The notes beneath the pieces were generated by a model. That model worked only from the letters and a program-made list of their open reading frames with translations. It did no database searches and was not told the origin of the DNA. A DNA stretch of 45,468 bases from a virus. The position numbers and the translations under genes are program-made. The stretch spans positions 1 through 45,468 of IMG/VR virus record IMGVR_UViG_3300033153_004406; one strand, written 5' to 3'. Shown here piece after piece: positions 1 to 45,468 of this stretch (positions are counted from its first letter, which is position 1; every line of letters begins with the position of its first letter).

Positions 1-74
1 ATCTTCTCGATGATGTGGGCAAGGACACTCAAAGCATCACTAACCACATTGATCGTCGGGGCTGGAGTCTTCAT
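1..74 (-). CDS. Truncated gene at left window edge, unknown function
   Basis: Only the first 24 codons are present; the frame stays open to the window edge. The ATG at 72-74 has an upstream GGGAGG at a 7-nt spacing, which is why I chose this start. The visible N-terminus begins MKTPAPTIN and continues into a mixed hydrophobic stretch. It overlaps the last 35 bases of the preceding gene, in keeping with the tight packing seen elsewhere in this phage. Too little is present to name a family. Confidence 0.5.
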   Translation of the reverse strand, partial: MKTPAPTINVVSDALSVLAHIIEK

Positions 75-327
75 CGTCCAACCTCCCTTCGTAGTCATCA
101 GCGTCCAGTATTACTAGAAACCGATACAGAAACCAATCGTCACCACACCACAACCATATGTAGTGATAGCCTACCCCATGGGAATCTATCACCACGACAT
201 GGAGAGTGTCGTCGTCCTGCTCAAAATGAAACTGAGCAGTATCTGCTTCCAAGAACCAAACCTTGTTCATAAAGTCACAGATCCGATCAACCGCCCCAGG
301 ATCTGTAACCACTGGTGGCGGAGACAC
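40..327 (-). CDS. Small hypothetical protein, 95 aa
   Basis: I do not recognise this protein. The start is a GTG at 325-327 preceded by AAGGAGGTGATT, a near-perfect ribosome-binding site with 5-nt spacing after GGAGG; the frame is open further upstream, but only as antisense-like sequence inside the phosphoesterase gene. The protein has a Trp- and Tyr-rich core (YHYIWLW near the middle) and an acidic tail rich in Asp and Glu. It sits 10 bases after the phosphoesterase stop, so the two are probably co-transcribed. Base composition matches the GC-richer left-end segment. Confidence 0.6.
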   Translation of the reverse strand: MSPPPVVTDPGAVDRICDFMNKVWFLEADTAQFHFEQDDDTLHVVVIDSHGVGYHYIWLWCGDDWFLYRFLVILDADDYEGRLDDEDSSPDDQCG

Positions 328-337
328 AATCACCTCC

Positions 338-1282
338 TTACTTGTCGAGGTTGACCTTGTATCGGAACGTGATGCCCTTGCGGGGATGCACGCCGAACAC
401 GACCTGTCGGGTCTTAGATGCCATGCCGAGCTGTTCCACAGTGAACTGGTCGTCAGAGACGAAACAGCCGTTGCAGATAAGCTCCACATCGTTCCAGTCG
501 CTCATGTGCGGCACATGCCAGTGGCCGAACACCATGACGTCGAAGTCCTTCCCAGGCAGGGAACCTTGCCAGCGCATTGCTCGCTGGGTGGCGCCGTACC
601 AAGGGATGTTCATCCAGCCCTTCCACTGGTTGCCGTGGACAGACAGAATGTTCGTGTTGAACACCTGCGTCTTCTGCCACCAGGTAGTGGGGTCGTGCTG
701 CCAGGTGATCCTCTTGTCACCGGCCAGCATCATCTCCAACGTGAGATGGATGATCGTGTCGATGTTGAAATCGTCGTCACCCATCTTGCCACCTTGTCGT
801 CCGTGATTACCACGAACAGCGATGACCTTGACCTCCTCGAACTCCTCGGCCCATGCTTGCAGCATTCCCGACAGTGCCGGGATTGCGTGGTCATAGACCT
901 GTGCGAACAGAGACTTCTCCATGTCGGCGAAGTTCATGTACCACGGCGGTAGGTTCTGGACGTAGTCACCCATCATGAACACGTATAGCTTCTTGACGGG
1001 GTACATCTTCTTATGCAGCTGAGCGAGGCGTATGACGCCCTTGACGAACCGGTCCATCCGGTTGTGGATGATGCGGATCGTGGTACTGGGAGTCTTGTGA
1101 CCAAACTGCAGGTCACTTACCAGTACGCACATGATCTCCTCGTCCCCTTCGCCGTACTTGGCGACGCCGGGCTTGTAGACCGTAGGCCTCAGCTTTGCGA
1201 CGCCTTTCTCGATAGAAGCCTGCATGGCCTCCAGGGCGTCGTCGGTATAAACCTTGTCCTTCTTCTCGTCTTCGTCGTCCAT
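338..1282 (-). CDS. Calcineurin-like metallophosphoesterase
   Basis: A 314-aa protein with the ordered motifs of the two-metal calcineurin-like phosphoesterase fold: SDLQFGH at about residues 56-62, GDY at 105-107, GNH at 158-160, SVHGN at 215-219 and GHWH at 253-256. In the first motif the usual second metal ligand His is replaced by Gln (DLQ). The ATG at 1280-1282 follows AAAGGAGGT, which settles the start against a longer open frame reaching 1369. The first 40 residues are highly charged. Phage members of this superfamily include nucleases, phosphodiesterases and protein phosphatases, and nothing here decides between them. The gene is GC-rich compared with the virion genes. Confidence 0.88.
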   Translation of the reverse strand: MDDEDEKKDKVYTDDALEAMQASIEKGVAKLRPTVYKPGVAKYGEGDEEIMCVLVSDLQFGHKTPSTTIRIIHNRMDRFVKGVIRLAQLHKKMYPVKKLYVFMMGDYVQNLPPWYMNFADMEKSLFAQVYDHAIPALSGMLQAWAEEFEEVKVIAVRGNHGRQGGKMGDDDFNIDTIIHLTLEMMLAGDKRITWQHDPTTWWQKTQVFNTNILSVHGNQWKGWMNIPWYGATQRAMRWQGSLPGKDFDVMVFGHWHVPHMSDWNDVELICNGCFVSDDQFTVEQLGMASKTRQVVFGVHPRKGITFRYKVNLDK

Positions 1283-1293
1283 GGTTACCTCCT

Positions 1294-1465
1294 TTATGGT
1301 AGCCTGGACCAAAAGCACACACGACACACCATCCGGGAGTCCCGATTGGTGTTGTGGCACTTCGGGCAAATCCAGCGTGGTTCTTCTCGTACGGGCTTGT
1401 ACTTCTTCTTCCGTCTACGAAACAGGCGAGCAAGAAAAGCGGAACAGGCTTGATTGATAAGACAT
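1294..1465 (-). CDS. Small zinc-ribbon protein with unclear start (possible frameshift)
   Basis: A 55-codon open stretch ends with TAA at 1294-1296, immediately in front of the phosphoesterase ribosome-binding site. It encodes a basic patch (RRRKKK) followed by CPKC, then 10 residues, then CRVC, the ligand pattern of a rubredoxin-like zinc ribbon. No ATG, GTG or TTG exists in this frame. The only ATG with a good ribosome-binding site (AAGGAG, ATG at 1463-1465) is one base out of frame and runs into TAG after 16 codons. A one-base sequencing error, a true frameshift, or a non-standard start would explain it. The coordinates given assume the ATG at 1465. Confidence 0.45.
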
Positions 1466-1511
1466 CTCGGTCTCTCCTTAATGTATTATCAGCGGCTGTG
1501 AAGGTACTACA

Positions 1512-1626
1512 GAGAGGAACGGGCTGTTCTTACGGGTACGCTATGGCTTGGCATCGGTTCTGAGACTTAACTCGGACCCTATCCAACGCACAAGAAGCGT
1601 GATCGCTTGCTTTTCCCGTTCCTCTC
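1512..1626 (-). other. Structured non-coding segment bounded by a 12-bp inverted repeat
   Basis: GAGAGGAACGGG at 1512-1523 is matched by its exact reverse complement at 1615-1626. Read on the minus strand, the interior holds a small hairpin (AAGCG, ATCA loop, CGCTT) and an irregular stem-loop built from TTGG/CCAA, GGT/ACC and GAG/CTC. Stops fall in all frames and there is no open frame of note between the holin-like gene and the zinc-ribbon ORF. It could be a structured RNA within the late transcript. No terminal T-run follows, so it is not a simple terminator. I recognise no known RNA family. Confidence 0.4.
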
Positions 1627-1660
1627 CTACTACAACCCACCCGTAGATGGGCTGTCGTAG
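1627..1660 (-). promoter_or_regulatory. Stem-loop directly after the holin-like gene
   Basis: A 34-base hairpin with 13-base arms (1627-1639 and 1648-1660) and an 8-base loop begins two bases after the stop codon of the 57-aa gene. On the minus strand the stem has one G-A mismatch and one G-U wobble. On the plus strand that wobble would be a mismatch, so the minus-strand RNA folds better. There is no T-run, so mRNA stabilisation or processing is more likely than intrinsic termination. Confidence 0.45.
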
Positions 1661-1661
1661 A

Positions 1662-1835
1662 CTATTTACTAATTCCGTGCCTAATTGCACCAGCTGTTAG
1701 TAAAGCTACCAACGGGGTTAAGATCGTGTAAAGTTCAGGAGTGATGTAGCCAAGTTCTTTCAAACCGATTACAATAGCTCCTATAACAATAAGAACGTAA
1801 GTCTTATAGCCGTCTATTTTGTTTAATACTTTCAT
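1662..1835 (-). CDS. Two-helix membrane peptide, holin-like (57 aa)
   Basis: A 57-aa protein with an excellent ribosome-binding site (AAGGAGGTGA before the ATG at 1833-1835). After a short charged start it shows one hydrophobic helix (about residues 13-24, YVLIVIGAIVIG), a polar turn (KELGYITPE) and a second hydrophobic helix (about 37-50) ending in a basic tail. Two short helices, a charged C-terminus and a position right after the amidase gene fit a class II holin or an accessory pore peptide. The ribosome-binding site overlaps the amidase stop codon, so translation is probably coupled. Holin function is inferred from context and topology only. Confidence 0.72.
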   Translation of the reverse strand: MKVLNKIDGYKTYVLIVIGAIVIGLKELGYITPELYTILTPLVALLTAGAIRHGISK

Positions 1836-1841
1836 CTACCA

Positions 1842-2762
1842 TCACCTCCTTAGAATGAGTCTTTTAATCAAATGTACTACTAGCACCCAAAAATCAAATT
1901 CAAGTAACCTTTTCTCCCTTATAACACTTTTATCATCTTCGCACACCTTGAAGGTCGTTTCTAATTCCTCCTCAGAGGCCGCCAGAGCCTTTCTAAGCTC
2001 TTCTTTCTGTATTAGGTGGCTCTCTACCCTGTCTTCTAGGCTTTTTATCTGAGCGGCCTTATCAGCCAACTCTTTCTTGTGGTTTTTATCTTGTCCTTCT
2101 ATGAAATTACTTAGCTCTAGAAACTTTTCGGCGTCAGCTTTTATCTGATCCTCTAGAAGTTCTATTTCGTTTTCTTTGCCAACAATAATCTCTTTAAGAC
2201 CGACAATTCTTTCTTTAGCATCCACATAATGTTTCTTAAGCCATTCGCCATCTCTTATTTTGTGGTCGTCGTCTTCTGGATCAACAAACTCGAATGTACA
2301 ATCATCCATCTCTTCCTCCCCTTTCCAGGCCATTCTAATAATCTTATCTATATCAATCGTTCCAGGACACTGTGTAGCAGATGATTCGTTGTGTCCAACT
2401 ATGTAGTCTCTGCTAAACGGAATGTCGTATTTAATACATAAATCATGAACCAACTGAGCAGATGTTCTGTAAGTCTCAGCAGACATCTCTTTAGTAGTGG
2501 TAGCATCATGCTCGATACCAATACTCTGCTGATTAACTTTAAAATTACCTGCGTGCCAGGCTGTGTCCTCGTCTTTAACCCACTGCCACACCTTACTCCC
2601 TGAGATACCATAATGGGCAGAAACATCGGCATCAGGATTCTGGAACCTATTATTAGCACTCTCTAGGGTACCAATGCCAAACCAATGAATCACGATCTTC
2701 TCGATTTCGTTACTACCTCTACCTTTATTGAAATTAGGGGAACCTTTCCAGGTTATTGTCAT
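1842..2762 (-). CDS. Endolysin: N-acetylmuramoyl-L-alanine amidase with coiled-coil tail
   Basis: A 306-aa protein. Residues 20-150 are an Amidase_2/PGRP-type domain cutting the bond between muramic acid and L-alanine in peptidoglycan. The three zinc ligands are visible as H26 (IHW), H124 (GHNE) and C132 (QCPG). From about residue 165 to 290 the protein is a long, Glu/Lys-rich predicted coiled coil instead of a usual cell-wall-binding domain. It ends in a hydrophobic, basic segment (FWVLVVHLIKRLILRR) that could sit on or in a membrane. The ATG directly abuts the XhlA-like gene, and no strong ribosome-binding site is visible, so coupling is likely. Confidence 0.9.
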   Translation of the reverse strand: MTITWKGSPNFNKGRGSNEIEKIVIHWFGIGTLESANNRFQNPDADVSAHYGISGSKVWQWVKDEDTAWHAGNFKVNQQSIGIEHDATTTKEMSAETYRTSAQLVHDLCIKYDIPFSRDYIVGHNESSATQCPGTIDIDKIIRMAWKGEEEMDDCTFEFVDPEDDDHKIRDGEWLKKHYVDAKERIVGLKEIIVGKENEIELLEDQIKADAEKFLELSNFIEGQDKNHKKELADKAAQIKSLEDRVESHLIQKEELRKALAASEEELETTFKVCEDDKSVIREKRLLEFDFWVLVVHLIKRLILRR

Positions 2763-2996
2763 TTATATGAATTTAAAAGCGAGTTGTACTAAAAGAGAAA
2801 AAATACCGGTAAACACACCAATAATCACACCTAGCTTTACTCTGTTCTCTTTAATCTCGGAGCGCACTTTAACCAGCTCCTCGTTTATGTGGGGTAGGTG
2901 GTTAGTCAGTACGAGATCCATTTTGGCGTCTATTTTGTCATAACACCTCTCTAGCTTCTCCACCCTAAATTTTATGGTTCCGTTGTTTGCTGCCAT
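2763..2996 (-). CDS. XhlA-like holin-associated membrane protein (77 aa)
   Basis: The N-terminal 50 residues form a predicted amphipathic coiled coil (KLERCYDKIDAKMDLVL and following). One hydrophobic helix follows near the C-terminus (about residues 54-74, VIIGVFTGIFSLLVQLAF). This layout matches the haemolysin XhlA family, single-pass proteins that act with a holin and an amidase in host lysis. The start codon shares one base with the stop of the upstream gene (TAATG). The amidase follows directly, giving the order XhlA-like, amidase, two-helix peptide. Confidence 0.78.
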   Translation of the reverse strand: MAANNGTIKFRVEKLERCYDKIDAKMDLVLTNHLPHINEELVKVRSEIKENRVKLGVIIGVFTGIFSLLVQLAFKFI

Positions 2997-3775
2997 TATG
3001 ACTGTGTCCCTACTAAGTCTCCATCTGTATCGTTTGCCGGGTTAGAACCAGTCTTTATTCTCAAATCGCCGGTGGAATCAACCCATATTCTTGAAGTACC
3101 AAGCCTAAACATGGCGTTTGATGTTACTTTGTCTGTATATACAGCAGCAAACTGAGTCTTTGAATCATCAAAACAGTTGATCCAAGCCTTGTTATCCGTG
3201 GTAATGTTCTGGCTAAGGTATATACCCTCAGTAGAAGCTGATTGTGAGTCTATCTCTATTGCCCTACCAGCTCCGTTTTGGTCAATGAATATTCCGTCAC
3301 CAGTACCAGCGTTAGTTACGGTTATACCATTATCAGTACCAGAAGCGGTTACTGTTGGAGAGGTCAAAGATTTATTAGTCAGTGTCTGAGCTGTGGTCAG
3401 GTCTACAACTTTAGTAGTATCCAAAGTACCATCAGTCTTAGACAGTACATTACTCATAGAATCAATAAGATCGTTCCACATACCAGCTGAGAGGATACCT
3501 TTAACAGTAGCACCTGCATCGTGTGCTGCTGCTGAGGTGCTCTCTAACCCCCTATTAGCTAGTGGGGTTGTTAAAGAAGCTCCGGCCTTAGTAGTTGCAT
3601 AAGCAAGCTCTTCAGAAGCTGTGCCCTCATCAATGATAACCATACCCTCACCGCTCTGTGCAGCGAAGTTAGTATCAGAGGTTAGTGGCATAGCCGTATC
3701 TGAATTAGAAACGGATGAACTCAGTGTTGTACTAGCTGAATTACCTGATGCGTATGTTAATGTATCTCTTGCCAT
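2996..3775 (-). CDS. Tail fibre or tail-associated protein (259 aa)
   Basis: The protein is rich in Ser, Thr, Asn, Gly and Asp with alternating short hydrophobics, the style of beta-structured phage fibre and baseplate proteins. A central stretch (TAQTLTNKSLTSPTV) matches a motif that recurs in many phage tail-fibre proteins. No enzymatic motif or chaperone domain is visible. It follows the 1306-aa internal-virion candidate and precedes the lysis genes, as expected for late structural genes. A promoter at 3782-3810 lies entirely between and over the neighbouring gene ends, and the transcript would begin at the ATG. Confidence 0.65.
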   Translation of the reverse strand: MARDTLTYASGNSASTTLSSSVSNSDTAMPLTSDTNFAAQSGEGMVIIDEGTASEELAYATTKAGASLTTPLANRGLESTSAAAHDAGATVKGILSAGMWNDLIDSMSNVLSKTDGTLDTTKVVDLTTAQTLTNKSLTSPTVTASGTDNGITVTNAGTGDGIFIDQNGAGRAIEIDSQSASTEGIYLSQNITTDNKAWINCFDDSKTQFAAVYTDKVTSNAMFRLGTSRIWVDSTGDLRIKTGSNPANDTDGDLVGTQS

Positions 3776-3781
3776 ATTGTC

Positions 3782-3810
3782 ACCCTATTGTCCTTTCATT
3801 TTCGTGTCAA
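3782..3810 (-). promoter_or_regulatory. Late-type promoter, TTGACACGAAA class, before the 259-aa tail gene
   Basis: TTGACA (3805-3810), 17-nt spacer beginning CGAAAA, and TAGGGT (3782-3787) ending 6 nt before the ATG at 3773-3775. The -35 part lies inside the end of the upstream gene. A GGTGA that could serve as a weak ribosome-binding site overlaps the -10, so this case may not be strictly leaderless. Confidence 0.65.
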
Positions 3811-6800
3811 TCGGAGCGGTTCCAGACTAACCTCTTTTAATTTATATTTCTTCTGAGTTATCTTCTTAGGTTTCCTAGTCTTTAGGTCTCTCTTGAACGT
3901 AACAGCCTTAGCCTTGGGTGTTGGCAGCTTCTTGGCTCTCTTTGGTTTCTTAGCCTTTTTAGACAAAGACTTTTTAACTACCTTACCTTTGCTATCTACC
4001 TTTATATCCTTAATAGACCTCCACTCATCCCAAGAAAGTATCCCAGCGTCTCTAAGGCCGGTCAGGGTGCTCTCGTTTACTAGGTACCTACCAGAGATGG
4101 ATTTCTTCCTACCCTCTATCAACTCTTCTACTAGAGCGTCATGATCCATAGTTCTGGACCTATCTGTGTAGTACCCAATCTTAGCGTCTGAGGGGTAGTG
4201 AGCAGCCACATCATACCCAGCATCTTCTTTACTAATGCCTAGCTTTTCGAAACCAAACTTTTTGATATCTTCAGTAGAATTGCTTTTAAATAGGTCTCTA
4301 GCGTCGTTCTTTTTTTGAGTCTCTAACGAATTCTTCTCTAAACCAGTAACTCCGTCTTCGTATTTACTAAAGTCTATGCTATCTTTTCTACCCTTTTCAT
4401 CTATCCAAACTATCTTGTTATTAACATACCCAGCCCCACCCTGTTCTTTCCACAGTTTAACTAGCCTATCTTCACGGTCTTCTGGAGCTTCTTCGGGTTC
4501 AGGGGCCTTTTCAGCAGCACCAGCCTTAGGAAACAGCCTGTCAGTAAGTCCTGGTACCTCAGCCTCCTCTTTAGGAATAAACTTAACACCACTGCTAGGA
4601 TAGGTTTGTTTTATAAACCTTCTCAGCAAAGTCCTGTCGTTAGGGGTTATCTCTTCCCCTTCCGAAGCCTTGTACACCATCTCAATCACTTGGGCAGGTA
4701 TCTTTGCGTAACCAGCAAAGTACCCCTCTAGCATGTTCTTAACCTGCAGCGGAGACACGTTAAACACCTTACCTACTGTTTGGTACATTTGTGGAGTAAA
4801 TGGGTATGTTTGTTCGTAAGCTGGCTTATTCTTCAGGTAACTAGGGACAATCTCTCTAGCTTCCTCCCTCCCCTCGTCATATTTAAAGAATGATTTGTTT
4901 ATTAGGTTCTCTGTGATAGGCTTTATTGCTTGTGGTAGGTTACTGCCCAGGGTTTTGATTCCAACCTCTTTAGCAGTAGACCCCTCTCCTAGTACTGGTA
5001 GGACCCCAGATATAACGCTAGTAGCCATCTCCTGGAAAGACTGGTCATCAACACCATGCAAATATTCAATGAATGATTGTACAGGATTAGAGGCTACAGG
5101 TAACATATGCCCCTTAGGAAAGGTAAGGTAGTCAACAGTCCCGTCCTTATTTCTACCTTTTACTAGAACAAAGTTATTATCCTTTTCGTACTGGGGTATC
5201 TCTTTATATTCTTCTTCGTGGTCTCTTAAATTATACAAAGTAAAGGCTGCTGCAGGAGCTGCTCCATACAGTCCCATGTTAAATAAAACTTTAGCTGGTT
5301 CATCCTTAACAGCTCTAATAAGCTTGTTAAATCCCTGTAACCCTACGTTCAAGAAAGGTATGATAGAGTTAGCGGTCTTCATCTTAGACCCCATGCGGGC
5401 GAAGTCTACTGTAGCGTCTCTTGATTCCATAGCAGCTATCAGAGGATCTCCGGTTTTCTTGTAAGCTTTCTTGAATAACCCAATCCTAGTAGGCTGTTCT
5501 GAGTACTTACCGGACACGTCTAGAACATCAGTGATCCACTTAGTAAGCTTCTTCTTAGACTTCTTTTCGTCAAACAATTTACTAATAGACTTGCGCCCGG
5601 ACATCTCTCCCAGATCTATTGAGGCTCCTGAATTAGCCCAAGTCTTGTATATATCATCGTTAAACTGGGTGCCAAGCCTTCTGTTTGATGTGTTTTTAAG
5701 CATCTCTACCAGGCCACGAGTATAATCAACAAAAGGCACATACCCATATTTAGAGGTAATACCAGCATCTAATTGGTCACGAACGATGTTAGGTATCATA
5801 AACTCTGGGTTTCTACCCGTGGCCCCTTGTCTAAGGATAGAAGCAGGCGCTTGGAGTATTTTAAGAAGGGTGTTCATAGACTCTTCGTTTACCCCTTTAG
5901 CAGTATCAGCTATGTCTTTGCCAACGTTCCAGTATTCTTTCTGGCCACCCCTCCACACAGTAATGGTGTCGGGACCAGATTTCTGTACCTGTTTAAATCC
6001 CATATCAACAACATCATTAAGGCCAACAATAGCCTGGGCTACCCTGTTCTTCTCTATAGCCGCTCTTTGGGAGAAAGTATTACCTATTATTGATTCAACA
6101 GGAGATATTATTTGCTTCTCAGACCCCTTTATCTTCTGGATGGGCTGGGTTCCCTGCATTAGCTTCCTAGTAGGCACACCAAGGTAGTCATCCATTTCAT
6201 CCATAACCCTGTTAAGGGGGGCGTAATCTGGGTTCTTAGCCTTTATATCTAAAGCAACCTCTGGAGAAAGGAACCCAGCTTCAGCAATCTCACTGAATCC
6301 TTCGTCCTGATATTTATAAAACTTCTCGGCTAGTTCACCGATCTCTGGTCCATACTTAGTTTCTAGGGCATCGATTATCTTGGTAGCTTGTTCTGGATCT
6401 GCTCCCTTTATATCTCTACCTATACGGCCAAAGGCAGCTATTCTCTTATTAGCCAAGTAAACATCCATATCACTCTTGGCAATGTTAAGACCTTCCATTT
6501 GTTTGAGTATGGGATCAAGTTGAGACTTAAACCTCTGGTCAGCTATGCTACCAGCTCCAGATAGCCTTCTTACTAGGTACTCTGGATCAGCAAATGACGG
6601 CACACTGACGCCTTTACTTTTAGCAGCTTTCTTCACAAACTGAGAAGCCTTAACCACTGGATTGTACCTATCTACCCAATGGGTATACAGATCATCAAAC
6701 ACCTTGCGTACAGAGCGTTTATCTTGTCTAACGGAAGAGCCTATCTCTTTCCTACCTACATTAATAACCTTCTCTATTTCTGGATCTACCTTTCCACCCA

Positions 6801-7716
6801 AAAACCCGAACTGTTTAAAGTCATACCTACCAACAGCATCTCTAGGCTGCTCAACAAACTTCTCGGCCAATTGTCTATATGTGCTTTCATTCCTGGTCAC
6901 TGGTATGGTAGTATCACCACGGGAAAGGGCCTCTAAATATCTACCATGCCCGTCTAAAATATTTCCAGCCTTATCTACCAAGATAGGTAATTCTGTTTTA
7001 GAAAGTCTCCCAGCCAACTGATCCTGATAAGCGTTCTCTAAAGACTCTCTTACTGGCTTAATGCTTTCTGGCGAAAGAAAGTTTACATCCCCTAAAGCAC
7101 TCTTTACTCCAGAAGTAAGCAATTTAGAACCCTTACCAGGAGCAAGCTTTCTTATTTTAGATATAAGAAATCCCAAAGGAAGTGTTCCAATGGCCAAATC
7201 TATACCAATATCCATCCCTATATCCCTACCAATATTCCTTTTATCCTCTGGCTTCATTACTGATTCCCCTATACTAGAAGCGGTTGCATACCCAAATGTA
7301 TACGGAAGTCCTTTAATACCGGAAGTAAGTCCTTTAACCCATATGGTAGACAGGGTTCCAGCCGCTTTCGGAGCCAGTTTGGCTGTAGCAAATCTAGTAG
7401 CTGGACTCAGAGCAGCTGCAAAGGGTTTAGCAAGGACGTGTGTTAGCGCCATCTCAGTACTAAACCTGCCTATACTGCTGACTGTTTTTTCTGCTTTAGT
7501 TGTGGGGGTTGCCAGAGCCCTACCAGGCTTACCGAATCCTCCAGTAAACTTAGTAACCGCCGGTTTACTAGCTACACCAAATGTAGCTCCATGTATAAAA
7601 GATTCCACTGAAGGGCCTACTCTGTTAGTAAAACCAACAAAATCATCTCCTGCTTGAGAGAGCTTGTCTTTACCTTTACTTAATGCTTGAGAATACCATT
7701 GAGACCAATTAGCCAT
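3796..7716 (-). CDS. Very large internal virion / ejection protein candidate (1306 aa)
   Basis: Residues 1-210 are rich in Gly, Ala and Lys with hydrophobic stretches. Residues about 225-290 resemble a ParB/Srx-type fold (PILVDKAGNILDGHGRYLEAL). The middle is alpha-helical. Around residues 770-900 a segment with IPFLNVGLQGFNKLIRA and FPKGHMLPVASNPVQ resembles the large polyvalent protein domain LPD38 found in podovirus internal proteins; I give this family from memory. The C-terminus is strongly basic. Such proteins are usually packed in the capsid and injected with the DNA. The start codon sits at the predicted transcription start of promoter 7723-7751 with no ribosome-binding site. Confidence 0.7.
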   Translation of the reverse strand: MANWSQWYSQALSKGKDKLSQAGDDFVGFTNRVGPSVESFIHGATFGVASKPAVTKFTGGFGKPGRALATPTTKAEKTVSSIGRFSTEMALTHVLAKPFAAALSPATRFATAKLAPKAAGTLSTIWVKGLTSGIKGLPYTFGYATASSIGESVMKPEDKRNIGRDIGMDIGIDLAIGTLPLGFLISKIRKLAPGKGSKLLTSGVKSALGDVNFLSPESIKPVRESLENAYQDQLAGRLSKTELPILVDKAGNILDGHGRYLEALSRGDTTIPVTRNESTYRQLAEKFVEQPRDAVGRYDFKQFGFLGGKVDPEIEKVINVGRKEIGSSVRQDKRSVRKVFDDLYTHWVDRYNPVVKASQFVKKAAKSKGVSVPSFADPEYLVRRLSGAGSIADQRFKSQLDPILKQMEGLNIAKSDMDVYLANKRIAAFGRIGRDIKGADPEQATKIIDALETKYGPEIGELAEKFYKYQDEGFSEIAEAGFLSPEVALDIKAKNPDYAPLNRVMDEMDDYLGVPTRKLMQGTQPIQKIKGSEKQIISPVESIIGNTFSQRAAIEKNRVAQAIVGLNDVVDMGFKQVQKSGPDTITVWRGGQKEYWNVGKDIADTAKGVNEESMNTLLKILQAPASILRQGATGRNPEFMIPNIVRDQLDAGITSKYGYVPFVDYTRGLVEMLKNTSNRRLGTQFNDDIYKTWANSGASIDLGEMSGRKSISKLFDEKKSKKKLTKWITDVLDVSGKYSEQPTRIGLFKKAYKKTGDPLIAAMESRDATVDFARMGSKMKTANSIIPFLNVGLQGFNKLIRAVKDEPAKVLFNMGLYGAAPAAAFTLYNLRDHEEEYKEIPQYEKDNNFVLVKGRNKDGTVDYLTFPKGHMLPVASNPVQSFIEYLHGVDDQSFQEMATSVISGVLPVLGEGSTAKEVGIKTLGSNLPQAIKPITENLINKSFFKYDEGREEAREIVPSYLKNKPAYEQTYPFTPQMYQTVGKVFNVSPLQVKNMLEGYFAGYAKIPAQVIEMVYKASEGEEITPNDRTLLRRFIKQTYPSSGVKFIPKEEAEVPGLTDRLFPKAGAAEKAPEPEEAPEDREDRLVKLWKEQGGAGYVNNKIVWIDEKGRKDSIDFSKYEDGVTGLEKNSLETQKKNDARDLFKSNSTEDIKKFGFEKLGISKEDAGYDVAAHYPSDAKIGYYTDRSRTMDHDALVEELIEGRKKSISGRYLVNESTLTGLRDAGILSWDEWRSIKDIKVDSKGKVVKKSLSKKAKKPKRAKKLPTPKAKAVTFKRDLKTRKPKKITQKKYKLKEVSLEPLRLTRK

Positions 7717-7722
7717 GGTCTT

Positions 7723-7751
7723 AAATTATGCGGGAATGTGTTTCGTGTCAA
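7723..7751 (-). promoter_or_regulatory. TTGACACGAAA promoter with leaderless start
   Basis: TTGACA (7746-7751), 17-nt spacer, TAATTT (7723-7728), then AAGACC and the ATG of the 1306-aa gene. This is the closest to consensus of the leaderless set. No Shine-Dalgarno sequence is present in the 30 bases before the ATG, so initiation on a leaderless mRNA is the simplest reading. Confidence 0.75.
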
Positions 7752-7753
7752 CG

Positions 7754-8800
7754 CTAGTAGGCGGAGAGGAAGGTACCCTGACGTTCCTCATCTTCGTAGA
7801 TACCGGCCTGCTGTGGCTGAGCTGCCTGTTGAGTACCAGTTAGTGTGTTAGAAACAGCCTGTGTACCACTACTGATCCTACTTGGGTCGTAACCAAGGCG
7901 AGACCATTCAAGAGCTAGTTGGTCGGTGTACTGAGCTACCTCATTCTGGTAGTTTCTCTGCTCTGTATCAATTTGAGACATTCTGTTAGTAAGTGATGCC
8001 TGGGCCTCTCTAATAGCAGCAGCTTTGTCTCTTTGGTTAAACCTTTGATCAATCTGGATCTGGCCTACAAGATCAGCATAGTTACTTTCAAGCTGTTTTA
8101 CCTTAAGAACAAAGTCTTTCTTCCCCCTAATTAGAGCGTCATCAAGCTCTTTAGTTCTGGTAGATAAGTCTTGAACCATACCAGCACGTTGTTTATCAAA
8201 TTCTGTATAGGGCCTTTGTAAAAGCTCACCAGCAGCGCTAGAGCTAAGAATACCAAGCCCACGTAGCATGTTCCTAGTTCTTTTCTCTACGTCTTTAGCT
8301 GTACCAAGCGCTTCAGATATATTAGTTTTAGTTTGTGTTTCGTAACCAGTCCTAGCAGAACCAACCTGGGATTCATAATCTTCTTGAGCACCACTAAGTC
8401 CTTGTATAGACTGTTCTTTTTGTGTTCCTAGTGAGGATAATTGTGAGGAAAGTAGTTCGCTACTTCTGTCGTATTGAGCATTAAGAGAATCTAATTCTGC
8501 GGCTGTTCTTTCTTCTTCGGCCCTTTTAGACTCATCAAACCCCGCATCTTCAGAAACACCAGAACTACCAGGTTGAGAAGGACCAGCAGCGCCAGCAGTA
8601 GAAAGAAACCCGCTGGTAGGACCAGGACCAACACCACCGGGGGCTTGTAATCCCAAGACACTACCGCCTTGTTGACTCAGAATATTCTGACCAGCTTGAA
8701 TTATAGGAGCAGTATAAGGAGTACCAGCACCGCCCTGCGACATAATGTTAGCGGCATCGTATGCTTCTGGTGAATATGGTCCAACGTATTTATTTGCCAT
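7754..8800 (-). CDS. Helical/coiled-coil virion protein (348 aa)
   Basis: I do not recognise a named family. The first 110 residues are Gly-, Pro- and Ser-rich and probably flexible. From about residue 110 to 310 there are long Glu/Gln/Ser/Lys-rich helices with coiled-coil periodicity, and the C-terminus is Gln-rich. Placed between the tail nozzle gene and the 1306-aa protein, it occupies the position of the smaller internal core proteins of T7-like phages, so I infer an ejection or core role. The start is the ATG at 8798-8800, 35 nt from the TTGACACGAAA motif, with AAAGGA about 12 nt upstream. An open frame continues upstream but overlaps the nozzle gene. Confidence 0.62.
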   Translation of the reverse strand: MANKYVGPYSPEAYDAANIMSQGGAGTPYTAPIIQAGQNILSQQGGSVLGLQAPGGVGPGPTSGFLSTAGAAGPSQPGSSGVSEDAGFDESKRAEEERTAAELDSLNAQYDRSSELLSSQLSSLGTQKEQSIQGLSGAQEDYESQVGSARTGYETQTKTNISEALGTAKDVEKRTRNMLRGLGILSSSAAGELLQRPYTEFDKQRAGMVQDLSTRTKELDDALIRGKKDFVLKVKQLESNYADLVGQIQIDQRFNQRDKAAAIREAQASLTNRMSQIDTEQRNYQNEVAQYTDQLALEWSRLGYDPSRISSGTQAVSNTLTGTQQAAQPQQAGIYEDEERQGTFLSAY

Positions 8801-8806
8801 ATATAC

Positions 8807-8835
8807 TTTTTCCTTTAATTCTCTTTTCGTGTCAA
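8807..8835 (-). promoter_or_regulatory. TTGACACGAAA motif, atypical -10
   Basis: TTGACACGAAA starts exactly 35 nt before the ATG at 8800, as in the other copies, but the -10 position reads GAAAAA, a poor match. Here alone a ribosome-binding-like AAAGGA lies in the interval. The conserved distance despite the weak -10 suggests either a degraded promoter or that TTGACACGAAA is itself the recognised element. Confidence 0.5.
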
Positions 8836-10745
8836 CTAACGACGTCTCCACTCTGTCTGTAATTCTGACTTCTTGGCTTAGCAGTTGTATGGGTTTGTAG
8901 TAAAGTAAACGCTCCGGCAGAGTTGTTCTTAAACTCCAGTAAAAACGACCTACCCTCAATGTTTATATTCTTCATTGTTCTCAAAAGGTTCTCATCCTGA
9001 GCACTCACACCAGTACCAATAGAATCAGCAAACGTGAAATCTGTCAGTGTGTAGTGTCCCCAGTTAACCAAAGGGCTTACAGTCGTAACAGAGATAGTCT
9101 TAGCAGTAGTAACCCCGTCTACAATAAGGTTCATAGTGATAGTACCAGTAGGCTGGCGGAACATCATATCGATGGTCTTTATCTTCTTGTAGATATACCC
9201 TAGTTTGTAGTCCTCAGATCTAACCCTAATGGTTCCAGTTACCCCACTACCAAAGTCATCCGTGCCAGTTAGTATCTCTTTAACGTACCCAGAAGCATCA
9301 TCACCATACAAGTACTGAGTAGCTTCATTAGCATCTACCCAAGTAGTCCAACAACTAGCCGTTATATTGGTCCACTCATACCAGGCAAGACGCTCCCTGT
9401 CCCAGATAAGGGCCTTAGAATTGGTAGTAGATCCAGAGGGTGTGTAGCTAAAGATAACCAGTTTCTTACTGGCGTCATTAACGTATATAGCCGCTACTCT
9501 AGACAGGTAAGCTGGGTCAATTCCCCTAACCTCGGACCTAACCCTAGCACTAAGCTCATTAGTTCTAAGCACATCAAAGGCGAATCCCGCTTCGTTACCT
9601 ACCGTATACACACCAATGTGCGACATAAACAACACGTCGTTTTCTACAGACACTATAGATCTAGGAGCCATACACCCGATTGAGGGGTTGATCTGTACTA
9701 CCTGCGGTAATCCTGAAGTAGTGAACGAAAACTCGTATAGAGACCGTTCTTTAAACACTAGCAACTTGTTCTTAAACACGATCATTCCAGTGCCCTTTTG
9801 ACCGTCGTCTCTGGATATATCTATAAACCCACCACCACCATCAATCGTAAAGTCATGGATATGGTCACCACCACCGGAGTAGTAGAGCCTAGATGGGGTA
9901 GTTGTGTTACCAAGAACGAATAGAGAGTCTTTATAAACCTGAATGTACTTGCCTATCACTCCACCAGTAGTGTTTGCTAAAGGCGGGGTAAACACTGTTG
10001 AAGGAGTAACCGCACCCTCATCTACATACTCAGCAGAGGCTTGACCCTCTATGTAAGCAATAAACATCCAGTTACCATCAGTTCTACCGTAAAGGTTGTA
10101 TCCAGTAGCACTAGCCACAGGAGTCCAACCTACAGTCATGTAGATAGAGTCAGTTAAAGTATCAACCACACAGGTCTGATCTACCGCAGCACTAGCTGTG
10201 GTCTCACCAACGGCTGTTACAGCGGTTAATTTGTAAGAGAAGGTAAAGTTACCGTCTGCACCAGTACGTGCCACAGAATCGATTGTAGGAGCACTGATAG
10301 CAGTAAAGGCTGTTATGCTTGAGCCGTCATAATAAGTAAGGGCATCGGTGCCGTTACAAATGTATGCCCTGTCATAAGCAGTAACTATGTGTGTATCTAA
10401 AGTAGTGGTATATGTTTTACCAGCTATATTGTCCCAGTCTAGTGTAGAAATATTTAGCTTCTGGAGAGTCGTCGCACTTGTTCTTATTAGAGAATCGGTG
10501 CCGTCAGCCTGGTAAAAAGAATGAATACCAGTAACCCTAGAACCGCTAGTACTACCATAATAAGCCTGGCCGGATCTTGGGCATTGTATCTTACCATCTT
10601 CAACCAATTCAATATCAGTAGCAGTTGAAAGTTCATTGGCTCGTATCTGGGTGTTAGAAACGGTGGTATTAAGGCCTCTTAGCCAGTTCTTGTAAGTAGC
10701 CTCAAGTCTCTTTGGTTCTTTGTACCTGTTCGGAAATACTCGCAT
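8832..10745 (-). CDS. Tail nozzle / tail tubular protein B-like (637 aa)
   Basis: The protein is predicted beta-rich throughout with repeated Tyr/Asp/Gly motifs of the kind found in beta-propellers, for example RLYYSGGGD and DVLFMSHIGVYTV. It starts with a short basic segment (NRYKEPKRLEATYKNWLRG) followed by a stretch on removal of input data, typical of T7 gp12-like and P22 gp10-like proteins that form the tail nozzle below the adaptor. A fibronectin-like insert (about residues 150-245, TFSYKLTAVTAVGETTASA and GYNLYGRTDG) is visible. The gene order adaptor then nozzle agrees with T7-like tails. Assignment rests on length, composition and order rather than on a catalytic motif. Confidence 0.7.
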   Translation of the reverse strand: MRVFPNRYKEPKRLEATYKNWLRGLNTTVSNTQIRANELSTATDIELVEDGKIQCPRSGQAYYGSTSGSRVTGIHSFYQADGTDSLIRTSATTLQKLNISTLDWDNIAGKTYTTTLDTHIVTAYDRAYICNGTDALTYYDGSSITAFTAISAPTIDSVARTGADGNFTFSYKLTAVTAVGETTASAAVDQTCVVDTLTDSIYMTVGWTPVASATGYNLYGRTDGNWMFIAYIEGQASAEYVDEGAVTPSTVFTPPLANTTGGVIGKYIQVYKDSLFVLGNTTTPSRLYYSGGGDHIHDFTIDGGGGFIDISRDDGQKGTGMIVFKNKLLVFKERSLYEFSFTTSGLPQVVQINPSIGCMAPRSIVSVENDVLFMSHIGVYTVGNEAGFAFDVLRTNELSARVRSEVRGIDPAYLSRVAAIYVNDASKKLVIFSYTPSGSTTNSKALIWDRERLAWYEWTNITASCWTTWVDANEATQYLYGDDASGYVKEILTGTDDFGSGVTGTIRVRSEDYKLGYIYKKIKTIDMMFRQPTGTITMNLIVDGVTTAKTISVTTVSPLVNWGHYTLTDFTFADSIGTGVSAQDENLLRTMKNINIEGRSFLLEFKNNSAGAFTLLQTHTTAKPRSQNYRQSGDVVS

Positions 10746-10751
10746 AGCATT

Positions 10752-11441
10752 TTAATAGCTCCCTAAGCCTCTTATTCCCATTGGATTAACCCCGGAACTC
10801 ATCTGTTTAGCCTGACCAATATTAGGTATTACTTCTAACCCCTCTAGTTCCATTAAGACCTGTTCTGTAAGAGCAGCGCTATCCTTCATCTTGTTAGTTT
10901 CTTCTTCACTCTCGTAGATATAAGCCATAGTGCCGTGCACAATAGCGTCCATGTTAGGACAAACGACTATGTCACCAACAGCCGTTCTATCTGGGGGTGT
11001 GTAGTAGTAAGAATAAGTAATGGTATCTCCAACAGCGGGTGCTGGGTTTAGATACATCTTCCAGACATCGTTAGCCTGGTCGTAGTATTCATACACCATC
11101 TTGCTAGAGTTATTGGAGTTATACCACTGCTTGTATTCGTTAAAGTTAAGCAGGTTCATCCTGTTGGATTCCCCTGTACCGTCAACAAACGTCTCAACTA
11201 ACCCCTTAAGCCTCATTGGGTAGGTAGCAGAGCCTATTTCATAGCTATTAGTACCATCACCAGTAGTGGTTTGGTCTCTTAAAAGGTGGCAAGACCAGAA
11301 CTGTCTCTTAGCGAAGGTTTGTTCTGCAGCTGTAACACCTCTAATGCGCAAAGCATCTGTGTTGATTGTAGATTCCCCACGCAAATCAGAGACCTGCTGG
11401 AGAATGTTTGTAACTGTTTCAGTTATTTGAGAGTTAGCCAT
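10752..11441 (-). CDS. Head-tail adaptor / tail tubular protein A-like (229 aa)
   Basis: Helical N-terminus, then a Trp- and Tyr-rich central region (MNLLNFNEYKQWYNSNN, VWKMYLNPAP, YSYYYTPPDRT) and a helical stretch before a Gly-rich end. This is the layout of T7 gp11-like and P22 gp4-like ring proteins that join the portal to the nozzle. I start at the ATG at 11439-11441, six bases after the -10 of promoter 11448-11476; a GTG two codons earlier also opens the frame. There is no ribosome-binding site. The nozzle gene follows after 6 bases. Confidence 0.72.
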   Translation of the reverse strand: MANSQITETVTNILQQVSDLRGESTINTDALRIRGVTAAEQTFAKRQFWSCHLLRDQTTTGDGTNSYEIGSATYPMRLKGLVETFVDGTGESNRMNLLNFNEYKQWYNSNNSSKMVYEYYDQANDVWKMYLNPAPAVGDTITYSYYYTPPDRTAVGDIVVCPNMDAIVHGTMAYIYESEEETNKMKDSAALTEQVLMELEGLEVIPNIGQAKQMSSGVNPMGIRGLGSY

Positions 11442-11447
11442 AACCAC

Positions 11448-11476
11448 AAACTAATCTGGATTATGTTTCGTGTCAA
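11448..11476 (-). promoter_or_regulatory. TTGACACGAAA promoter with leaderless start
   Basis: TTGACA (11471-11476), 17-nt spacer starting CGAAA, TAGTTT (11448-11453), then GTGGTT and the ATG of the adaptor gene. No Shine-Dalgarno sequence precedes the ATG. Confidence 0.75.
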
Positions 11477-11503
11477 TGAAGTTGGCCGCTTGTCAACGAG
11501 AGT

Positions 11504-12286
11504 CTAACCAGGTGAGCTTGAAGCTGATGGGCTGATAGAAGATGAAGGACTAATCGAGGCTGATTCACTCAACGAAGAGGACGGACTTATCGAAGCTGAT
11601 GGACTGATTGAGGCGCTAGCCGAGCTAGATGGGCTCAAACTTGGTGATGGGCTAGTTGATTTACTTTCAGAAACTGAGGGACTCACGGAAGCGCTGATCG
11701 AACTAGAGGGGCTATCACTGGCCGAGGGGCTAAGTGATGTACTAGACGAACTTGATGGGCTGATTGAAGCCGAGTCACTACTACTAGCACTAGACGAAGG
11801 ACTCAGTGAAGCTGAAGGACTAATTGAAGCTGAAGCACTTACTCCGGCATGTACCCAAGTACCTACAGTTTCTTGTATTACCCAACCAGCATCACCATCC
11901 CCTACCAAAACAATGTAGTCGCCTTTTATTGAGGTGGCTAGTGTATTATTCAAATTAGTAGCATCGGCCGCTGTAAGGCCATTACCCATGATCTTATCAG
12001 AAGCGTTGGGAGATATTGTAATTTTAATAGTACCATCGGTGGCACCATTTATAATCTTATATGTATAGCCTATTACTGTAGCGGGCAAAGTAACTATACA
12101 AGTAGCTGTCACGTTCTGTACGACACCACAATCACCCTCGTCTAAGGTTTTAGCTGTAGCTACGTCTTCTTCTTGCTGACGAACATACCCGAAGGTATTC
12201 GTCATTTGGTGAGTCCCGGTGTATGTCTGGCCGGTATCATTTGCTGCGTTGGGAACGGGTAGTCCGCCTACTCTTACATTACTCAT
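11504..12286 (-). CDS. Tail protein with C-terminal Ser-Pro-Ala repeat (260 aa)
   Basis: Residues 1-148 are a small beta-rich domain containing TLPATVIGYTYKIIN and a GDYIVL strand; a closely similar pattern occurs in the 122-aa protein at 13056-13424. The remaining 110 residues are SPSxS-type repeats like those of the 2248-aa protein, ending in SPG. This looks like a minor tail or fibre component with a disordered, possibly glycosylated tail. Promoter 12293-12321 places the transcription start at the ATG. The stop lies just before the promoter region of the adaptor gene. Confidence 0.7.
   Translation of the reverse strand: MSNVRVGGLPVPNAANDTGQTYTGTHQMTNTFGYVRQQEEDVATAKTLDEGDCGVVQNVTATCIVTLPATVIGYTYKIINGATDGTIKITISPNASDKIMGNGLTAADATNLNNTLATSIKGDYIVLVGDGDAGWVIQETVGTWVHAGVSASASISPSASLSPSSSASSSDSASISPSSSSSTSLSPSASDSPSSSISASVSPSVSESKSTSPSPSLSPSSSASASISPSASISPSSSLSESASISPSSSISPSASSSPG
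11505..11841 (-). repeat. Ser-Pro-Ala repeat tract in the 260-aa tail protein
   Basis: About 110 codons of degenerate SASxSPSxS units, each about 10 codons when complete. The units match those at 13494-18641 at protein level, while codons differ between units. This is the second, shorter location of the same repeat. Confidence 0.85.
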
Positions 12287-12292
12287 ATCAAC

Positions 12293-12321
12293 ACCGTAAG
12301 GTTATTCTATTTTCGTGTCAA
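12293..12321 (-). promoter_or_regulatory. TTGACACGAAA promoter with leaderless start
   Basis: TTGACA (12316-12321), 17-nt spacer, TACGGT (12293-12298), then GTTGAT and the ATG of the 260-aa gene. No clear ribosome-binding site. Confidence 0.7.
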
Positions 12322-12334
12322 CTGCTACTTGCCT

Positions 12335-13054
12335 CTAATCATCGACTAATAGAATCTCAAACGTGGTATTGATCCCACCAGTAGCACTACTTATAGCACT
12401 AACCCTTATATCCGTCTTTGCTGGCATCTTTGCTGGTAGTGGAAAAGGCATTACCATATAGCTTGAACCATCACTTGATAAACCAAAGGTTTTCTTTAGT
12501 TGGAATACCCCACCATAAGCTCTCATAGACATCTTACCCGATACAGAGTATGTCCTGTTAGTTCCGGTAAGTGAGTTTGTGCCTTGTAACAAATACCCCG
12601 TTTTACCCAGTGGGATTGTATAAAGAGCCATCAATGTCTGGTTATTACCTATCGCTATTTGTGCGTAACTTGTGGCCTTGTTCGACACAGAAGCATGAAC
12701 TATACCGGCGTTATCGGTAACTCCCATGTTTCTTAATCTGAACACTCTCCACAGAGCCGTGTCTAAAGCTACTGCAGTAGTACCGTCTAGCGTTTTTGTT
12801 TGAACTGTCAGTGTGCCGTCGCTTGATAATCCTTGAACCTCAATATCCTGACCATCCCCACCATCCGTAGAGTAAATGTGGGTTATGCTCGCTGTGGCAT
12901 TGGCTGGGTAAGAGTATGTACCACCACCATCCCACACATCCTCATAAGCACCACTCAGGGCATTGTTCTGCCCAAACTTGGACATGATAGAATGCCCAGT
13001 TATGTTCCCTTTTGCTACCTCTAATAAAAATTCCCTATCTCCTATATAACTCAT
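12335..13054 (-). CDS. Putative virion decoration or tail protein (239 aa)
   Basis: I do not recognise a specific family with certainty. The protein is Gly-, Ser- and Thr-rich and predicted mostly beta, with a helical start (REFLLEVAKGNITGHSIMSKFG). The segment DVWDGGGTYSYPANATA and what follows resembles small phage surface and tail proteins. I start at the ATG at 13052-13054, two bases after the stop of the upstream gene (TGATATG), where GGTGGTGA can act as ribosome-binding site. It lies in a run of four adjacent tail-type genes after the giant repeat protein. Confidence 0.6.
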   Translation of the reverse strand: MSYIGDREFLLEVAKGNITGHSIMSKFGQNNALSGAYEDVWDGGGTYSYPANATASITHIYSTDGGDGQDIEVQGLSSDGTLTVQTKTLDGTTAVALDTALWRVFRLRNMGVTDNAGIVHASVSNKATSYAQIAIGNNQTLMALYTIPLGKTGYLLQGTNSLTGTNRTYSVSGKMSMRAYGGVFQLKKTFGLSSDGSSYMVMPFPLPAKMPAKTDIRVSAISSATGGINTTFEILLVDD

Positions 13055-13055
13055 A

Positions 13056-13424
13056 TCACCACCATCCTTCCGTTGCATTGAAATGCAGGTTTATAATATC
13101 CCCAGTATTTAATGTCGCCGTTGTTACTCCCCAAATAGTTTCAGAACCGTTACCATCAACCGTTAAAGCGTTACTACCACAATTTATTATTTTATAATGT
13201 GTCCCTTCAATTCCCGCAGGTAACGTGAGTGTCCAGGCACCCCCGTCAGTATCACAATATATTACGTTATCATCCTCTGTTGCTGTATAAGTAGTGGTTT
13301 TCCTAGTTGTGGCACAGACCCTACCAACCGTGGTTAATGTACCTGTCATGGTATCCCCGTCTACCTGGACATACCTACCATCAAACTGTTCAAACTTTAG
13401 TTTTAATATCTTTATTATTCCCAC
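13056..13424 (-). CDS. Small tail protein sharing a domain with the 260-aa protein (122 aa)
   Basis: The likely start is the GTG at 13422-13424, which lies two bases after the stop codon of the giant protein; a longer frame would overlap that gene. The N-terminal KFEQFDGRYVQVDGDTMTG is a motif I know from many phage tail-fibre proteins. The rest (TLTLPAGIEGTHYKIIN, then a GDIINL strand and a final GWW) matches residues 55-150 of the 260-aa protein in the same order. A small beta domain on the tail is the best guess. Confidence 0.62.
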   Translation of the reverse strand: MGIIKILKLKFEQFDGRYVQVDGDTMTGTLTTVGRVCATTRKTTTYTATEDDNVIYCDTDGGAWTLTLPAGIEGTHYKIINCGSNALTVDGNGSETIWGVTTATLNTGDIINLHFNATEGWW

Positions 13425-13426
13425 AG

Positions 13427-16400
13427 CTATATTTCTATCATATAAACGCCTAGATCGGCTACTATTATTTTCGCATACGCCTCTGGGGACCATGAAGGAC
13501 TAACTGAAGCACTCTCTGAGGCCGAGGCGCTTGAGGATGGGGAAATCGAAGCACTGGGTGACAACGATGTACTAGCTGAACTACTTGGAGAAATAGAAGC
13601 GCTTGGCGAGATGCTAGCACTACTTGAAACAGATGGAGACACCGACGCCGATGGTGAAATAGAAGCACTCTCGCTAACGCTAGGCGATAGAGAGGTTGAC
13701 TCAGATACAGAGGGGCTAATACTAGCACTAGGAGAAATTGATGCAGAAGCACTGCTCGACGGTGAGACCGAGGCCGATTCTGAAACGCTAGGACTTATAG
13801 AGGCGGATGGAGATACACTAGCTGATTCTGAAACACTAGGGGAGATAGAGGCACTTTCAGAGCTTGAGGGGCTCAACGAAGCAGAGGGACTCACACTGGC
13901 ACTATCTGAAACAGAGGGACTTATCGAAGCGCTGGGCGATATAGAGGCACTTTCACTAGAGGAAGGAGAGATACTAGCACTCTCAGAAATAGAGGGGGAA
14001 ATAGAGGCTGAAGGCGAAACACTAGCACTAGCTGAACTGGAAGGACTTATTGAAACGCTGGGACTAACACTAGCGCTCTCGGACACAGAAGGCGATAAAG
14101 ATGCACTAGCTGAGCCCGAGGGAGAAATACTAGCAGACTCACTGACTGATGGGCTAACACTAGCTGATGGTGATATAGAAACCGACTCACTGGCACTAGG
14201 AGAAACAGAGGCTGATGGGCTTAAACTAGCGCTCTCTGATACTGAAGGGCTGATAGATGCCGATGGAGATATTGAAGCCGATTCACTACTACTGGGGCTG
14301 AGTGAGGCACTTGCAGAAACACTGGGACTCAAAGAAGCACTGGGCGAAATAGACGCCGATTCTGAAATAGATGGACTCAAACTGGCACTGGGACTTATAG
14401 AAGCTGATTCAGATACCGATGGAGATATTGAAGAACTAGGACTAACTGAAGCAGATTCTGAAGCACTTGGTGAAAGAGACGCACTACTACTTACAGACGG
14501 AGATATTGAAGCACTAGGAGACACAGAAGAGCTTTCAGATACAGAGGGACTTATACTTGCACTAGGCGATATAGAAGCACTCTCGCTAACTGAGGGGCTT
14601 AAGCTAGCGGATGGGCTTAACGAGGCTGATTCTGATGAACTCGGTGATATCGAAGCGCTACTAGAAACAGACGGACTTAAAGAAGCACTAGGACTTACTG
14701 AGGCAGACTCACTAACACTAGGAGATAACGAAGCCGATTCAGATATACTAGGACTTATGCTGGAGCTGGGTGAAATACTGGCTGACTCCGAAGAACTTGG
14801 AGACACACTAGCTGATTCAGACACACTGGGACTAAGAGAAGCCGAGGGCGATATCGACGGACTAGGGCTTATCGATTCAGAACCAGCCGAAAGAGAAGCT
14901 GAAGGACTAATCGAAGCACTCTCTGATATAGACGCACTAGGACTAATCGAAGCACTTTCTGATACTGATGGTGATGTGGATGCCGAGGGGCTGATAGAAG
15001 AACTAGGCGAGATGCTAGCTGACTCCGAAGATGATGGTGACAGAGAAGTATACCAAATAGTTTGGATCTCTACTTTACTAACAGTAGCACCAGTAGTGGG
15101 GGCTGTAAGAGTGGCCAGAATGGTACCTTCGTAATCACCATCCTCGTAAATATACCCGTACACATGGTCGTCAAAGAAGGGGGCACCACCCGCTATCCAG
15201 AACAGCATTAATTCTAACCCCTGTACAACAGGCCAATCCCAACCTCCCGCAGGAGCATTTACTGTGAAATAACTACTCCACTGATCGCCGTCATGAATCC
15301 TAGCTTTTACTACATCAATAGGATCGCCGGATCCCGGAGCATTGGTACCATCAACCCTCAATTGATTAGAAGACCCCTCTCCCAAACAAGTAACAGTGGC
15401 TGTGGCGTCTGTATCTACAGTTCCATCATCTACATTAGTTTCATTGTTCCAAGTATTGTCTGAGTCTGTGGGCCCACCATCAGAAGAATCAAAGTAATAA
15501 ACACCGCTCTCAGGGCTATCGGAAGAAGAGGGGCTTATAGATGCTGAGGGTGATAGAGAGGCAGACTCCGAAACAGAGGGACTCGTTGAAGCACTTGGCG
15601 ATATAGAGGCGCTTTCAGATATTGAAGCACTCGGTGACAGAGAAGCACTCTCTGATACGGATGGGCTTATAGACGCTGAGGGGCTTAGAGAGGCGCTCTC
15701 AGAAACTGATGGTGATATAGAAGCACTCGGTGAAACAGAAGCGCTTTCACTCACTGATGGAGAAATAGACGCTGATTCGCTAACACTGGGAGAAAGAGAC
15801 GCTGAAGGACTCAAACTGGCACTCTCGCTTACTGAGGGTGAGATAGACGCACTATCGCTCACAGAAGGAGACAGAGAGGCAGAAGGACTTAAACTAGAAC
15901 TATCACTCACTGACGGACTAATAGAAGCTGACGGACTAATAGAAGAGGACTCACTAACACTTGGTGAAAGGGAAGCGCTGGGCGATATAGAGGCACTTTC
16001 ACTCACAGACGGGCTTAAGCTGGATGAGGGTGAAATAGAGGCGCTTTCTGAAATACTTGGGCTGATACTAGCTGATTCACTTACACTAGGAGAGAGAGAT
16101 GCACTCGGTGATATAGAAGCAGACTCACTAACTGAAGGTGATAAAGAGGCTGATTCACTAACCGAGGGACTTATACTAGACGAAGGAGATATTGATGCTG
16201 ATTCACTAACAGACGGCGATAAACTAGCACTTTCTGACACAGAGGGACTCAAGCTAGCAGACGGTGATATTGAGGCCGACTCTGACACTGATGGAGAAAT
16301 ACTCGCACTAGGACTTATAGAAGCACTTTCTGAGACTGACGGGCTTGTTGAAGCACTTTCACTAACCGAGGGTGAAAGAGAAGCAGATGGAGAAATACTG

Positions 16401-19400
16401 GCCGACTCACTAACGCTAGGAGAAATGCTAGCACTCTCGGACACCGATGGTGAAATACTAGCTGATGGCGATATTGACGCACTTTCAGATACTGAGGGGC
16501 TGATAGAAGCACTCTCACTCACGGAGGGTGAAAGAGAAGCAGATGGTGAGATCGATGCGGACTCAGAGACCGAAGGGCTGATGGAAGCAGAAGGACTTAT
16601 ACTTGCGCTTTCCGACACTGATGGAGAAATACTTGTACTCTCACTGACTGATGGACTAATGCTAGCTGATGGTGAGATAGATGCGCTTTCAGAAACACTA
16701 GGACTGATAGACGCACTTTCGCTGACTGATGGCGAAATAGAAGCTGATGGTGATATAGACGCCGATTCTGATACTGATGGACTAAGGCTAGCGCTCTCGG
16801 ATACTGAAGGACTGATAGAAGCACTTGGACTAATGGATGCTGATTCGCTTACACTTGGCGATATTGAGGCGCTAGGAGAGATAGAAGCACTTTCGCTGAC
16901 TGATGGTGAAAGAGAGGCTGAGTCACTAACAGAAGGACTCAAACTGGTCGAGGGGGAGATAGAAGCACTCTCACTCACTGATGGTGAGATTGATGCCGAC
17001 TCACTTACCGAAGGGCTCAAACTAGACGAGGGTGAGATTGATGCACTCTCCGATACTGAAGGAGAGATGCTGACAGACTCAGACACACTTGGTGATAACG
17101 ACGAACTAGGGCTTATTGAGGCACTATCACTAACACTGGGTGAAACAGATGCTGAGGGGCTCAGAGAGGCGCTCTCAGACACAGAGGGGCTTATACTGGA
17201 GCTGGGGCTGAGTGACGAACTTTCGCTCACAGAGGGGCTTATAGAGGCACTGGCCGAAACAAAGTCAGACTCAGACGAAGAAGGAGAAATGGAGGCGCTT
17301 GGTGAAATACTAGCTGACTCTGAAACTGAGGGTGAAAGAGAGGCAGAGGGGCTTATGCTAGCGCTCTCAGATACCGAGGGGCTTAAAGAAGCGCTTGGGG
17401 AAATAGAGGCTGATTCTGAGATAGATGGCGATAAAGATGCCGAAGAACTTACTGACGGACTCAGACTAGCCGACGGTGAGATTGAAGCTGATTCACTAGA
17501 GCTAGGACTTATAGAAGCACTATCACTGATCGAGGGAGATATAGAAGCACTGGGTGAAATACTAGCACTCTCTGAGGAAGATGGAGATATGCTGGCGCTT
17601 TCTGATACCGAGGGCGAAACTGATGCGCTGGGGCTGAGAGAAGCAGACTCCGACACGCTAGGAGAAGTAGATGCACTAGGCGAGATGCTAGCGCTCTCAC
17701 TGACTGACGGGGATATACTAGCGCTGGGGGAAATAGAGGCACTCTCAGATACTGAAGGACTTAACGAAGAGCTGGGTGAAATTGACGCTGACTCACTGCT
17801 TGAAGGGGATATAGAGGCCGATTCACTAATAGACGGAGATATTGAGGCTGACGGTGAGATGCTGGCTGATTCACTCACAGAAGGAGAAATAGAAGCACTT
17901 GGGCTCAAACTAGCTGATTCTGAAACACTAGGGCTGGTTGATGCCGAGGGACTAATAGACGCCGATTCTGAAACAGATGGCGATATTGAGGCAGACTCCG
18001 AAACTGACGGGCTGATAGAAGCACTAGGACTTATTGAGGCGCTTTCAGATACCGAGGGGCTGATTGATGCACTAGGCGAGATAGAAGCTGATTCACTAGA
18101 ACTGGGTGAGAGACTGGCAGAAGCACTCGAAGAGGGTGAAGTGCTAGCTGAGGGCGAGATTGAAGCAGATTCTGATACAGACGGACTAATACTAGCCGAA
18201 GGACTTATAGATGCTGATTCGCTAACTGATGGGCTAATAGATGCTGAAGGAGATATAGAGGCGCTTTCGCTAACCGAGGGGCTTGTGCTGGATGACGGTG
18301 ATATTGAAGCACTAGCTGACGAGCTGGGTGAGGTTGAAGCAGATTCTGAAACGCTAGGTGATGTAGAAGCTGACGGTGAAATACTAGCGGAAGCCGAAGA
18401 ACTAGGAGAGGTGGAAGCGCTTTCGCTAACAGAGGGCGACAAAGAAGCACTGGCACTGGAACTTGGAGATGTTGATGACGAGGGACTTATACTGGCAGAC
18501 TCTGACAAAGAGGGAGATGTAGAAGCTGATTCACTGACTGAAGGGCTAATACTAGCACTTGCAGAACTAGATGGAGAAACACTAGCACTAGGAGAAACCG
18601 AGGGGCTAGGAGATATAGAAGCAGAGGGAGCATCAGCACTTAAAGTAAAAGACCTAGTAGTAGCCCAATCACTCCAAGTATCACTACCACCGGGATCTTT
18701 AGCCCTTACTCTCCAATAGTAATCATCAGCACTAAGAGCATCACCTGCTTGGACTGTATAATCAGCCTTATCCTCGTCATCAAACGGATGAGTATCACCA
18801 CCATCGGTAGTGTTGGTAAATGTAGCATCCTCGTCTTCTGAGTTTTTGTTGAGAAGAGGATGATCACCCAAAAGGTAAAAACATGCATCGGCAGTATTAT
18901 CTGGCACATAAAAATGTCCAATACTGAAAATAAGTTTGCACATATTACCGCTGTGGGTGGGAGAAGAACCATCATACCCAGCAAGCACATAATTAGAGAC
19001 ATCCCCATCCATGTACTCGAAAGCCACTATATAATCAGTGTTGCCATCCGTTGTATAAGGGGTATCAAAGGTAAGTTCTATGAGCTGGTAGGAAGTAGTT
19101 AAGGCACTTACATCGTATGTAACCGAAGCCAGAGCGTTTGTACCCTCCGAATAAGCAGAATAAGAGCTATCACCATACACACCACCGTGGGGATAGATGT
19201 AGGCCATACCATTACCCGTGGGTAGACCACTTTTCTTTAAATAAAATTTACACCCCGTAACATCACCACCCGTACCATGAAACGACTGGCAAATACCAGC
19301 CCCTTCGACAGAGGCACCCCACATAGTTACATCAGAATCCTGGTTACTCTCGGAGTAACTGTCCATAGTACCAGTTTGGTCATGAAAAGTACTAGCAGTG

Positions 19401-20173
19401 TCTACCTGGATCTGGTACTCGACCTCCTGGTCTTCTGGGTCATCACCAGTAAACTCAAAAGTAGGCGTTGTGTCTGAGATAGTAGCTAAATCGTTAGGAT
19501 AGTTTAATACTGTTGTTGGTGTACGATCAGCCCGAATCTCTAAAGCAGATAACACCCAGAGAGTATCCGCATCAGTATCGGTGTAGTTCATTGTCTGGGC
19601 AGTAGTGTCTACAGCGTCTACGTACTGAGAAGCATGAGTATCACTACCAACATCAGTCTTGTGTATCTTTTCGTGGGCCTCAACAATCTTAGATCCATCT
19701 GATTCACCAGATACCAGAGAATCAACTATATAGGAGTCATTGTAAGAGGGGGTTATTGAAAGGGTAGGAGCGGTATTGTTACCCTCAGCTGATTGGATAG
19801 CACCTGTAGGAGAAGCAGCATAAACCCCACTCATAACAGCTCCACCAGCCGATACATCGGTACACTTACCGCCCATTGTTACTGTAACTGCCTTACCAGA
19901 AGCAACCGTTGGATTAGCTAAATACCATATTTCAACACGAAAGTCCTCACCATCATCATGAGTACACCCGTCTACACGGGTAAAGGTCTCATTCTCTCCA
20001 GCAGCATCCCAAACAACACCATTATTAGCAACAGTCCTGTCAGATACAGAAGAATCAGTGGCCTGTACCGTACATACAAGGAGGTTGTCAGCAGCTCCTA
20101 CTGTTACGTTGAGAACATCTACACTAGAAGCAGAAGCCGTCCTCCCCCTAACTGAATTTACACTAATCGCCAT
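13427..20173 (-). CDS. Giant serine-rich repeat virion protein, mucin-like (2248 aa)
   Basis: Residues 1-510 are folded, beta-rich sequence. About 225-505 holds a fibronectin-like domain ([20 protein letters not shown] at one end, [19 protein letters not shown] at the other) interrupted by another beta domain. Residues about 511-1552 are SPSxSxSPSxSES-type repeats. About 1553-1709 is a second folded island ([20 protein letters not shown] onward). Repeats resume to about 2225, and a short hydrophobic tail ends the chain. No protease or sortase motif and no signal peptide is seen, so it is a virion protein rather than a secreted one. It is probably a long, flexible tail or capsid appendage. It adjoins the glycan island, so O-glycosylation of its serines is an attractive inference. 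The start ATG at 20173 has only a weak AAAG upstream. Confidence 0.85.
13494..15046 (-). repeat. C-terminal SPSxS repeat block of the giant protein
   Basis: About 515 codons of units built on SESASxSPSASxSPSV with Ile, Leu, Val or Thr in the x position. The basic period is 10 codons (30 bases), often doubled to 16. Serine and proline codons vary from unit to unit, so the DNA repeat is much less exact than the protein repeat. The opposite strand is free of stops over long stretches as a by-product. Confidence 0.9.
15516..18641 (-). repeat. Central SPSxS repeat block of the giant protein
   Basis: About 1040 codons of the same Ser/Pro/Ala/Glu repeat, the longest repeat tract in the window. A folded, non-repetitive island at about 15047-15515 separates it from the other block. 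Occasional units break the pattern (for example a DFVSAS unit near the middle), giving landmarks for alignment. Confidence 0.9.
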
Positions 20174-20178
20174 AATCT

Positions 20179-20541
20179 TTAGATATGTTTAACCTCAGCA
20201 TTAATCTCATCAAACTTATCAGCATCATCTTGGGTAACTGGCTCAAACTTATAAGCACAGATATCGTTCTTTATTACATACAGGTTAGGGTGGGCTGGGT
20301 GGTCAACACAGGTCTGGTGGGTAACATCCTTACCATTGTTATAGAAAATACTTCCCTCTGTGTTAGTACAGTACTCGCAAACATCTCCCCTAGTATCATA
20401 GACTTTACAATACATCTTACTACCACGACGCTCACCGTGCGGGCATTCCTCACAGTCATGTTCACACCCTATACACTGGTCACATTTGCCAGTTCTTTCA
20501 AAATTACATTGTCTGAACGTGTGTGTTGTTTCTAAGGCCAT
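20179..20541 (-). CDS. Cysteine-rich, probable multi-zinc protein (120 aa)
   Basis: Eleven cysteines occur in 120 residues, most in CxxC or CxxxC spacing in the first 60 ([24 protein letters not shown]), followed by His-rich text ([13 protein letters not shown]). This suggests two or more zinc sites. I know no family for it. The start is the ATG at 20539-20541 with GGGGAGGT upstream; a TTG at 20553 lies within that site and is unlikely. It has its own promoter (20572-20600), sits between the glycan island and the giant repeat protein, and could serve either. A tail-associated or regulatory role cannot be decided. Confidence 0.65.
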
Positions 20542-20571
20542 AGACCTCCCCAATAATAATCACTTAATTGA

Positions 20572-20600
20572 TGTATAAGGGAAGTTATTTTTCGTGTCCA
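20572..20600 (-). promoter_or_regulatory. Promoter of the TTGACACGAAA class with a normal leader
   Basis: TGGACA (20595-20600) followed by CGAAAAA, 17-nt spacer, and TATACA (20572-20577). The predicted start near 20565 gives a leader of about 24 nt carrying GGGGAGGT before the ATG at 20541. This is the only member of the class with a separate ribosome-binding site. It probably drives the cysteine-rich protein and the giant repeat protein. Confidence 0.68.
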
Positions 20601-22225
20601 ATACTGTGCATTAATTCGGCAGTGTTGCCCCAATCAGGAACCTCAATAGCCTCTGTCCAGCCTTCGGTGTATATTTTGTTCCTGAACTGATCCTTACGCC
20701 ATCTATTGGGAGTAAGATTCTTGTCATGTCTTATATCGATATTAGGAAACTCTGAAGCCCATGCCTCAGCTGTCTTCTCATGAGTACCTGGCTCAAACCC
20801 CATACCACGTTTGTACCCAACCTCTTTAACCAAATCAACCCTACGTTTGTATTCTTCTATTAGAAGCTTTCTATTAGCACACAGCCCAGAGGTCTGCTTC
20901 CAATCATCGGCTCTTAGAGCGTGGCCGTCTTCGTACCTAACCTTCCAAACATTAGTGTTGTAGTAAAATGTGTCATCCTTTGGTGGAGTAAAATCAAAGT
21001 GAGAAGCGTGATACAAACAATCATGCTCACAAAAGAATATATATTTGGCGGTACTATTCTCTAAAGCCCCAAGAATCTGCGTGAACATTGCCAGATGCCC
21101 CTTCTTAAGACTGGGGAAAACAATGTTCTTACCAAAGTTTATTTTCTTAAGCGAAGATGACACAATAGGCAACCCAACCCGACTGATTTGGCTCTGACAA
21201 GCATTTAGAATGCTCTCATCAAGACTGTTATCGGTGTAGTAGATTATACCTTTACTAGACCCCATCTCAGCTAGATCCTCATTTTCCCAGCGTGCTTCCT
21301 CATCCCTAACATCTTTTAAAGCAAACCAGAACTTGTCTAACAACCAGTGCAGGGGGTGGACCTGTTTCTTCCACTTGTTATTAAGAAACACGTCTCTAGA
21401 TATCTTCCTGGCTCTCTGTTGTGATTTACCCACACCAGGGTAGGGATGGCTGAACCCAGGCTGTGTCCTAAACAGGTGTGCATACCAGGTATCCCGGTTA
21501 CAAAGCACCCTACCACCGGATAACCACGTCTTTAAAGCAACCTCAGTACCTTGCTGACCCCAGCTACCCCACGATTCGTCGCACAACTCAATCTCCCAGT
21601 ACTTCTCCCTAGTACAGAGAAAGCACGATCCCTGCAAACTCATGGTTTCCACTAGCCCCTTCTTGTCCTGTTTCTTGCGTAATTCTGGGAAGTACTTAAA
21701 CTGTAGGTTCTTATTAAACCTGTAAGCAGAGCTTTGTGGATTTGTTTTGGGGTTCCATATCATATCCTTCTTGAAATTAGACTCAACCCCACCACCGTGC
21801 TCGTTAAAATTACAGGTCTCGTTGCGGCACTTCTCTGGATCAGGTCCCTGGTACACCCTCATCCCACAGGTATTACATACCCAATCGAACACATGGAGGT
21901 TACGCATTACTGGTACCATTGTAATGTCATCTTCCATTACTGACATCATTTTAACGTCAAAGCCTTGGTCAAAGGCACAGTGAGCATCAACCTTCATTAT
22001 GTACCTGGCTGTTGAAGTTCTGGCTGCCTGGTTCATGGCGGCCCGCTGGCCTATGCTCTCTTCGTTATGTATAACCCTAACCCTTGGATCTTTAACTACA
22101 TCAGTAAACCAACCATCAAGAACAACAATAACCTCAGTATTACCCTCTATGTGCTCAATAAGGTCTTCTACTGTTCTATTTAAAAACTCTTCATTCCTTG
22201 ACGGAATCAGTATCGACAGATCCAT
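20585..22225 (-). CDS. Two-domain glycosyltransferase: GT2/GT27-like plus a second sugar-transfer domain (546 aa)
   Basis: Residues 1-310 are a GT-A glycosyltransferase: LSILIPSRNEEFLNRTVEDL at the start, a DGWF loop, and D80-A-H82-C in VDAHCAFDQGFD. The Asp-x-His metal motif, not Asp-x-Asp, recalls polypeptide GalNAc-transferases. A Cys-x-x-Cys pair (CNTCG and later CRNETC) inside the domain suggests a zinc knuckle. Residues 330-546 form a second domain homologous to the next upstream protein (22191-22907), as judged by IIYYTDN, DLGKN or NFGKN, and a YIFFCEHDCLYHASHFD / YVATAEDDALYAPGYFD match. It is the last gene of the glycan island, next to the serine-repeat protein. Confidence 0.82.
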   Translation of the reverse strand: MDLSILIPSRNEEFLNRTVEDLIEHIEGNTEVIVVLDGWFTDVVKDPRVRVIHNEESIGQRAAMNQAARTSTARYIMKVDAHCAFDQGFDVKMMSVMEDDITMVPVMRNLHVFDWVCNTCGMRVYQGPDPEKCRNETCNFNEHGGGVESNFKKDMIWNPKTNPQSSAYRFNKNLQFKYFPELRKKQDKKGLVETMSLQGSCFLCTREKYWEIELCDESWGSWGQQGTEVALKTWLSGGRVLCNRDTWYAHLFRTQPGFSHPYPGVGKSQQRARKISRDVFLNNKWKKQVHPLHWLLDKFWFALKDVRDEEARWENEDLAEMGSSKGIIYYTDNSLDESILNACQSQISRVGLPIVSSSLKKINFGKNIVFPSLKKGHLAMFTQILGALENSTAKYIFFCEHDCLYHASHFDFTPPKDDTFYYNTNVWKVRYEDGHALRADDWKQTSGLCANRKLLIEEYKRRVDLVKEVGYKRGMGFEPGTHEKTAEAWASEFPNIDIRHDKNLTPNRWRKDQFRNKIYTEGWTEAIEVPDWGNTAELMHSIGHEK

Positions 22226-22907
22226 ACAGTTTTGCTACCTCCTCTGCACTACCCCAATAGGGCAGCCTATCTACTACTTTATCTCCCTTAGCCTTCCTAA
22301 CACCCAAGTGTCCGTAACCAAGGGCCTTGTCATGAGAGAAGACTACGTTAGGCGTAACAGTATAAAAAGCCTCTTTAGGCCATACAGTGCACCCCATGTG
22401 GCCGTCATAGCTCCTACCAGGCTCAGCAAAGTACTTAAGTGGTGCTTCTTCCTCTATCGGATATGTATCAAACCTTTCCTCTAAGGCCCTGATCAATAAA
22501 TCACGCTCACATATAAGGCTCCAGAACACATACCTATCCAACTTATAAGAAAAACTGGGTGGCTCAGACCAGGTATATATTCCCCACTTATTCATGTTAT
22601 AAGCAAACACCCCTGGATGGGGGCGGTAGGTATCAAAGTATCCGGGTGCGTAAAGAGCATCATCTTCGGCTGTAGCTACATACTTAGTATCTGCTTCCTT
22701 AGCCGCCTGTAACACCTGCCAGTACAAGCTGTATACCGACACCCCTATATTACCCACACAGATATTCTTACCCAGATCAATGGGCTTCTGGGACACACTA
22801 ACAATAGGCTTACCATCAGCCGCTAAAAGAAGCTGTTTCTTAGTATTCTCAAAAAAAGTGTCGTTTATCTGATTAGCTGTGTAGTAGAGTACTGTTAAAT
22901 CGTTCAT
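22191..22907 (-). CDS. Glycosyltransferase-like protein, single-domain paralogue (238 aa)
   Basis: The protein matches the C-terminal domain of the 546-aa neighbour over most of its length: LTVLYYTANQIND, PIDLGKNICVGN, KYVATAEDDALYAPGYFDTY, then FAYNMNKWGIYTW. The EDD motif in the predicted Rossmann-like half could bind a metal and a nucleotide sugar. The ATG overlaps the preceding stop as ATGA, and the gene overlaps its downstream neighbour by 35 bases. I infer a GT-A-type transferase acting in the same glycan pathway; the acceptor is unknown. Confidence 0.68.
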   Translation of the reverse strand: MNDLTVLYYTANQINDTFFENTKKQLLLAADGKPIVSVSQKPIDLGKNICVGNIGVSVYSLYWQVLQAAKEADTKYVATAEDDALYAPGYFDTYRPHPGVFAYNMNKWGIYTWSEPPSFSYKLDRYVFWSLICERDLLIRALEERFDTYPIEEEAPLKYFAEPGRSYDGHMGCTVWPKEAFYTVTPNVVFSHDKALGYGHLGVRKAKGDKVVDRLPYWGSAEEVAKLYGSVDTDSVKE

Positions 22908-23560
22908 TTCTGATACGGCGCCCTTAAGTAAGTAAGATACGGCATTTTAAATACATTGTTGGGTATTACTTTAATATCCAGCCCAGCTTTCCACAGTGCG
23001 TAGGTCCACCCCAGCTGGTCGCAGGTATAATACCTTGAAATATGGTACCAAACAAGTTTAAGCGCTTCCTGGACCTTTGGAGTGTTCCTGTACACAAACG
23101 AAGTAGTAGCGTACAGAACGTCGTCCGTATAGTCATCAGCGTCAATCTCAGCCATCTGCTCTTTGTGCAGACCGTTACCATACCTATCTATCAGATAGTT
23201 ATCATCATGGTTCATACGATACTCAATATAGTCATTCTCTTCCCTGATAGTCTTTCTCCAGGGATGCTTGAACATGGCTATATCATGCTCTCCTAGCTGT
23301 TCCAAGTACCACTTAACCGAGTCAGGGTTATCCATAGCACACGACCCATCGAACCATATATAGAAATCGTAGTCAGGCACCATCTGCCAGGTAAACGTCT
23401 TACAGATCCTGTACTGAGCCCTAGGCCCCATATCAGCTATAGGTGGGAAGTTATCATCAGTGAACGCATGGAGGTCTACGTTAGGAACAGTCTGGGGCAC
23501 AAAGCTGTCAGAAGGAGCTTCAAAATTACCTAAGTTAGCGGTAGCTGCTAGTATCTTCAC
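22904..23560 (-). CDS. DUF616/TOD1-like glycosyltransferase (218 aa)
   Basis: The sequence RICKTFTWQMVPDYDFYIWFDGSCAMDN, cited here only by its core WFDGS, and IAMFKHPWR agree with the DUF616 family, whose plant members (TOD1, MUCI70) are Golgi glycosyltransferases acting on cell-wall polysaccharides or sphingolipids. The aromatic-rich Trp-Phe-Asp-Gly motif takes the place of Asp-x-Asp. Start and stop are in ATGA overlaps with both neighbours, indicating a single transcript. The sugar and acceptor cannot be told from sequence. Confidence 0.75.
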   Translation of the reverse strand: MKILAATANLGNFEAPSDSFVPQTVPNVDLHAFTDDNFPPIADMGPRAQYRICKTFTWQMVPDYDFYIWFDGSCAMDNPDSVKWYLEQLGEHDIAMFKHPWRKTIREENDYIEYRMNHDDNYLIDRYGNGLHKEQMAEIDADDYTDDVLYATTSFVYRNTPKVQEALKLVWYHISRYYTCDQLGWTYALWKAGLDIKVIPNNVFKMPYLTYLRAPYQK

Positions 23561-24489
23561 AGTATCCTCCCTATTATGCTATCCTGGCCTGTTACCTTAG
23601 CAGCAAGCAGCCTATGCCCGCCATCTAAGAGGTTGTAGTCTTTATCAACAAGGATAGGGTGCCTCATTCCCACCTCACCAATGTTACTCAGATGTTCTCC
23701 TAACCTACACAAGTACTCAACAGTAACCTCAGCAGGCTGGTGCCTTTCTTTCTGGGCCATAACCTTTTTCCAGTAGTCAGTATCCTCTAACGATATATCT
23801 TCTCCAGAGACCAGTCTAGTTACAAACTCAGTAACAGCCTCTCCATACTTAATCTCTTTCTTACCCTTATGTATTTTATCTACAGGCATTCTCTCTAGCT
23901 GGGACTTGAATGATATCCCATACATACCATTCCTAGGATGGGGGTCTCCCTCAGTAGATATGGGCTCTACAACCCCAACCTCTTCCCAGTCTCTAAAGTA
24001 TCCCCTTGTATGCCCAATGCGTGCGTCTGTTTTCCAATGGCGTGGGGCTGGCCTATCAATACCTACCAATACAACATAACGTGTCTTTCTTAGCAAAGCA
24101 TCTACCATCCTAGCTGTGGTCTGTACTGGTTGGTGGTAGTGGAAGTTAGGTAACAAAACCACATCAGCTACAGGTAACTGGTCGTAATCAAAGTTCTCGT
24201 CTACAAACGTGTTAATAACCTTACACCCAGAATACTCTATAGATACTCCGTACTCTTTCTCCTGGTACTCAATACCAACAGCCCTACTAAACCCCCTATC
24301 TATGGCCATCTTAAGGAACATGCCGGCGTTACTACCAAACTCTACCAGAGTCATGTCGGTGCAATCCTCAAGTAACAAAGGGGCTATGAAGTTATCCCAC
24401 TTACCCTCGTTACAGAACTTGGAATGCTTACGGCTGGGCCTATCACCCAGATCTTTGCCGTCTACAATGATGTTCTGGTGTACTTTCAT
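23557..24489 (-). CDS. SAM-dependent methyltransferase fused to a ParB-like domain (310 aa)
   Basis: Residues about 40-190 are a class I methyltransferase: LVEFGSNAGMFLKMA (SAM-binding loop), then GIEYQEKEYGV and VADVVLLPN. A helical linker follows. The last 50 residues (RHPILVDKDYNLLDGGHRLLAA) have the ParB/Srx-fold signature with GGHR. ParB-type domains bind nucleotides, and in other proteins CTP or ATP. The start at 24487-24489 makes an ATGA overlap with the upstream gene; a second in-frame ATG lies five codons earlier. It is embedded among other sugar genes, so methylation of a sugar or of a nucleotide-sugar intermediate is a fair guess. The fusion is unusual. Confidence 0.72.
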   Translation of the reverse strand: MKVHQNIIVDGKDLGDRPSRKHSKFCNEGKWDNFIAPLLLEDCTDMTLVEFGSNAGMFLKMAIDRGFSRAVGIEYQEKEYGVSIEYSGCKVINTFVDENFDYDQLPVADVVLLPNFHYHQPVQTTARMVDALLRKTRYVVLVGIDRPAPRHWKTDARIGHTRGYFRDWEEVGVVEPISTEGDPHPRNGMYGISFKSQLERMPVDKIHKGKKEIKYGEAVTEFVTRLVSGEDISLEDTDYWKKVMAQKERHQPAEVTVEYLCRLGEHLSNIGEVGMRHPILVDKDYNLLDGGHRLLAAKVTGQDSIIGRIL

Positions 24490-25118
24490 ATTACCCACAT
24501 CCATGATCTAGTATTATCTCTAACCTCACCGGGATTAATCGCTTTAGTTCCTAACACAAAGTACGGCCTAATACCATAAGCCCTAGTATACGAATCAACC
24601 ACTAATTTAGCATGCTGCATATCCTGCCACTTACTCCTAATAACATAATCATGGCCAGCTAGTATTCCCCCCACCTTAACCTTCCTAGACCAAGCGTGTA
24701 TATCGTTAGTAACATTAACAAAGTCATGGTTAGCGTCTATGTACACGAAATCAAGAGAACCGTCTTTAAAATCATTAACAGAATCCATACTAAACTTTCT
24801 AACAACCTCACAGTTATACGGAGCTAACACCTTTTTAGCGGTCTTATAGAACCCGTCCAATTTCTTCTGGTTAACATGATCCCTGTAACCTCTGTGGGAT
24901 TTCCACGGATCTATTGAATACAAATGAACACCAGGATTACCCTCACACAATACCTGAGAGTAAGCCCCACTCTCTACACCAATCTCAGCACCCTCTTTAA
25001 ACCCCAACTCGTTGAACAGTTCGGGTAGGTTATTCCTACCAACATTAGGTATATCAATGGGCATCTCACCCATGTCTGTAATGTTATATTTCTTAATAAT
25101 GTAATCTAAAGTGTCCAT
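24486..25118 (-). CDS. Class I methyltransferase, Methyltransf_24-like (210 aa)
   Basis: GAEIGVESGAYS near residues 43-54 is the SAM-binding loop; LYSIDPW supplies the acidic residue of strand 2, and LDFVYIDANHDFVNV is the conserved strand-4 region typical of Methyltransf_24 proteins of surface-polysaccharide clusters. GGILAGHDYV follows as strand 5. Members methylate sugar hydroxyls in bacterial glycans. Overlaps both neighbours and is part of the glycan operon. Confidence 0.82.
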   Translation of the reverse strand: MDTLDYIIKKYNITDMGEMPIDIPNVGRNNLPELFNELGFKEGAEIGVESGAYSQVLCEGNPGVHLYSIDPWKSHRGYRDHVNQKKLDGFYKTAKKVLAPYNCEVVRKFSMDSVNDFKDGSLDFVYIDANHDFVNVTNDIHAWSRKVKVGGILAGHDYVIRSKWQDMQHAKLVVDSYTRAYGIRPYFVLGTKAINPGEVRDNTRSWMWVI

Positions 25119-25720
25119 ACTAGGTGAAAACTACTCCTTTCGTTTCTAACCCAAGACCCCTCAAATAGCTCTTCTTCCTCGTGGTTCCTTATAAACCCGC
25201 TATCCTCAAACCTTTTAATCCACCAATCCTTGTCTTTCTTAGTGACGTGATAATCCACCTTACCGTCCTTACTAGGGCAATCTTTGTTAGAAACACTAAC
25301 AACAAAACTACCACAGCAGTTATCCTTAACGTTATCAAACAACGTCTCAAGGCTCTCCTCTGGTATGTGCTCCATTACCTCCCAAGCGGTTACATACCCA
25401 AACTTAACATTAAACTTAAACGGCCTTGTTATGTCGCACAAAAACAACTTGTCTGGAACAGTGGCCCACTCAGACCATTTGTAGTTAAAGTAATGCGGGC
25501 TCCCTTCCACACCAACCGCTGGTATACCATTATCATTACAATCCTTTACAAACTTACCACCACCACATCCAAGGTCTAGCAATCCCCACCTATGCTCACC
25601 TAGCTTCTCTATAAACCCAAGGTTAGTAGACTTGTCAGGAATGTTCTTATACGGCTCTGGATGGGTGTACTCAAGAGACTTTATAGCTACTGGATTCTTA
25701 GTGTTTAAAGTATATTGCAT
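25106..25720 (-). CDS. Class I methyltransferase (204 aa)
   Basis: LLDLGCGGGKFVKDC at residues 47-61 is the glycine-rich SAM loop; VGVEGS and LCDITRPFK follow as acidic and adenine-contact motifs, and YVTAWEVMEHIPEE is the post-II motif. The protein is of the Methyltransf_11/23 type. It overlaps the downstream gene by 13 bases. The substrate is unknown; context suggests a glycan precursor. Confidence 0.83.
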   Translation of the reverse strand: MQYTLNTKNPVAIKSLEYTHPEPYKNIPDKSTNLGFIEKLGEHRWGLLDLGCGGGKFVKDCNDNGIPAVGVEGSPHYFNYKWSEWATVPDKLFLCDITRPFKFNVKFGYVTAWEVMEHIPEESLETLFDNVKDNCCGSFVVSVSNKDCPSKDGKVDYHVTKKDKDWWIKRFEDSGFIRNHEEEELFEGSWVRNERSSFHLVWTL

Positions 25721-26184
25721 GGTTCAAAGTTACTTAACACTGTAGTACGGGGCCTCAGATCATCGTCGTACCTAAACTTAAACGATGGATAAATATCACT
25801 GTAATGGTACTGATCGTCATTTGCCTCCTCTGAATCATGGATTACTACAAACCTGGCATAGTTTGCTAACCTAGAGATCTCTACCTTACGCCTCTCAGCG
25901 GGTGCGTGGTCTACAAACGCCACACCCCAATTAGTCTGTATCCTTATCTTGTTCCAATCCTTAACAAGGTGGATCTCGTGCTCAGAAGACTTAAAGCTCT
26001 TTATTGCTTTGTAGTAATCCTCGTTACTCTCGTAGGAGACTAACTTACGGTCTGGATAGCACATCCAGTGCAACACAGGGGTACTAAACGCACCAGTACC
26101 CAACTCAACCACATCACCGTCAGTACGGGAAACAGCCGCCATAAGGAGCGGCATATGGGTACTATGATTTCTGCTTAGCCTCAT
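25705..26184 (-). CDS. Small methyltransferase-like protein (159 aa)
   Basis: The chain starts with a helix, then VVELGTGAFSTPVLH (SAM loop-like), LVSYESNEDYY (acidic motif II-like), and WGVAFVDHAPAERRKVEI, a pattern seen in short class I methyltransferases acting on sugars or small molecules. VIHDSEEAND near the end resembles a metal or acid/base site. It is short for the fold and lacks the last strands. The start at 26184 is chosen because it overlaps the preceding gene; an ATG ten codons later is also possible. Confidence 0.68.
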   Translation of the reverse strand: MRLSRNHSTHMPLLMAAVSRTDGDVVELGTGAFSTPVLHWMCYPDRKLVSYESNEDYYKAIKSFKSSEHEIHLVKDWNKIRIQTNWGVAFVDHAPAERRKVEISRLANYARFVVIHDSEEANDDQYHYSDIYPSFKFRYDDDLRPRTTVLSNFEPCNIL

Positions 26185-27058
26185 GTTCCGCCCATTGTTT
26201 TTCCCAGTCCTCAGGCCACCCAGGTATGGGCCAGAACCGTTCTATTAAGTATGATAAGTCGTGCTTCCTGTCTTCCCAACGATTGTTCATGAAATAATCA
26301 CAAGAATAAGCATTACCACGCCTGAGGGGTCTTCTGTCTATGAAATATCCACGACCCCACTTCTTACCCTTATGCAGATGTGCGTACCAAGTCTTCTTGT
26401 TAACAACAGTCCTACCACCACCAAGCCAGTACTTAATACCAATCTCCTGTGGTTCAGCGATAAAAGTCTCAAACCCCTCTTCTTGCATAGGATAGATGTT
26501 GTCCATGAAATATTTTCTGTTAGCGAACCAACAGGATCCCTGGAACGACATCTCGTCATCAATCTCATACTCAGGCTTGTCTTTTCTACTACGTGCTCTC
26601 TCGTTCCAAACCCTACCATGAAGACCAGGCCTCTCTTTAGGTCTAACATCTAAAGGAAAACTAAGGTAGTGGTAATCTACCCTAGACTTGCCTGTATTAG
26701 CTATCTCCCACTTATCATCATCGGCTAATAAACTGTACCTAGAAGGAATAACCAACCAATCCTCCTCACAATCAGCTGCCAACTTAACATCAAACCCCTG
26801 GTCAAACATACAGTGTGCGTCACACTTCATAACATGTTCGCCCGTAGCCGCCTCAACAGCAAGGTTAATGCCGTTCCTCAACCCACCTGGTTTGTCTGGG
26901 TGTATATACTTGATGCGGGGGTCTTCCATAACCTCATCAGGCCACTTCTCGTCTATTACAGCAATTATCTCAAGATCGCCCTCTGCTTTCTCGAAGATGT
27001 CCCGCATTGTTCTATTAAGAAACCTCTCATTGCGTGACGGTATAAGTACCGATAACAT
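26162..27058 (-). CDS. Glycosyltransferase, GT2/GT27-like (298 aa)
   Basis: A close paralogue of residues 1-310 of the 546-aa transferase: SVLIPSRNERFLNRTMRDIF at the start, D80-A-H82-C in CDAHCMFDQGFD, MSFQGSCWFANRKYF and a KTWYAHLHKG region. The Asp-x-His pair at the same residue numbers suggests a common, Mn-dependent mechanism. It lacks both the zinc knuckle and the C-terminal domain of its relative. The glycan island continues on both sides. This is the second candidate to initiate O-glycosylation of a polypeptide. Confidence 0.8.
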   Translation of the reverse strand: MLSVLIPSRNERFLNRTMRDIFEKAEGDLEIIAVIDEKWPDEVMEDPRIKYIHPDKPGGLRNGINLAVEAATGEHVMKCDAHCMFDQGFDVKLAADCEEDWLVIPSRYSLLADDDKWEIANTGKSRVDYHYLSFPLDVRPKERPGLHGRVWNERARSRKDKPEYEIDDEMSFQGSCWFANRKYFMDNIYPMQEEGFETFIAEPQEIGIKYWLGGGRTVVNKKTWYAHLHKGKKWGRGYFIDRRPLRRGNAYSCDYFMNNRWEDRKHDLSYLIERFWPIPGWPEDWEKQWAEHEAKQKS

Positions 27059-27067
27059 GAAAACCTC

Positions 27068-27433
27068 CTATGAATATGATAACACTGATAAATCTGTTGC
27101 CACGTTGTCGAAGTCACTGTCCCCATCAGCCCACGTTATAACCGCTCCAGTGGTCTGATCTATCTTCATGGCCTGCCACACATCCGATGCCTGTGCTGAA
27201 CCCACTGCCCCTATAGCTACGTAGGTTACATCTCCATCCTCAGTAACCTTGTAAGCGTAGTTCTTGTCAGTGGTCTGCAATACACCGCTTTCGTCAGTCC
27301 TTATCCTTTGTAGATTAGTACCGTCATACCCCAAGACCTCAACAGCGTACTGTCTGAACGTTCTATCGAACGAATCACTCGCCATCTGGTCAGGGCTAAA
27401 CTTATGCTGGTCTACGGGCCTTCTTATTGCCAT
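27068..27433 (-). CDS. Small hypothetical protein inside the glycan island (121 aa)
   Basis: I do not recognise it. The chain is mixed, with DSFDRTFRQYAVEVLGYDG, a beta-rich middle (YAYKVTEDGDVTYVAIG) and a Trp-containing end. Its composition resembles virion or tail proteins rather than enzymes. GAGGAAGGT precedes the ATG at 27433. It overlaps the gene before it by 10 bases, and both sit between glycosyltransferase genes. Confidence 0.55.
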   Translation of the reverse strand: MAIRRPVDQHKFSPDQMASDSFDRTFRQYAVEVLGYDGTNLQRIRTDESGVLQTTDKNYAYKVTEDGDVTYVAIGAVGSAQASDVWQAMKIDQTTGAVITWADGDSDFDNVATDLSVLSYS

Positions 27434-27936
27434 ACCTTCCTCTTTTCCATCTCATCATAAATAAACTTATTCATATCCTTAGAGCTATTCATCCGTGCTA
27501 GTTTCATAAACAAAGACCGTTTCTGGCTAGAATCCTCTATAAACCCTAGATCCCTCCAACCACGTACTACTCCACTAATACGGTCTATAATGGCGTAGGG
27601 TTCAACCCCGTCATCCATATCCATCCCGCCCATAATCTCATCGAACACCTTCTCGAAGTTACCAAAGGTAGGCTTAAGCTTCCTGTTATCGATTACATCC
27701 TTGATGTACCTACCGATATCAGAGATCTTATTCCTATCAGCTCCGTCTATATGATCTAACGGCTCCTCGATACCCAGAGAATCTAGAACAGGATCTATAC
27801 CCCTCGCTTCCAAAACATCTAGCGGCTCAAGATCGGGGTAATCCTTAGCCGTATCGCTACTGTCTATATCGTGGTCAGGTACCGGCAAACCAGGCTCATC
27901 AGCGGCTGGTACTGCAGGTGTTTTATACGCCTCCAT
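27424..27936 (-). CDS. Hypothetical acidic protein (170 aa)
   Basis: An acidic, Pro- and Asp-rich N-terminus (PAADEPGLPVPDHDIDSSD) is followed by a helical domain with DRNKISDIGRYIKDVIDNRK and IIDRISGVVRGWRDLGF. It has no enzymatic motif and no membrane segment. AAGGAGAAGCT precedes the ATG. It and its neighbour interrupt the sugar genes and could be virion proteins transcribed with them. Confidence 0.55.
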   Translation of the reverse strand: MEAYKTPAVPAADEPGLPVPDHDIDSSDTAKDYPDLEPLDVLEARGIDPVLDSLGIEEPLDHIDGADRNKISDIGRYIKDVIDNRKLKPTFGNFEKVFDEIMGGMDMDDGVEPYAIIDRISGVVRGWRDLGFIEDSSQKRSLFMKLARMNSSKDMNKFIYDEMEKRKVWQ

Positions 27937-27945
27937 AGCTTCTCC

Positions 27946-28947
27946 TTACACTGATTTTATCTTCGTGGCAAGCTTGTATGCTTTATCCCACAACCGGATA
28001 TTGTGCCTAAGATCATAGTGTGTCTTAACATGGCTGTAGGCGTTCTCAACAATATCCTTACGAAGAGTCTTTATTCTTATAAGGTTCCTTAAAGCCAAGA
28101 ACCACTGTTCGTCTGTATCAGCTACCAACCCGAACGTAGAGTCAAACCCACGGTAGTTGTATACAGTAGGCGAGTAAACAGCTGGTACCTTAGCAATAGC
28201 ATACTCAAGGAACTTAATATTACTCTTAGCCTTGTTAAAGGGAGTGTTCCTAAGCGGGGCTACTCCTACATCAAGCCTCATTGAATGTAACTTAGCTGGA
28301 TAAGCATCAAAAGGTACCCCTAACATACACTCATGGGGCAAGCCCTCTAATACAGAAGACCACCTAGGATCACCACAAGTAACAAAAGTAACGTTTTTAA
28401 ACTCCTTATACAACCTCCTAAACGCCGTTCTAACGATCTTAAAATCCTCTAAGTGAGTAATACTACCGGAGTAACCCACACGAATCTTATCCGACTCATT
28501 CTTATACTTAGGAAGATCCCACCTAGTTATATCCATTGAATTGGCCAAAGCAAATGTATTCTTGTTAAAAGTCTTTAAATACTCAGCCAAATAAGGGGTG
28601 GTGGTTGTCACCATATTAGCCATTCTCAACACAACTGGTATAGTGTTGATAGCATCCGCAACCTCGTGTTCCTTAGCGTGGGGATTATCATCATTAATAT
28701 CCAAACCATCATCACAGTCAGCTACTACAGTCAGACCTTTCTCCATTTGATAAGCCCTTATTAGGGCTATCCCCGCTTTATCCACAACTGACTGGAGGAC
28801 AACCACATCTGCGTAGTTTATAACTTCCTCAGTGATACCGCTCTCACAAACAAGAGCATCATGTCCCAAAGCCCGTAAATGCTTGAAAGGATCCACAATC
28901 CTCCAATACTTAGATCCACTGGCGTTACCGAACCCTATTATTCGCAT
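27946..28947 (-). CDS. GT-B glycosyltransferase, GT4-like (333 aa)
   Basis: The N-terminal half has a Rossmann-like start (RIIGFGNASGSKYWRIVDP) and a TTTTPYLAEYLKTF acceptor-side motif. The C-terminal half has IRVGYSGSITHLEDF, a GVPFDAYPAKLHSMRLDVGVAPL stretch (cited by its core DVGVAPL) and NIKFLEYAIAKVPAV, the E-x(n)-E-like donor site of GT4 enzymes. It would transfer a nucleotide-activated sugar, keeping the linkage stereochemistry. GGAGGTAGT precedes the ATG, and the gene overlaps the upstream deacetylase-like gene by 10 bases. Confidence 0.82.
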   Translation of the reverse strand: MRIIGFGNASGSKYWRIVDPFKHLRALGHDALVCESGITEEVINYADVVVLQSVVDKAGIALIRAYQMEKGLTVVADCDDGLDINDDNPHAKEHEVADAINTIPVVLRMANMVTTTTPYLAEYLKTFNKNTFALANSMDITRWDLPKYKNESDKIRVGYSGSITHLEDFKIVRTAFRRLYKEFKNVTFVTCGDPRWSSVLEGLPHECMLGVPFDAYPAKLHSMRLDVGVAPLRNTPFNKAKSNIKFLEYAIAKVPAVYSPTVYNYRGFDSTFGLVADTDEQWFLALRNLIRIKTLRKDIVENAYSHVKTHYDLRHNIRLWDKAYKLATKIKSV

Positions 28948-29561
28948 ACTACCTCCGATACAAACACAAACTCAGCGTCTCTAGGAATCTTCATGAGGTT
29001 AACCATACAACCTTCTAAATTATTGTACTCTGGAAATGTCATATGTCCGTGTAAACCATAAAAATCTTTCTCTTCCTTCCAGAACTCGTCATAAATTGTG
29101 TCAGTGTACTCGTAGTACTTTTTAGTCTTTAACATATCAGCATGATTAGGATTAACCGCACCAAACCAACCTTTCTCGTCCAAAACAGAAATCACATCCT
29201 CATTCCACAACCAGTTAGGTGCCTTGAAACCTTTCACATATTTGATCCCCTGAGTCTCTAGGATCGTCTCTATGGCACGTAACGACTCTAAGGTGGCCTC
29301 TCTATCAGCTTTCTCAAATTCTGGGTAAGAATGTGTTAGTCCGTGGGGTATTATCTCTATCCAGTCCTGATTCTCCTTAAGCATCTTCAACCTAGAACCA
29401 AAATTAATCATCAAAACACTATTACTCTCTGTTTCGTGGTCGTAGGGTATCCAGAACAGGCTAACCTTTAGCTTAGGATAGTGTTCTTTTAGTTTTAGCA
29501 GGAGATCCCAACGGGTTCTTAGAATAGACCCATCATCGATATCTAGGCAGATTCTTGGCAC
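28938..29561 (-). CDS. Polysaccharide deacetylase-like protein, NodB/DUF2334 type (207 aa)
   Basis: CLDIDDGS at the start is the metal-binding Asp-Asp motif, HGLTHSY supplies the H-x(3)-H pair and GFKAPNWLWN resembles the deacetylase R-x-P-W/Y motif. LHGHM near the end could be the final catalytic His. Such enzymes remove N-acetyl groups from sugars. I choose the GTG at 29559-29561, which has GGGAGG upstream at 4 nt; a TTG four codons earlier is possible but would need an unseen site. It overlaps the RGP-like gene's end by 19 bases. Confidence 0.7.
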   Translation of the reverse strand: MPRICLDIDDGSILRTRWDLLLKLKEHYPKLKVSLFWIPYDHETESNSVLMINFGSRLKMLKENQDWIEIIPHGLTHSYPEFEKADREATLESLRAIETILETQGIKYVKGFKAPNWLWNEDVISVLDEKGWFGAVNPNHADMLKTKKYYEYTDTIYDEFWKEEKDFYGLHGHMTFPEYNNLEGCMVNLMKIPRDAEFVFVSEVVCE

Positions 29562-30433
29562 AGGGCCTCCCAACGTTTCATCTTCTCGTTGTAGATATCA
29601 AAGAACGGATCACTCTCGTCACCAGACCAGTAGGTTTCATTCAACTCAATGAAGAACGCCTCTTTCTTGAGGTTAGACCACACGTTAGAAGCCCTTGTAT
29701 GGTAAACAGTTGAGTACCCTGTAACAGCAGCCCATCCGTGTTCATCTATCTTCCTTTTAACGTTAATCCCGCAAAAGATATCATCACACCTCTCTATACC
29801 CCGCTCAACATCCTGGGGTGATAGATACATATAAGGAAGTACCTTACGCTTGAACGCAATGTTCATCTCACAGAACGGGAAGTAGATACCCTTAGGAATG
29901 GGTTGTTTAAAGAACTTCATAGGATGCCCACCCCTTACTAACTGTGTTGGAGCGTCTAGATCAGGTACGTTATCCCACACACCATGAGAAACAACCACTT
30001 CAGCCTCTTCTCTAACATCGTAAGGAAACCCACGAGTATAGGTATCACCCACAGCCATCCAACTAATAGGCGCCCTAGTATTGAGTATATCTATGTGATC
30101 CTGGATGCTATCACCAACTGGCTCTACATCATCGTCTAAAGATATAATGTACTCAACCTCTGGCATTTGTGTTGCTATATAGAAGAACCCAACGTTCTTG
30201 ATACTAGCGTTTCTGTTATATATAAGGTCTATGTTCTTACCCATTACATCCTTGATACCAACAGAGCAAGTTTCGTCTTTAGTGCGTACATCGAGAACTA
30301 TCTTCTCTTTATCAGCATGGTCAAACACTGTTAACAAAGCAACATCGTGCTTCGTAAACAAATCCCGCCAGGCTGGTAGGAATGTTTTTTTGTATAAATC
30401 TGGCCTACATGTTGGTACTACTACAGCAATCAT
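29543..30433 (-). CDS. Reversibly glycosylated polypeptide family (UDP-arabinopyranose mutase-like, GT75)
   Basis: Several blocks match plant RGP/UAM proteins in order: SLDDDVEP (Asp-Asp-Asp at 100-102), RGFPYDVR at 134-141, VVSHGVWDNVPDLDAPTQLV at 148-166, PIPKGIYFPFCEMNIAF at about 178-193, RCDDIFCG, and HTRASNVWSNLKKE. Plant members convert UDP-L-arabinopyranose to the furanose form and glycosylate themselves on an arginine in the R-x-x-x-x-x-R block, which is present here. This would furnish a furanose sugar nucleotide for the island. AGGAGGAGAT precedes the ATG. I am confident of the family, less so of the exact sugar. Confidence 0.85.
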   Translation of the reverse strand: MIAVVVPTCRPDLYKKTFLPAWRDLFTKHDVALLTVFDHADKEKIVLDVRTKDETCSVGIKDVMGKNIDLIYNRNASIKNVGFFYIATQMPEVEYIISLDDDVEPVGDSIQDHIDILNTRAPISWMAVGDTYTRGFPYDVREEAEVVVSHGVWDNVPDLDAPTQLVRGGHPMKFFKQPIPKGIYFPFCEMNIAFKRKVLPYMYLSPQDVERGIERCDDIFCGINVKRKIDEHGWAAVTGYSTVYHTRASNVWSNLKKEAFFIELNETYWSGDESDPFFDIYNEKMKRWEALCQESA

Positions 30434-30441
30434 ATCTCCTC

Positions 30442-31413
30442 CTATGTGAATAATAAACTACTACCAAAGCCTTCAAACTCAAACGGCACCCTCTTCAACT
30501 CCAGGCTCTGCTCTACCTGATCCTGCTTGTCTTTTGGAACACTGAACAACATGAACCCACCACCACCAGCGCCCAATACCTTACCACCAGTAGCCCCAGC
30601 GGCCTTAGCCTGGGTATACCAACCATCTATTTTACGATTAGATATACCAGAAGCTAGATCCCTCTTTAATAACCAAGCCTTGTCCATAATCGACCCAACA
30701 TCCTCTATATTCCCCAACTCTAGTGAGACCGCCATATCATAGGCTAAACCAACCATCTTATCCATACTCTCCCTAACCTCAGGATCAGACCCTATGTTTG
30801 AAACCTGTTTCTTTAGGATTGGAGAAGCCTTGCGCACAACACCCGTATAAAACAGCATCAGGTTATCATTAAAAGCTTCTAACACACCGTTAGGCAGCCT
30901 TAAAAGACTAACCGATACACCTTTGTTACTAAACTCGTAAAGGTTGAGACCACCAAACGCTGCTGCATACTGATCCTGCTTACCAACTGGCTGGTCACAT
31001 CTATTTATCTCAATAGTACACGCTGTCTCAGCCAACCCCTCACGGCTATAAAACTTGTCAGAATACGCTGATAAGGCTGTTAACAACCCAACCGTATAGG
31101 CACTAGAAGATCCTAAACCAGTACCCTCTGAAGGTATGTCGGATACCGAGGTTATCTCTATACCAGACTCAATACCGTACGCCTCTAAAGCGTTTCTTAT
31201 CAGATCATGCTTAATACCTGAACTGTTATCTGCATACTCAACCCTAGAATAAGCCACCCTTATATTGTCATCAAACTTGGGATTAACGGTTATATATATG
31301 TACTTATCTATAGTCGTGGACAAACACGCACCCACAGAATCCTTGTAATAGGCCTCTATATCGGTTCCTCCCCCAGCAAAGCTTATTCTAACTGGTGTCC
31401 GGGATACAATCAT
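30442..31413 (-). CDS. hddA: GHMP kinase, heptose-7-phosphate kinase-like (323 aa)
   Basis: RTPVRISFAGGGTD at residues 5-18 is the family's N-terminal motif, EGTGLGSSSA at 96-105 is the ATP-binding loop, and GGKVLGAGGGGFMLF is the C-terminal motif 3. The length and these motifs agree best with HddA, which phosphorylates D-glycero-D-manno-heptose 7-phosphate at C1. The gene follows the GmhA-like isomerase with an ATGA overlap, the two first steps of GDP-heptose synthesis. GmhB phosphatase and HddC are not in the window, so the host must supply them or the substrate differs. Confidence 0.83.
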   Translation of the reverse strand: MIVSRTPVRISFAGGGTDIEAYYKDSVGACLSTTIDKYIYITVNPKFDDNIRVAYSRVEYADNSSGIKHDLIRNALEAYGIESGIEITSVSDIPSEGTGLGSSSAYTVGLLTALSAYSDKFYSREGLAETACTIEINRCDQPVGKQDQYAAAFGGLNLYEFSNKGVSVSLLRLPNGVLEAFNDNLMLFYTGVVRKASPILKKQVSNIGSDPEVRESMDKMVGLAYDMAVSLELGNIEDVGSIMDKAWLLKRDLASGISNRKIDGWYTQAKAAGATGGKVLGAGGGGFMLFSVPKDKQDQVEQSLELKRVPFEFEGFGSSLLFT

Positions 31414-31811
31414 TTCAATGCTTCCTTTATCTCATGACATATAACAAGATGCTCATTCTCTATCTCTTCGTAACTACCACCATCACCAAAGTAAGTGATG
31501 ATATGCATACCTATATCATTCGCTGTCTCTAAAGCCTTAAGTATGTTGGGAGATGTACCACTACACGAGAATACTACCAACAAATCACACGGCTCAGCCA
31601 TAACATCCAGCTGCTTACTAAACACTTGGTCATAACCAAAGTCATTAGCTAACATAGTCATTATCGACGTATTACTATTCAAACACACTGCACCAGCCCC
31701 GCATGAAAACAGGTCGTTGCTGAAGTGTTCAGCTGTACTAGCGCTACCACCGTTACCAGCAGTGAATACCCACCCACCATCCTCTATAACGTCCTTGTAT
31801 ACATCAATCAT
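31410..31811 (-). CDS. gmhA: SIS-domain isomerase, sedoheptulose-7-phosphate isomerase-like, short form (133 aa)
   Basis: GNGGSASTAEHFSNDL from residue 19 is the signature of GmhA, the isomerase making D-glycero-D-manno-heptose 7-phosphate from sedoheptulose 7-phosphate; FSCSGTSPNILKAL is the second phosphate-binding loop. At 133 residues it is clearly shorter than the usual 190 or so, lacking most N-terminal helices that help form the tetramer. The essential loops remain, so it is probably a compact active form. It overlaps both neighbours, the downstream one as ATGA. Confidence 0.78.
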   Translation of the reverse strand: MIDVYKDVIEDGGWVFTAGNGGSASTAEHFSNDLFSCGAGAVCLNSNTSIMTMLANDFGYDQVFSKQLDVMAEPCDLLVVFSCSGTSPNILKALETANDIGMHIITYFGDGGSYEEIENEHLVICHEIKEALK

Positions 31812-32811
31812 TTAACCACCTCACCGAGTTATTAATCTTCAACCTATCAAAATCTTTCAGCAAATCTTCCACCCTACCGTACACAACTATATGCTTCATA
31901 CCACTAAGCCAGTATGGGTCTGTTAGTAGGTGGGTATAAGGCTGCTCCTCTTTAACAACCTTAATCCAGCCAGCCTCGTAGTCCTTTGTTGCATACCTAT
32001 TTATTAAGGTAACCTTGAATCCAGGATTCTTGGCCTTGTACTCCACCAAATACTGGAGATAGCGCAAACTTATTCCGGATGCCTCTAATAGTAGTTTTAC
32101 TGTATCACCACCATACTCATACCCAGAACCATTAACCTTCTTCATGTACCTGACCATGTTATCGGGAGTACTGTCTTTTGTGGGATGGTCCACATGGTAC
32201 ACCTTTACGTTATTATATAAATACAGCGCCGCACCGTTCATCTTAGCCCGCATAGCGGTGTCATAGTCATCAATACCGTATCCAGGGTACTTCTCGTCTA
32301 TCCAGCCAATCCTTTCCATAATAAACCTAGTTGTAACCATCCCATTACCGGGAAATGCCTGCCAACCCATAAAGGTACTGTTCATTTCTCTAACATCCTC
32401 GGATTCTTCTAGTCTATAGTCATTACTAAGAAAAGTACCGTCTAACTTGACGTTTATTCGATAAGACGCCCCGAAGCTATTAATTACATATGTATCTGAT
32501 ATCCTTTTAAGAGCATCACCGCCTAGCCAGGTATCACCAAACACCAGTATAAACACACCCTCCTCAGCTAACTGCATACACTTGTTCATCTTAGCCACAA
32601 TCAGCTGCTTATCGTCATGAACGCCGTATATGATCTTACAGGGGATACTGCCCTCAACTGTCTCCTTAAGCCACTCTACTGTACCATCAGTACTCTCGTC
32701 ATCAAACACAACCCATTCCTCCAGATACTCTTTCTGGTCCAGGATAGATTGATAGAGATTCTTAAGGCTTGGTAGCTGGTTATAAGTAACAGTTAAAACA
32801 CTAATCTTCAT
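31804..32811 (-). CDS. GT2 family glycosyltransferase (335 aa)
   Basis: ISVLTVTYNQLPSLKNLYQS and WVVFDDESTDGTVEWLK are the GT-A nucleotide-binding start, and FGDTWLGGDAL holds the metal-binding acidic spot in place of a clear Asp-x-Asp. YGIDDYDTAMRAK is the acceptor-side ED-type motif, and a helical C-terminus follows. I take the ATG at 32809-32811, which forms an ATGA overlap with the methyltransferase stop; a longer frame upstream would lie inside that gene. Confidence 0.83.
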   Translation of the reverse strand: MKISVLTVTYNQLPSLKNLYQSILDQKEYLEEWVVFDDESTDGTVEWLKETVEGSIPCKIIYGVHDDKQLIVAKMNKCMQLAEEGVFILVFGDTWLGGDALKRISDTYVINSFGASYRINVKLDGTFLSNDYRLEESEDVREMNSTFMGWQAFPGNGMVTTRFIMERIGWIDEKYPGYGIDDYDTAMRAKMNGAALYLYNNVKVYHVDHPTKDSTPDNMVRYMKKVNGSGYEYGGDTVKLLLEASGISLRYLQYLVEYKAKNPGFKVTLINRYATKDYEAGWIKVVKEEQPYTHLLTDPYWLSGMKHIVVYGRVEDLLKDFDRLKINNSVRWLND

Positions 32812-33440
32812 TTGGTAGCCCTCACAAATATTGTATCTATAGTGCCTGGAGGAATATTCCAAGAAACACTGCCATCATCATACTTTCTATAAACACCACG
32901 AGAAGAAGCCATGGTTATAACGTGTACATCAGCAAAATACTTATAAAACATCTTCTTAATATCTTCTACCTCAAAGGACCACATATGCTGGGGGCTAGGA
33001 GCAAGATTCCTCCAAGGGGTTGTTAGCAAAGCAGTACCACTTCTGCCAAGAACCCTGCTCATTTCACGTACCATCTCCTCTGGCTTATCCAGATGTTCCA
33101 GTACTTCAACAGAAACAGCGTAATCAAAGTAATCATCAGGCATAGGCACGTCAGAAACATCGCCTACCATGAACTGGGCCTGAGGAACCCTATCCCTAGC
33201 CTTATTTATCCCCTCTTCGCTATAATCAATGCCATATAGTTCACCATGGTCTTCCCTAGAAACATTTATGGCCTCAAGTAGAAAACCACGCCCACAGCCG
33301 AAGTCTACTACAGACTTATCCGGCAGCACTTGATGAGCTACTAATAGGTTAAGAAACACGGACCAAGACCTATCAGGAGAGTCAACATACTGCTCATCCC
33401 AATGCTCAGGAGTATTATTTACCTTTGTTAGTCTTTTCAT
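32808..33440 (-). CDS. Class I methyltransferase (210 aa)
   Basis: SVVDFGCGRGFLLEA at residues 43-57 is the SAM loop; GIDYSEEGI, VGDVSDVPMPDDYFD and VSVEVLEHLDKPEE are motifs II to post-II of Methyltransf_11 enzymes. LTTPWRN follows. I start at the ATG at 33438-33440, 26 bases before the end of the overlapping upstream gene; the 24 extra residues of the longer frame are basic and antisense-like. It belongs to the glycan operon, and a sugar substrate is likely but unproven. Confidence 0.82.
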   Translation of the reverse strand: MKRLTKVNNTPEHWDEQYVDSPDRSWSVFLNLLVAHQVLPDKSVVDFGCGRGFLLEAINVSREDHGELYGIDYSEEGINKARDRVPQAQFMVGDVSDVPMPDDYFDYAVSVEVLEHLDKPEEMVREMSRVLGRSGTALLTTPWRNLAPSPQHMWSFEVEDIKKMFYKYFADVHVITMASSRGVYRKYDDGSVSWNIPPGTIDTIFVRATK

Positions 33441-34818
33441 AGCTATCAATCTTCTCCTGTTTACGCCTCTCAAAGTATTTCTTAAACTTCTTAATCTGCT
33501 CCTCAGTACCATAACAATGTTCGGCCTGGTAGTTCTCTAGATACCCCATATCATAGCCGTTGTTAAGGAGATACTTGGAAAACTCAAGGTCCTGCACACC
33601 ATGCATAGGCTGGGTCTCATCCCACTTAAAATCATCATAAGCACTCGCACCCACGAAGTGACATATACCGCCCAAATGCCTAGTTAAACCTATCAACTGT
33701 TTGTTTATAAACCCATAAGCATACCTCTCAGCCCCGCCAGGGGTACCCCTAAGCCCAGAGATGTAGGTGGACAAGGATACTAGTCTGTTCCTCTTCCATA
33801 TCTCTACCATCTCTTTCAACCAACCACTACTCTGGAACAAGCAGTCATTGTCTACCTTAACTATAATGTCGTAATCAAAACTCTTGATAGTCTTAATGAT
33901 CTCGTTAGAGGCTATAGATATTCCTTTATTATCACCGCTGTAGGTGACATGCTTGAAATCACCCTTCTCTAGATACTTTACTGTACCGTCTCTACTGCCG
34001 TTATCGTATACAAAGTGGTCGTAAGAATACTCAGCCGTCTCCTTGAGGCTAGCGAAGCACTTCTTTGTCATCTCTAACCTATCGTAAGTAAGACTAAACA
34101 CAGCTACCTTAGGTTCTTCTAACTCTTTAAGGTAGGGTAGCTCTATCTCTATATCTACAGGTGTCCAAGGATACTTCTCTTCAGTAGAAGATAGCTTATC
34201 CTCACCACCTATGTAGTAGTCTGTTACTACCAGATTAACCCTTTTGAACACCTTACCCATCTTGACCATGCGTACCATGAGGTTCCAGTCAAGCATCCTA
34301 GTACTGCGTTCATCCCAACCGCCTACATCTAGTATAGCCTGCTTCTTACACAGAAAGTCTGAGGTATCTATGTAATTACGCTCTAATAGCACCCTGGGGG
34401 AAAACTCCATAGAGATACCCATACCAGCTATCTTCCCAGTCTCCTCGTCAATAACTTTCCTAACACCATAAACCAGATCAATACCATCCTCAAACCCATT
34501 AATAAGGGCCTGAAAATGGTCTTTAGTGAAAACATTGTCTGAATCTAGGTAGGCTATGTACTCACCTTCAGCCATCTTAGTGCCTATGTTCTTACCAATA
34601 GCGTGGTTCTGGGTACATTTCTTAATACGATGGTACTTAACATTATCATTATCCTCAGCTAGCTTACGTCCGTACTCCTCAGTACCATCCTTAGAGGCGT
34701 CATCTATCAATATAAGCTCCCAATCAGTGTAAGACTGTGCAAACACTGAATCAATAGCCCTTTTAAGGACATCTAGCCTACCGTTATGCGAAGTAATCAC
34801 GCAAGATATCACGCACAT
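33415..34818 (-). CDS. Tandem GT2 glycosyltransferase with two GT-A domains (467 aa)
   Basis: Two domains in one chain. Domain 1 (about residues 1-220): SCVITSHNGRLDVLKRAIDS, LILIDDASKDGTEEY, AYLDSDNVF (Asp-x-Asp), GGWDERSTRMLDWNLM. Domain 2 (about 235-467): VAVFSLTYDRLEMTKKC, VYDNGSRDGTVKYL, IVKVDNDCLFQ (Asp-x-Asp), HGVQDLEFSKYL. Both have intact metal motifs, so the protein may add two sugars in turn, as polysaccharide polymerases do. It is the first gene of the island in transcription order, after the co-chaperonin. The ATG at 34816-34818 lies 2 bases after that gene's stop with GAGG upstream. Confidence 0.85.
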   Translation of the reverse strand: MCVISCVITSHNGRLDVLKRAIDSVFAQSYTDWELILIDDASKDGTEEYGRKLAEDNDNVKYHRIKKCTQNHAIGKNIGTKMAEGEYIAYLDSDNVFTKDHFQALINGFEDGIDLVYGVRKVIDEETGKIAGMGISMEFSPRVLLERNYIDTSDFLCKKQAILDVGGWDERSTRMLDWNLMVRMVKMGKVFKRVNLVVTDYYIGGEDKLSSTEEKYPWTPVDIEIELPYLKELEEPKVAVFSLTYDRLEMTKKCFASLKETAEYSYDHFVYDNGSRDGTVKYLEKGDFKHVTYSGDNKGISIASNEIIKTIKSFDYDIIVKVDNDCLFQSSGWLKEMVEIWKRNRLVSLSTYISGLRGTPGGAERYAYGFINKQLIGLTRHLGGICHFVGASAYDDFKWDETQPMHGVQDLEFSKYLLNNGYDMGYLENYQAEHCYGTEEQIKKFKKYFERRKQEKIDSYEKTNKGK

Positions 34819-34819
34819 A

Positions 34820-35386
34820 TCAATCCTCAAATATAGCTAATACATCAGCAAAGCCCATCAGCTTGATATCGCCCTGCTTACTAGATATGTCCAGCCCTGC
34901 TCCAAACCTGTGTAGTATCTTATCTCCTACCTTACATGGACACTTCTCAACTACCCCATTATCGTGTTGCTTGTCTCCTGATATATCAACAACATCAGCT
35001 GTGGGTAACTCCCTAAGCTGTGCGTCATCAGGTAACGCTATCCCTGACTCAGTAATTGAGTCCATCTTTACCTTCTTAACAATAATATAGCCTGGTACAG
35101 GCTTTAGATTCTTCATGTATGTTCCTCCATTTTTTAGTTCTCTTAAAAGATCTACTACTCGCTCCTCTTTCTCCTTACGCTTGGCTTTGGCCCACTCAGG
35201 CTTGTCTTTAGCCCATGCCTTTTTCCTAGACTCCTCCCAGCGCTTTGCTTTGGGGTCATTAGCCATCTCATACTGTCTCTCTAGATCAAATTTATCGGCG
35301 GCCTCTAAGGATTTCTTATTATCGGGGTTAGTTAGGTCTTCTTCGTGTTTCTTCCAGCTGGGGTTATAGGGCGTGGTGGGAGGCAT
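34820..35386 (-). CDS. GroES-like co-chaperonin with charged N-terminal extension (188 aa)
   Basis: Residues 91-188 match the Cpn10 fold: LKPVPGYIIVKK, a mobile-loop segment with SGIALPDD, PTADVVDISG, CKVGDKILHRFGAG and the final GFADVLAIFED. Residues 1-90 are helical and extremely Lys/Glu-rich, unlike any GroES. An internal in-frame ATG at 35114-35116 has a perfect GGAGG seven bases upstream, so a 98-aa GroES could be made alone as well as the long form. The long form begins at the leaderless promoter 35393-35421. Phage co-chaperonins such as T4 gp31 fold the capsid protein, and the capsid gene lies directly upstream here. Confidence 0.82.
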   Translation of the reverse strand: MPPTTPYNPSWKKHEEDLTNPDNKKSLEAADKFDLERQYEMANDPKAKRWEESRKKAWAKDKPEWAKAKRKEKEERVVDLLRELKNGGTYMKNLKPVPGYIIVKKVKMDSITESGIALPDDAQLRELPTADVVDISGDKQHDNGVVEKCPCKVGDKILHRFGAGLDISSKQGDIKLMGFADVLAIFED

Positions 35387-35392
35387 GGGCGC

Positions 35393-35421
35393 ATATTCTC
35401 ATTTAATATACTATTTGTCAA
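35393..35421 (-). promoter_or_regulatory. Promoter with leaderless geometry before the co-chaperonin
   Basis: TTGACA (35416-35421), 17-nt spacer, GAATAT (35393-35398), then GCGCCC and the ATG at 35386. It lacks the CGAAA downstream of the -35 found in the TTGACACGAAA class. A second TTGACA lies 17 bases upstream of the first, within the palindrome at 35432-35444. It restarts transcription after the capsid terminator and so probably drives the glycan island. Confidence 0.68.
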
Positions 35422-35431
35422 TCAAACATCC

Positions 35432-35444
35432 TGTTTGTCAAACA
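35432..35444. promoter_or_regulatory. Palindrome upstream of the co-chaperonin promoter, operator candidate
   Basis: TGTTTGACAAACA is a perfect 13-base palindrome on an odd centre, 10 bases upstream of the -35 box. A related half-site (GTTTGA) recurs between it and the -35 box. It could bind a phage or host regulator, or merely extend the terminator region. Confidence 0.4.
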
Positions 35445-35467
35445 AAAAGCCACCCCGAAGGATGGCT
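35443..35467 (-). terminator. Intrinsic terminator after the major capsid gene
   Basis: On the minus strand: AGCCATCC, a TTCG tetraloop, GGGTGGCT and then TTTTTG. The stem has eight pairs with one G-U wobble (35448-35467), and the T-run follows at once. It ends the packaging and head transcript and separates it from the co-chaperonin and glycan genes. Confidence 0.93.
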
Positions 35468-35487
35468 GATTGTTGTTTCCACGGACA

Positions 35488-36459
35488 TCACGCAGTTGAA
35501 GAAACTGTGTGTTGATAGTTCACGTAGAAGTCGCTGTTCAAAGAAGCAGCACCAAAGGTTGTTTTCCAACCAGCGGTAGCAATCTTCTCTGTGGGGTCTC
35601 CAGTTCCACCTGAGCTGTAGTCCTTAATGTAGGTCTTCAGTCCCTGTAGTTCTGTGACACCGAATGCGTCGCTTCCCATTACGGAAGTAACGTAAACTGA
35701 GCTGGAAGCAGTCACACCTGAACCAACAACAAATGCGTTGGAAGTCTCAAGGAACCTTGTTCCCATGAGTTTACCAATTTCACCTGTCATTAGTTTATTT
35801 GCGTTAGGAGATGTGTACTTGTTAGCGTCAATCCATCCACCAGTCGTAGTATCACCTTGAAGGTCATATACGGCGTCGGGGTGAATAACAGCTATCCAAG
35901 AACCACCTACCTTCTGTGCGTCGTTTCTGCTTAGGAGCCTACTCGATTTCCGTACTGCGGTTATCCCGAAAGTAGCGGTAGCCGGTGTAGACGTGAAAGC
36001 AGCACGAGTTACTGCACCAATGTGGGTTCCAGACTTGGAGATCGTATTACGAATCACCGTGTCGATTGAAAGTCCTGCGTTGTAAGCAAGTCTTTCAACA
36101 GCTGCCTTCATAACATCACCAAATGAGGTGTATGCTAATAGGTCAGAGATTGAGACGGCGTTGTCGTACTGTGCGGTTGCACCTGTTACGTTAGTAGCTG
36201 TCATGGAAACAGCGGTTGTGGGATAACCCTCACCCTGTCCAGCAGTTATTAAGTCTAAGTTGGTCCACTTTGTCCAGTATACGGTTGCTACAGACCCGGA
36301 GTAACCACCAGATCCTTGGGGGATCTTACGGTTAAGCTGTCCGAGCTGTTTGTGTACTAGGTTGGCCTCAGCAATTCTTAAGAATAATTCGTCATAATAA
36401 CGATTCTTTATAGCTTCCGAGACTGTACTAGTTAGCGATTTAGCGGTATCTAATGCCAT
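35488..36459 (-). CDS. Major capsid protein, N4-gp56-like (323 aa)
   Basis: The helical start (SLTSTVSEAIKNRYYDELFLRIAE, cited in part), an early SGGYSGSVATVYWTKWTNLD block with aromatic residues, and the length agree with the N4-gp56 major capsid family (HK97 fold). Later text holds the expected A-domain and P-domain features (VIHPDAVYDLQGD and GEIGKLMGTRFLETSNA). It follows a scaffold-like gene and is closed by a strong terminator, as is usual for the most highly expressed head gene. AGAGAGGTGA precedes the ATG by 10 bases. Confidence 0.85.
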   Translation of the reverse strand: MALDTAKSLTSTVSEAIKNRYYDELFLRIAEANLVHKQLGQLNRKIPQGSGGYSGSVATVYWTKWTNLDLITAGQGEGYPTTAVSMTATNVTGATAQYDNAVSISDLLAYTSFGDVMKAAVERLAYNAGLSIDTVIRNTISKSGTHIGAVTRAAFTSTPATATFGITAVRKSSRLLSRNDAQKVGGSWIAVIHPDAVYDLQGDTTTGGWIDANKYTSPNANKLMTGEIGKLMGTRFLETSNAFVVGSGVTASSSVYVTSVMGSDAFGVTELQGLKTYIKDYSSGGTGDPTEKIATAGWKTTFGAASLNSDFYVNYQHTVSSTA

Positions 36460-36488
36460 AATTTATTTCACCTCTCTTCTATATAGAT

Positions 36489-37208
36489 CTAGCCGAAGTA
36501 GCCGGTCTCTCTGAGATAGCTTTCCATCTCTTTGAAAGACATTTTGCCAGGATCCGGTTCACCTGATCCCTTGCTTCTATTACGTCCTGAGAGTGGTGTT
36601 TCAGAGGCGGATAGTTTAACCTTCTTAGCTTTAGTACGAACCTCAACTTCCTTACGAGTCAGCTTCTCAAACGTCTTTAACGACTTCTGAGCGGCTTGCA
36701 TAGGGGTTATCTTGGGGTCAGCCTGCAAATAACTGAATGCTAACTCATCAAGCTCCCTACTATACTCGGAATTGGTCGGTTCACCTTCAGCGTCAGGTTT
36801 AGGATCAAACTGCGGGTATGCAAGCTTGACCTCTAACACATCAGCCTTGTCCCAGTTCCTCTCTGGGGTAGGAGCGGATTCTTTGTTTTCGGGGTACTCG
36901 ATGCTTGATAAATCAGCCTCTTTCTCCGTGGCTTTCCTCTCCGCTGCCTTCATCTTGCCATAGACTTTATTGAACCTTTCTATGGGGATGTATTTCTTGC
37001 CAGACTCGTCCTCGACCTCATCGGCTTCCTCTTTAACCTCCTCGGTAGGAGATTCTTCGGCTGCCTCTTCGACCGGGGCTTCCTCTTCGTTTGGTTCAGG
37101 GGGTGTTGAATCCTCCTCGGAAGTCTCTGTTTCTTCCTTAACTTCGCCTGCGGAGTCAGTTACTTCGTGATCTCCTAAGGCGGCAACAAGTTCATCTATG
37201 CGTGACAT
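36489..37208 (-). CDS. Scaffolding protein (239 aa)
   Basis: The first 75 residues are an acidic, disordered run rich in Glu and Pro (EEDSTPPEPNEEEAPVEEA). The rest is helical and ends in a short basic and aromatic C-terminus (KMSFKEMESYLRETGYFG), the part that binds capsid protein in known scaffolds. Position between portal and capsid genes is the classic scaffold place. A perfect AAAGGAGG precedes the ATG. No protease motif is seen, so the scaffold is probably released rather than self-cleaved. Confidence 0.8.
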   Translation of the reverse strand: MSRIDELVAALGDHEVTDSAGEVKEETETSEEDSTPPEPNEEEAPVEEAAEESPTEEVKEEADEVEDESGKKYIPIERFNKVYGKMKAAERKATEKEADLSSIEYPENKESAPTPERNWDKADVLEVKLAYPQFDPKPDAEGEPTNSEYSRELDELAFSYLQADPKITPMQAAQKSLKTFEKLTRKEVEVRTKAKKVKLSASETPLSGRNRSKGSGEPDPGKMSFKEMESYLRETGYFG

Positions 37209-37382
37209 AGTGAGCCTCCTTTATTAGCATGGTTTTTACCTGTCCATGTCAGGACCGTTTTATAAGCATGGTTACGCCACGAGCGAGGGATTAGCAGCCC
37301 TAGTAAGGTGTTGGGAGCGAAGCATGTGTTTAGTAAACAAGTAAACAAGTAAACAAATAAACACAAACTAACCAACACCTAA
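37209..37382 (-). repeat. Non-coding stretch with 8-bp direct repeats inside an inverted repeat
   Basis: Between the 81-aa zinc protein and the scaffold gene lie 174 bases with no supported gene. Three exact copies of GTAAACAA (37333-37356) plus a degenerate fourth form a tandem array. It is flanked by a perfect 9-bp inverted repeat (AGGTGTTGG at 37306-37314 and CCAACACCT at 37372-37380), so the array sits in the loop of a stem on the transcript. A 15-bp near-perfect direct repeat (37220-37234 and 37259-37273) lies between this and the scaffold ribosome-binding site. A regulator-binding or mRNA-processing site is possible; an origin is less likely within late genes. Confidence 0.5.
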
Positions 37383-37628
37383 CTACGACCGCAAATCAAT
37401 CAACCTACCCTTGTGTACTCTCATGTACCCAGGTACGAACGTACCCCTGTGACACTTAGTACACTGAACCCCACCTTCTTCCAACGTCTCTAAGGTCCTA
37501 CACTTCTTCAAGTTACCTTTAGCACTACACTCACACTCTTGCCACTTAACTGGCTTAGACACACCAATCTCGGCGTCCTCACCCCAAAACTCCTCGTCGT
37601 CACTCTTTGGCAGATCCGGCAGACTCAT
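37383..37628 (-). CDS. Small zinc-binding protein (81 aa)
   Basis: The protein has an acidic N-terminus followed by four or five cysteines: ECECSAKGNLKKC, then VQCTKCHRGTF. This suggests a single zinc site in the ribbon style. It lies between the portal and scaffold genes and overlaps its upstream neighbour by 29 bases. I know no function; a small head-assembly or regulatory factor is possible. Confidence 0.6.
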   Translation of the reverse strand: MSLPDLPKSDDEEFWGEDAEIGVSKPVKWQECECSAKGNLKKCRTLETLEEGGVQCTKCHRGTFVPGYMRVHKGRLIDLRS

Positions 37629-37890
37629 TACGAACGGCCTCCATGTCCTGCTCCATACTCTTAATGATGGAGTTCATACCCAATATAGTCCCACGAGCCA
37701 GGTTAAGCTCCTCTATAGTCTTATACTCACCGTTTAAGGTGCTTATCATGAAGTTTTCGGTGTTTTGTTGTATGAGCTGGCGAAGTATCTCAACACCCTT
37801 GCTACGGCTTATCTCGTCATAAGCCAGCCCTCTTTCGAGTTGGGCGTTCTTAGAGTCCTTCTGCTCCTGGGTTAGTTCCTTTTTCTCCAT
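37600..37890 (-). CDS. Hypothetical helical protein (96 aa)
   Basis: Almost wholly helical, charged sequence (KKELTQEQKDSKNAQLERGL; later LNLARGTILGMNSIIKSMEQD) without cysteines or membrane segments. The gene overlaps the portal gene by 41 bases and the zinc-protein gene by 29, and so is translated from the head operon. Small helical proteins in this position are often head-assembly helpers, but nothing proves it here. Confidence 0.6.
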   Translation of the reverse strand: MEKKELTQEQKDSKNAQLERGLAYDEISRSKGVEILRQLIQQNTENFMISTLNGEYKTIEELNLARGTILGMNSIIKSMEQDMEAVRNESAGSAKE

Positions 37891-39811
37891 CTGATTCAGG
37901 TGTAGCGGATGCGGGGGCTGGTGTCAAGTTGCCGGGCCCAGACAGGGGCATATTACCAAGAGCTGACATATCTAACTCAGACCCAGGCTGTTCTACGTCT
38001 TCTACATAGTCATCAGTCTCGAGGCCTAGATCAAGCTTATCAAAGACATCCTCGGTCATCTTCTCGAAGTTAAGCGTCTTACCACTCATCTGCAGGCCCT
38101 GTATCCACTCTGATGAAGATACACGGTCTAGCGCAGTAAAAAAGTTGTTCTGTAGTGCTACTGGGTCATTTACCTGGTCACTAGCCACTCTAGCGATGAA
38201 ATCGAAATCACCCACGATAGCTGGTTGTATGTCTTCTGGGAACAAATCAATAAAAGCGAACGAATTGTCCTCAGCCGCCATCAGCTTAGTGGGTGTCTCG
38301 AAGTCACCAGGCGCTATCTCTTCCCCTTCAAGGGACACTTTAGCCAGGTCTGTCTTCTCCATCAACTCTTGTACATCCTCTTTACCTACAACCCTTAGCT
38401 TATGGGCTTCGGTAGTGAACTGTAAGCGCATATCCTTCCATTGGTTAGATACTTCCTCGATTATCTGTTTGTTGAATAGCTGTATCTTCAGCTTGAACTG
38501 TGAGTTAGCCTCTTGTTGTATTAGCCTAACACCAGTAGCTGTCTGGTTAACTAGGTTACCACCGTCGTTGATACCAGCCGTGTAGTCGGTTATACCTGAA
38601 CCGTTCTGCATAGCCGCTGTGAGGTAGTCCATTGTCTGTACGAAAGTACCACCAGTCACATCTGGTATGGTAATAGGCTCTACAGCGTTCATGTCGTTAG
38701 TTGTTATGATCTGGCCTGGGTTGGATTGTAGTGTGTGTATATCAACACCAGCGTTCTTCTTAACCTTCCACATATTGTTGAGTACCAGCTGTACGTTATC
38801 TAGCCTCTGGTTAAGAACAGCGTTAATAGCTCTCTGTATCCTGTCTAAGGGCTCAATCTCACCCATACCATACAACTCACCGGGGTAGGGATAGTCAGTC
38901 CAGTAAACTATTGGTAGCTCGCCATGGAAATAGGGGTTAGATACCTCACGGATAATGATATCGAAATCTGGTACATAATCACACCAACCATCAGGAGTGA
39001 ACCTTCTAAGTACAGGAAAGTCTGGATTAGATAGATCCTGGCCCTGATAGTCCTCTGAAGATAACATAACCCTTCTGTGCTCCCTGAACTGCATGTCAGC
39101 ACCAGAAGATCCTCTCTTATTCTGTTTCTCAGCACTATCCTCTACCATGTTACGTAGTTTCTTGAGGTTCTTGTAGTGCTCCTCACCACGCATCTCGTTC
39201 TCAGCTTCTAAGTCATCAATGGTCTTGAACTGTCTGTAGATGAACCAGCGCATGTCCTCCATACAAGTAGCGTTGGGATCGGGGAAGCAGTCATATATAT
39301 TCAAAGGCTCGTAGTTAGGGCCGTCGTGCATGACAACCTTAATGTCTTCAGTGTTATCAGGTGTCCATACCAACCTACCGTTAACTTCCTTAGGCACCAT
39401 GCGTGGCTTATCCTTCTCCCTGAAGTCCCAATAGGTCCTACCGAACGTAGTACCGAAGATAAGACCGCTCTTAACAGTCTTAACCAGCTTAGGAAACATC
39501 AAAGCCTTGCGCCAGTCGTATTTAAGCAACGCTTTAAGTATGTGGGCTGTAGCTGTATCGCTACTCTCTACTGGATAGAAATCACCAGTAGGCTCTTGGG
39601 CTACCATACGTGGCGTAATAGTCTCAATTATTCTGAATACACGGGGATCGAACACCCTAGCTGCGTGTGGGTAAGAGTTACTATCGATATAGTTACGATA
39701 CAACTCCTCCTGGTCGTTCATCCTCTTATGGATGGTGTCTAGTAGGCGCTTAGAAAACTTAAACTGCTCGTTTATCTCGTCAGCGAGCTCTTGTTCCTTC
39801 TTATTAGTCAT
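37850..39811 (-). CDS. Portal protein (653 aa)
   Basis: The protein has the style and length of podovirus portals: a helical start (FSKRLLDTIHKRMNDQEELY), DPRVFRIIETITPRMVAQEP near residue 65, VKSGLIFGTTFGRTYWDF near residue 110, GMGEIEPLDRIQRAINAVLNQRLDN in the stem region (cited in part), and an acidic, disordered tail. Twelve copies form the ring through which DNA is packed. The ATG at 39809-39811 lies at the predicted start of promoter 39818-39846 with no ribosome-binding site. Terminase lies directly before it. Confidence 0.9.
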   Translation of the reverse strand: MTNKKEQELADEINEQFKFSKRLLDTIHKRMNDQEELYRNYIDSNSYPHAARVFDPRVFRIIETITPRMVAQEPTGDFYPVESSDTATAHILKALLKYDWRKALMFPKLVKTVKSGLIFGTTFGRTYWDFREKDKPRMVPKEVNGRLVWTPDNTEDIKVVMHDGPNYEPLNIYDCFPDPNATCMEDMRWFIYRQFKTIDDLEAENEMRGEEHYKNLKKLRNMVEDSAEKQNKRGSSGADMQFREHRRVMLSSEDYQGQDLSNPDFPVLRRFTPDGWCDYVPDFDIIIREVSNPYFHGELPIVYWTDYPYPGELYGMGEIEPLDRIQRAINAVLNQRLDNVQLVLNNMWKVKKNAGVDIHTLQSNPGQIITTNDMNAVEPITIPDVTGGTFVQTMDYLTAAMQNGSGITDYTAGINDGGNLVNQTATGVRLIQQEANSQFKLKIQLFNKQIIEEVSNQWKDMRLQFTTEAHKLRVVGKEDVQELMEKTDLAKVSLEGEEIAPGDFETPTKLMAAEDNSFAFIDLFPEDIQPAIVGDFDFIARVASDQVNDPVALQNNFFTALDRVSSSEWIQGLQMSGKTLNFEKMTEDVFDKLDLGLETDDYVEDVEQPGSELDMSALGNMPLSGPGNLTPAPASATPESDGEKGTNPGAEGL

Positions 39812-39817
39812 ATACCA

Positions 39818-39846
39818 TGTATGCTAGAGAAACCTTTTCGTGTCAA
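39818..39846 (-). promoter_or_regulatory. TTGACACGAAA promoter with leaderless start, portal gene
   Basis: TTGACA (39841-39846), 17-nt spacer starting CGAAAA, CATACA (39818-39823), then TGGTAT and the portal ATG. The -35 lies just beyond the terminase stop. No Shine-Dalgarno sequence is present. Confidence 0.7.
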
Positions 39847-39850
39847 CCAA

Positions 39851-41167
39851 CTAGACCCCGATAACAGAATCCTTTGGTTTGAACAGTGAGGCTGGTATCA
39901 CCTCAGGTGTGTGTTTGTTAAAAGAACAAGCAAAGTAGCGAAGAGCATCCATAGCATGATCGTTTGCTTTCTCTGGTACATCTGGTTCATTTAGGTCCTG
40001 TGCTTGTGTAACTGCCTTCTCACGCCACCTGTAAGCCTCGAACTCCCGTATCGTGTTGATACAGTTATTGAATACAAATAGCTTAGGTCTGCCTTTATCA
40101 ATATCAAACTTAACGCCTGGTATCTCTACGTAGTGTCCTGGTACTATCACTAACTTCTCTGCTACCTTCTCGATACCTAACCTAACCCATGAGGCTATGT
40201 TAGTACCCGTCTCCTTATCAGCTGGTGATATGAACACCTTGCGTTGGATAAACTCTTTAATCCACTGAGCACCCGATGGGTCGCCGTATGTACCCAGTAC
40301 CTTAGACGCTAATAGGTTGCTGTTAAGCACTCCAGCGTGGTGGTCTATTGTCTTACCTGTTTCGTAGTGTTCGTCGAATATGAACCAGTTATCGTCACCA
40401 TCAACCGCTACCCACACACAAGCAGTAGGGTTAGTACTACCAAAGTCCATACCACGGTATATAGCCCAGGCATCGTGTATAGGGAATGGCTCTACTACAT
40501 GAACATCTCTATCGAAATCTTTGTAGATAAGACCTGTGTACTTACGGAAGTCAGCCATGTACTCTTGTTGGAACGTGTCTTCTAGGAGTTCTTCTTTGGC
40601 TTTGTCGATTTCCGACGAGGGAACGTACGGGTTGTCATACGAGACGTAGCGGAAACTCTTGTAATCCCCTTCCGACCTTTGACCAAGCTCGAATAGGCTG
40701 TAGAAATGATTGAAACCCTTAGGCGTTGAGATAAATAGAGCAGGTGCAACATAGTCCGTAAGAGTAGGCCGTAGAACCTCGCTCCAAAGCCAGTCCCAGT
40801 TTCGTATCGACGCAATCTCGTCAATAACAAGACCACGTAGTTTAACACCACGGAGAGCATCTGGATTCTCAGCTCCTTTAAGCTCGATAGTAGCCCCGTT
40901 TTTGAATGTGATCGATAGTTCAACTTCATTCTTTTTAGCTATCAAGTCCTGTGGTATAAACTCCTGAATACCCTTCCAGTGGATCTGCTTGGCCTGACGA
41001 TATGTAGGGCAAACTATCCAGTACAAACCTTTCTCTTGGCTAGCCCAGTTTATTATAATTAGCTGAGACAGAACACTCTTACCCGACCGACGACCAGCAC
41101 AAACTACTCTGAACCTGTGCTCATCCTTGAATACTTTCGTCTGCCACTTGCTCAGTTTCACTTTCAT
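39851..41167 (-). CDS. terL: Terminase large subunit (438 aa)
   Basis: The packaging motor and nuclease. Walker A is GRRSGKS at residues 25-31, Walker B is GLVIDEIA at about 110-117, and a coupling motif lies in ALFISTPKG. The nuclease half has GMDFGSTNPTA, YGDPSGAQ and NDHAMDALRYF with the expected acidic residues, so both activities appear intact. The gene overlaps the small-subunit candidate by 47 bases and is followed by the portal gene. Small size suggests a compact P22- or T7-like packaging enzyme. Confidence 0.95.
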   Translation of the reverse strand: MKVKLSKWQTKVFKDEHRFRVVCAGRRSGKSVLSQLIIINWASQEKGLYWIVCPTYRQAKQIHWKGIQEFIPQDLIAKKNEVELSITFKNGATIELKGAENPDALRGVKLRGLVIDEIASIRNWDWLWSEVLRPTLTDYVAPALFISTPKGFNHFYSLFELGQRSEGDYKSFRYVSYDNPYVPSSEIDKAKEELLEDTFQQEYMADFRKYTGLIYKDFDRDVHVVEPFPIHDAWAIYRGMDFGSTNPTACVWVAVDGDDNWFIFDEHYETGKTIDHHAGVLNSNLLASKVLGTYGDPSGAQWIKEFIQRKVFISPADKETGTNIASWVRLGIEKVAEKLVIVPGHYVEIPGVKFDIDKGRPKLFVFNNCINTIREFEAYRWREKAVTQAQDLNEPDVPEKANDHAMDALRYFACSFNKHTPEVIPASLFKPKDSVIGV

Positions 41168-41420
41168 TAGTTACAATTACCAACCCCTCTATTTTCTCAC
41201 CACCCGATGTTACATCATGCTGGGGCATGCCGTCCATATAATTCCAAACCAACTTCTGTGCTGCTATGTCTCCCCTTAACGCCTTAGCCCAGATAGCCCT
41301 ACCCATCTTTTCTTTGGCTTCCGGATCACTGCCGAGCATGTCTTGAAACCACTCCGTGATAGAGTAGCCTTTGGGTGGCCTGCCTTTTGGGTTACCTGAT
41401 TTTCCTTTTTCGAATGGCAT
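41121..41420 (-). CDS. Terminase small-subunit candidate, DUF5681-like (99 aa)
   Basis: FEKGKSGNPKGRPPKGYS at the start is the Gly/Lys/Pro pattern of DUF5681-type proteins often found in front of phage terminases. A helical middle (ITEWFQDMLGSDPEAKEKMG) and an acidic end follow. Overlap with terL supports a DNA-recognition role in packaging. I did not find a separate helix-turn-helix, so the call is mainly by position and the N-terminal motif. Confidence 0.68.
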   Translation of the reverse strand: MPFEKGKSGNPKGRPPKGYSITEWFQDMLGSDPEAKEKMGRAIWAKALRGDIAAQKLVWNYMDGMPQHDVTSGGEKIEGLVIVTNESETEQVADESIQG

Positions 41421-41422
41421 TG

Positions 41423-41593
41423 TTATTCCGTTGTTTCTACTGTTAGCTGGATAATAACACCAGGTGTCAAGCGTAACAACTCAGCTACCTTCTCCCTCTC
41501 GTACTCACCTATCTCAAATGTAATACTATAGGAGTTATCTGTCGTCTTAGGCCCTCTAACATGTATCTTGTCCGCCGTTAATAGTATCTTCAT
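41423..41593 (-). CDS. Small hypothetical protein (56 aa)
   Basis: A 56-aa protein, MKILLTADKIHVRG at the start and LTVETTE at the end, with a predicted beta-helix-beta pattern (YSITFEIGEYEREKVAELL). Its ATG overlaps the stop of the HAD gene as ATGA, and its stop lies 3 bases before the small-terminase start, which supports it as real. The TTGACA inside it is coding. I recognise no family. Confidence 0.68.
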   Translation of the reverse strand: MKILLTADKIHVRGPKTTDNSYSITFEIGEYEREKVAELLRLTPGVIIQLTVETTE

Positions 41594-41928
41594 TCTAGTA
41601 TCTCCATTATGTCATCAATCTCATCGTTCCAGTCATTGAATCTAAAGGCTCTATCGTCTATATGTAGCTTAGAGAGTACCTTACCGCAGTGTATCTGGTC
41701 GAATGGTATCTCGTTATCTACTAACCAATCCTCTATCACGTTGTAGAATCCCCATGGTCTTGAAGTATAAATATGAATCTTGTGTCCTGATGCCCATATC
41801 CTCTCAAGAGCCTCCTTAGCACCTACCATAGGCTCTATTGGATTAAAGTTTGGGTACCCGTCGTGAAGGGCTATTGTCTGATCGAAGTCTATCGTCACCC
41901 ATTTAAGGTGGCGTGTTGGTTTACTCAT
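41590..41928 (-). CDS. HAD-superfamily phosphatase (112 aa)
   Basis: TIDFDQTIA at residues 12-20 is HAD motif I with both aspartates, YTSRP is motif II, KVLSKLHIDDRAFR carries motif III/IV with IDD. The small size, without a cap domain, points to polynucleotide- or sugar-phosphate phosphatases of phages. AGGAGGT precedes the ATG. Substrate unknown. Confidence 0.82.
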   Translation of the reverse strand: MSKPTRHLKWVTIDFDQTIALHDGYPNFNPIEPMVGAKEALERIWASGHKIHIYTSRPWGFYNVIEDWLVDNEIPFDQIHCGKVLSKLHIDDRAFRFNDWNDEIDDIMEILE

Positions 41929-42244
41929 CTTTTACCTCCTGTAAATACTCCCAAGCGTAAATAAGTGGGTCTGAAGCTAGTACTTGTTGTTGTAGGTGCG
42001 CTCTCCAGCCTGGGTCGCTTGCCAAACAACCGCAGTAATCACCATAAAAAGCCTTAGCAAATGAGTGGTCGAATAGTATTTCAAACACGGCGTTGTCATG
42101 CCTATCCCCATATTCCTGAATAAGCCATCTCAACTGTGTTTCTGTCCCAAGCCACTCGGTTTTAAAACCATAAACACCAAAGTCATAGCCATTACCCACT
42201 GCATATTCAATTATCTTTTCTAGCTTATCTGCTCTAGTTTTCAT
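41921..42244 (-). CDS. Hypothetical protein (107 aa)
   Basis: The protein is helical and aromatic-rich: YAVGNGYDFGVYGFKTEW, FEILFDHSFAKAFYGDYCGCL and a helical end. It shows no motif I know. Its ATG overlaps the HNH gene's stop as ATGA, and it overlaps the HAD gene start by 8 bases, so these three are one translational unit. Confidence 0.62.
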   Translation of the reverse strand: MKTRADKLEKIIEYAVGNGYDFGVYGFKTEWLGTETQLRWLIQEYGDRHDNAVFEILFDHSFAKAFYGDYCGCLASDPGWRAHLQQQVLASDPLIYAWEYLQEVKDE

Positions 42245-42582
42245 TTTGTTTCCTTTAGCTTCTTATAAACCTCTTCGTAATCAACCTTATCAGTAGACTG
42301 GGCTCTCTCTCTCAACCACTCAAATATAGTTCTACCCCTAGTGCTCCTAACCCAGTCTGTAAACTGATCTGGCTCCTTGTGCGCCCAATAAAGGTGGCAT
42401 CTAAGACAAAGACACATACCGTTCTCAGTCATATGCCTAGTCCTTGCGTACCTGCGTGATATGATATGAGCCGCCTGTAATCCAGTATTCTTACCGCACC
42501 TCTCACAACTACCCCTGCCTCGTATCTTTTCACTCCACAGCTTGTCGCACTTCTTCTTCAGCGCCTTTCTACCAGAAGCCAT
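42241..42582 (-). CDS. HNH/NinG-type endonuclease-like protein (113 aa)
   Basis: CERCGKNTGLQAAHIISRRYARTRHM, cited in part, and CLCLRCHLYWAHK give the pattern Cys-x2-Cys, Ala-His-Ile, Asn, Cys-x2-Cys-His of HNH nucleases, close to the lambda NinG type that acts with recombination proteins. The DNA-nicking His is in the AHI segment. A basic N-terminus (RKALKKKCDKLWSEK) likely binds DNA. The gene could serve recombination, resolution of packaging substrates, or homing. Confidence 0.77.
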   Translation of the reverse strand: MASGRKALKKKCDKLWSEKIRGRGSCERCGKNTGLQAAHIISRRYARTRHMTENGMCLCLRCHLYWAHKEPDQFTDWVRSTRGRTIFEWLRERAQSTDKVDYEEVYKKLKETK

Positions 42583-42703
42583 ACCTTGCTATTCCATATA
42601 GCGAAAGTAGTACAGATAACACCAACATGATGATGAAGAAAGGTATAAACAACACCATGAAGTAACAGAATACCCTCTCACCTATCTTCTCTAACCTTGT
42701 CAT
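42569..42703 (-). CDS. Single-helix membrane peptide (44 aa)
   Basis: After a charged start (MTRLEKIGERV) an uninterrupted hydrophobic helix of about 28 residues follows (FMVLFIPFFIIMLVLSVLL at its core) and a short basic end. AAAGGGAG precedes the ATG, which overlaps the upstream stop as ATGA, and it overlaps the HNH gene start. Function unknown; membrane peptides of this kind may alter host envelope physiology. Confidence 0.68.
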   Translation of the reverse strand: MTRLEKIGERVFCYFMVLFIPFFIIMLVLSVLLSLYGIARYGFW

Positions 42704-43266
42704 ATTTTAACTCCCTTTATTTTATTCATGTACACACCCCACTCAGTAAATGATTTCCCTTTTTGAGCGTCTATCCTACAACTCTTTGAACAAAAGTGAG
42801 TGTTTTTAAATCGTTTCGAATTGTCTCTTCCCCACCCCAAATCTCTGGGTGAGTACTCAGCATCACACCAACAACACTTCTTTCTCATCTTAAGTAACTC
42901 CTCTTTAACCTCCTTAGAAACCTTTCTACGCATTTTAATAAACCTCTTAATGTTTCCTTCCATCTTCTTTAAATACTCCGCATCAGTCCATCTTCTCGCA
43001 CCCTCTACCTCCATAAACTTCCTCTTCTCTTCTTTTGCTTCTGGTGTCCAATACCTTTCCCTAGCCTCTATACCAGCATCTGATACGGCTTTCATATCAT
43101 TTTGCTTGTGTCTGTTTCTCATATCCTCGCTTATGATACCCTCACCCTTCTTCAATCCCCACTTTTCTCGGTATTCTTGTATACTCATATCATGTTTGTA
43201 TGGGAGGTGGTTGATTAGATTACCGTAAGCTTCCCCGCACTCTAAACAACTAACTTGGCTGTTCAT
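42700..43266 (-). CDS. Zinc-finger protein, MucR/ROS-like N-terminus (188 aa)
   Basis: CLECGEAYGNLINHLPYKH, then MSIQEYREKWGL, matches the ROS/MucR zinc finger and its downstream helix. A second Cys cluster lies near the C-terminus (KKCCWCDAEYSP and HFCSKSCR). A Lys/Glu-rich helix separates the two. Such proteins are transcription regulators or accessory modules of homing endonucleases; no nuclease motif is visible, so regulation or DNA binding is more likely. Confidence 0.68.
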   Translation of the reverse strand: MNSQVSCLECGEAYGNLINHLPYKHDMSIQEYREKWGLKKGEGIISEDMRNRHKQNDMKAVSDAGIEARERYWTPEAKEEKRKFMEVEGARRWTDAEYLKKMEGNIKRFIKMRRKVSKEVKEELLKMRKKCCWCDAEYSPRDLGWGRDNSKRFKNTHFCSKSCRIDAQKGKSFTEWGVYMNKIKGVKI

Positions 43267-43405
43267 TCTTAACCTTTCTTGGTCTATCCCAATAGGGTGT
43301 CTTACACTTAGGGTTAGGACACACCTTAGGTACCTTTACACGTGGGTTCCATGTATGACCACACCTCTCACACTTTAATTCTGGTAGTATTATTTCAATT
43401 TCCAT
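43250..43405 (-). CDS. Zinc-ribbon peptide (51 aa)
   Basis: A 51-aa protein with CERCGHTWNPRVK and VCPNPKC, i.e. Cys-x2-Cys and Cys-x4-Cys ligands of a zinc ribbon, as in the small proteins next to phage replication genes. The start overlaps the end of the ssDNA-binding gene by 11 bases and its stop overlaps the next gene by 17, giving good support despite a weak ribosome-binding site. Function unknown; DNA or RNA binding is plausible. Confidence 0.7.
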   Translation of the reverse strand: MEIEIILPELKCERCGHTWNPRVKVPKVCPNPKCKTPYWDRPRKVKNEQPS

Positions 43406-43937
43406 CGAACGGGTTCTTTCCATCAAATAAAGCCTCTAAGTTAATATCCGAGTCCTTAAAGAACTTATCTATGCCCGGATCTAGGTCTCTAGACCCTGGA
43501 ATAAGGGAGTACCTAGTCTCTAACCCCTCACCCTCACGGGTAATCTCTATATCGTATTCCCTGGGATCTCCCCAAGCCTCGCTCCTCTGTAGAGCCATAA
43601 TAGACTTCTGGATACCACGTTGGGTTATCTCAAGTATCTGGAGTAACTCATCCTCGAAGTTCCAAACAACAGCCGCCCAGAAATGCTTAACACCATCCTC
43701 TGGTACATCAGCCATTGGTATATCTTCATCCATCCTAAAACGTACTGGACGCCTACCATCCTCGGTATCCTTCCACATCTCGTACCCAAGGATAGGCACA
43801 CCCATAAACCTAATCTTGTTAACACCAAGCTTAAACTTCATATAGCCGTTATCTTTGCTAGGAACTTTATAATTCTCTGGTAAAAACCCTAACGATTCGT
43901 CTATGTCTTCTTTTTCTTTTTCTGTTAATTCGCTCAT
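43395..43937 (-). CDS. Probable phage single-stranded DNA-binding protein (180 aa)
   Basis: KFKLGVNKIRFMGVPILGYEMW and the spaced aromatic and Arg residues that follow, then HFWAAVVWNFEDELLQILEITQ, GIQKSIMAL and YDIEITREGEGLETRYSL, form the beta-strand pattern of a large group of phage OB-fold ssDNA-binding proteins. The acidic C-terminus common in such proteins is present only in part (DSDINLEALFDG). A promoter and AAAGG site precede the ATG. I rely on pattern recognition, not a database search. Confidence 0.65.
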   Translation of the reverse strand: MSELTEKEKEDIDESLGFLPENYKVPSKDNGYMKFKLGVNKIRFMGVPILGYEMWKDTEDGRRPVRFRMDEDIPMADVPEDGVKHFWAAVVWNFEDELLQILEITQRGIQKSIMALQRSEAWGDPREYDIEITREGEGLETRYSLIPGSRDLDPGIDKFFKDSDINLEALFDGKNPFDGN

Positions 43938-43962
43938 AATAATACCTTTCTTTTATAATATA

Positions 43963-43992
43963 ACCATACTACACCAGTATGTGTAAAGTCAA
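43963..43992 (-). promoter_or_regulatory. Promoter before the ssDNA-binding gene
   Basis: TTGACT (43987-43992), 18-nt spacer and TATGGT (43963-43968), giving a leader of about 19 bases with AAAGG. The spacer contains TACAC and GTGTA in inverted order (5-bp arms, 6-bp gap), a possible operator. A TATATT a few bases lower is an alternative -10. Confidence 0.55.
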
Positions 43993-43994
43993 TA

Positions 43995-44097
43995 GGGTGG
44001 TAGGCTGGAAGCTGCGCTGCTGTCAGGGGTGCTACTTTGTAACCTGCCCAATCAAAAAGTAGTTAAATCTAGCAACACAGCGTTCAACCTACCACCC
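43995..44097 (-). ncRNA. Long stem-loop RNA element, possible small RNA or RNase III site
   Basis: Between the 93-aa gene and the ssDNA-binding promoter lies a near-continuous stem. Stem 1 is 10 perfect pairs (44088-44097 with 43995-44004). A 6-by-6 stretch that itself mostly pairs follows, then stem 2 of 11 pairs (44071-44081 with 44011-44021), then stem 3 of 7 pairs (44056-44062 with 44032-44038) around a 17-base loop. Stem 2 has two G-U wobbles on the minus strand; the plus strand would have A-C mismatches there. The minus-strand RNA is therefore the folded one. The loop CAGG can pair with CCUG in the internal loop. No T-run follows. Confidence 0.55.
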
Positions 44098-44103
44098 CGG
44101 CGC

Positions 44104-44385
44104 TTACTTCCCCGTATAGGTTAAGTAATTGCTATGGTAGTGACACGTAGCTTCACCAACACTCATGGAAGCGAGCTTGTCCTTGAACCACCTCTCTACT
44201 ACTCTTGTAGCCTGTTCGTGGCTCTCGAAACACATCATGCTCTGCATCCCACCATATCCGTATTCGTTCGATTTACCCAACCCCTTACAGTAATTGTGTA
44301 AAGCGTACGGATTAGTGTTAGCGCCTTTACTGGTTTCAGCAAAGTGCACGTAGTCAACTAACTTGTTCAAGTTCTTCTCTTCCAC
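44104..44385 (-). CDS. Hypothetical protein, faintly lysozyme-like (93 aa)
   Basis: ETSKGANTNPYALHNYCKGLG, cited in part, followed by EYGYGGMQSM, recalls the catalytic-Glu and Gly-Met-Gln motifs of lytic transglycosylases, but the protein is short and I would not assign a function on this alone. The first start in frame is a GTG at 44383-44385 with GGAG only 2 bases away, so the true start is uncertain. Confidence 0.5.
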   Translation of the reverse strand: MEEKNLNKLVDYVHFAETSKGANTNPYALHNYCKGLGKSNEYGYGGMQSMMCFESHEQATRVVERWFKDKLASMSVGEATCHYHSNYLTYTGK

Positions 44386-44405
44386 CTCTCCTACCGCTAC
44401 GGGGA

Positions 44406-44651
44406 TTACTCTTTTGGGCTAGGAATAGGGCTTACAACCCTTCCATCCTCAATAGCATCCGCCGCAACCATCCTATCAATCCTCATTATCTCCCTCTGCA
44501 CCTTAGCTGGATTGAATACTGTCCACAGGACAGCACCTCCAGCATGATAGATAACAAGGGCAGTTACAACGAGATTGACTAGAGCCACAGCTATCACGAA
44601 TCCTTTTACCTTACGAGCGTTCACCTTTAACTTAAGCATATCAATTGTCAT
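44406..44651 (-). CDS. Membrane protein (81 aa)
   Basis: A basic start (LKLKVNARKVKG) is followed by one long or two short hydrophobic helices (about residues 18-47, FVIAVALVNLVVTALVIYH at the core), then a soluble acidic tail. AAGGAGG lies 9 bases before the ATG, inside the end of the upstream gene. The small size and topology are shared by many early phage proteins of unknown job. Confidence 0.62.
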   Translation of the reverse strand: MTIDMLKLKVNARKVKGFVIAVALVNLVVTALVIYHAGGAVLWTVFNPAKVQREIMRIDRMVAADAIEDGRVVSPIPSPKE

Positions 44652-44847
44652 TTGTCATCACCTCCTTTACGTGATCTTCACAACTAGGAGCAACACGCTC
44701 ATTCTGATAAGCATCACAAGCCTGACAATCAACACTCTCTAATATACGATCGTTTACTTCGTTCTCGATCATCCTTTCAGCGAGAGTTTCCATCTCGTCA
44801 TTGATGTCGCCGTTAACCATTTCGTCTAACATTTGTATTGTATTCAT
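44641..44847 (-). CDS. Small acidic protein with a Cys pair (68 aa)
   Basis: The chain is Glu/Asp-rich and helical, with DCQACDAYQ and a later Cys (PSCED). It has no ribosome-binding site and starts at the A predicted as +1 of promoter 44854-44882. Its 3' end carries the ribosome-binding site of the next gene. Function unknown. Confidence 0.62.
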   Translation of the reverse strand: MNTIQMLDEMVNGDINDEMETLAERMIENEVNDRILESVDCQACDAYQNERVAPSCEDHVKEVMTNDN

Positions 44848-44853
44848 GTACTA

Positions 44854-44882
44854 AGTATATCACATAGGTATATACCATGCAA
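44854..44882 (-). promoter_or_regulatory. Leaderless-geometry promoter with built-in palindromes
   Basis: TTGCAT (44877-44882), 17-nt spacer and TATACT (44854-44859), then TAGTAC and the ATG at 44847. The spacer begins with GGTATATACC, a perfect 10-base palindrome (44867-44876). A TCACATA/TATGTGA inverted pair surrounds the -35 and overlaps the -10. A repressor binding here would block the polymerase directly. Confidence 0.68.
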
Positions 44883-44919
44883 CTGTAGTATGTGAGATAA
44901 ACCATTGCCGCCGTTACGT

Positions 44920-45150
44920 TTACAAAGGAGCTGTAAATAGCGAGATCTCGGCGTCTAGAGGTACAAATTCTTTAGTGGCTGTAGTGGCGGGTGTTTCCAG
45001 AGGCTCTTTTTTAATAATTTCGACGTTTTTATTTTCTTTTTTTATCAATACAAAATGCCTATAAAAAGCTTCTCCAAACTTCTTATCGTTATTACGGTAT
45101 AGCTCTAGTAGGTACTTCTTTCTTTCTTCTGGTGTTAGCTTTTGTTTCAT
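44920..45150 (-). CDS. Small charged protein (76 aa)
   Basis: Lys/Glu-rich helical start (MKQKLTPEERKKYLLELY), basic middle, and a Thr/Pro-rich C-terminus. I choose the ATG at 45148-45150; a GTG at 45180 gives ten more residues, and neither has a clear ribosome-binding site. An open 40-codon frame ending in an ATGA overlap with this ATG favours the shorter form. No known family. Confidence 0.5.
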   Translation of the reverse strand: MKQKLTPEERKKYLLELYRNNDKKFGEAFYRHFVLIKKENKNVEIIKKEPLETPATTATKEFVPLDAEISLFTAPL

Positions 45151-45468
45151 TGTCTTAGGAGGGTCTCGTCTGATTTCCACGCCAGGGGAAATACCTGGTT
45201 AGTATTCTGTACTTCATCTTGTTTAGTCCGTTGTAATCTCGGCAAGATATAGCGTACCTCCAACAAGAACCTGGATCAGCTTCCCAATGGGTTAAGGCTG
45301 CCAGGAGAACGGATAGCGAGGTGCTACGCTACTCCCCGTATACTTTTTTCAAACGCTGCCTCAGTGTGGGGTAGCTGTCTGCCTCCGTCTTAGACTCTAA
45401 CCTGGCTCTTCTAGGAGTCGCTAGGTGGAGGAGTACCTCTCCAGGATTTTAACAACAAAAAAGCCAGC
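45151..45468 (-). other. Right-end region without a supported gene
   Basis: About 300 bases. One minus-strand frame is open over 39 codons ending in TAG near 45332 and again for 57 codons to a TAA, but contains no usual start until an ATG close to the end. Another frame is open for about 40 codons up to the ATGA at 45150. Each looks protein-like, none can be chosen. On the plus strand 45311-45335 folds as TAGCG/CGCTA with a bulged GGA/TCC extension, and 45183-45197 holds a CCAGG/CCTGG hairpin. An imperfect 18-base palindrome sits at 45426-45443. Confidence 0.4.
45451..45468 (-). terminator. Right half of an intrinsic terminator, cut by the window edge
   Basis: Read on the minus strand, the window opens with GCTGGC followed at once by TTTTTTG. 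That is the 3' arm and T-run of a hairpin terminator whose other arm would lie beyond the edge. If real, it isolates the genes here from those further right. Confidence 0.4.

Follow-up and report, generated by a model that had tools for sequence, protein, structure and literature searches.

Organization of the Locus and Its Serine Repeats

The window analyzed here is a complete 45-kb IMG/VR record (IMGVR_UViG_3300033153_004406; 45,468 nt), a podovirus-like phage by gene content, for which no DNA relatives were found. Its virion and lysis genes, together with two proteins built on alternating serines, (S-x)n, are arranged as follows.

1842-2762: endolysin
8832-10745: match to a virion structural family, interpreted as the tail nozzle
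11504-12286, minus strand: second, smaller (S-x)n protein, 260 aa; a 145-aa N-terminal domain followed by 55 alternate serines at the C-terminal end
13427-20173, minus strand: giant (S-x)n appendage protein, 2248 aa; N-terminal β-rich domains (residues 1-512), four (S-x)n blocks, an internal non-repeat domain (residues 1554-1709) and a short C terminus
35488-41167, minus strand: head module, comprising
35488-36459, minus strand: major capsid protein (MCP)
37850-39811, minus strand: portal
39851-41167, minus strand: terminase large subunit

In each of the four blocks of the 2248-aa protein (residues 517-969, 973-1553, 1710-1762, and 1765-2229), S-x-S-x runs strictly in register, for 227, 291, 27, and 233 consecutive alternate serines, respectively. 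With a total of 1552 aa, the blocks bear out an earlier note on this DNA, which had put the repeat at about 1550 residues. The x positions are filled by P (185), A (175), I (116), V (96), E (89), L (48), and S (40), and the prolines are regularly spaced, at 10 or 6 residues. The longest run reaches 291 alternate serines; in 1000 shuffled sequences of identical composition, none exceeded 24. Long low-complexity regions misassemble easily, and long antisense ORFs overlap the repeat at 13427-20173, as might be expected if the repeat were an artefact of assembly or of the DNA itself. Such an origin is nevertheless extremely improbable: 291 alternate serines follow one another without a break, the six Ser codons are all in use and mixed, and the same design recurs in ∼100 other contigs with other x residues. 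Tandem-repeat matches at the DNA level are only 63%–100% and form short arrays. Taken with the use of six codons, these weak DNA repeats indicate that the pattern is kept at the level of the protein and is not a DNA microsatellite.

The N-terminal domains of the appendage have homologues in phages of the same lineage (L131 and L127). From these relatives and from its position among the tail genes, the 2248-aa protein would be a component of the virion. A structure model of the N-terminal 512 residues (pLDDT 67.4) gave no informative fold match, and a receptor-binding role is therefore not claimed for this region. The alternate-serine tail of the 260-aa protein was overlooked in the earlier note.

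The DxH Transferases Resemble Polypeptide GalNAc-Transferases

Two glycosyltransferases of the window carry an Asp-x-His (DxH) motif.

20585-22225, minus strand: long DxH transferase, 546 aa; DxH GT-A domain (DAH at 80-82, WYAHLFR at 247-253) plus a C-terminal domain
26162-27058, minus strand: short DxH transferase, 298 aa; GT27-like catalytic domain, candidate initiating polypeptide O-glycosyltransferase

Asp-Ala-His is indeed found at residues 80-82 of both proteins, as previously noted. The presence of DxH instead of DxD is confined to specific families, among which GT27 and GT60, both polypeptide Ser/Thr O-transferases, are named; in GT27, a C-terminal His serves as a metal ligand (PMC7185993). 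The family was first aligned in 62 rows, one of which came from the C-terminal half of the long enzyme; this alignment was used for the first PDB profile search and for the fold and locus scans. In the corrected alignment of 38 clean rows, D80, H82, and W224-Y225-A226-H227 are invariant, and the result against the PDB was the same as, or stronger than, that of the 62 rows. The best full-domain matches of the family profile are polypeptide GalNAc-transferases (6s22, E 1.4e-11), with D80, H82, and H227 aligned to GalNAc-T motifs. The long enzyme on its own gave 14 PDB matches, all of them GalNAc-T or Toxoplasma GalNAc-T3 (best E 9e-8), which fall in the C-terminal half of its catalytic domain. 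Structure prediction and comparison with GT27, suggested in the earlier note and run on the DxH enzyme, point in the same direction. The AlphaFold model has a pLDDT of 94.8, the best 50 Foldseek hits are all GalNAc-T, and in VIA-align 2 the listed GalNAc-T entries reach Z scores of 23.8-26.9 versus at most 18.9 for other GT families.

The window enzymes thus share with GT27 GalNAc-Ts the GT-A catalytic domain, the DxH metal motif, and the C-terminal metal His, and across the whole catalytic domain these are their best matches in sequence and in fold. They differ in being ∼18% identical, prokaryotic or viral, and cytoplasmic, and in having no ricin-type lectin domain. This C-terminal feature of GT27 is absent from the 298-aa protein, which stops after the catalytic domain and has no Pfam match to it, and for this reason the enzymes are called GT27-like rather than members of GT27. 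Membership of GT60 was considered and not adopted, as Pfam PF11397 matched a single one of the 62 family members, and weakly (E 0.089). No sequence relative of the short enzyme was found among 50,697 records of cultured phages, and no UDP-GalNAc-making enzyme was recognized in the surrounding sugar genes. On the basis of motif, profile, and predicted fold, the DxH proteins are candidate initiators, that is, GT27-like polypeptide O-glycosyltransferases.

The Sugar Island Comprises Two Modules

The DxH genes belong to a 14-kb set of sugar genes at 20585-34830 that, as stated in the earlier note, lies beside the repeat protein. All are on one strand, with neighbors overlapping or no more than about 31 bp apart, and the operon-like set is located upstream of the 2248-aa gene. 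It encodes GT2- and GT4-type transferases, methyltransferases, a DUF2334/polysaccharide-deacetylase-like protein, an HddA-like GHMP kinase, a GmhA-like isomerase, and an RGP protein. Gene by gene, the island was compared with 6 near-complete relatives that have no repeat, 80 viral DxH loci, and 32 loci from metagenome-assembled genomes (MAGs). Besides the two DxH enzymes, it contains the following genes, listed with the GroES-like gene that adjoins it.

22191-22907, minus strand: DxH-cassette protein of a putative GT-A-like ("YYTAN") family; in 54 of 80 viral DxH loci
22904-23560, minus strand: TOD1/MUCI70-like glycosyltransferase, DxH cassette
23557-24504, minus strand: methyltransferase-like protein, DxH cassette
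24486-25118, minus strand: Methyltransf_24 family enzyme, DxH cassette; in 59 of 80 viral DxH loci
25106-25720, minus strand: Methyltransf_23-type methyltransferase; recurs only in three MAG loci
25705-26184, minus strand: small cassette protein, methyltransferase-like by eye, no Pfam match; in 17 of 80 viral DxH loci and 15 of 32 MAG loci
27068-27433 and 27424-27936, minus strand: two small lineage-core proteins
27946-28947, minus strand: GT4-like transferase (phrog_7162), lineage core
28938-29573, minus strand: deacetylase-like protein (DUF2334/NodB-like), lineage core
29543-30433, minus strand: RGP/UDP-arabinopyranose mutase family protein (PF03214, E 1.6e-31)
30442-31413, minus strand: HddA-like GHMP sugar kinase, below the NCBIfam equivalog cut-off
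31410-31811, minus strand: GmhA-like SIS isomerase, shortened (133 aa)
31804-32862, minus strand: GT2 transferase, found in none of the compared relatives
32808-33512, minus strand: lineage-core methyltransferase
33415-34830, minus strand: lineage-core two-domain GT2
34820-35386: GroES-like gene, lineage core

The genes at 27946-28947, 28938-29573, 32808-33512, 33415-34830, and 34820-35386 are present in most or all of the six near-complete relatives that have neither DxH enzyme nor (S-x)n, and a similar set follows the capsid gene in MW202801, a relative with a complete circular genome. The DxH cassette at 20585-27058 is absent from all six repeat-less relatives and recurs with DxH enzymes. 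The island is therefore made up of a lineage-core module, shared with repeat-less relatives, and a DxH cassette that goes with the repeat. The coupling of repeat and island proposed in the earlier note holds for the cassette and fails for the lineage-core genes. The heptose and furanose that it assigned to the glycan did not find support either, as homologues of HddA, GmhA, and RGP occur in only 3–4 of 80 DxH loci and the heptose pathway encoded is incomplete.

The lineage-core module (GT4, GT2, and deacetylase), found as it is without the repeat, may well have another target. This would suit an alternative in which the cassette remodels the surface of the host cell, for example as a block to superinfection, while (S-x)n is an unmodified flexible spacer that lies near the enzymes by chance or through a shared host range. 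We regard this alternative as improbable, since the catalytic domain specifically resembles those of polypeptide transferases; the gene neighborhoods described below also bear on it.

Co-occurrence of DxH Enzymes and Serine Repeats

A scan of viral contigs with the transferase alone yielded the 80 DxH loci. SPS-type (S-x)n proteins lie within the flank in 61 of these and elsewhere in the record in 3 more. The distance between the two genes is ≤300 bp in 16 of the 80 loci and ≤1 kb in 31, and often the repeat gene ends <100 bp ahead of the DxH gene, a proximity that argues against the cassette acting only on the host surface. Direct scans of viral contigs with the tail gene at 8832-10745 or the GT4 at 27946-28947 confirmed no relatives and that with the GT2 at 33415-34830 gave one partial relative; because these scans were nearly empty, same-lineage relatives recovered by a scan with the capsid protein (MCP) were taken as controls. 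SPS-type (S-x)n was found in none of the 33 MCP-related records without a DxH enzyme. Another MCP relative, G027, combines the repeat with three DxH matches.

A scan with the DNA pattern of the repeat gave 133 loci, 84 without a real repeat and 49 with alternate-serine runs, the latter including plainly unrelated SP- and SR-repeats. A DxH enzyme was present inside the short locus in 0 of the 84 chance matches versus 16 of the 49 with runs (Fisher 2e-8, a value that overstates independence, as the contigs are mutually related and often fragmentary and the counts are not fully independent). A DxH enzyme is present in 11 of the 13 records that bear the repeat and measure ≥30 kb; one of the remaining two has divergent DxHC GT2s and the other is cut inside the repeat. 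Independent occurrence of repeat and island, which the earlier note had named as counter-evidence, is seen in a minority of records: phages L027/L033, L059, and L039 have DxH enzymes without SPS-type repeats, and at least one record, L293, has a repeat protein but no DxH enzyme in its terminase-to-tail segment. Most records are coupled, and the co-occurrence search proposed in that note (61 of 80 DxH loci versus 0 of 33 DxH-less MCP relatives) favors its core idea, a tie between GT27-like DxH transferases and serine-repeat virion proteins. This idea stands up.

Two phages of the same lineage, G005 and G023, provide a natural control. Both have the second N-terminal domain of the appendage, and G023 also has the first. 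Their stalks consist of "VSDTTTVTES" repeats and not (S-x)n, and neither has a full-length DxH enzyme. That homologous appendages do without (S-x)n where the enzyme is missing is a further point against remodeling of the host surface, whereas the several DxH loci without an SPS-type repeat speak for it.

Elsewhere among phages, many unrelated proteins carry an (S-x)n tract, either internally or at the C terminus. The tract is found at the end of members of phrog_290 (minor tail protein; tail-tube-type) and phrog_78 (tail terminator) and within phrog_1101 (a tail protein, interpreted as tail-tip type). Given this range of carriers, tail proteins included, the tract behaves as a portable tag for particle proteins. 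It is also conceivable, though rather unlikely, that the DxH enzymes act on Ser/Thr proteins of the host or on others of the virion, with (S-x)n as one acceptor among several and mainly a stalk of variable length. The cassette repertoires do differ widely, and DxH loci without SPS repeats occur in phages and MAGs alike; the large excess of (S-x)n beside the enzyme and its absence from enzyme-less lineage relatives weigh against this explanation.

Distribution in Patescibacteria and the Probable Host

Among GTDB genomes, the DxH family is found almost only in Patescibacteria MAGs (genomes of 0.4–1.5 Mb). In an even draw, it was present in 6 of 380 Patescibacteria (including the centre and two genomes already known) versus the centre only among 294 Planctomycetota. 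In the WWE3 genome G070, genes that we take, by eye from their sequences, to be FtsE/FtsX/TsaE/TsaB-like on one side and TatA/TatC-like on the other enclose the cassette and a 2323-aa (S-x)n protein, and the locus is clearly chromosomal. In two Woesebacteria, an (S-x)n protein adjoins genes presumed on the same basis to be TatC-like. Such a cassette on bacterial chromosomes is what remodeling of the cell surface would lead one to expect. Other DxH loci in MAGs are phage contigs (L345 and L351), and some have no SPS repeats. The long enzyme of the window has a homologue in the Microgenomates MAG Gr01-1014_16, with 75% identity in the catalytic domain and 62% along the entire protein; next after this homologue comes a 1312-aa (S-x)n protein.

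In the DxH tree, viral and MAG sequences are intermixed, with at least 20 label changes forced by supported branches. This suggests that DxH genes have been exchanged between phages and Patescibacteria, tentatively so given possible errors in MAG binning. The phage of the window probably infects a Patescibacterium, an assignment that is tentative for the same reason and because the capsid is weakly informative on the host: MCP relatives occur in 2 of 380 Patescibacteria genomes (35%–38% identity) and 3 of 392 Planctomycetota (28%–32%).

A Model for Glycosylation of the Phage Appendage

Taken together, the GT27-type active site and fold, the coupling of enzyme and repeat, the natural control in G005 and G023, and the presence of (S-x)n on tail proteins make it likely that the locus serves a podovirus-like phage, whose host is most likely a Patescibacterium, as a module for self-glycosylation, in which the DxH enzymes prime the (S-x)n serines and the cassette extends and caps the glycan. 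The DxH transferases would act in the cytoplasm of the infected cell and place the first sugar onto the serines of the 2248-aa and 260-aa proteins. Extension and methyl capping may then be carried out by the companion transferases and methyltransferases of the cassette. Once assembled into the particle, the glycosylated product would stand on the virion as an extended, hydrated bristle resembling mucin. The bristle might shield the particle, or it might attach to or mimic the kind of host surface for which this cassette is used in some Patescibacteria.

Repeat and enzymes occur together in many unrelated phages and in Patescibacteria, which suggests a prokaryotic counterpart of mucin glycosylation that had not been described before. 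No earlier description of such a system was found in the open-access literature searched. Whether it amounts to a prokaryotic form of mucin-type O-glycosylation, with GT27-related initiators and appendable (S-x)n acceptor tails common to the cell-surface loci of Patescibacteria and to their phages, which coat their appendages with a host-type glycan, is in our estimate an evenly balanced question. Mucin-type polypeptide O-glycosylation is known from animals and protists; if the model is correct, it reaches phages and ultra-small bacteria, with acceptor and enzyme both predicted from sequence. It would open a way to study attachment or concealment in phages of uncultured Patescibacteria and offer, with a portable serine tag and short soluble enzymes, a prospect for glyco-engineering. 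The bacterial relatives would be useful for tracing the ancestry of GT27.

Comparison with Known Glycosylation Systems

Gram-positive serine-rich repeat glycoproteins (SRRPs) come with GtfA/GtfB and SecA2/Y2 (PMC6973325). The two systems are alike in their decapeptides with alternate serines (SLSNSVSMSE in SRRPs, and a ten-residue unit of the same design in the window protein) and in a gene cluster with several transferases. They are unlike in that the initiators of the window are GT27-like DxH enzymes and its repeat protein would belong to a phage particle rather than being an adhesin anchored to the wall. Pfam and NCBIfam scans found no GtfA/GtfB priming pair among the island proteins, the Pfam scan found no SecA2/SecY2 family among the window proteins covered, and the C-terminal 22 residues of the 2248-aa protein contain no LPXTG wall anchor. 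The alternate-serine design of SRRPs, with different priming enzymes, is likely a convergent parallel.

In the mycobacteriophages Che8, Corndog, and Myrna, phage-encoded transferases modify the C termini of virion proteins (Freeman et al. 2023, as cited in PMC12363180 and PMC12619734). The (S-x)n tails likewise end tail proteins in relatives of the window; the window system differs in its long dedicated serine tracts as putative acceptors and in its short enzyme, which had no sequence relative among the 50,697 phage records. The linkage itself, of a phage-encoded transferase gene to that of a virion protein, is as in phage virion glycosylation.

Serine-repeat proteins in other loci

An appendage protein with an alternate-serine, (S-x)n, tract is present in L293, a segment of a phage of the same type, without the DxH enzyme, a GT27-like glycosyltransferase with an Asp-x-His motif. 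Because LicD-like and cytidylyltransferase-like genes (L293:6766-8469 and L293:10503-11822) replace this enzyme, the analysis suggests that the L293 appendage is decorated differently. A pair resembling these genes was also observed at L027:4441-5327. The first bases of the 190-kb record L278 already lie within an (S-x)n tract, which is at least 1856 residues long (L278:1-5573), and no DxH enzyme was found in the remainder of that record. In two homologues of the stalk protein (L127:12252-15377 and L131:5210-8590), long 'VSDTTTVTES'-type Thr/Ser repeats take the place of (S-x)n. Divergent GT2s with the motifs DPHC and DTHC (L274:5065-5931 and 7842-8969) possibly form a second DxHC group; the 84-kb record that holds them also encodes (S-x)n proteins.

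In Patescibacteria chromosomal loci, TatA/TatC-like genes adjoin the (S-x)n protein gene.

Chromosomal (S-x)n proteins with a TatA/TatC-like neighbourhood
L343:2858-11257 and L308:829-5243, WWE3 MAG
L346:7344-12915, Patescibacteria chromosome
L353:6979-11887, Patescibacteria chromosome

No obvious signal peptide was seen on the (S-x)n proteins of these Tat-adjacent loci. In some Patescibacteria loci the (S-x)n protein is also close to one whose sequence contains a twin-arginine-like motif; in L301 this motif reads DIDRRAFLK.

Other genes of the window

The long open frames antisense to the serine repeat (13611-15134 and 16425-18719, + strand) are best read as a by-product of repeat composition. 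The GT2 transferase at 31804-32862 has no relative among all loci compared. Directly upstream of the glycosylation genes, 34820-35386 encodes a GroES-like protein, the gene for which is kept across the phage lineage.

Follow-up and report, generated by a model that had tools for sequence, protein, structure and literature searches.

The locus analysed here raises the question of what a long, very stable hairpin does in the gap between two phage genes, directly ahead of the gene for a single-stranded DNA-binding protein (SSB). The window, by which we mean the whole 45,468-base stretch, is an IMG/VR virus record, and the genes near the hairpin all lie on its minus strand (Table 1). A preliminary description had placed a 103-nt hairpin with stems of 10, 11 and 7 pairs at 43995-44097 on the minus strand, in an intergenic gap and preceding a ssDNA-binding gene. 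Folding of the minus strand returned the same limits, strand and stems, the hairpin does sit between genes, and the product of the gene that follows now has a predicted gp32 fold.

Table 1. Window positions of the hairpin, its parts and the neighbouring features
Feature	Position	Strand	Description
Hairpin	43995-44097	-	103 nt
Hairpin stem 1	43995-44007/44085-44097	-	10 uninterrupted Watson-Crick pairs, extended to 13 with one U.G
Hairpin stem 2	44011-44021/44071-44081	-	11 pairs, two G.U
Hairpin stem 3	44032-44038/44056-44062	-	7 pairs plus a weak 5-pair wobble-rich cap, three G.U
Intergenic gap holding the hairpin	43938-44103		166 nt, from the 93-aa gene to the SSB gene
Small upstream gene	44104-44385	-	93 aa, GTG start, TAA stop
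Leader between hairpin and SSB ATG	43938-43994	-	57 nt, 75% A+T
SSB gene	43395-43937	-	phrog_1607/1192 single strand DNA binding protein
Second long rod hairpin	37273-37398 (approximate limits)	-	Upstream of the scaffold gene
81-aa gene	37383-37628		3' end overlapped by the second rod
Scaffold gene	36489-37208		Downstream of the second rod
Capsid gene	35488-36459		Downstream of the second rod

Fold, strand and surroundings of the hairpin

The hairpin is genuine, very stable and well above chance expectation. Its minus-strand RNA folds as a single rod with a minimum free energy of -50.5 kcal/mol, which none of 200 dinucleotide shuffles matched (z -6.47). In a control set of 2,490 GC-matched 103-nt windows, taken from the loci of related phages, no fold reached this value and the best came to -45.9. 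It is also the strongest GC-corrected 110-nt fold in the whole window. Stems 1 and 2 are separated by a 3x3 internal loop and stems 2 and 3 by a large asymmetric one, and the stem arms GGGTGGTAGG and CCTACCACCC form a perfect inverted repeat. The plus strand gave a weaker fold (-43.3, z -4.42).

We then considered the wobble pairs, which had been described for stem 2 as valid only on the minus strand and as the mark of selection on RNA. Each of the six G.U pairs of the minus fold would turn into a C.A mismatch if the plus strand were paired in the same way. The resulting 6:0 bias for the coding strand has a p of about 0.016 with three apical wobbles that were chosen by the folding program, and the outer two stems alone give 3:0 (p about 0.125). 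The strand argument for RNA-level selection is supportive, on few sites and short of proof: suggestive, not decisive. Selection on RNA from the transcribed strand is plausible. The same bias bears on whether the RNA fold is a by-product of a DNA-level element, such as a decayed palindrome, a cruciform or a mobile-element remnant. Perfect inverted arms and a plus strand that also folds well would suit such an element, but the one-sided wobbles in the shared pairing speak against it, as does the failure to see a target-site duplication at the hairpin flanks, a second copy within this genome, or any match to the exact stem-1 arm pattern in 2.9 million viral contigs. We regard this explanation as very unlikely.

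The hairpin starts 6 nt past the TAA of the upstream gene, a small conserved gene with homologues in four relatives (L126, L132, L135 and L136). The stretch after the hairpin, TATTGACTTT, lacks a U-tract, with four T in the eight bases beyond the stem (TATTGACT). The leader that follows (TATTGACTTTACACATACTGGTGTAGTATGGTTATATTATAAAAGAAAGGTATTATT) contains the Shine-Dalgarno sequence AGAAAGG, a single UAAA and no UUAAA, and a portion of it is base-paired in the predicted fold. It also holds two weak sigma-70-like promoters, TTGACT-18-TATGGT and TACACA-17-TATATT, in a surrounding region where such sites are no more frequent than expected by chance. Inside this promoter-like region lies an inverted repeat, TACAC-N6-GTGTA (43970-43985), which to judge from its sequence is a possible operator; as RNA (UACAC-AUACUG-GUGUA) it was inspected by eye as a pseudoknot, and its loops were too short for one to be claimed.

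Immediately upstream of the hairpin, where the 44104 gene ends, no promoter-like site was found. This bears on a further suggestion, that the element is an independent phage small RNA, 6S-like or an antisense regulator, expressed from its own promoter. The fold is compact and self-contained, and like 6S RNA (RF00013) it is a long rod with internal loops; yet it is about half the length of 6S RNA, no promoter of its own was seen, and it has no Rfam match at the gathering threshold. The 6S likeness drawn in the preliminary description is thus not upheld for this 103-nt RNA at either the gathering or the relaxed (E<=5) setting, and we give the small-RNA explanation scarcely any credence. At the relaxed setting, mir-3165 scored far under its cut-off and was taken as a chance hairpin match.

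To the downstream side, the SSB was modelled with AlphaFold (mean pLDDT 89) and compared with known structures by VIA-align. The model aligned best with T4 gp32 (1GPC; Z 11.0, 149 residues, rmsd 3.7), followed by RB69 gp32 (2A1K; Z 10.9), with the next unrelated entry at 6.8. Foldseek alone matched RB69 gp32 only weakly (E 0.06), and an SSB profile searched against the sequences of solved structures returned nothing meaningful. Pfam gp32 matched eight of the 48 aligned family members and did not match the window protein itself. We take the product to be a gp32-type SSB with a T4 gp32-like fold.

Counterparts among related phages

We searched for the hairpin among relatives at several levels. 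The nearest relatives have terminases up to 72% identical and SSBs 51% identical to those of the window. A blastn search with the region and with the hairpin against known phages found no DNA-level similarity, and genome contigs yielded only two terminase relatives, which were of no help for the hairpin. Two matches to the stem-2 pattern were taken as chance, one inside repetitive coding sequence (L093) and the other with an unrelated fold (L094). We scanned about 55 distinct relatives over the 220 nt preceding SSB and saw no equivalent rod. The folds that were present were terminator-like or unrelated, and strong structure is missing from this stretch in most of the gp32-like SSB relatives. 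With the 44104 gene as bait, an exact-peptide scan found no relatives; its weak tblastn homologues showed no rod past their stop codons. In L126 the 44104 homologue lies directly before SSB, with no gap and no hairpin, so that the same gene order occurs without the hairpin, which appears dispensable in this related arrangement. In L123, which by its capsid and portal is more closely related, the contig stops within the SSB gene. Since none of the relatives searched carries a homologous hairpin, we read it, to the extent that these sequences show, as specific to this lineage rather than general to such SSB genes.

Three relatives (L131, L137 and L163) carry terminator-like hairpins upstream of SSB, and these raise the possibility that the window's hairpin is an atypical terminator, intrinsic or factor-dependent, which closes the upstream operon ahead of an SSB promoter. 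Its position right past a stop codon and ahead of the promoter-like sites would fit, and the hairpins of the three relatives occupy the same place; those, however, are short stems followed by T-runs, as opposed to a three-part rod. An intrinsic terminator combines a GC-rich stem with a U-tract, and the hairpin has no T-run, its 103 nt being long for that type. A terminator scan, which considers loops of 3-8 nt only, does not call it. The same phage also has a canonical U-tract terminator, GCCATCC-TTCG-GGGTGGC-TTTTT, after its capsid gene (gap 35387-35487, minus strand), and the capsid 3' ends of relatives likewise carry canonical U-tract terminators. We consider a terminator here rather improbable.

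Other structures were noted along the way. In another SSB-carrying phage group (L003, L004, L006, L010, L012, L014, L018, L020, L021, L023 and L026), a short hairpin lies about 300-500 nt upstream of SSB; its loop, AGGTTTGTAAYGAATC, is conserved, and its stems vary from phage to phage and are mostly complementary. Strong folds in relatives apparently cluster 3-3.7 kb upstream of the terminase, which we record as a lead only. A near-perfect palindrome, ACCCATATCGTATATCA...TGATATACGATATGGGT, occurs at L078:6310-6380, with the same fold in the same place in L080. In L048 (5070-5150), a strong hairpin takes in AGGAGGGAGCTATG, the Shine-Dalgarno sequence with the start codon of what may be the next gene.

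A covarying leader RNA before the scaffold and capsid genes

We folded the window's gaps against shuffles on each strand, one 472-nt gap being left unscored. Among the scored gaps, strong coding-strand folds were limited to the SSB hairpin, the gap upstream of the scaffold and capsid genes (37209-37382; z -3.7 on the minus strand, -1.9 on the plus) and the 337-nt left end of the contig (1-337), where the minus fold beats shuffles (z -3.3) and the plus fold does not. Elsewhere in the window, a 2,248-aa open frame (13427-20173, minus strand) consists largely of a degenerate serine-rich repeat.

Relatives have a rod at the corresponding scaffold/capsid position, for example L030:13927-14079, L087:2937-3078 and L109:5163-5293. 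Their leader RNA comprises a rod over the stop of an 81-aa gene and a small hairpin before the Shine-Dalgarno sequence. In an alignment of ten relatives (L030, L087, L099, L103, L104, L106, L109, L114, L115 and L117), RNAalifold predicted a 23-pair rod plus the small hairpin near the Shine-Dalgarno sequence. Both sides had changed in 11 of the 29 pairs and 96.5% of cells pair, a level that none of 500 shuffles reached. Across 23 divergent phages, most show the small hairpin, GUUCU-stem-UGC just ahead of AAAGGAGG, in recognisable form, its stem varying among them. By this comparison of sequences, the scaffold/capsid leader in these relatives, a group of uncultivated phages, is an evolutionarily conserved RNA structure with strong covariation. 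No Rfam family covers it, and it is a better-supported novelty than the SSB hairpin. As a separate observation on the capsid genes, the MCP gene of L117, L119, L120 and L121 is split near residue 35 by about 720 bases, in the manner of an intron or insertion.

No sequence similarity is visible between the window's two rods. Both are long, stand at a stop codon ahead of the following gene and lack a U-tract. The scaffold/capsid rod differs in that it extends over the end of the upstream coding sequence and has covarying counterparts in relatives. Model R1, a covariance model built on the capsid leader of the relatives, recovers those relatives and misses the window's own capsid rod. It gives the SSB hairpin 11.3 bits, with an E of 0.16 when the whole window is searched, a score that any long hairpin before a Shine-Dalgarno sequence might attain.

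Possible roles of the hairpin and comparison with known systems

Proteins of the gp32 type are the class behind the classic example of translational autoregulation, and in T4 the gene 32 leader combines a pseudoknot of ~28 nt with UUAAA repeats. Because the SSB here is gp32-type, the main rival to the reading we favour is an autogenous operator, in which the protein would nucleate at the structure and spread over the A/U-rich leader and ribosome-binding site. The gp32 fold of the SSB, together with the Pfam gp32 matches in its family, points this way, as does a T4-like layout in which structured RNA is followed, at similar spacing, by an A+U-rich stretch. The window has a 103-nt rod in place of the ~28-nt pseudoknot, however, a rod being the nested fold returned by tools that predict nested folds and not pseudoknots, and its leader lacks UUAAA repeats and is partly paired. 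Further points against an operator are that strong structure is absent upstream of most gp32-like SSB relatives and that the hairpin would fall outside the SSB mRNA if the promoter-like sites are used. We consider an operator unlikely, although clearly worth weighing. A broader proposal, that the rod and A/U-rich leader form an autogenous operator of a gp32-fold SSB outside T4-like phages and also belong to a wider set of rod-leaders controlling the group's most abundant proteins (SSB, capsid/scaffold), strikes us as improbable.

In T4 itself, gp32 binds the pseudoknot, which lies about 67 nt ahead of the start codon, and from there extends over the unstructured A+U-rich sequence that follows it (PMC3014915; PMC535899). 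The arrangement in the window shares a structured RNA and then an A/U-rich leader, both preceding the gene for an SSB of gp32 fold; it differs in having a rod that ends 57 nt from the start codon, with promoter-like sites between the two.

The reading we tentatively prefer, at a little short of an even chance, is that the hairpin works as structured RNA and marks the boundary of an mRNA, serving processing, stability or insulation. Transcription of the small upstream genes (45180 to 44104) would continue through the hairpin, and the long double-stranded rod would shield the 3' end of that upstream message. The rod would then be cut by an RNase III-type nuclease or would otherwise separate the two messages by insulation, so that the SSB gene would keep an A/U-rich leader to itself and probably have a promoter of its own. 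In favour of this reading are the fold and its margin over chance, the coding-strand bias, the location next to the stop codon, the missing U-tract, and the rods at the capsid-gene boundary, found in this phage and, with covariation, in its relatives. Against it stand the lack of a homologous hairpin in the relatives searched, the hairpin-free gene order of L126, the chance-level frequency of promoter-like sites and the failure of model R1 to recognise the window's own capsid rod. In the early region of four relatives (L030, L035, L047 and L052), long hairpins without a U-tract stand at or over a stop codon before genes other than SSB, which favours a general boundary role over an SSB-specific one.

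Post-transcriptional control is little mapped in uncultivated phages, and the hairpin offers a testable element adjoining a gp32-type SSB; the work also led to the covarying scaffold/capsid leader RNA. If either RNA does regulate its gene, a textbook mechanism would extend to another phage lineage.

The processing hairpins of T7, to which the preliminary description had compared the element by shape, are among its closest parallels, and RNase III-type processing may occur here. Those hairpins are long and imperfect, lie between co-oriented genes and lack a U-tract, and the window's hairpin shares each of these features. Its carrier is nevertheless not a T7-like phage, having an SU10-type portal and a Terminase_6N terminase. 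The SSB hairpin is a new, lineage-specific case of a known type, the intercistronic or leader hairpin.
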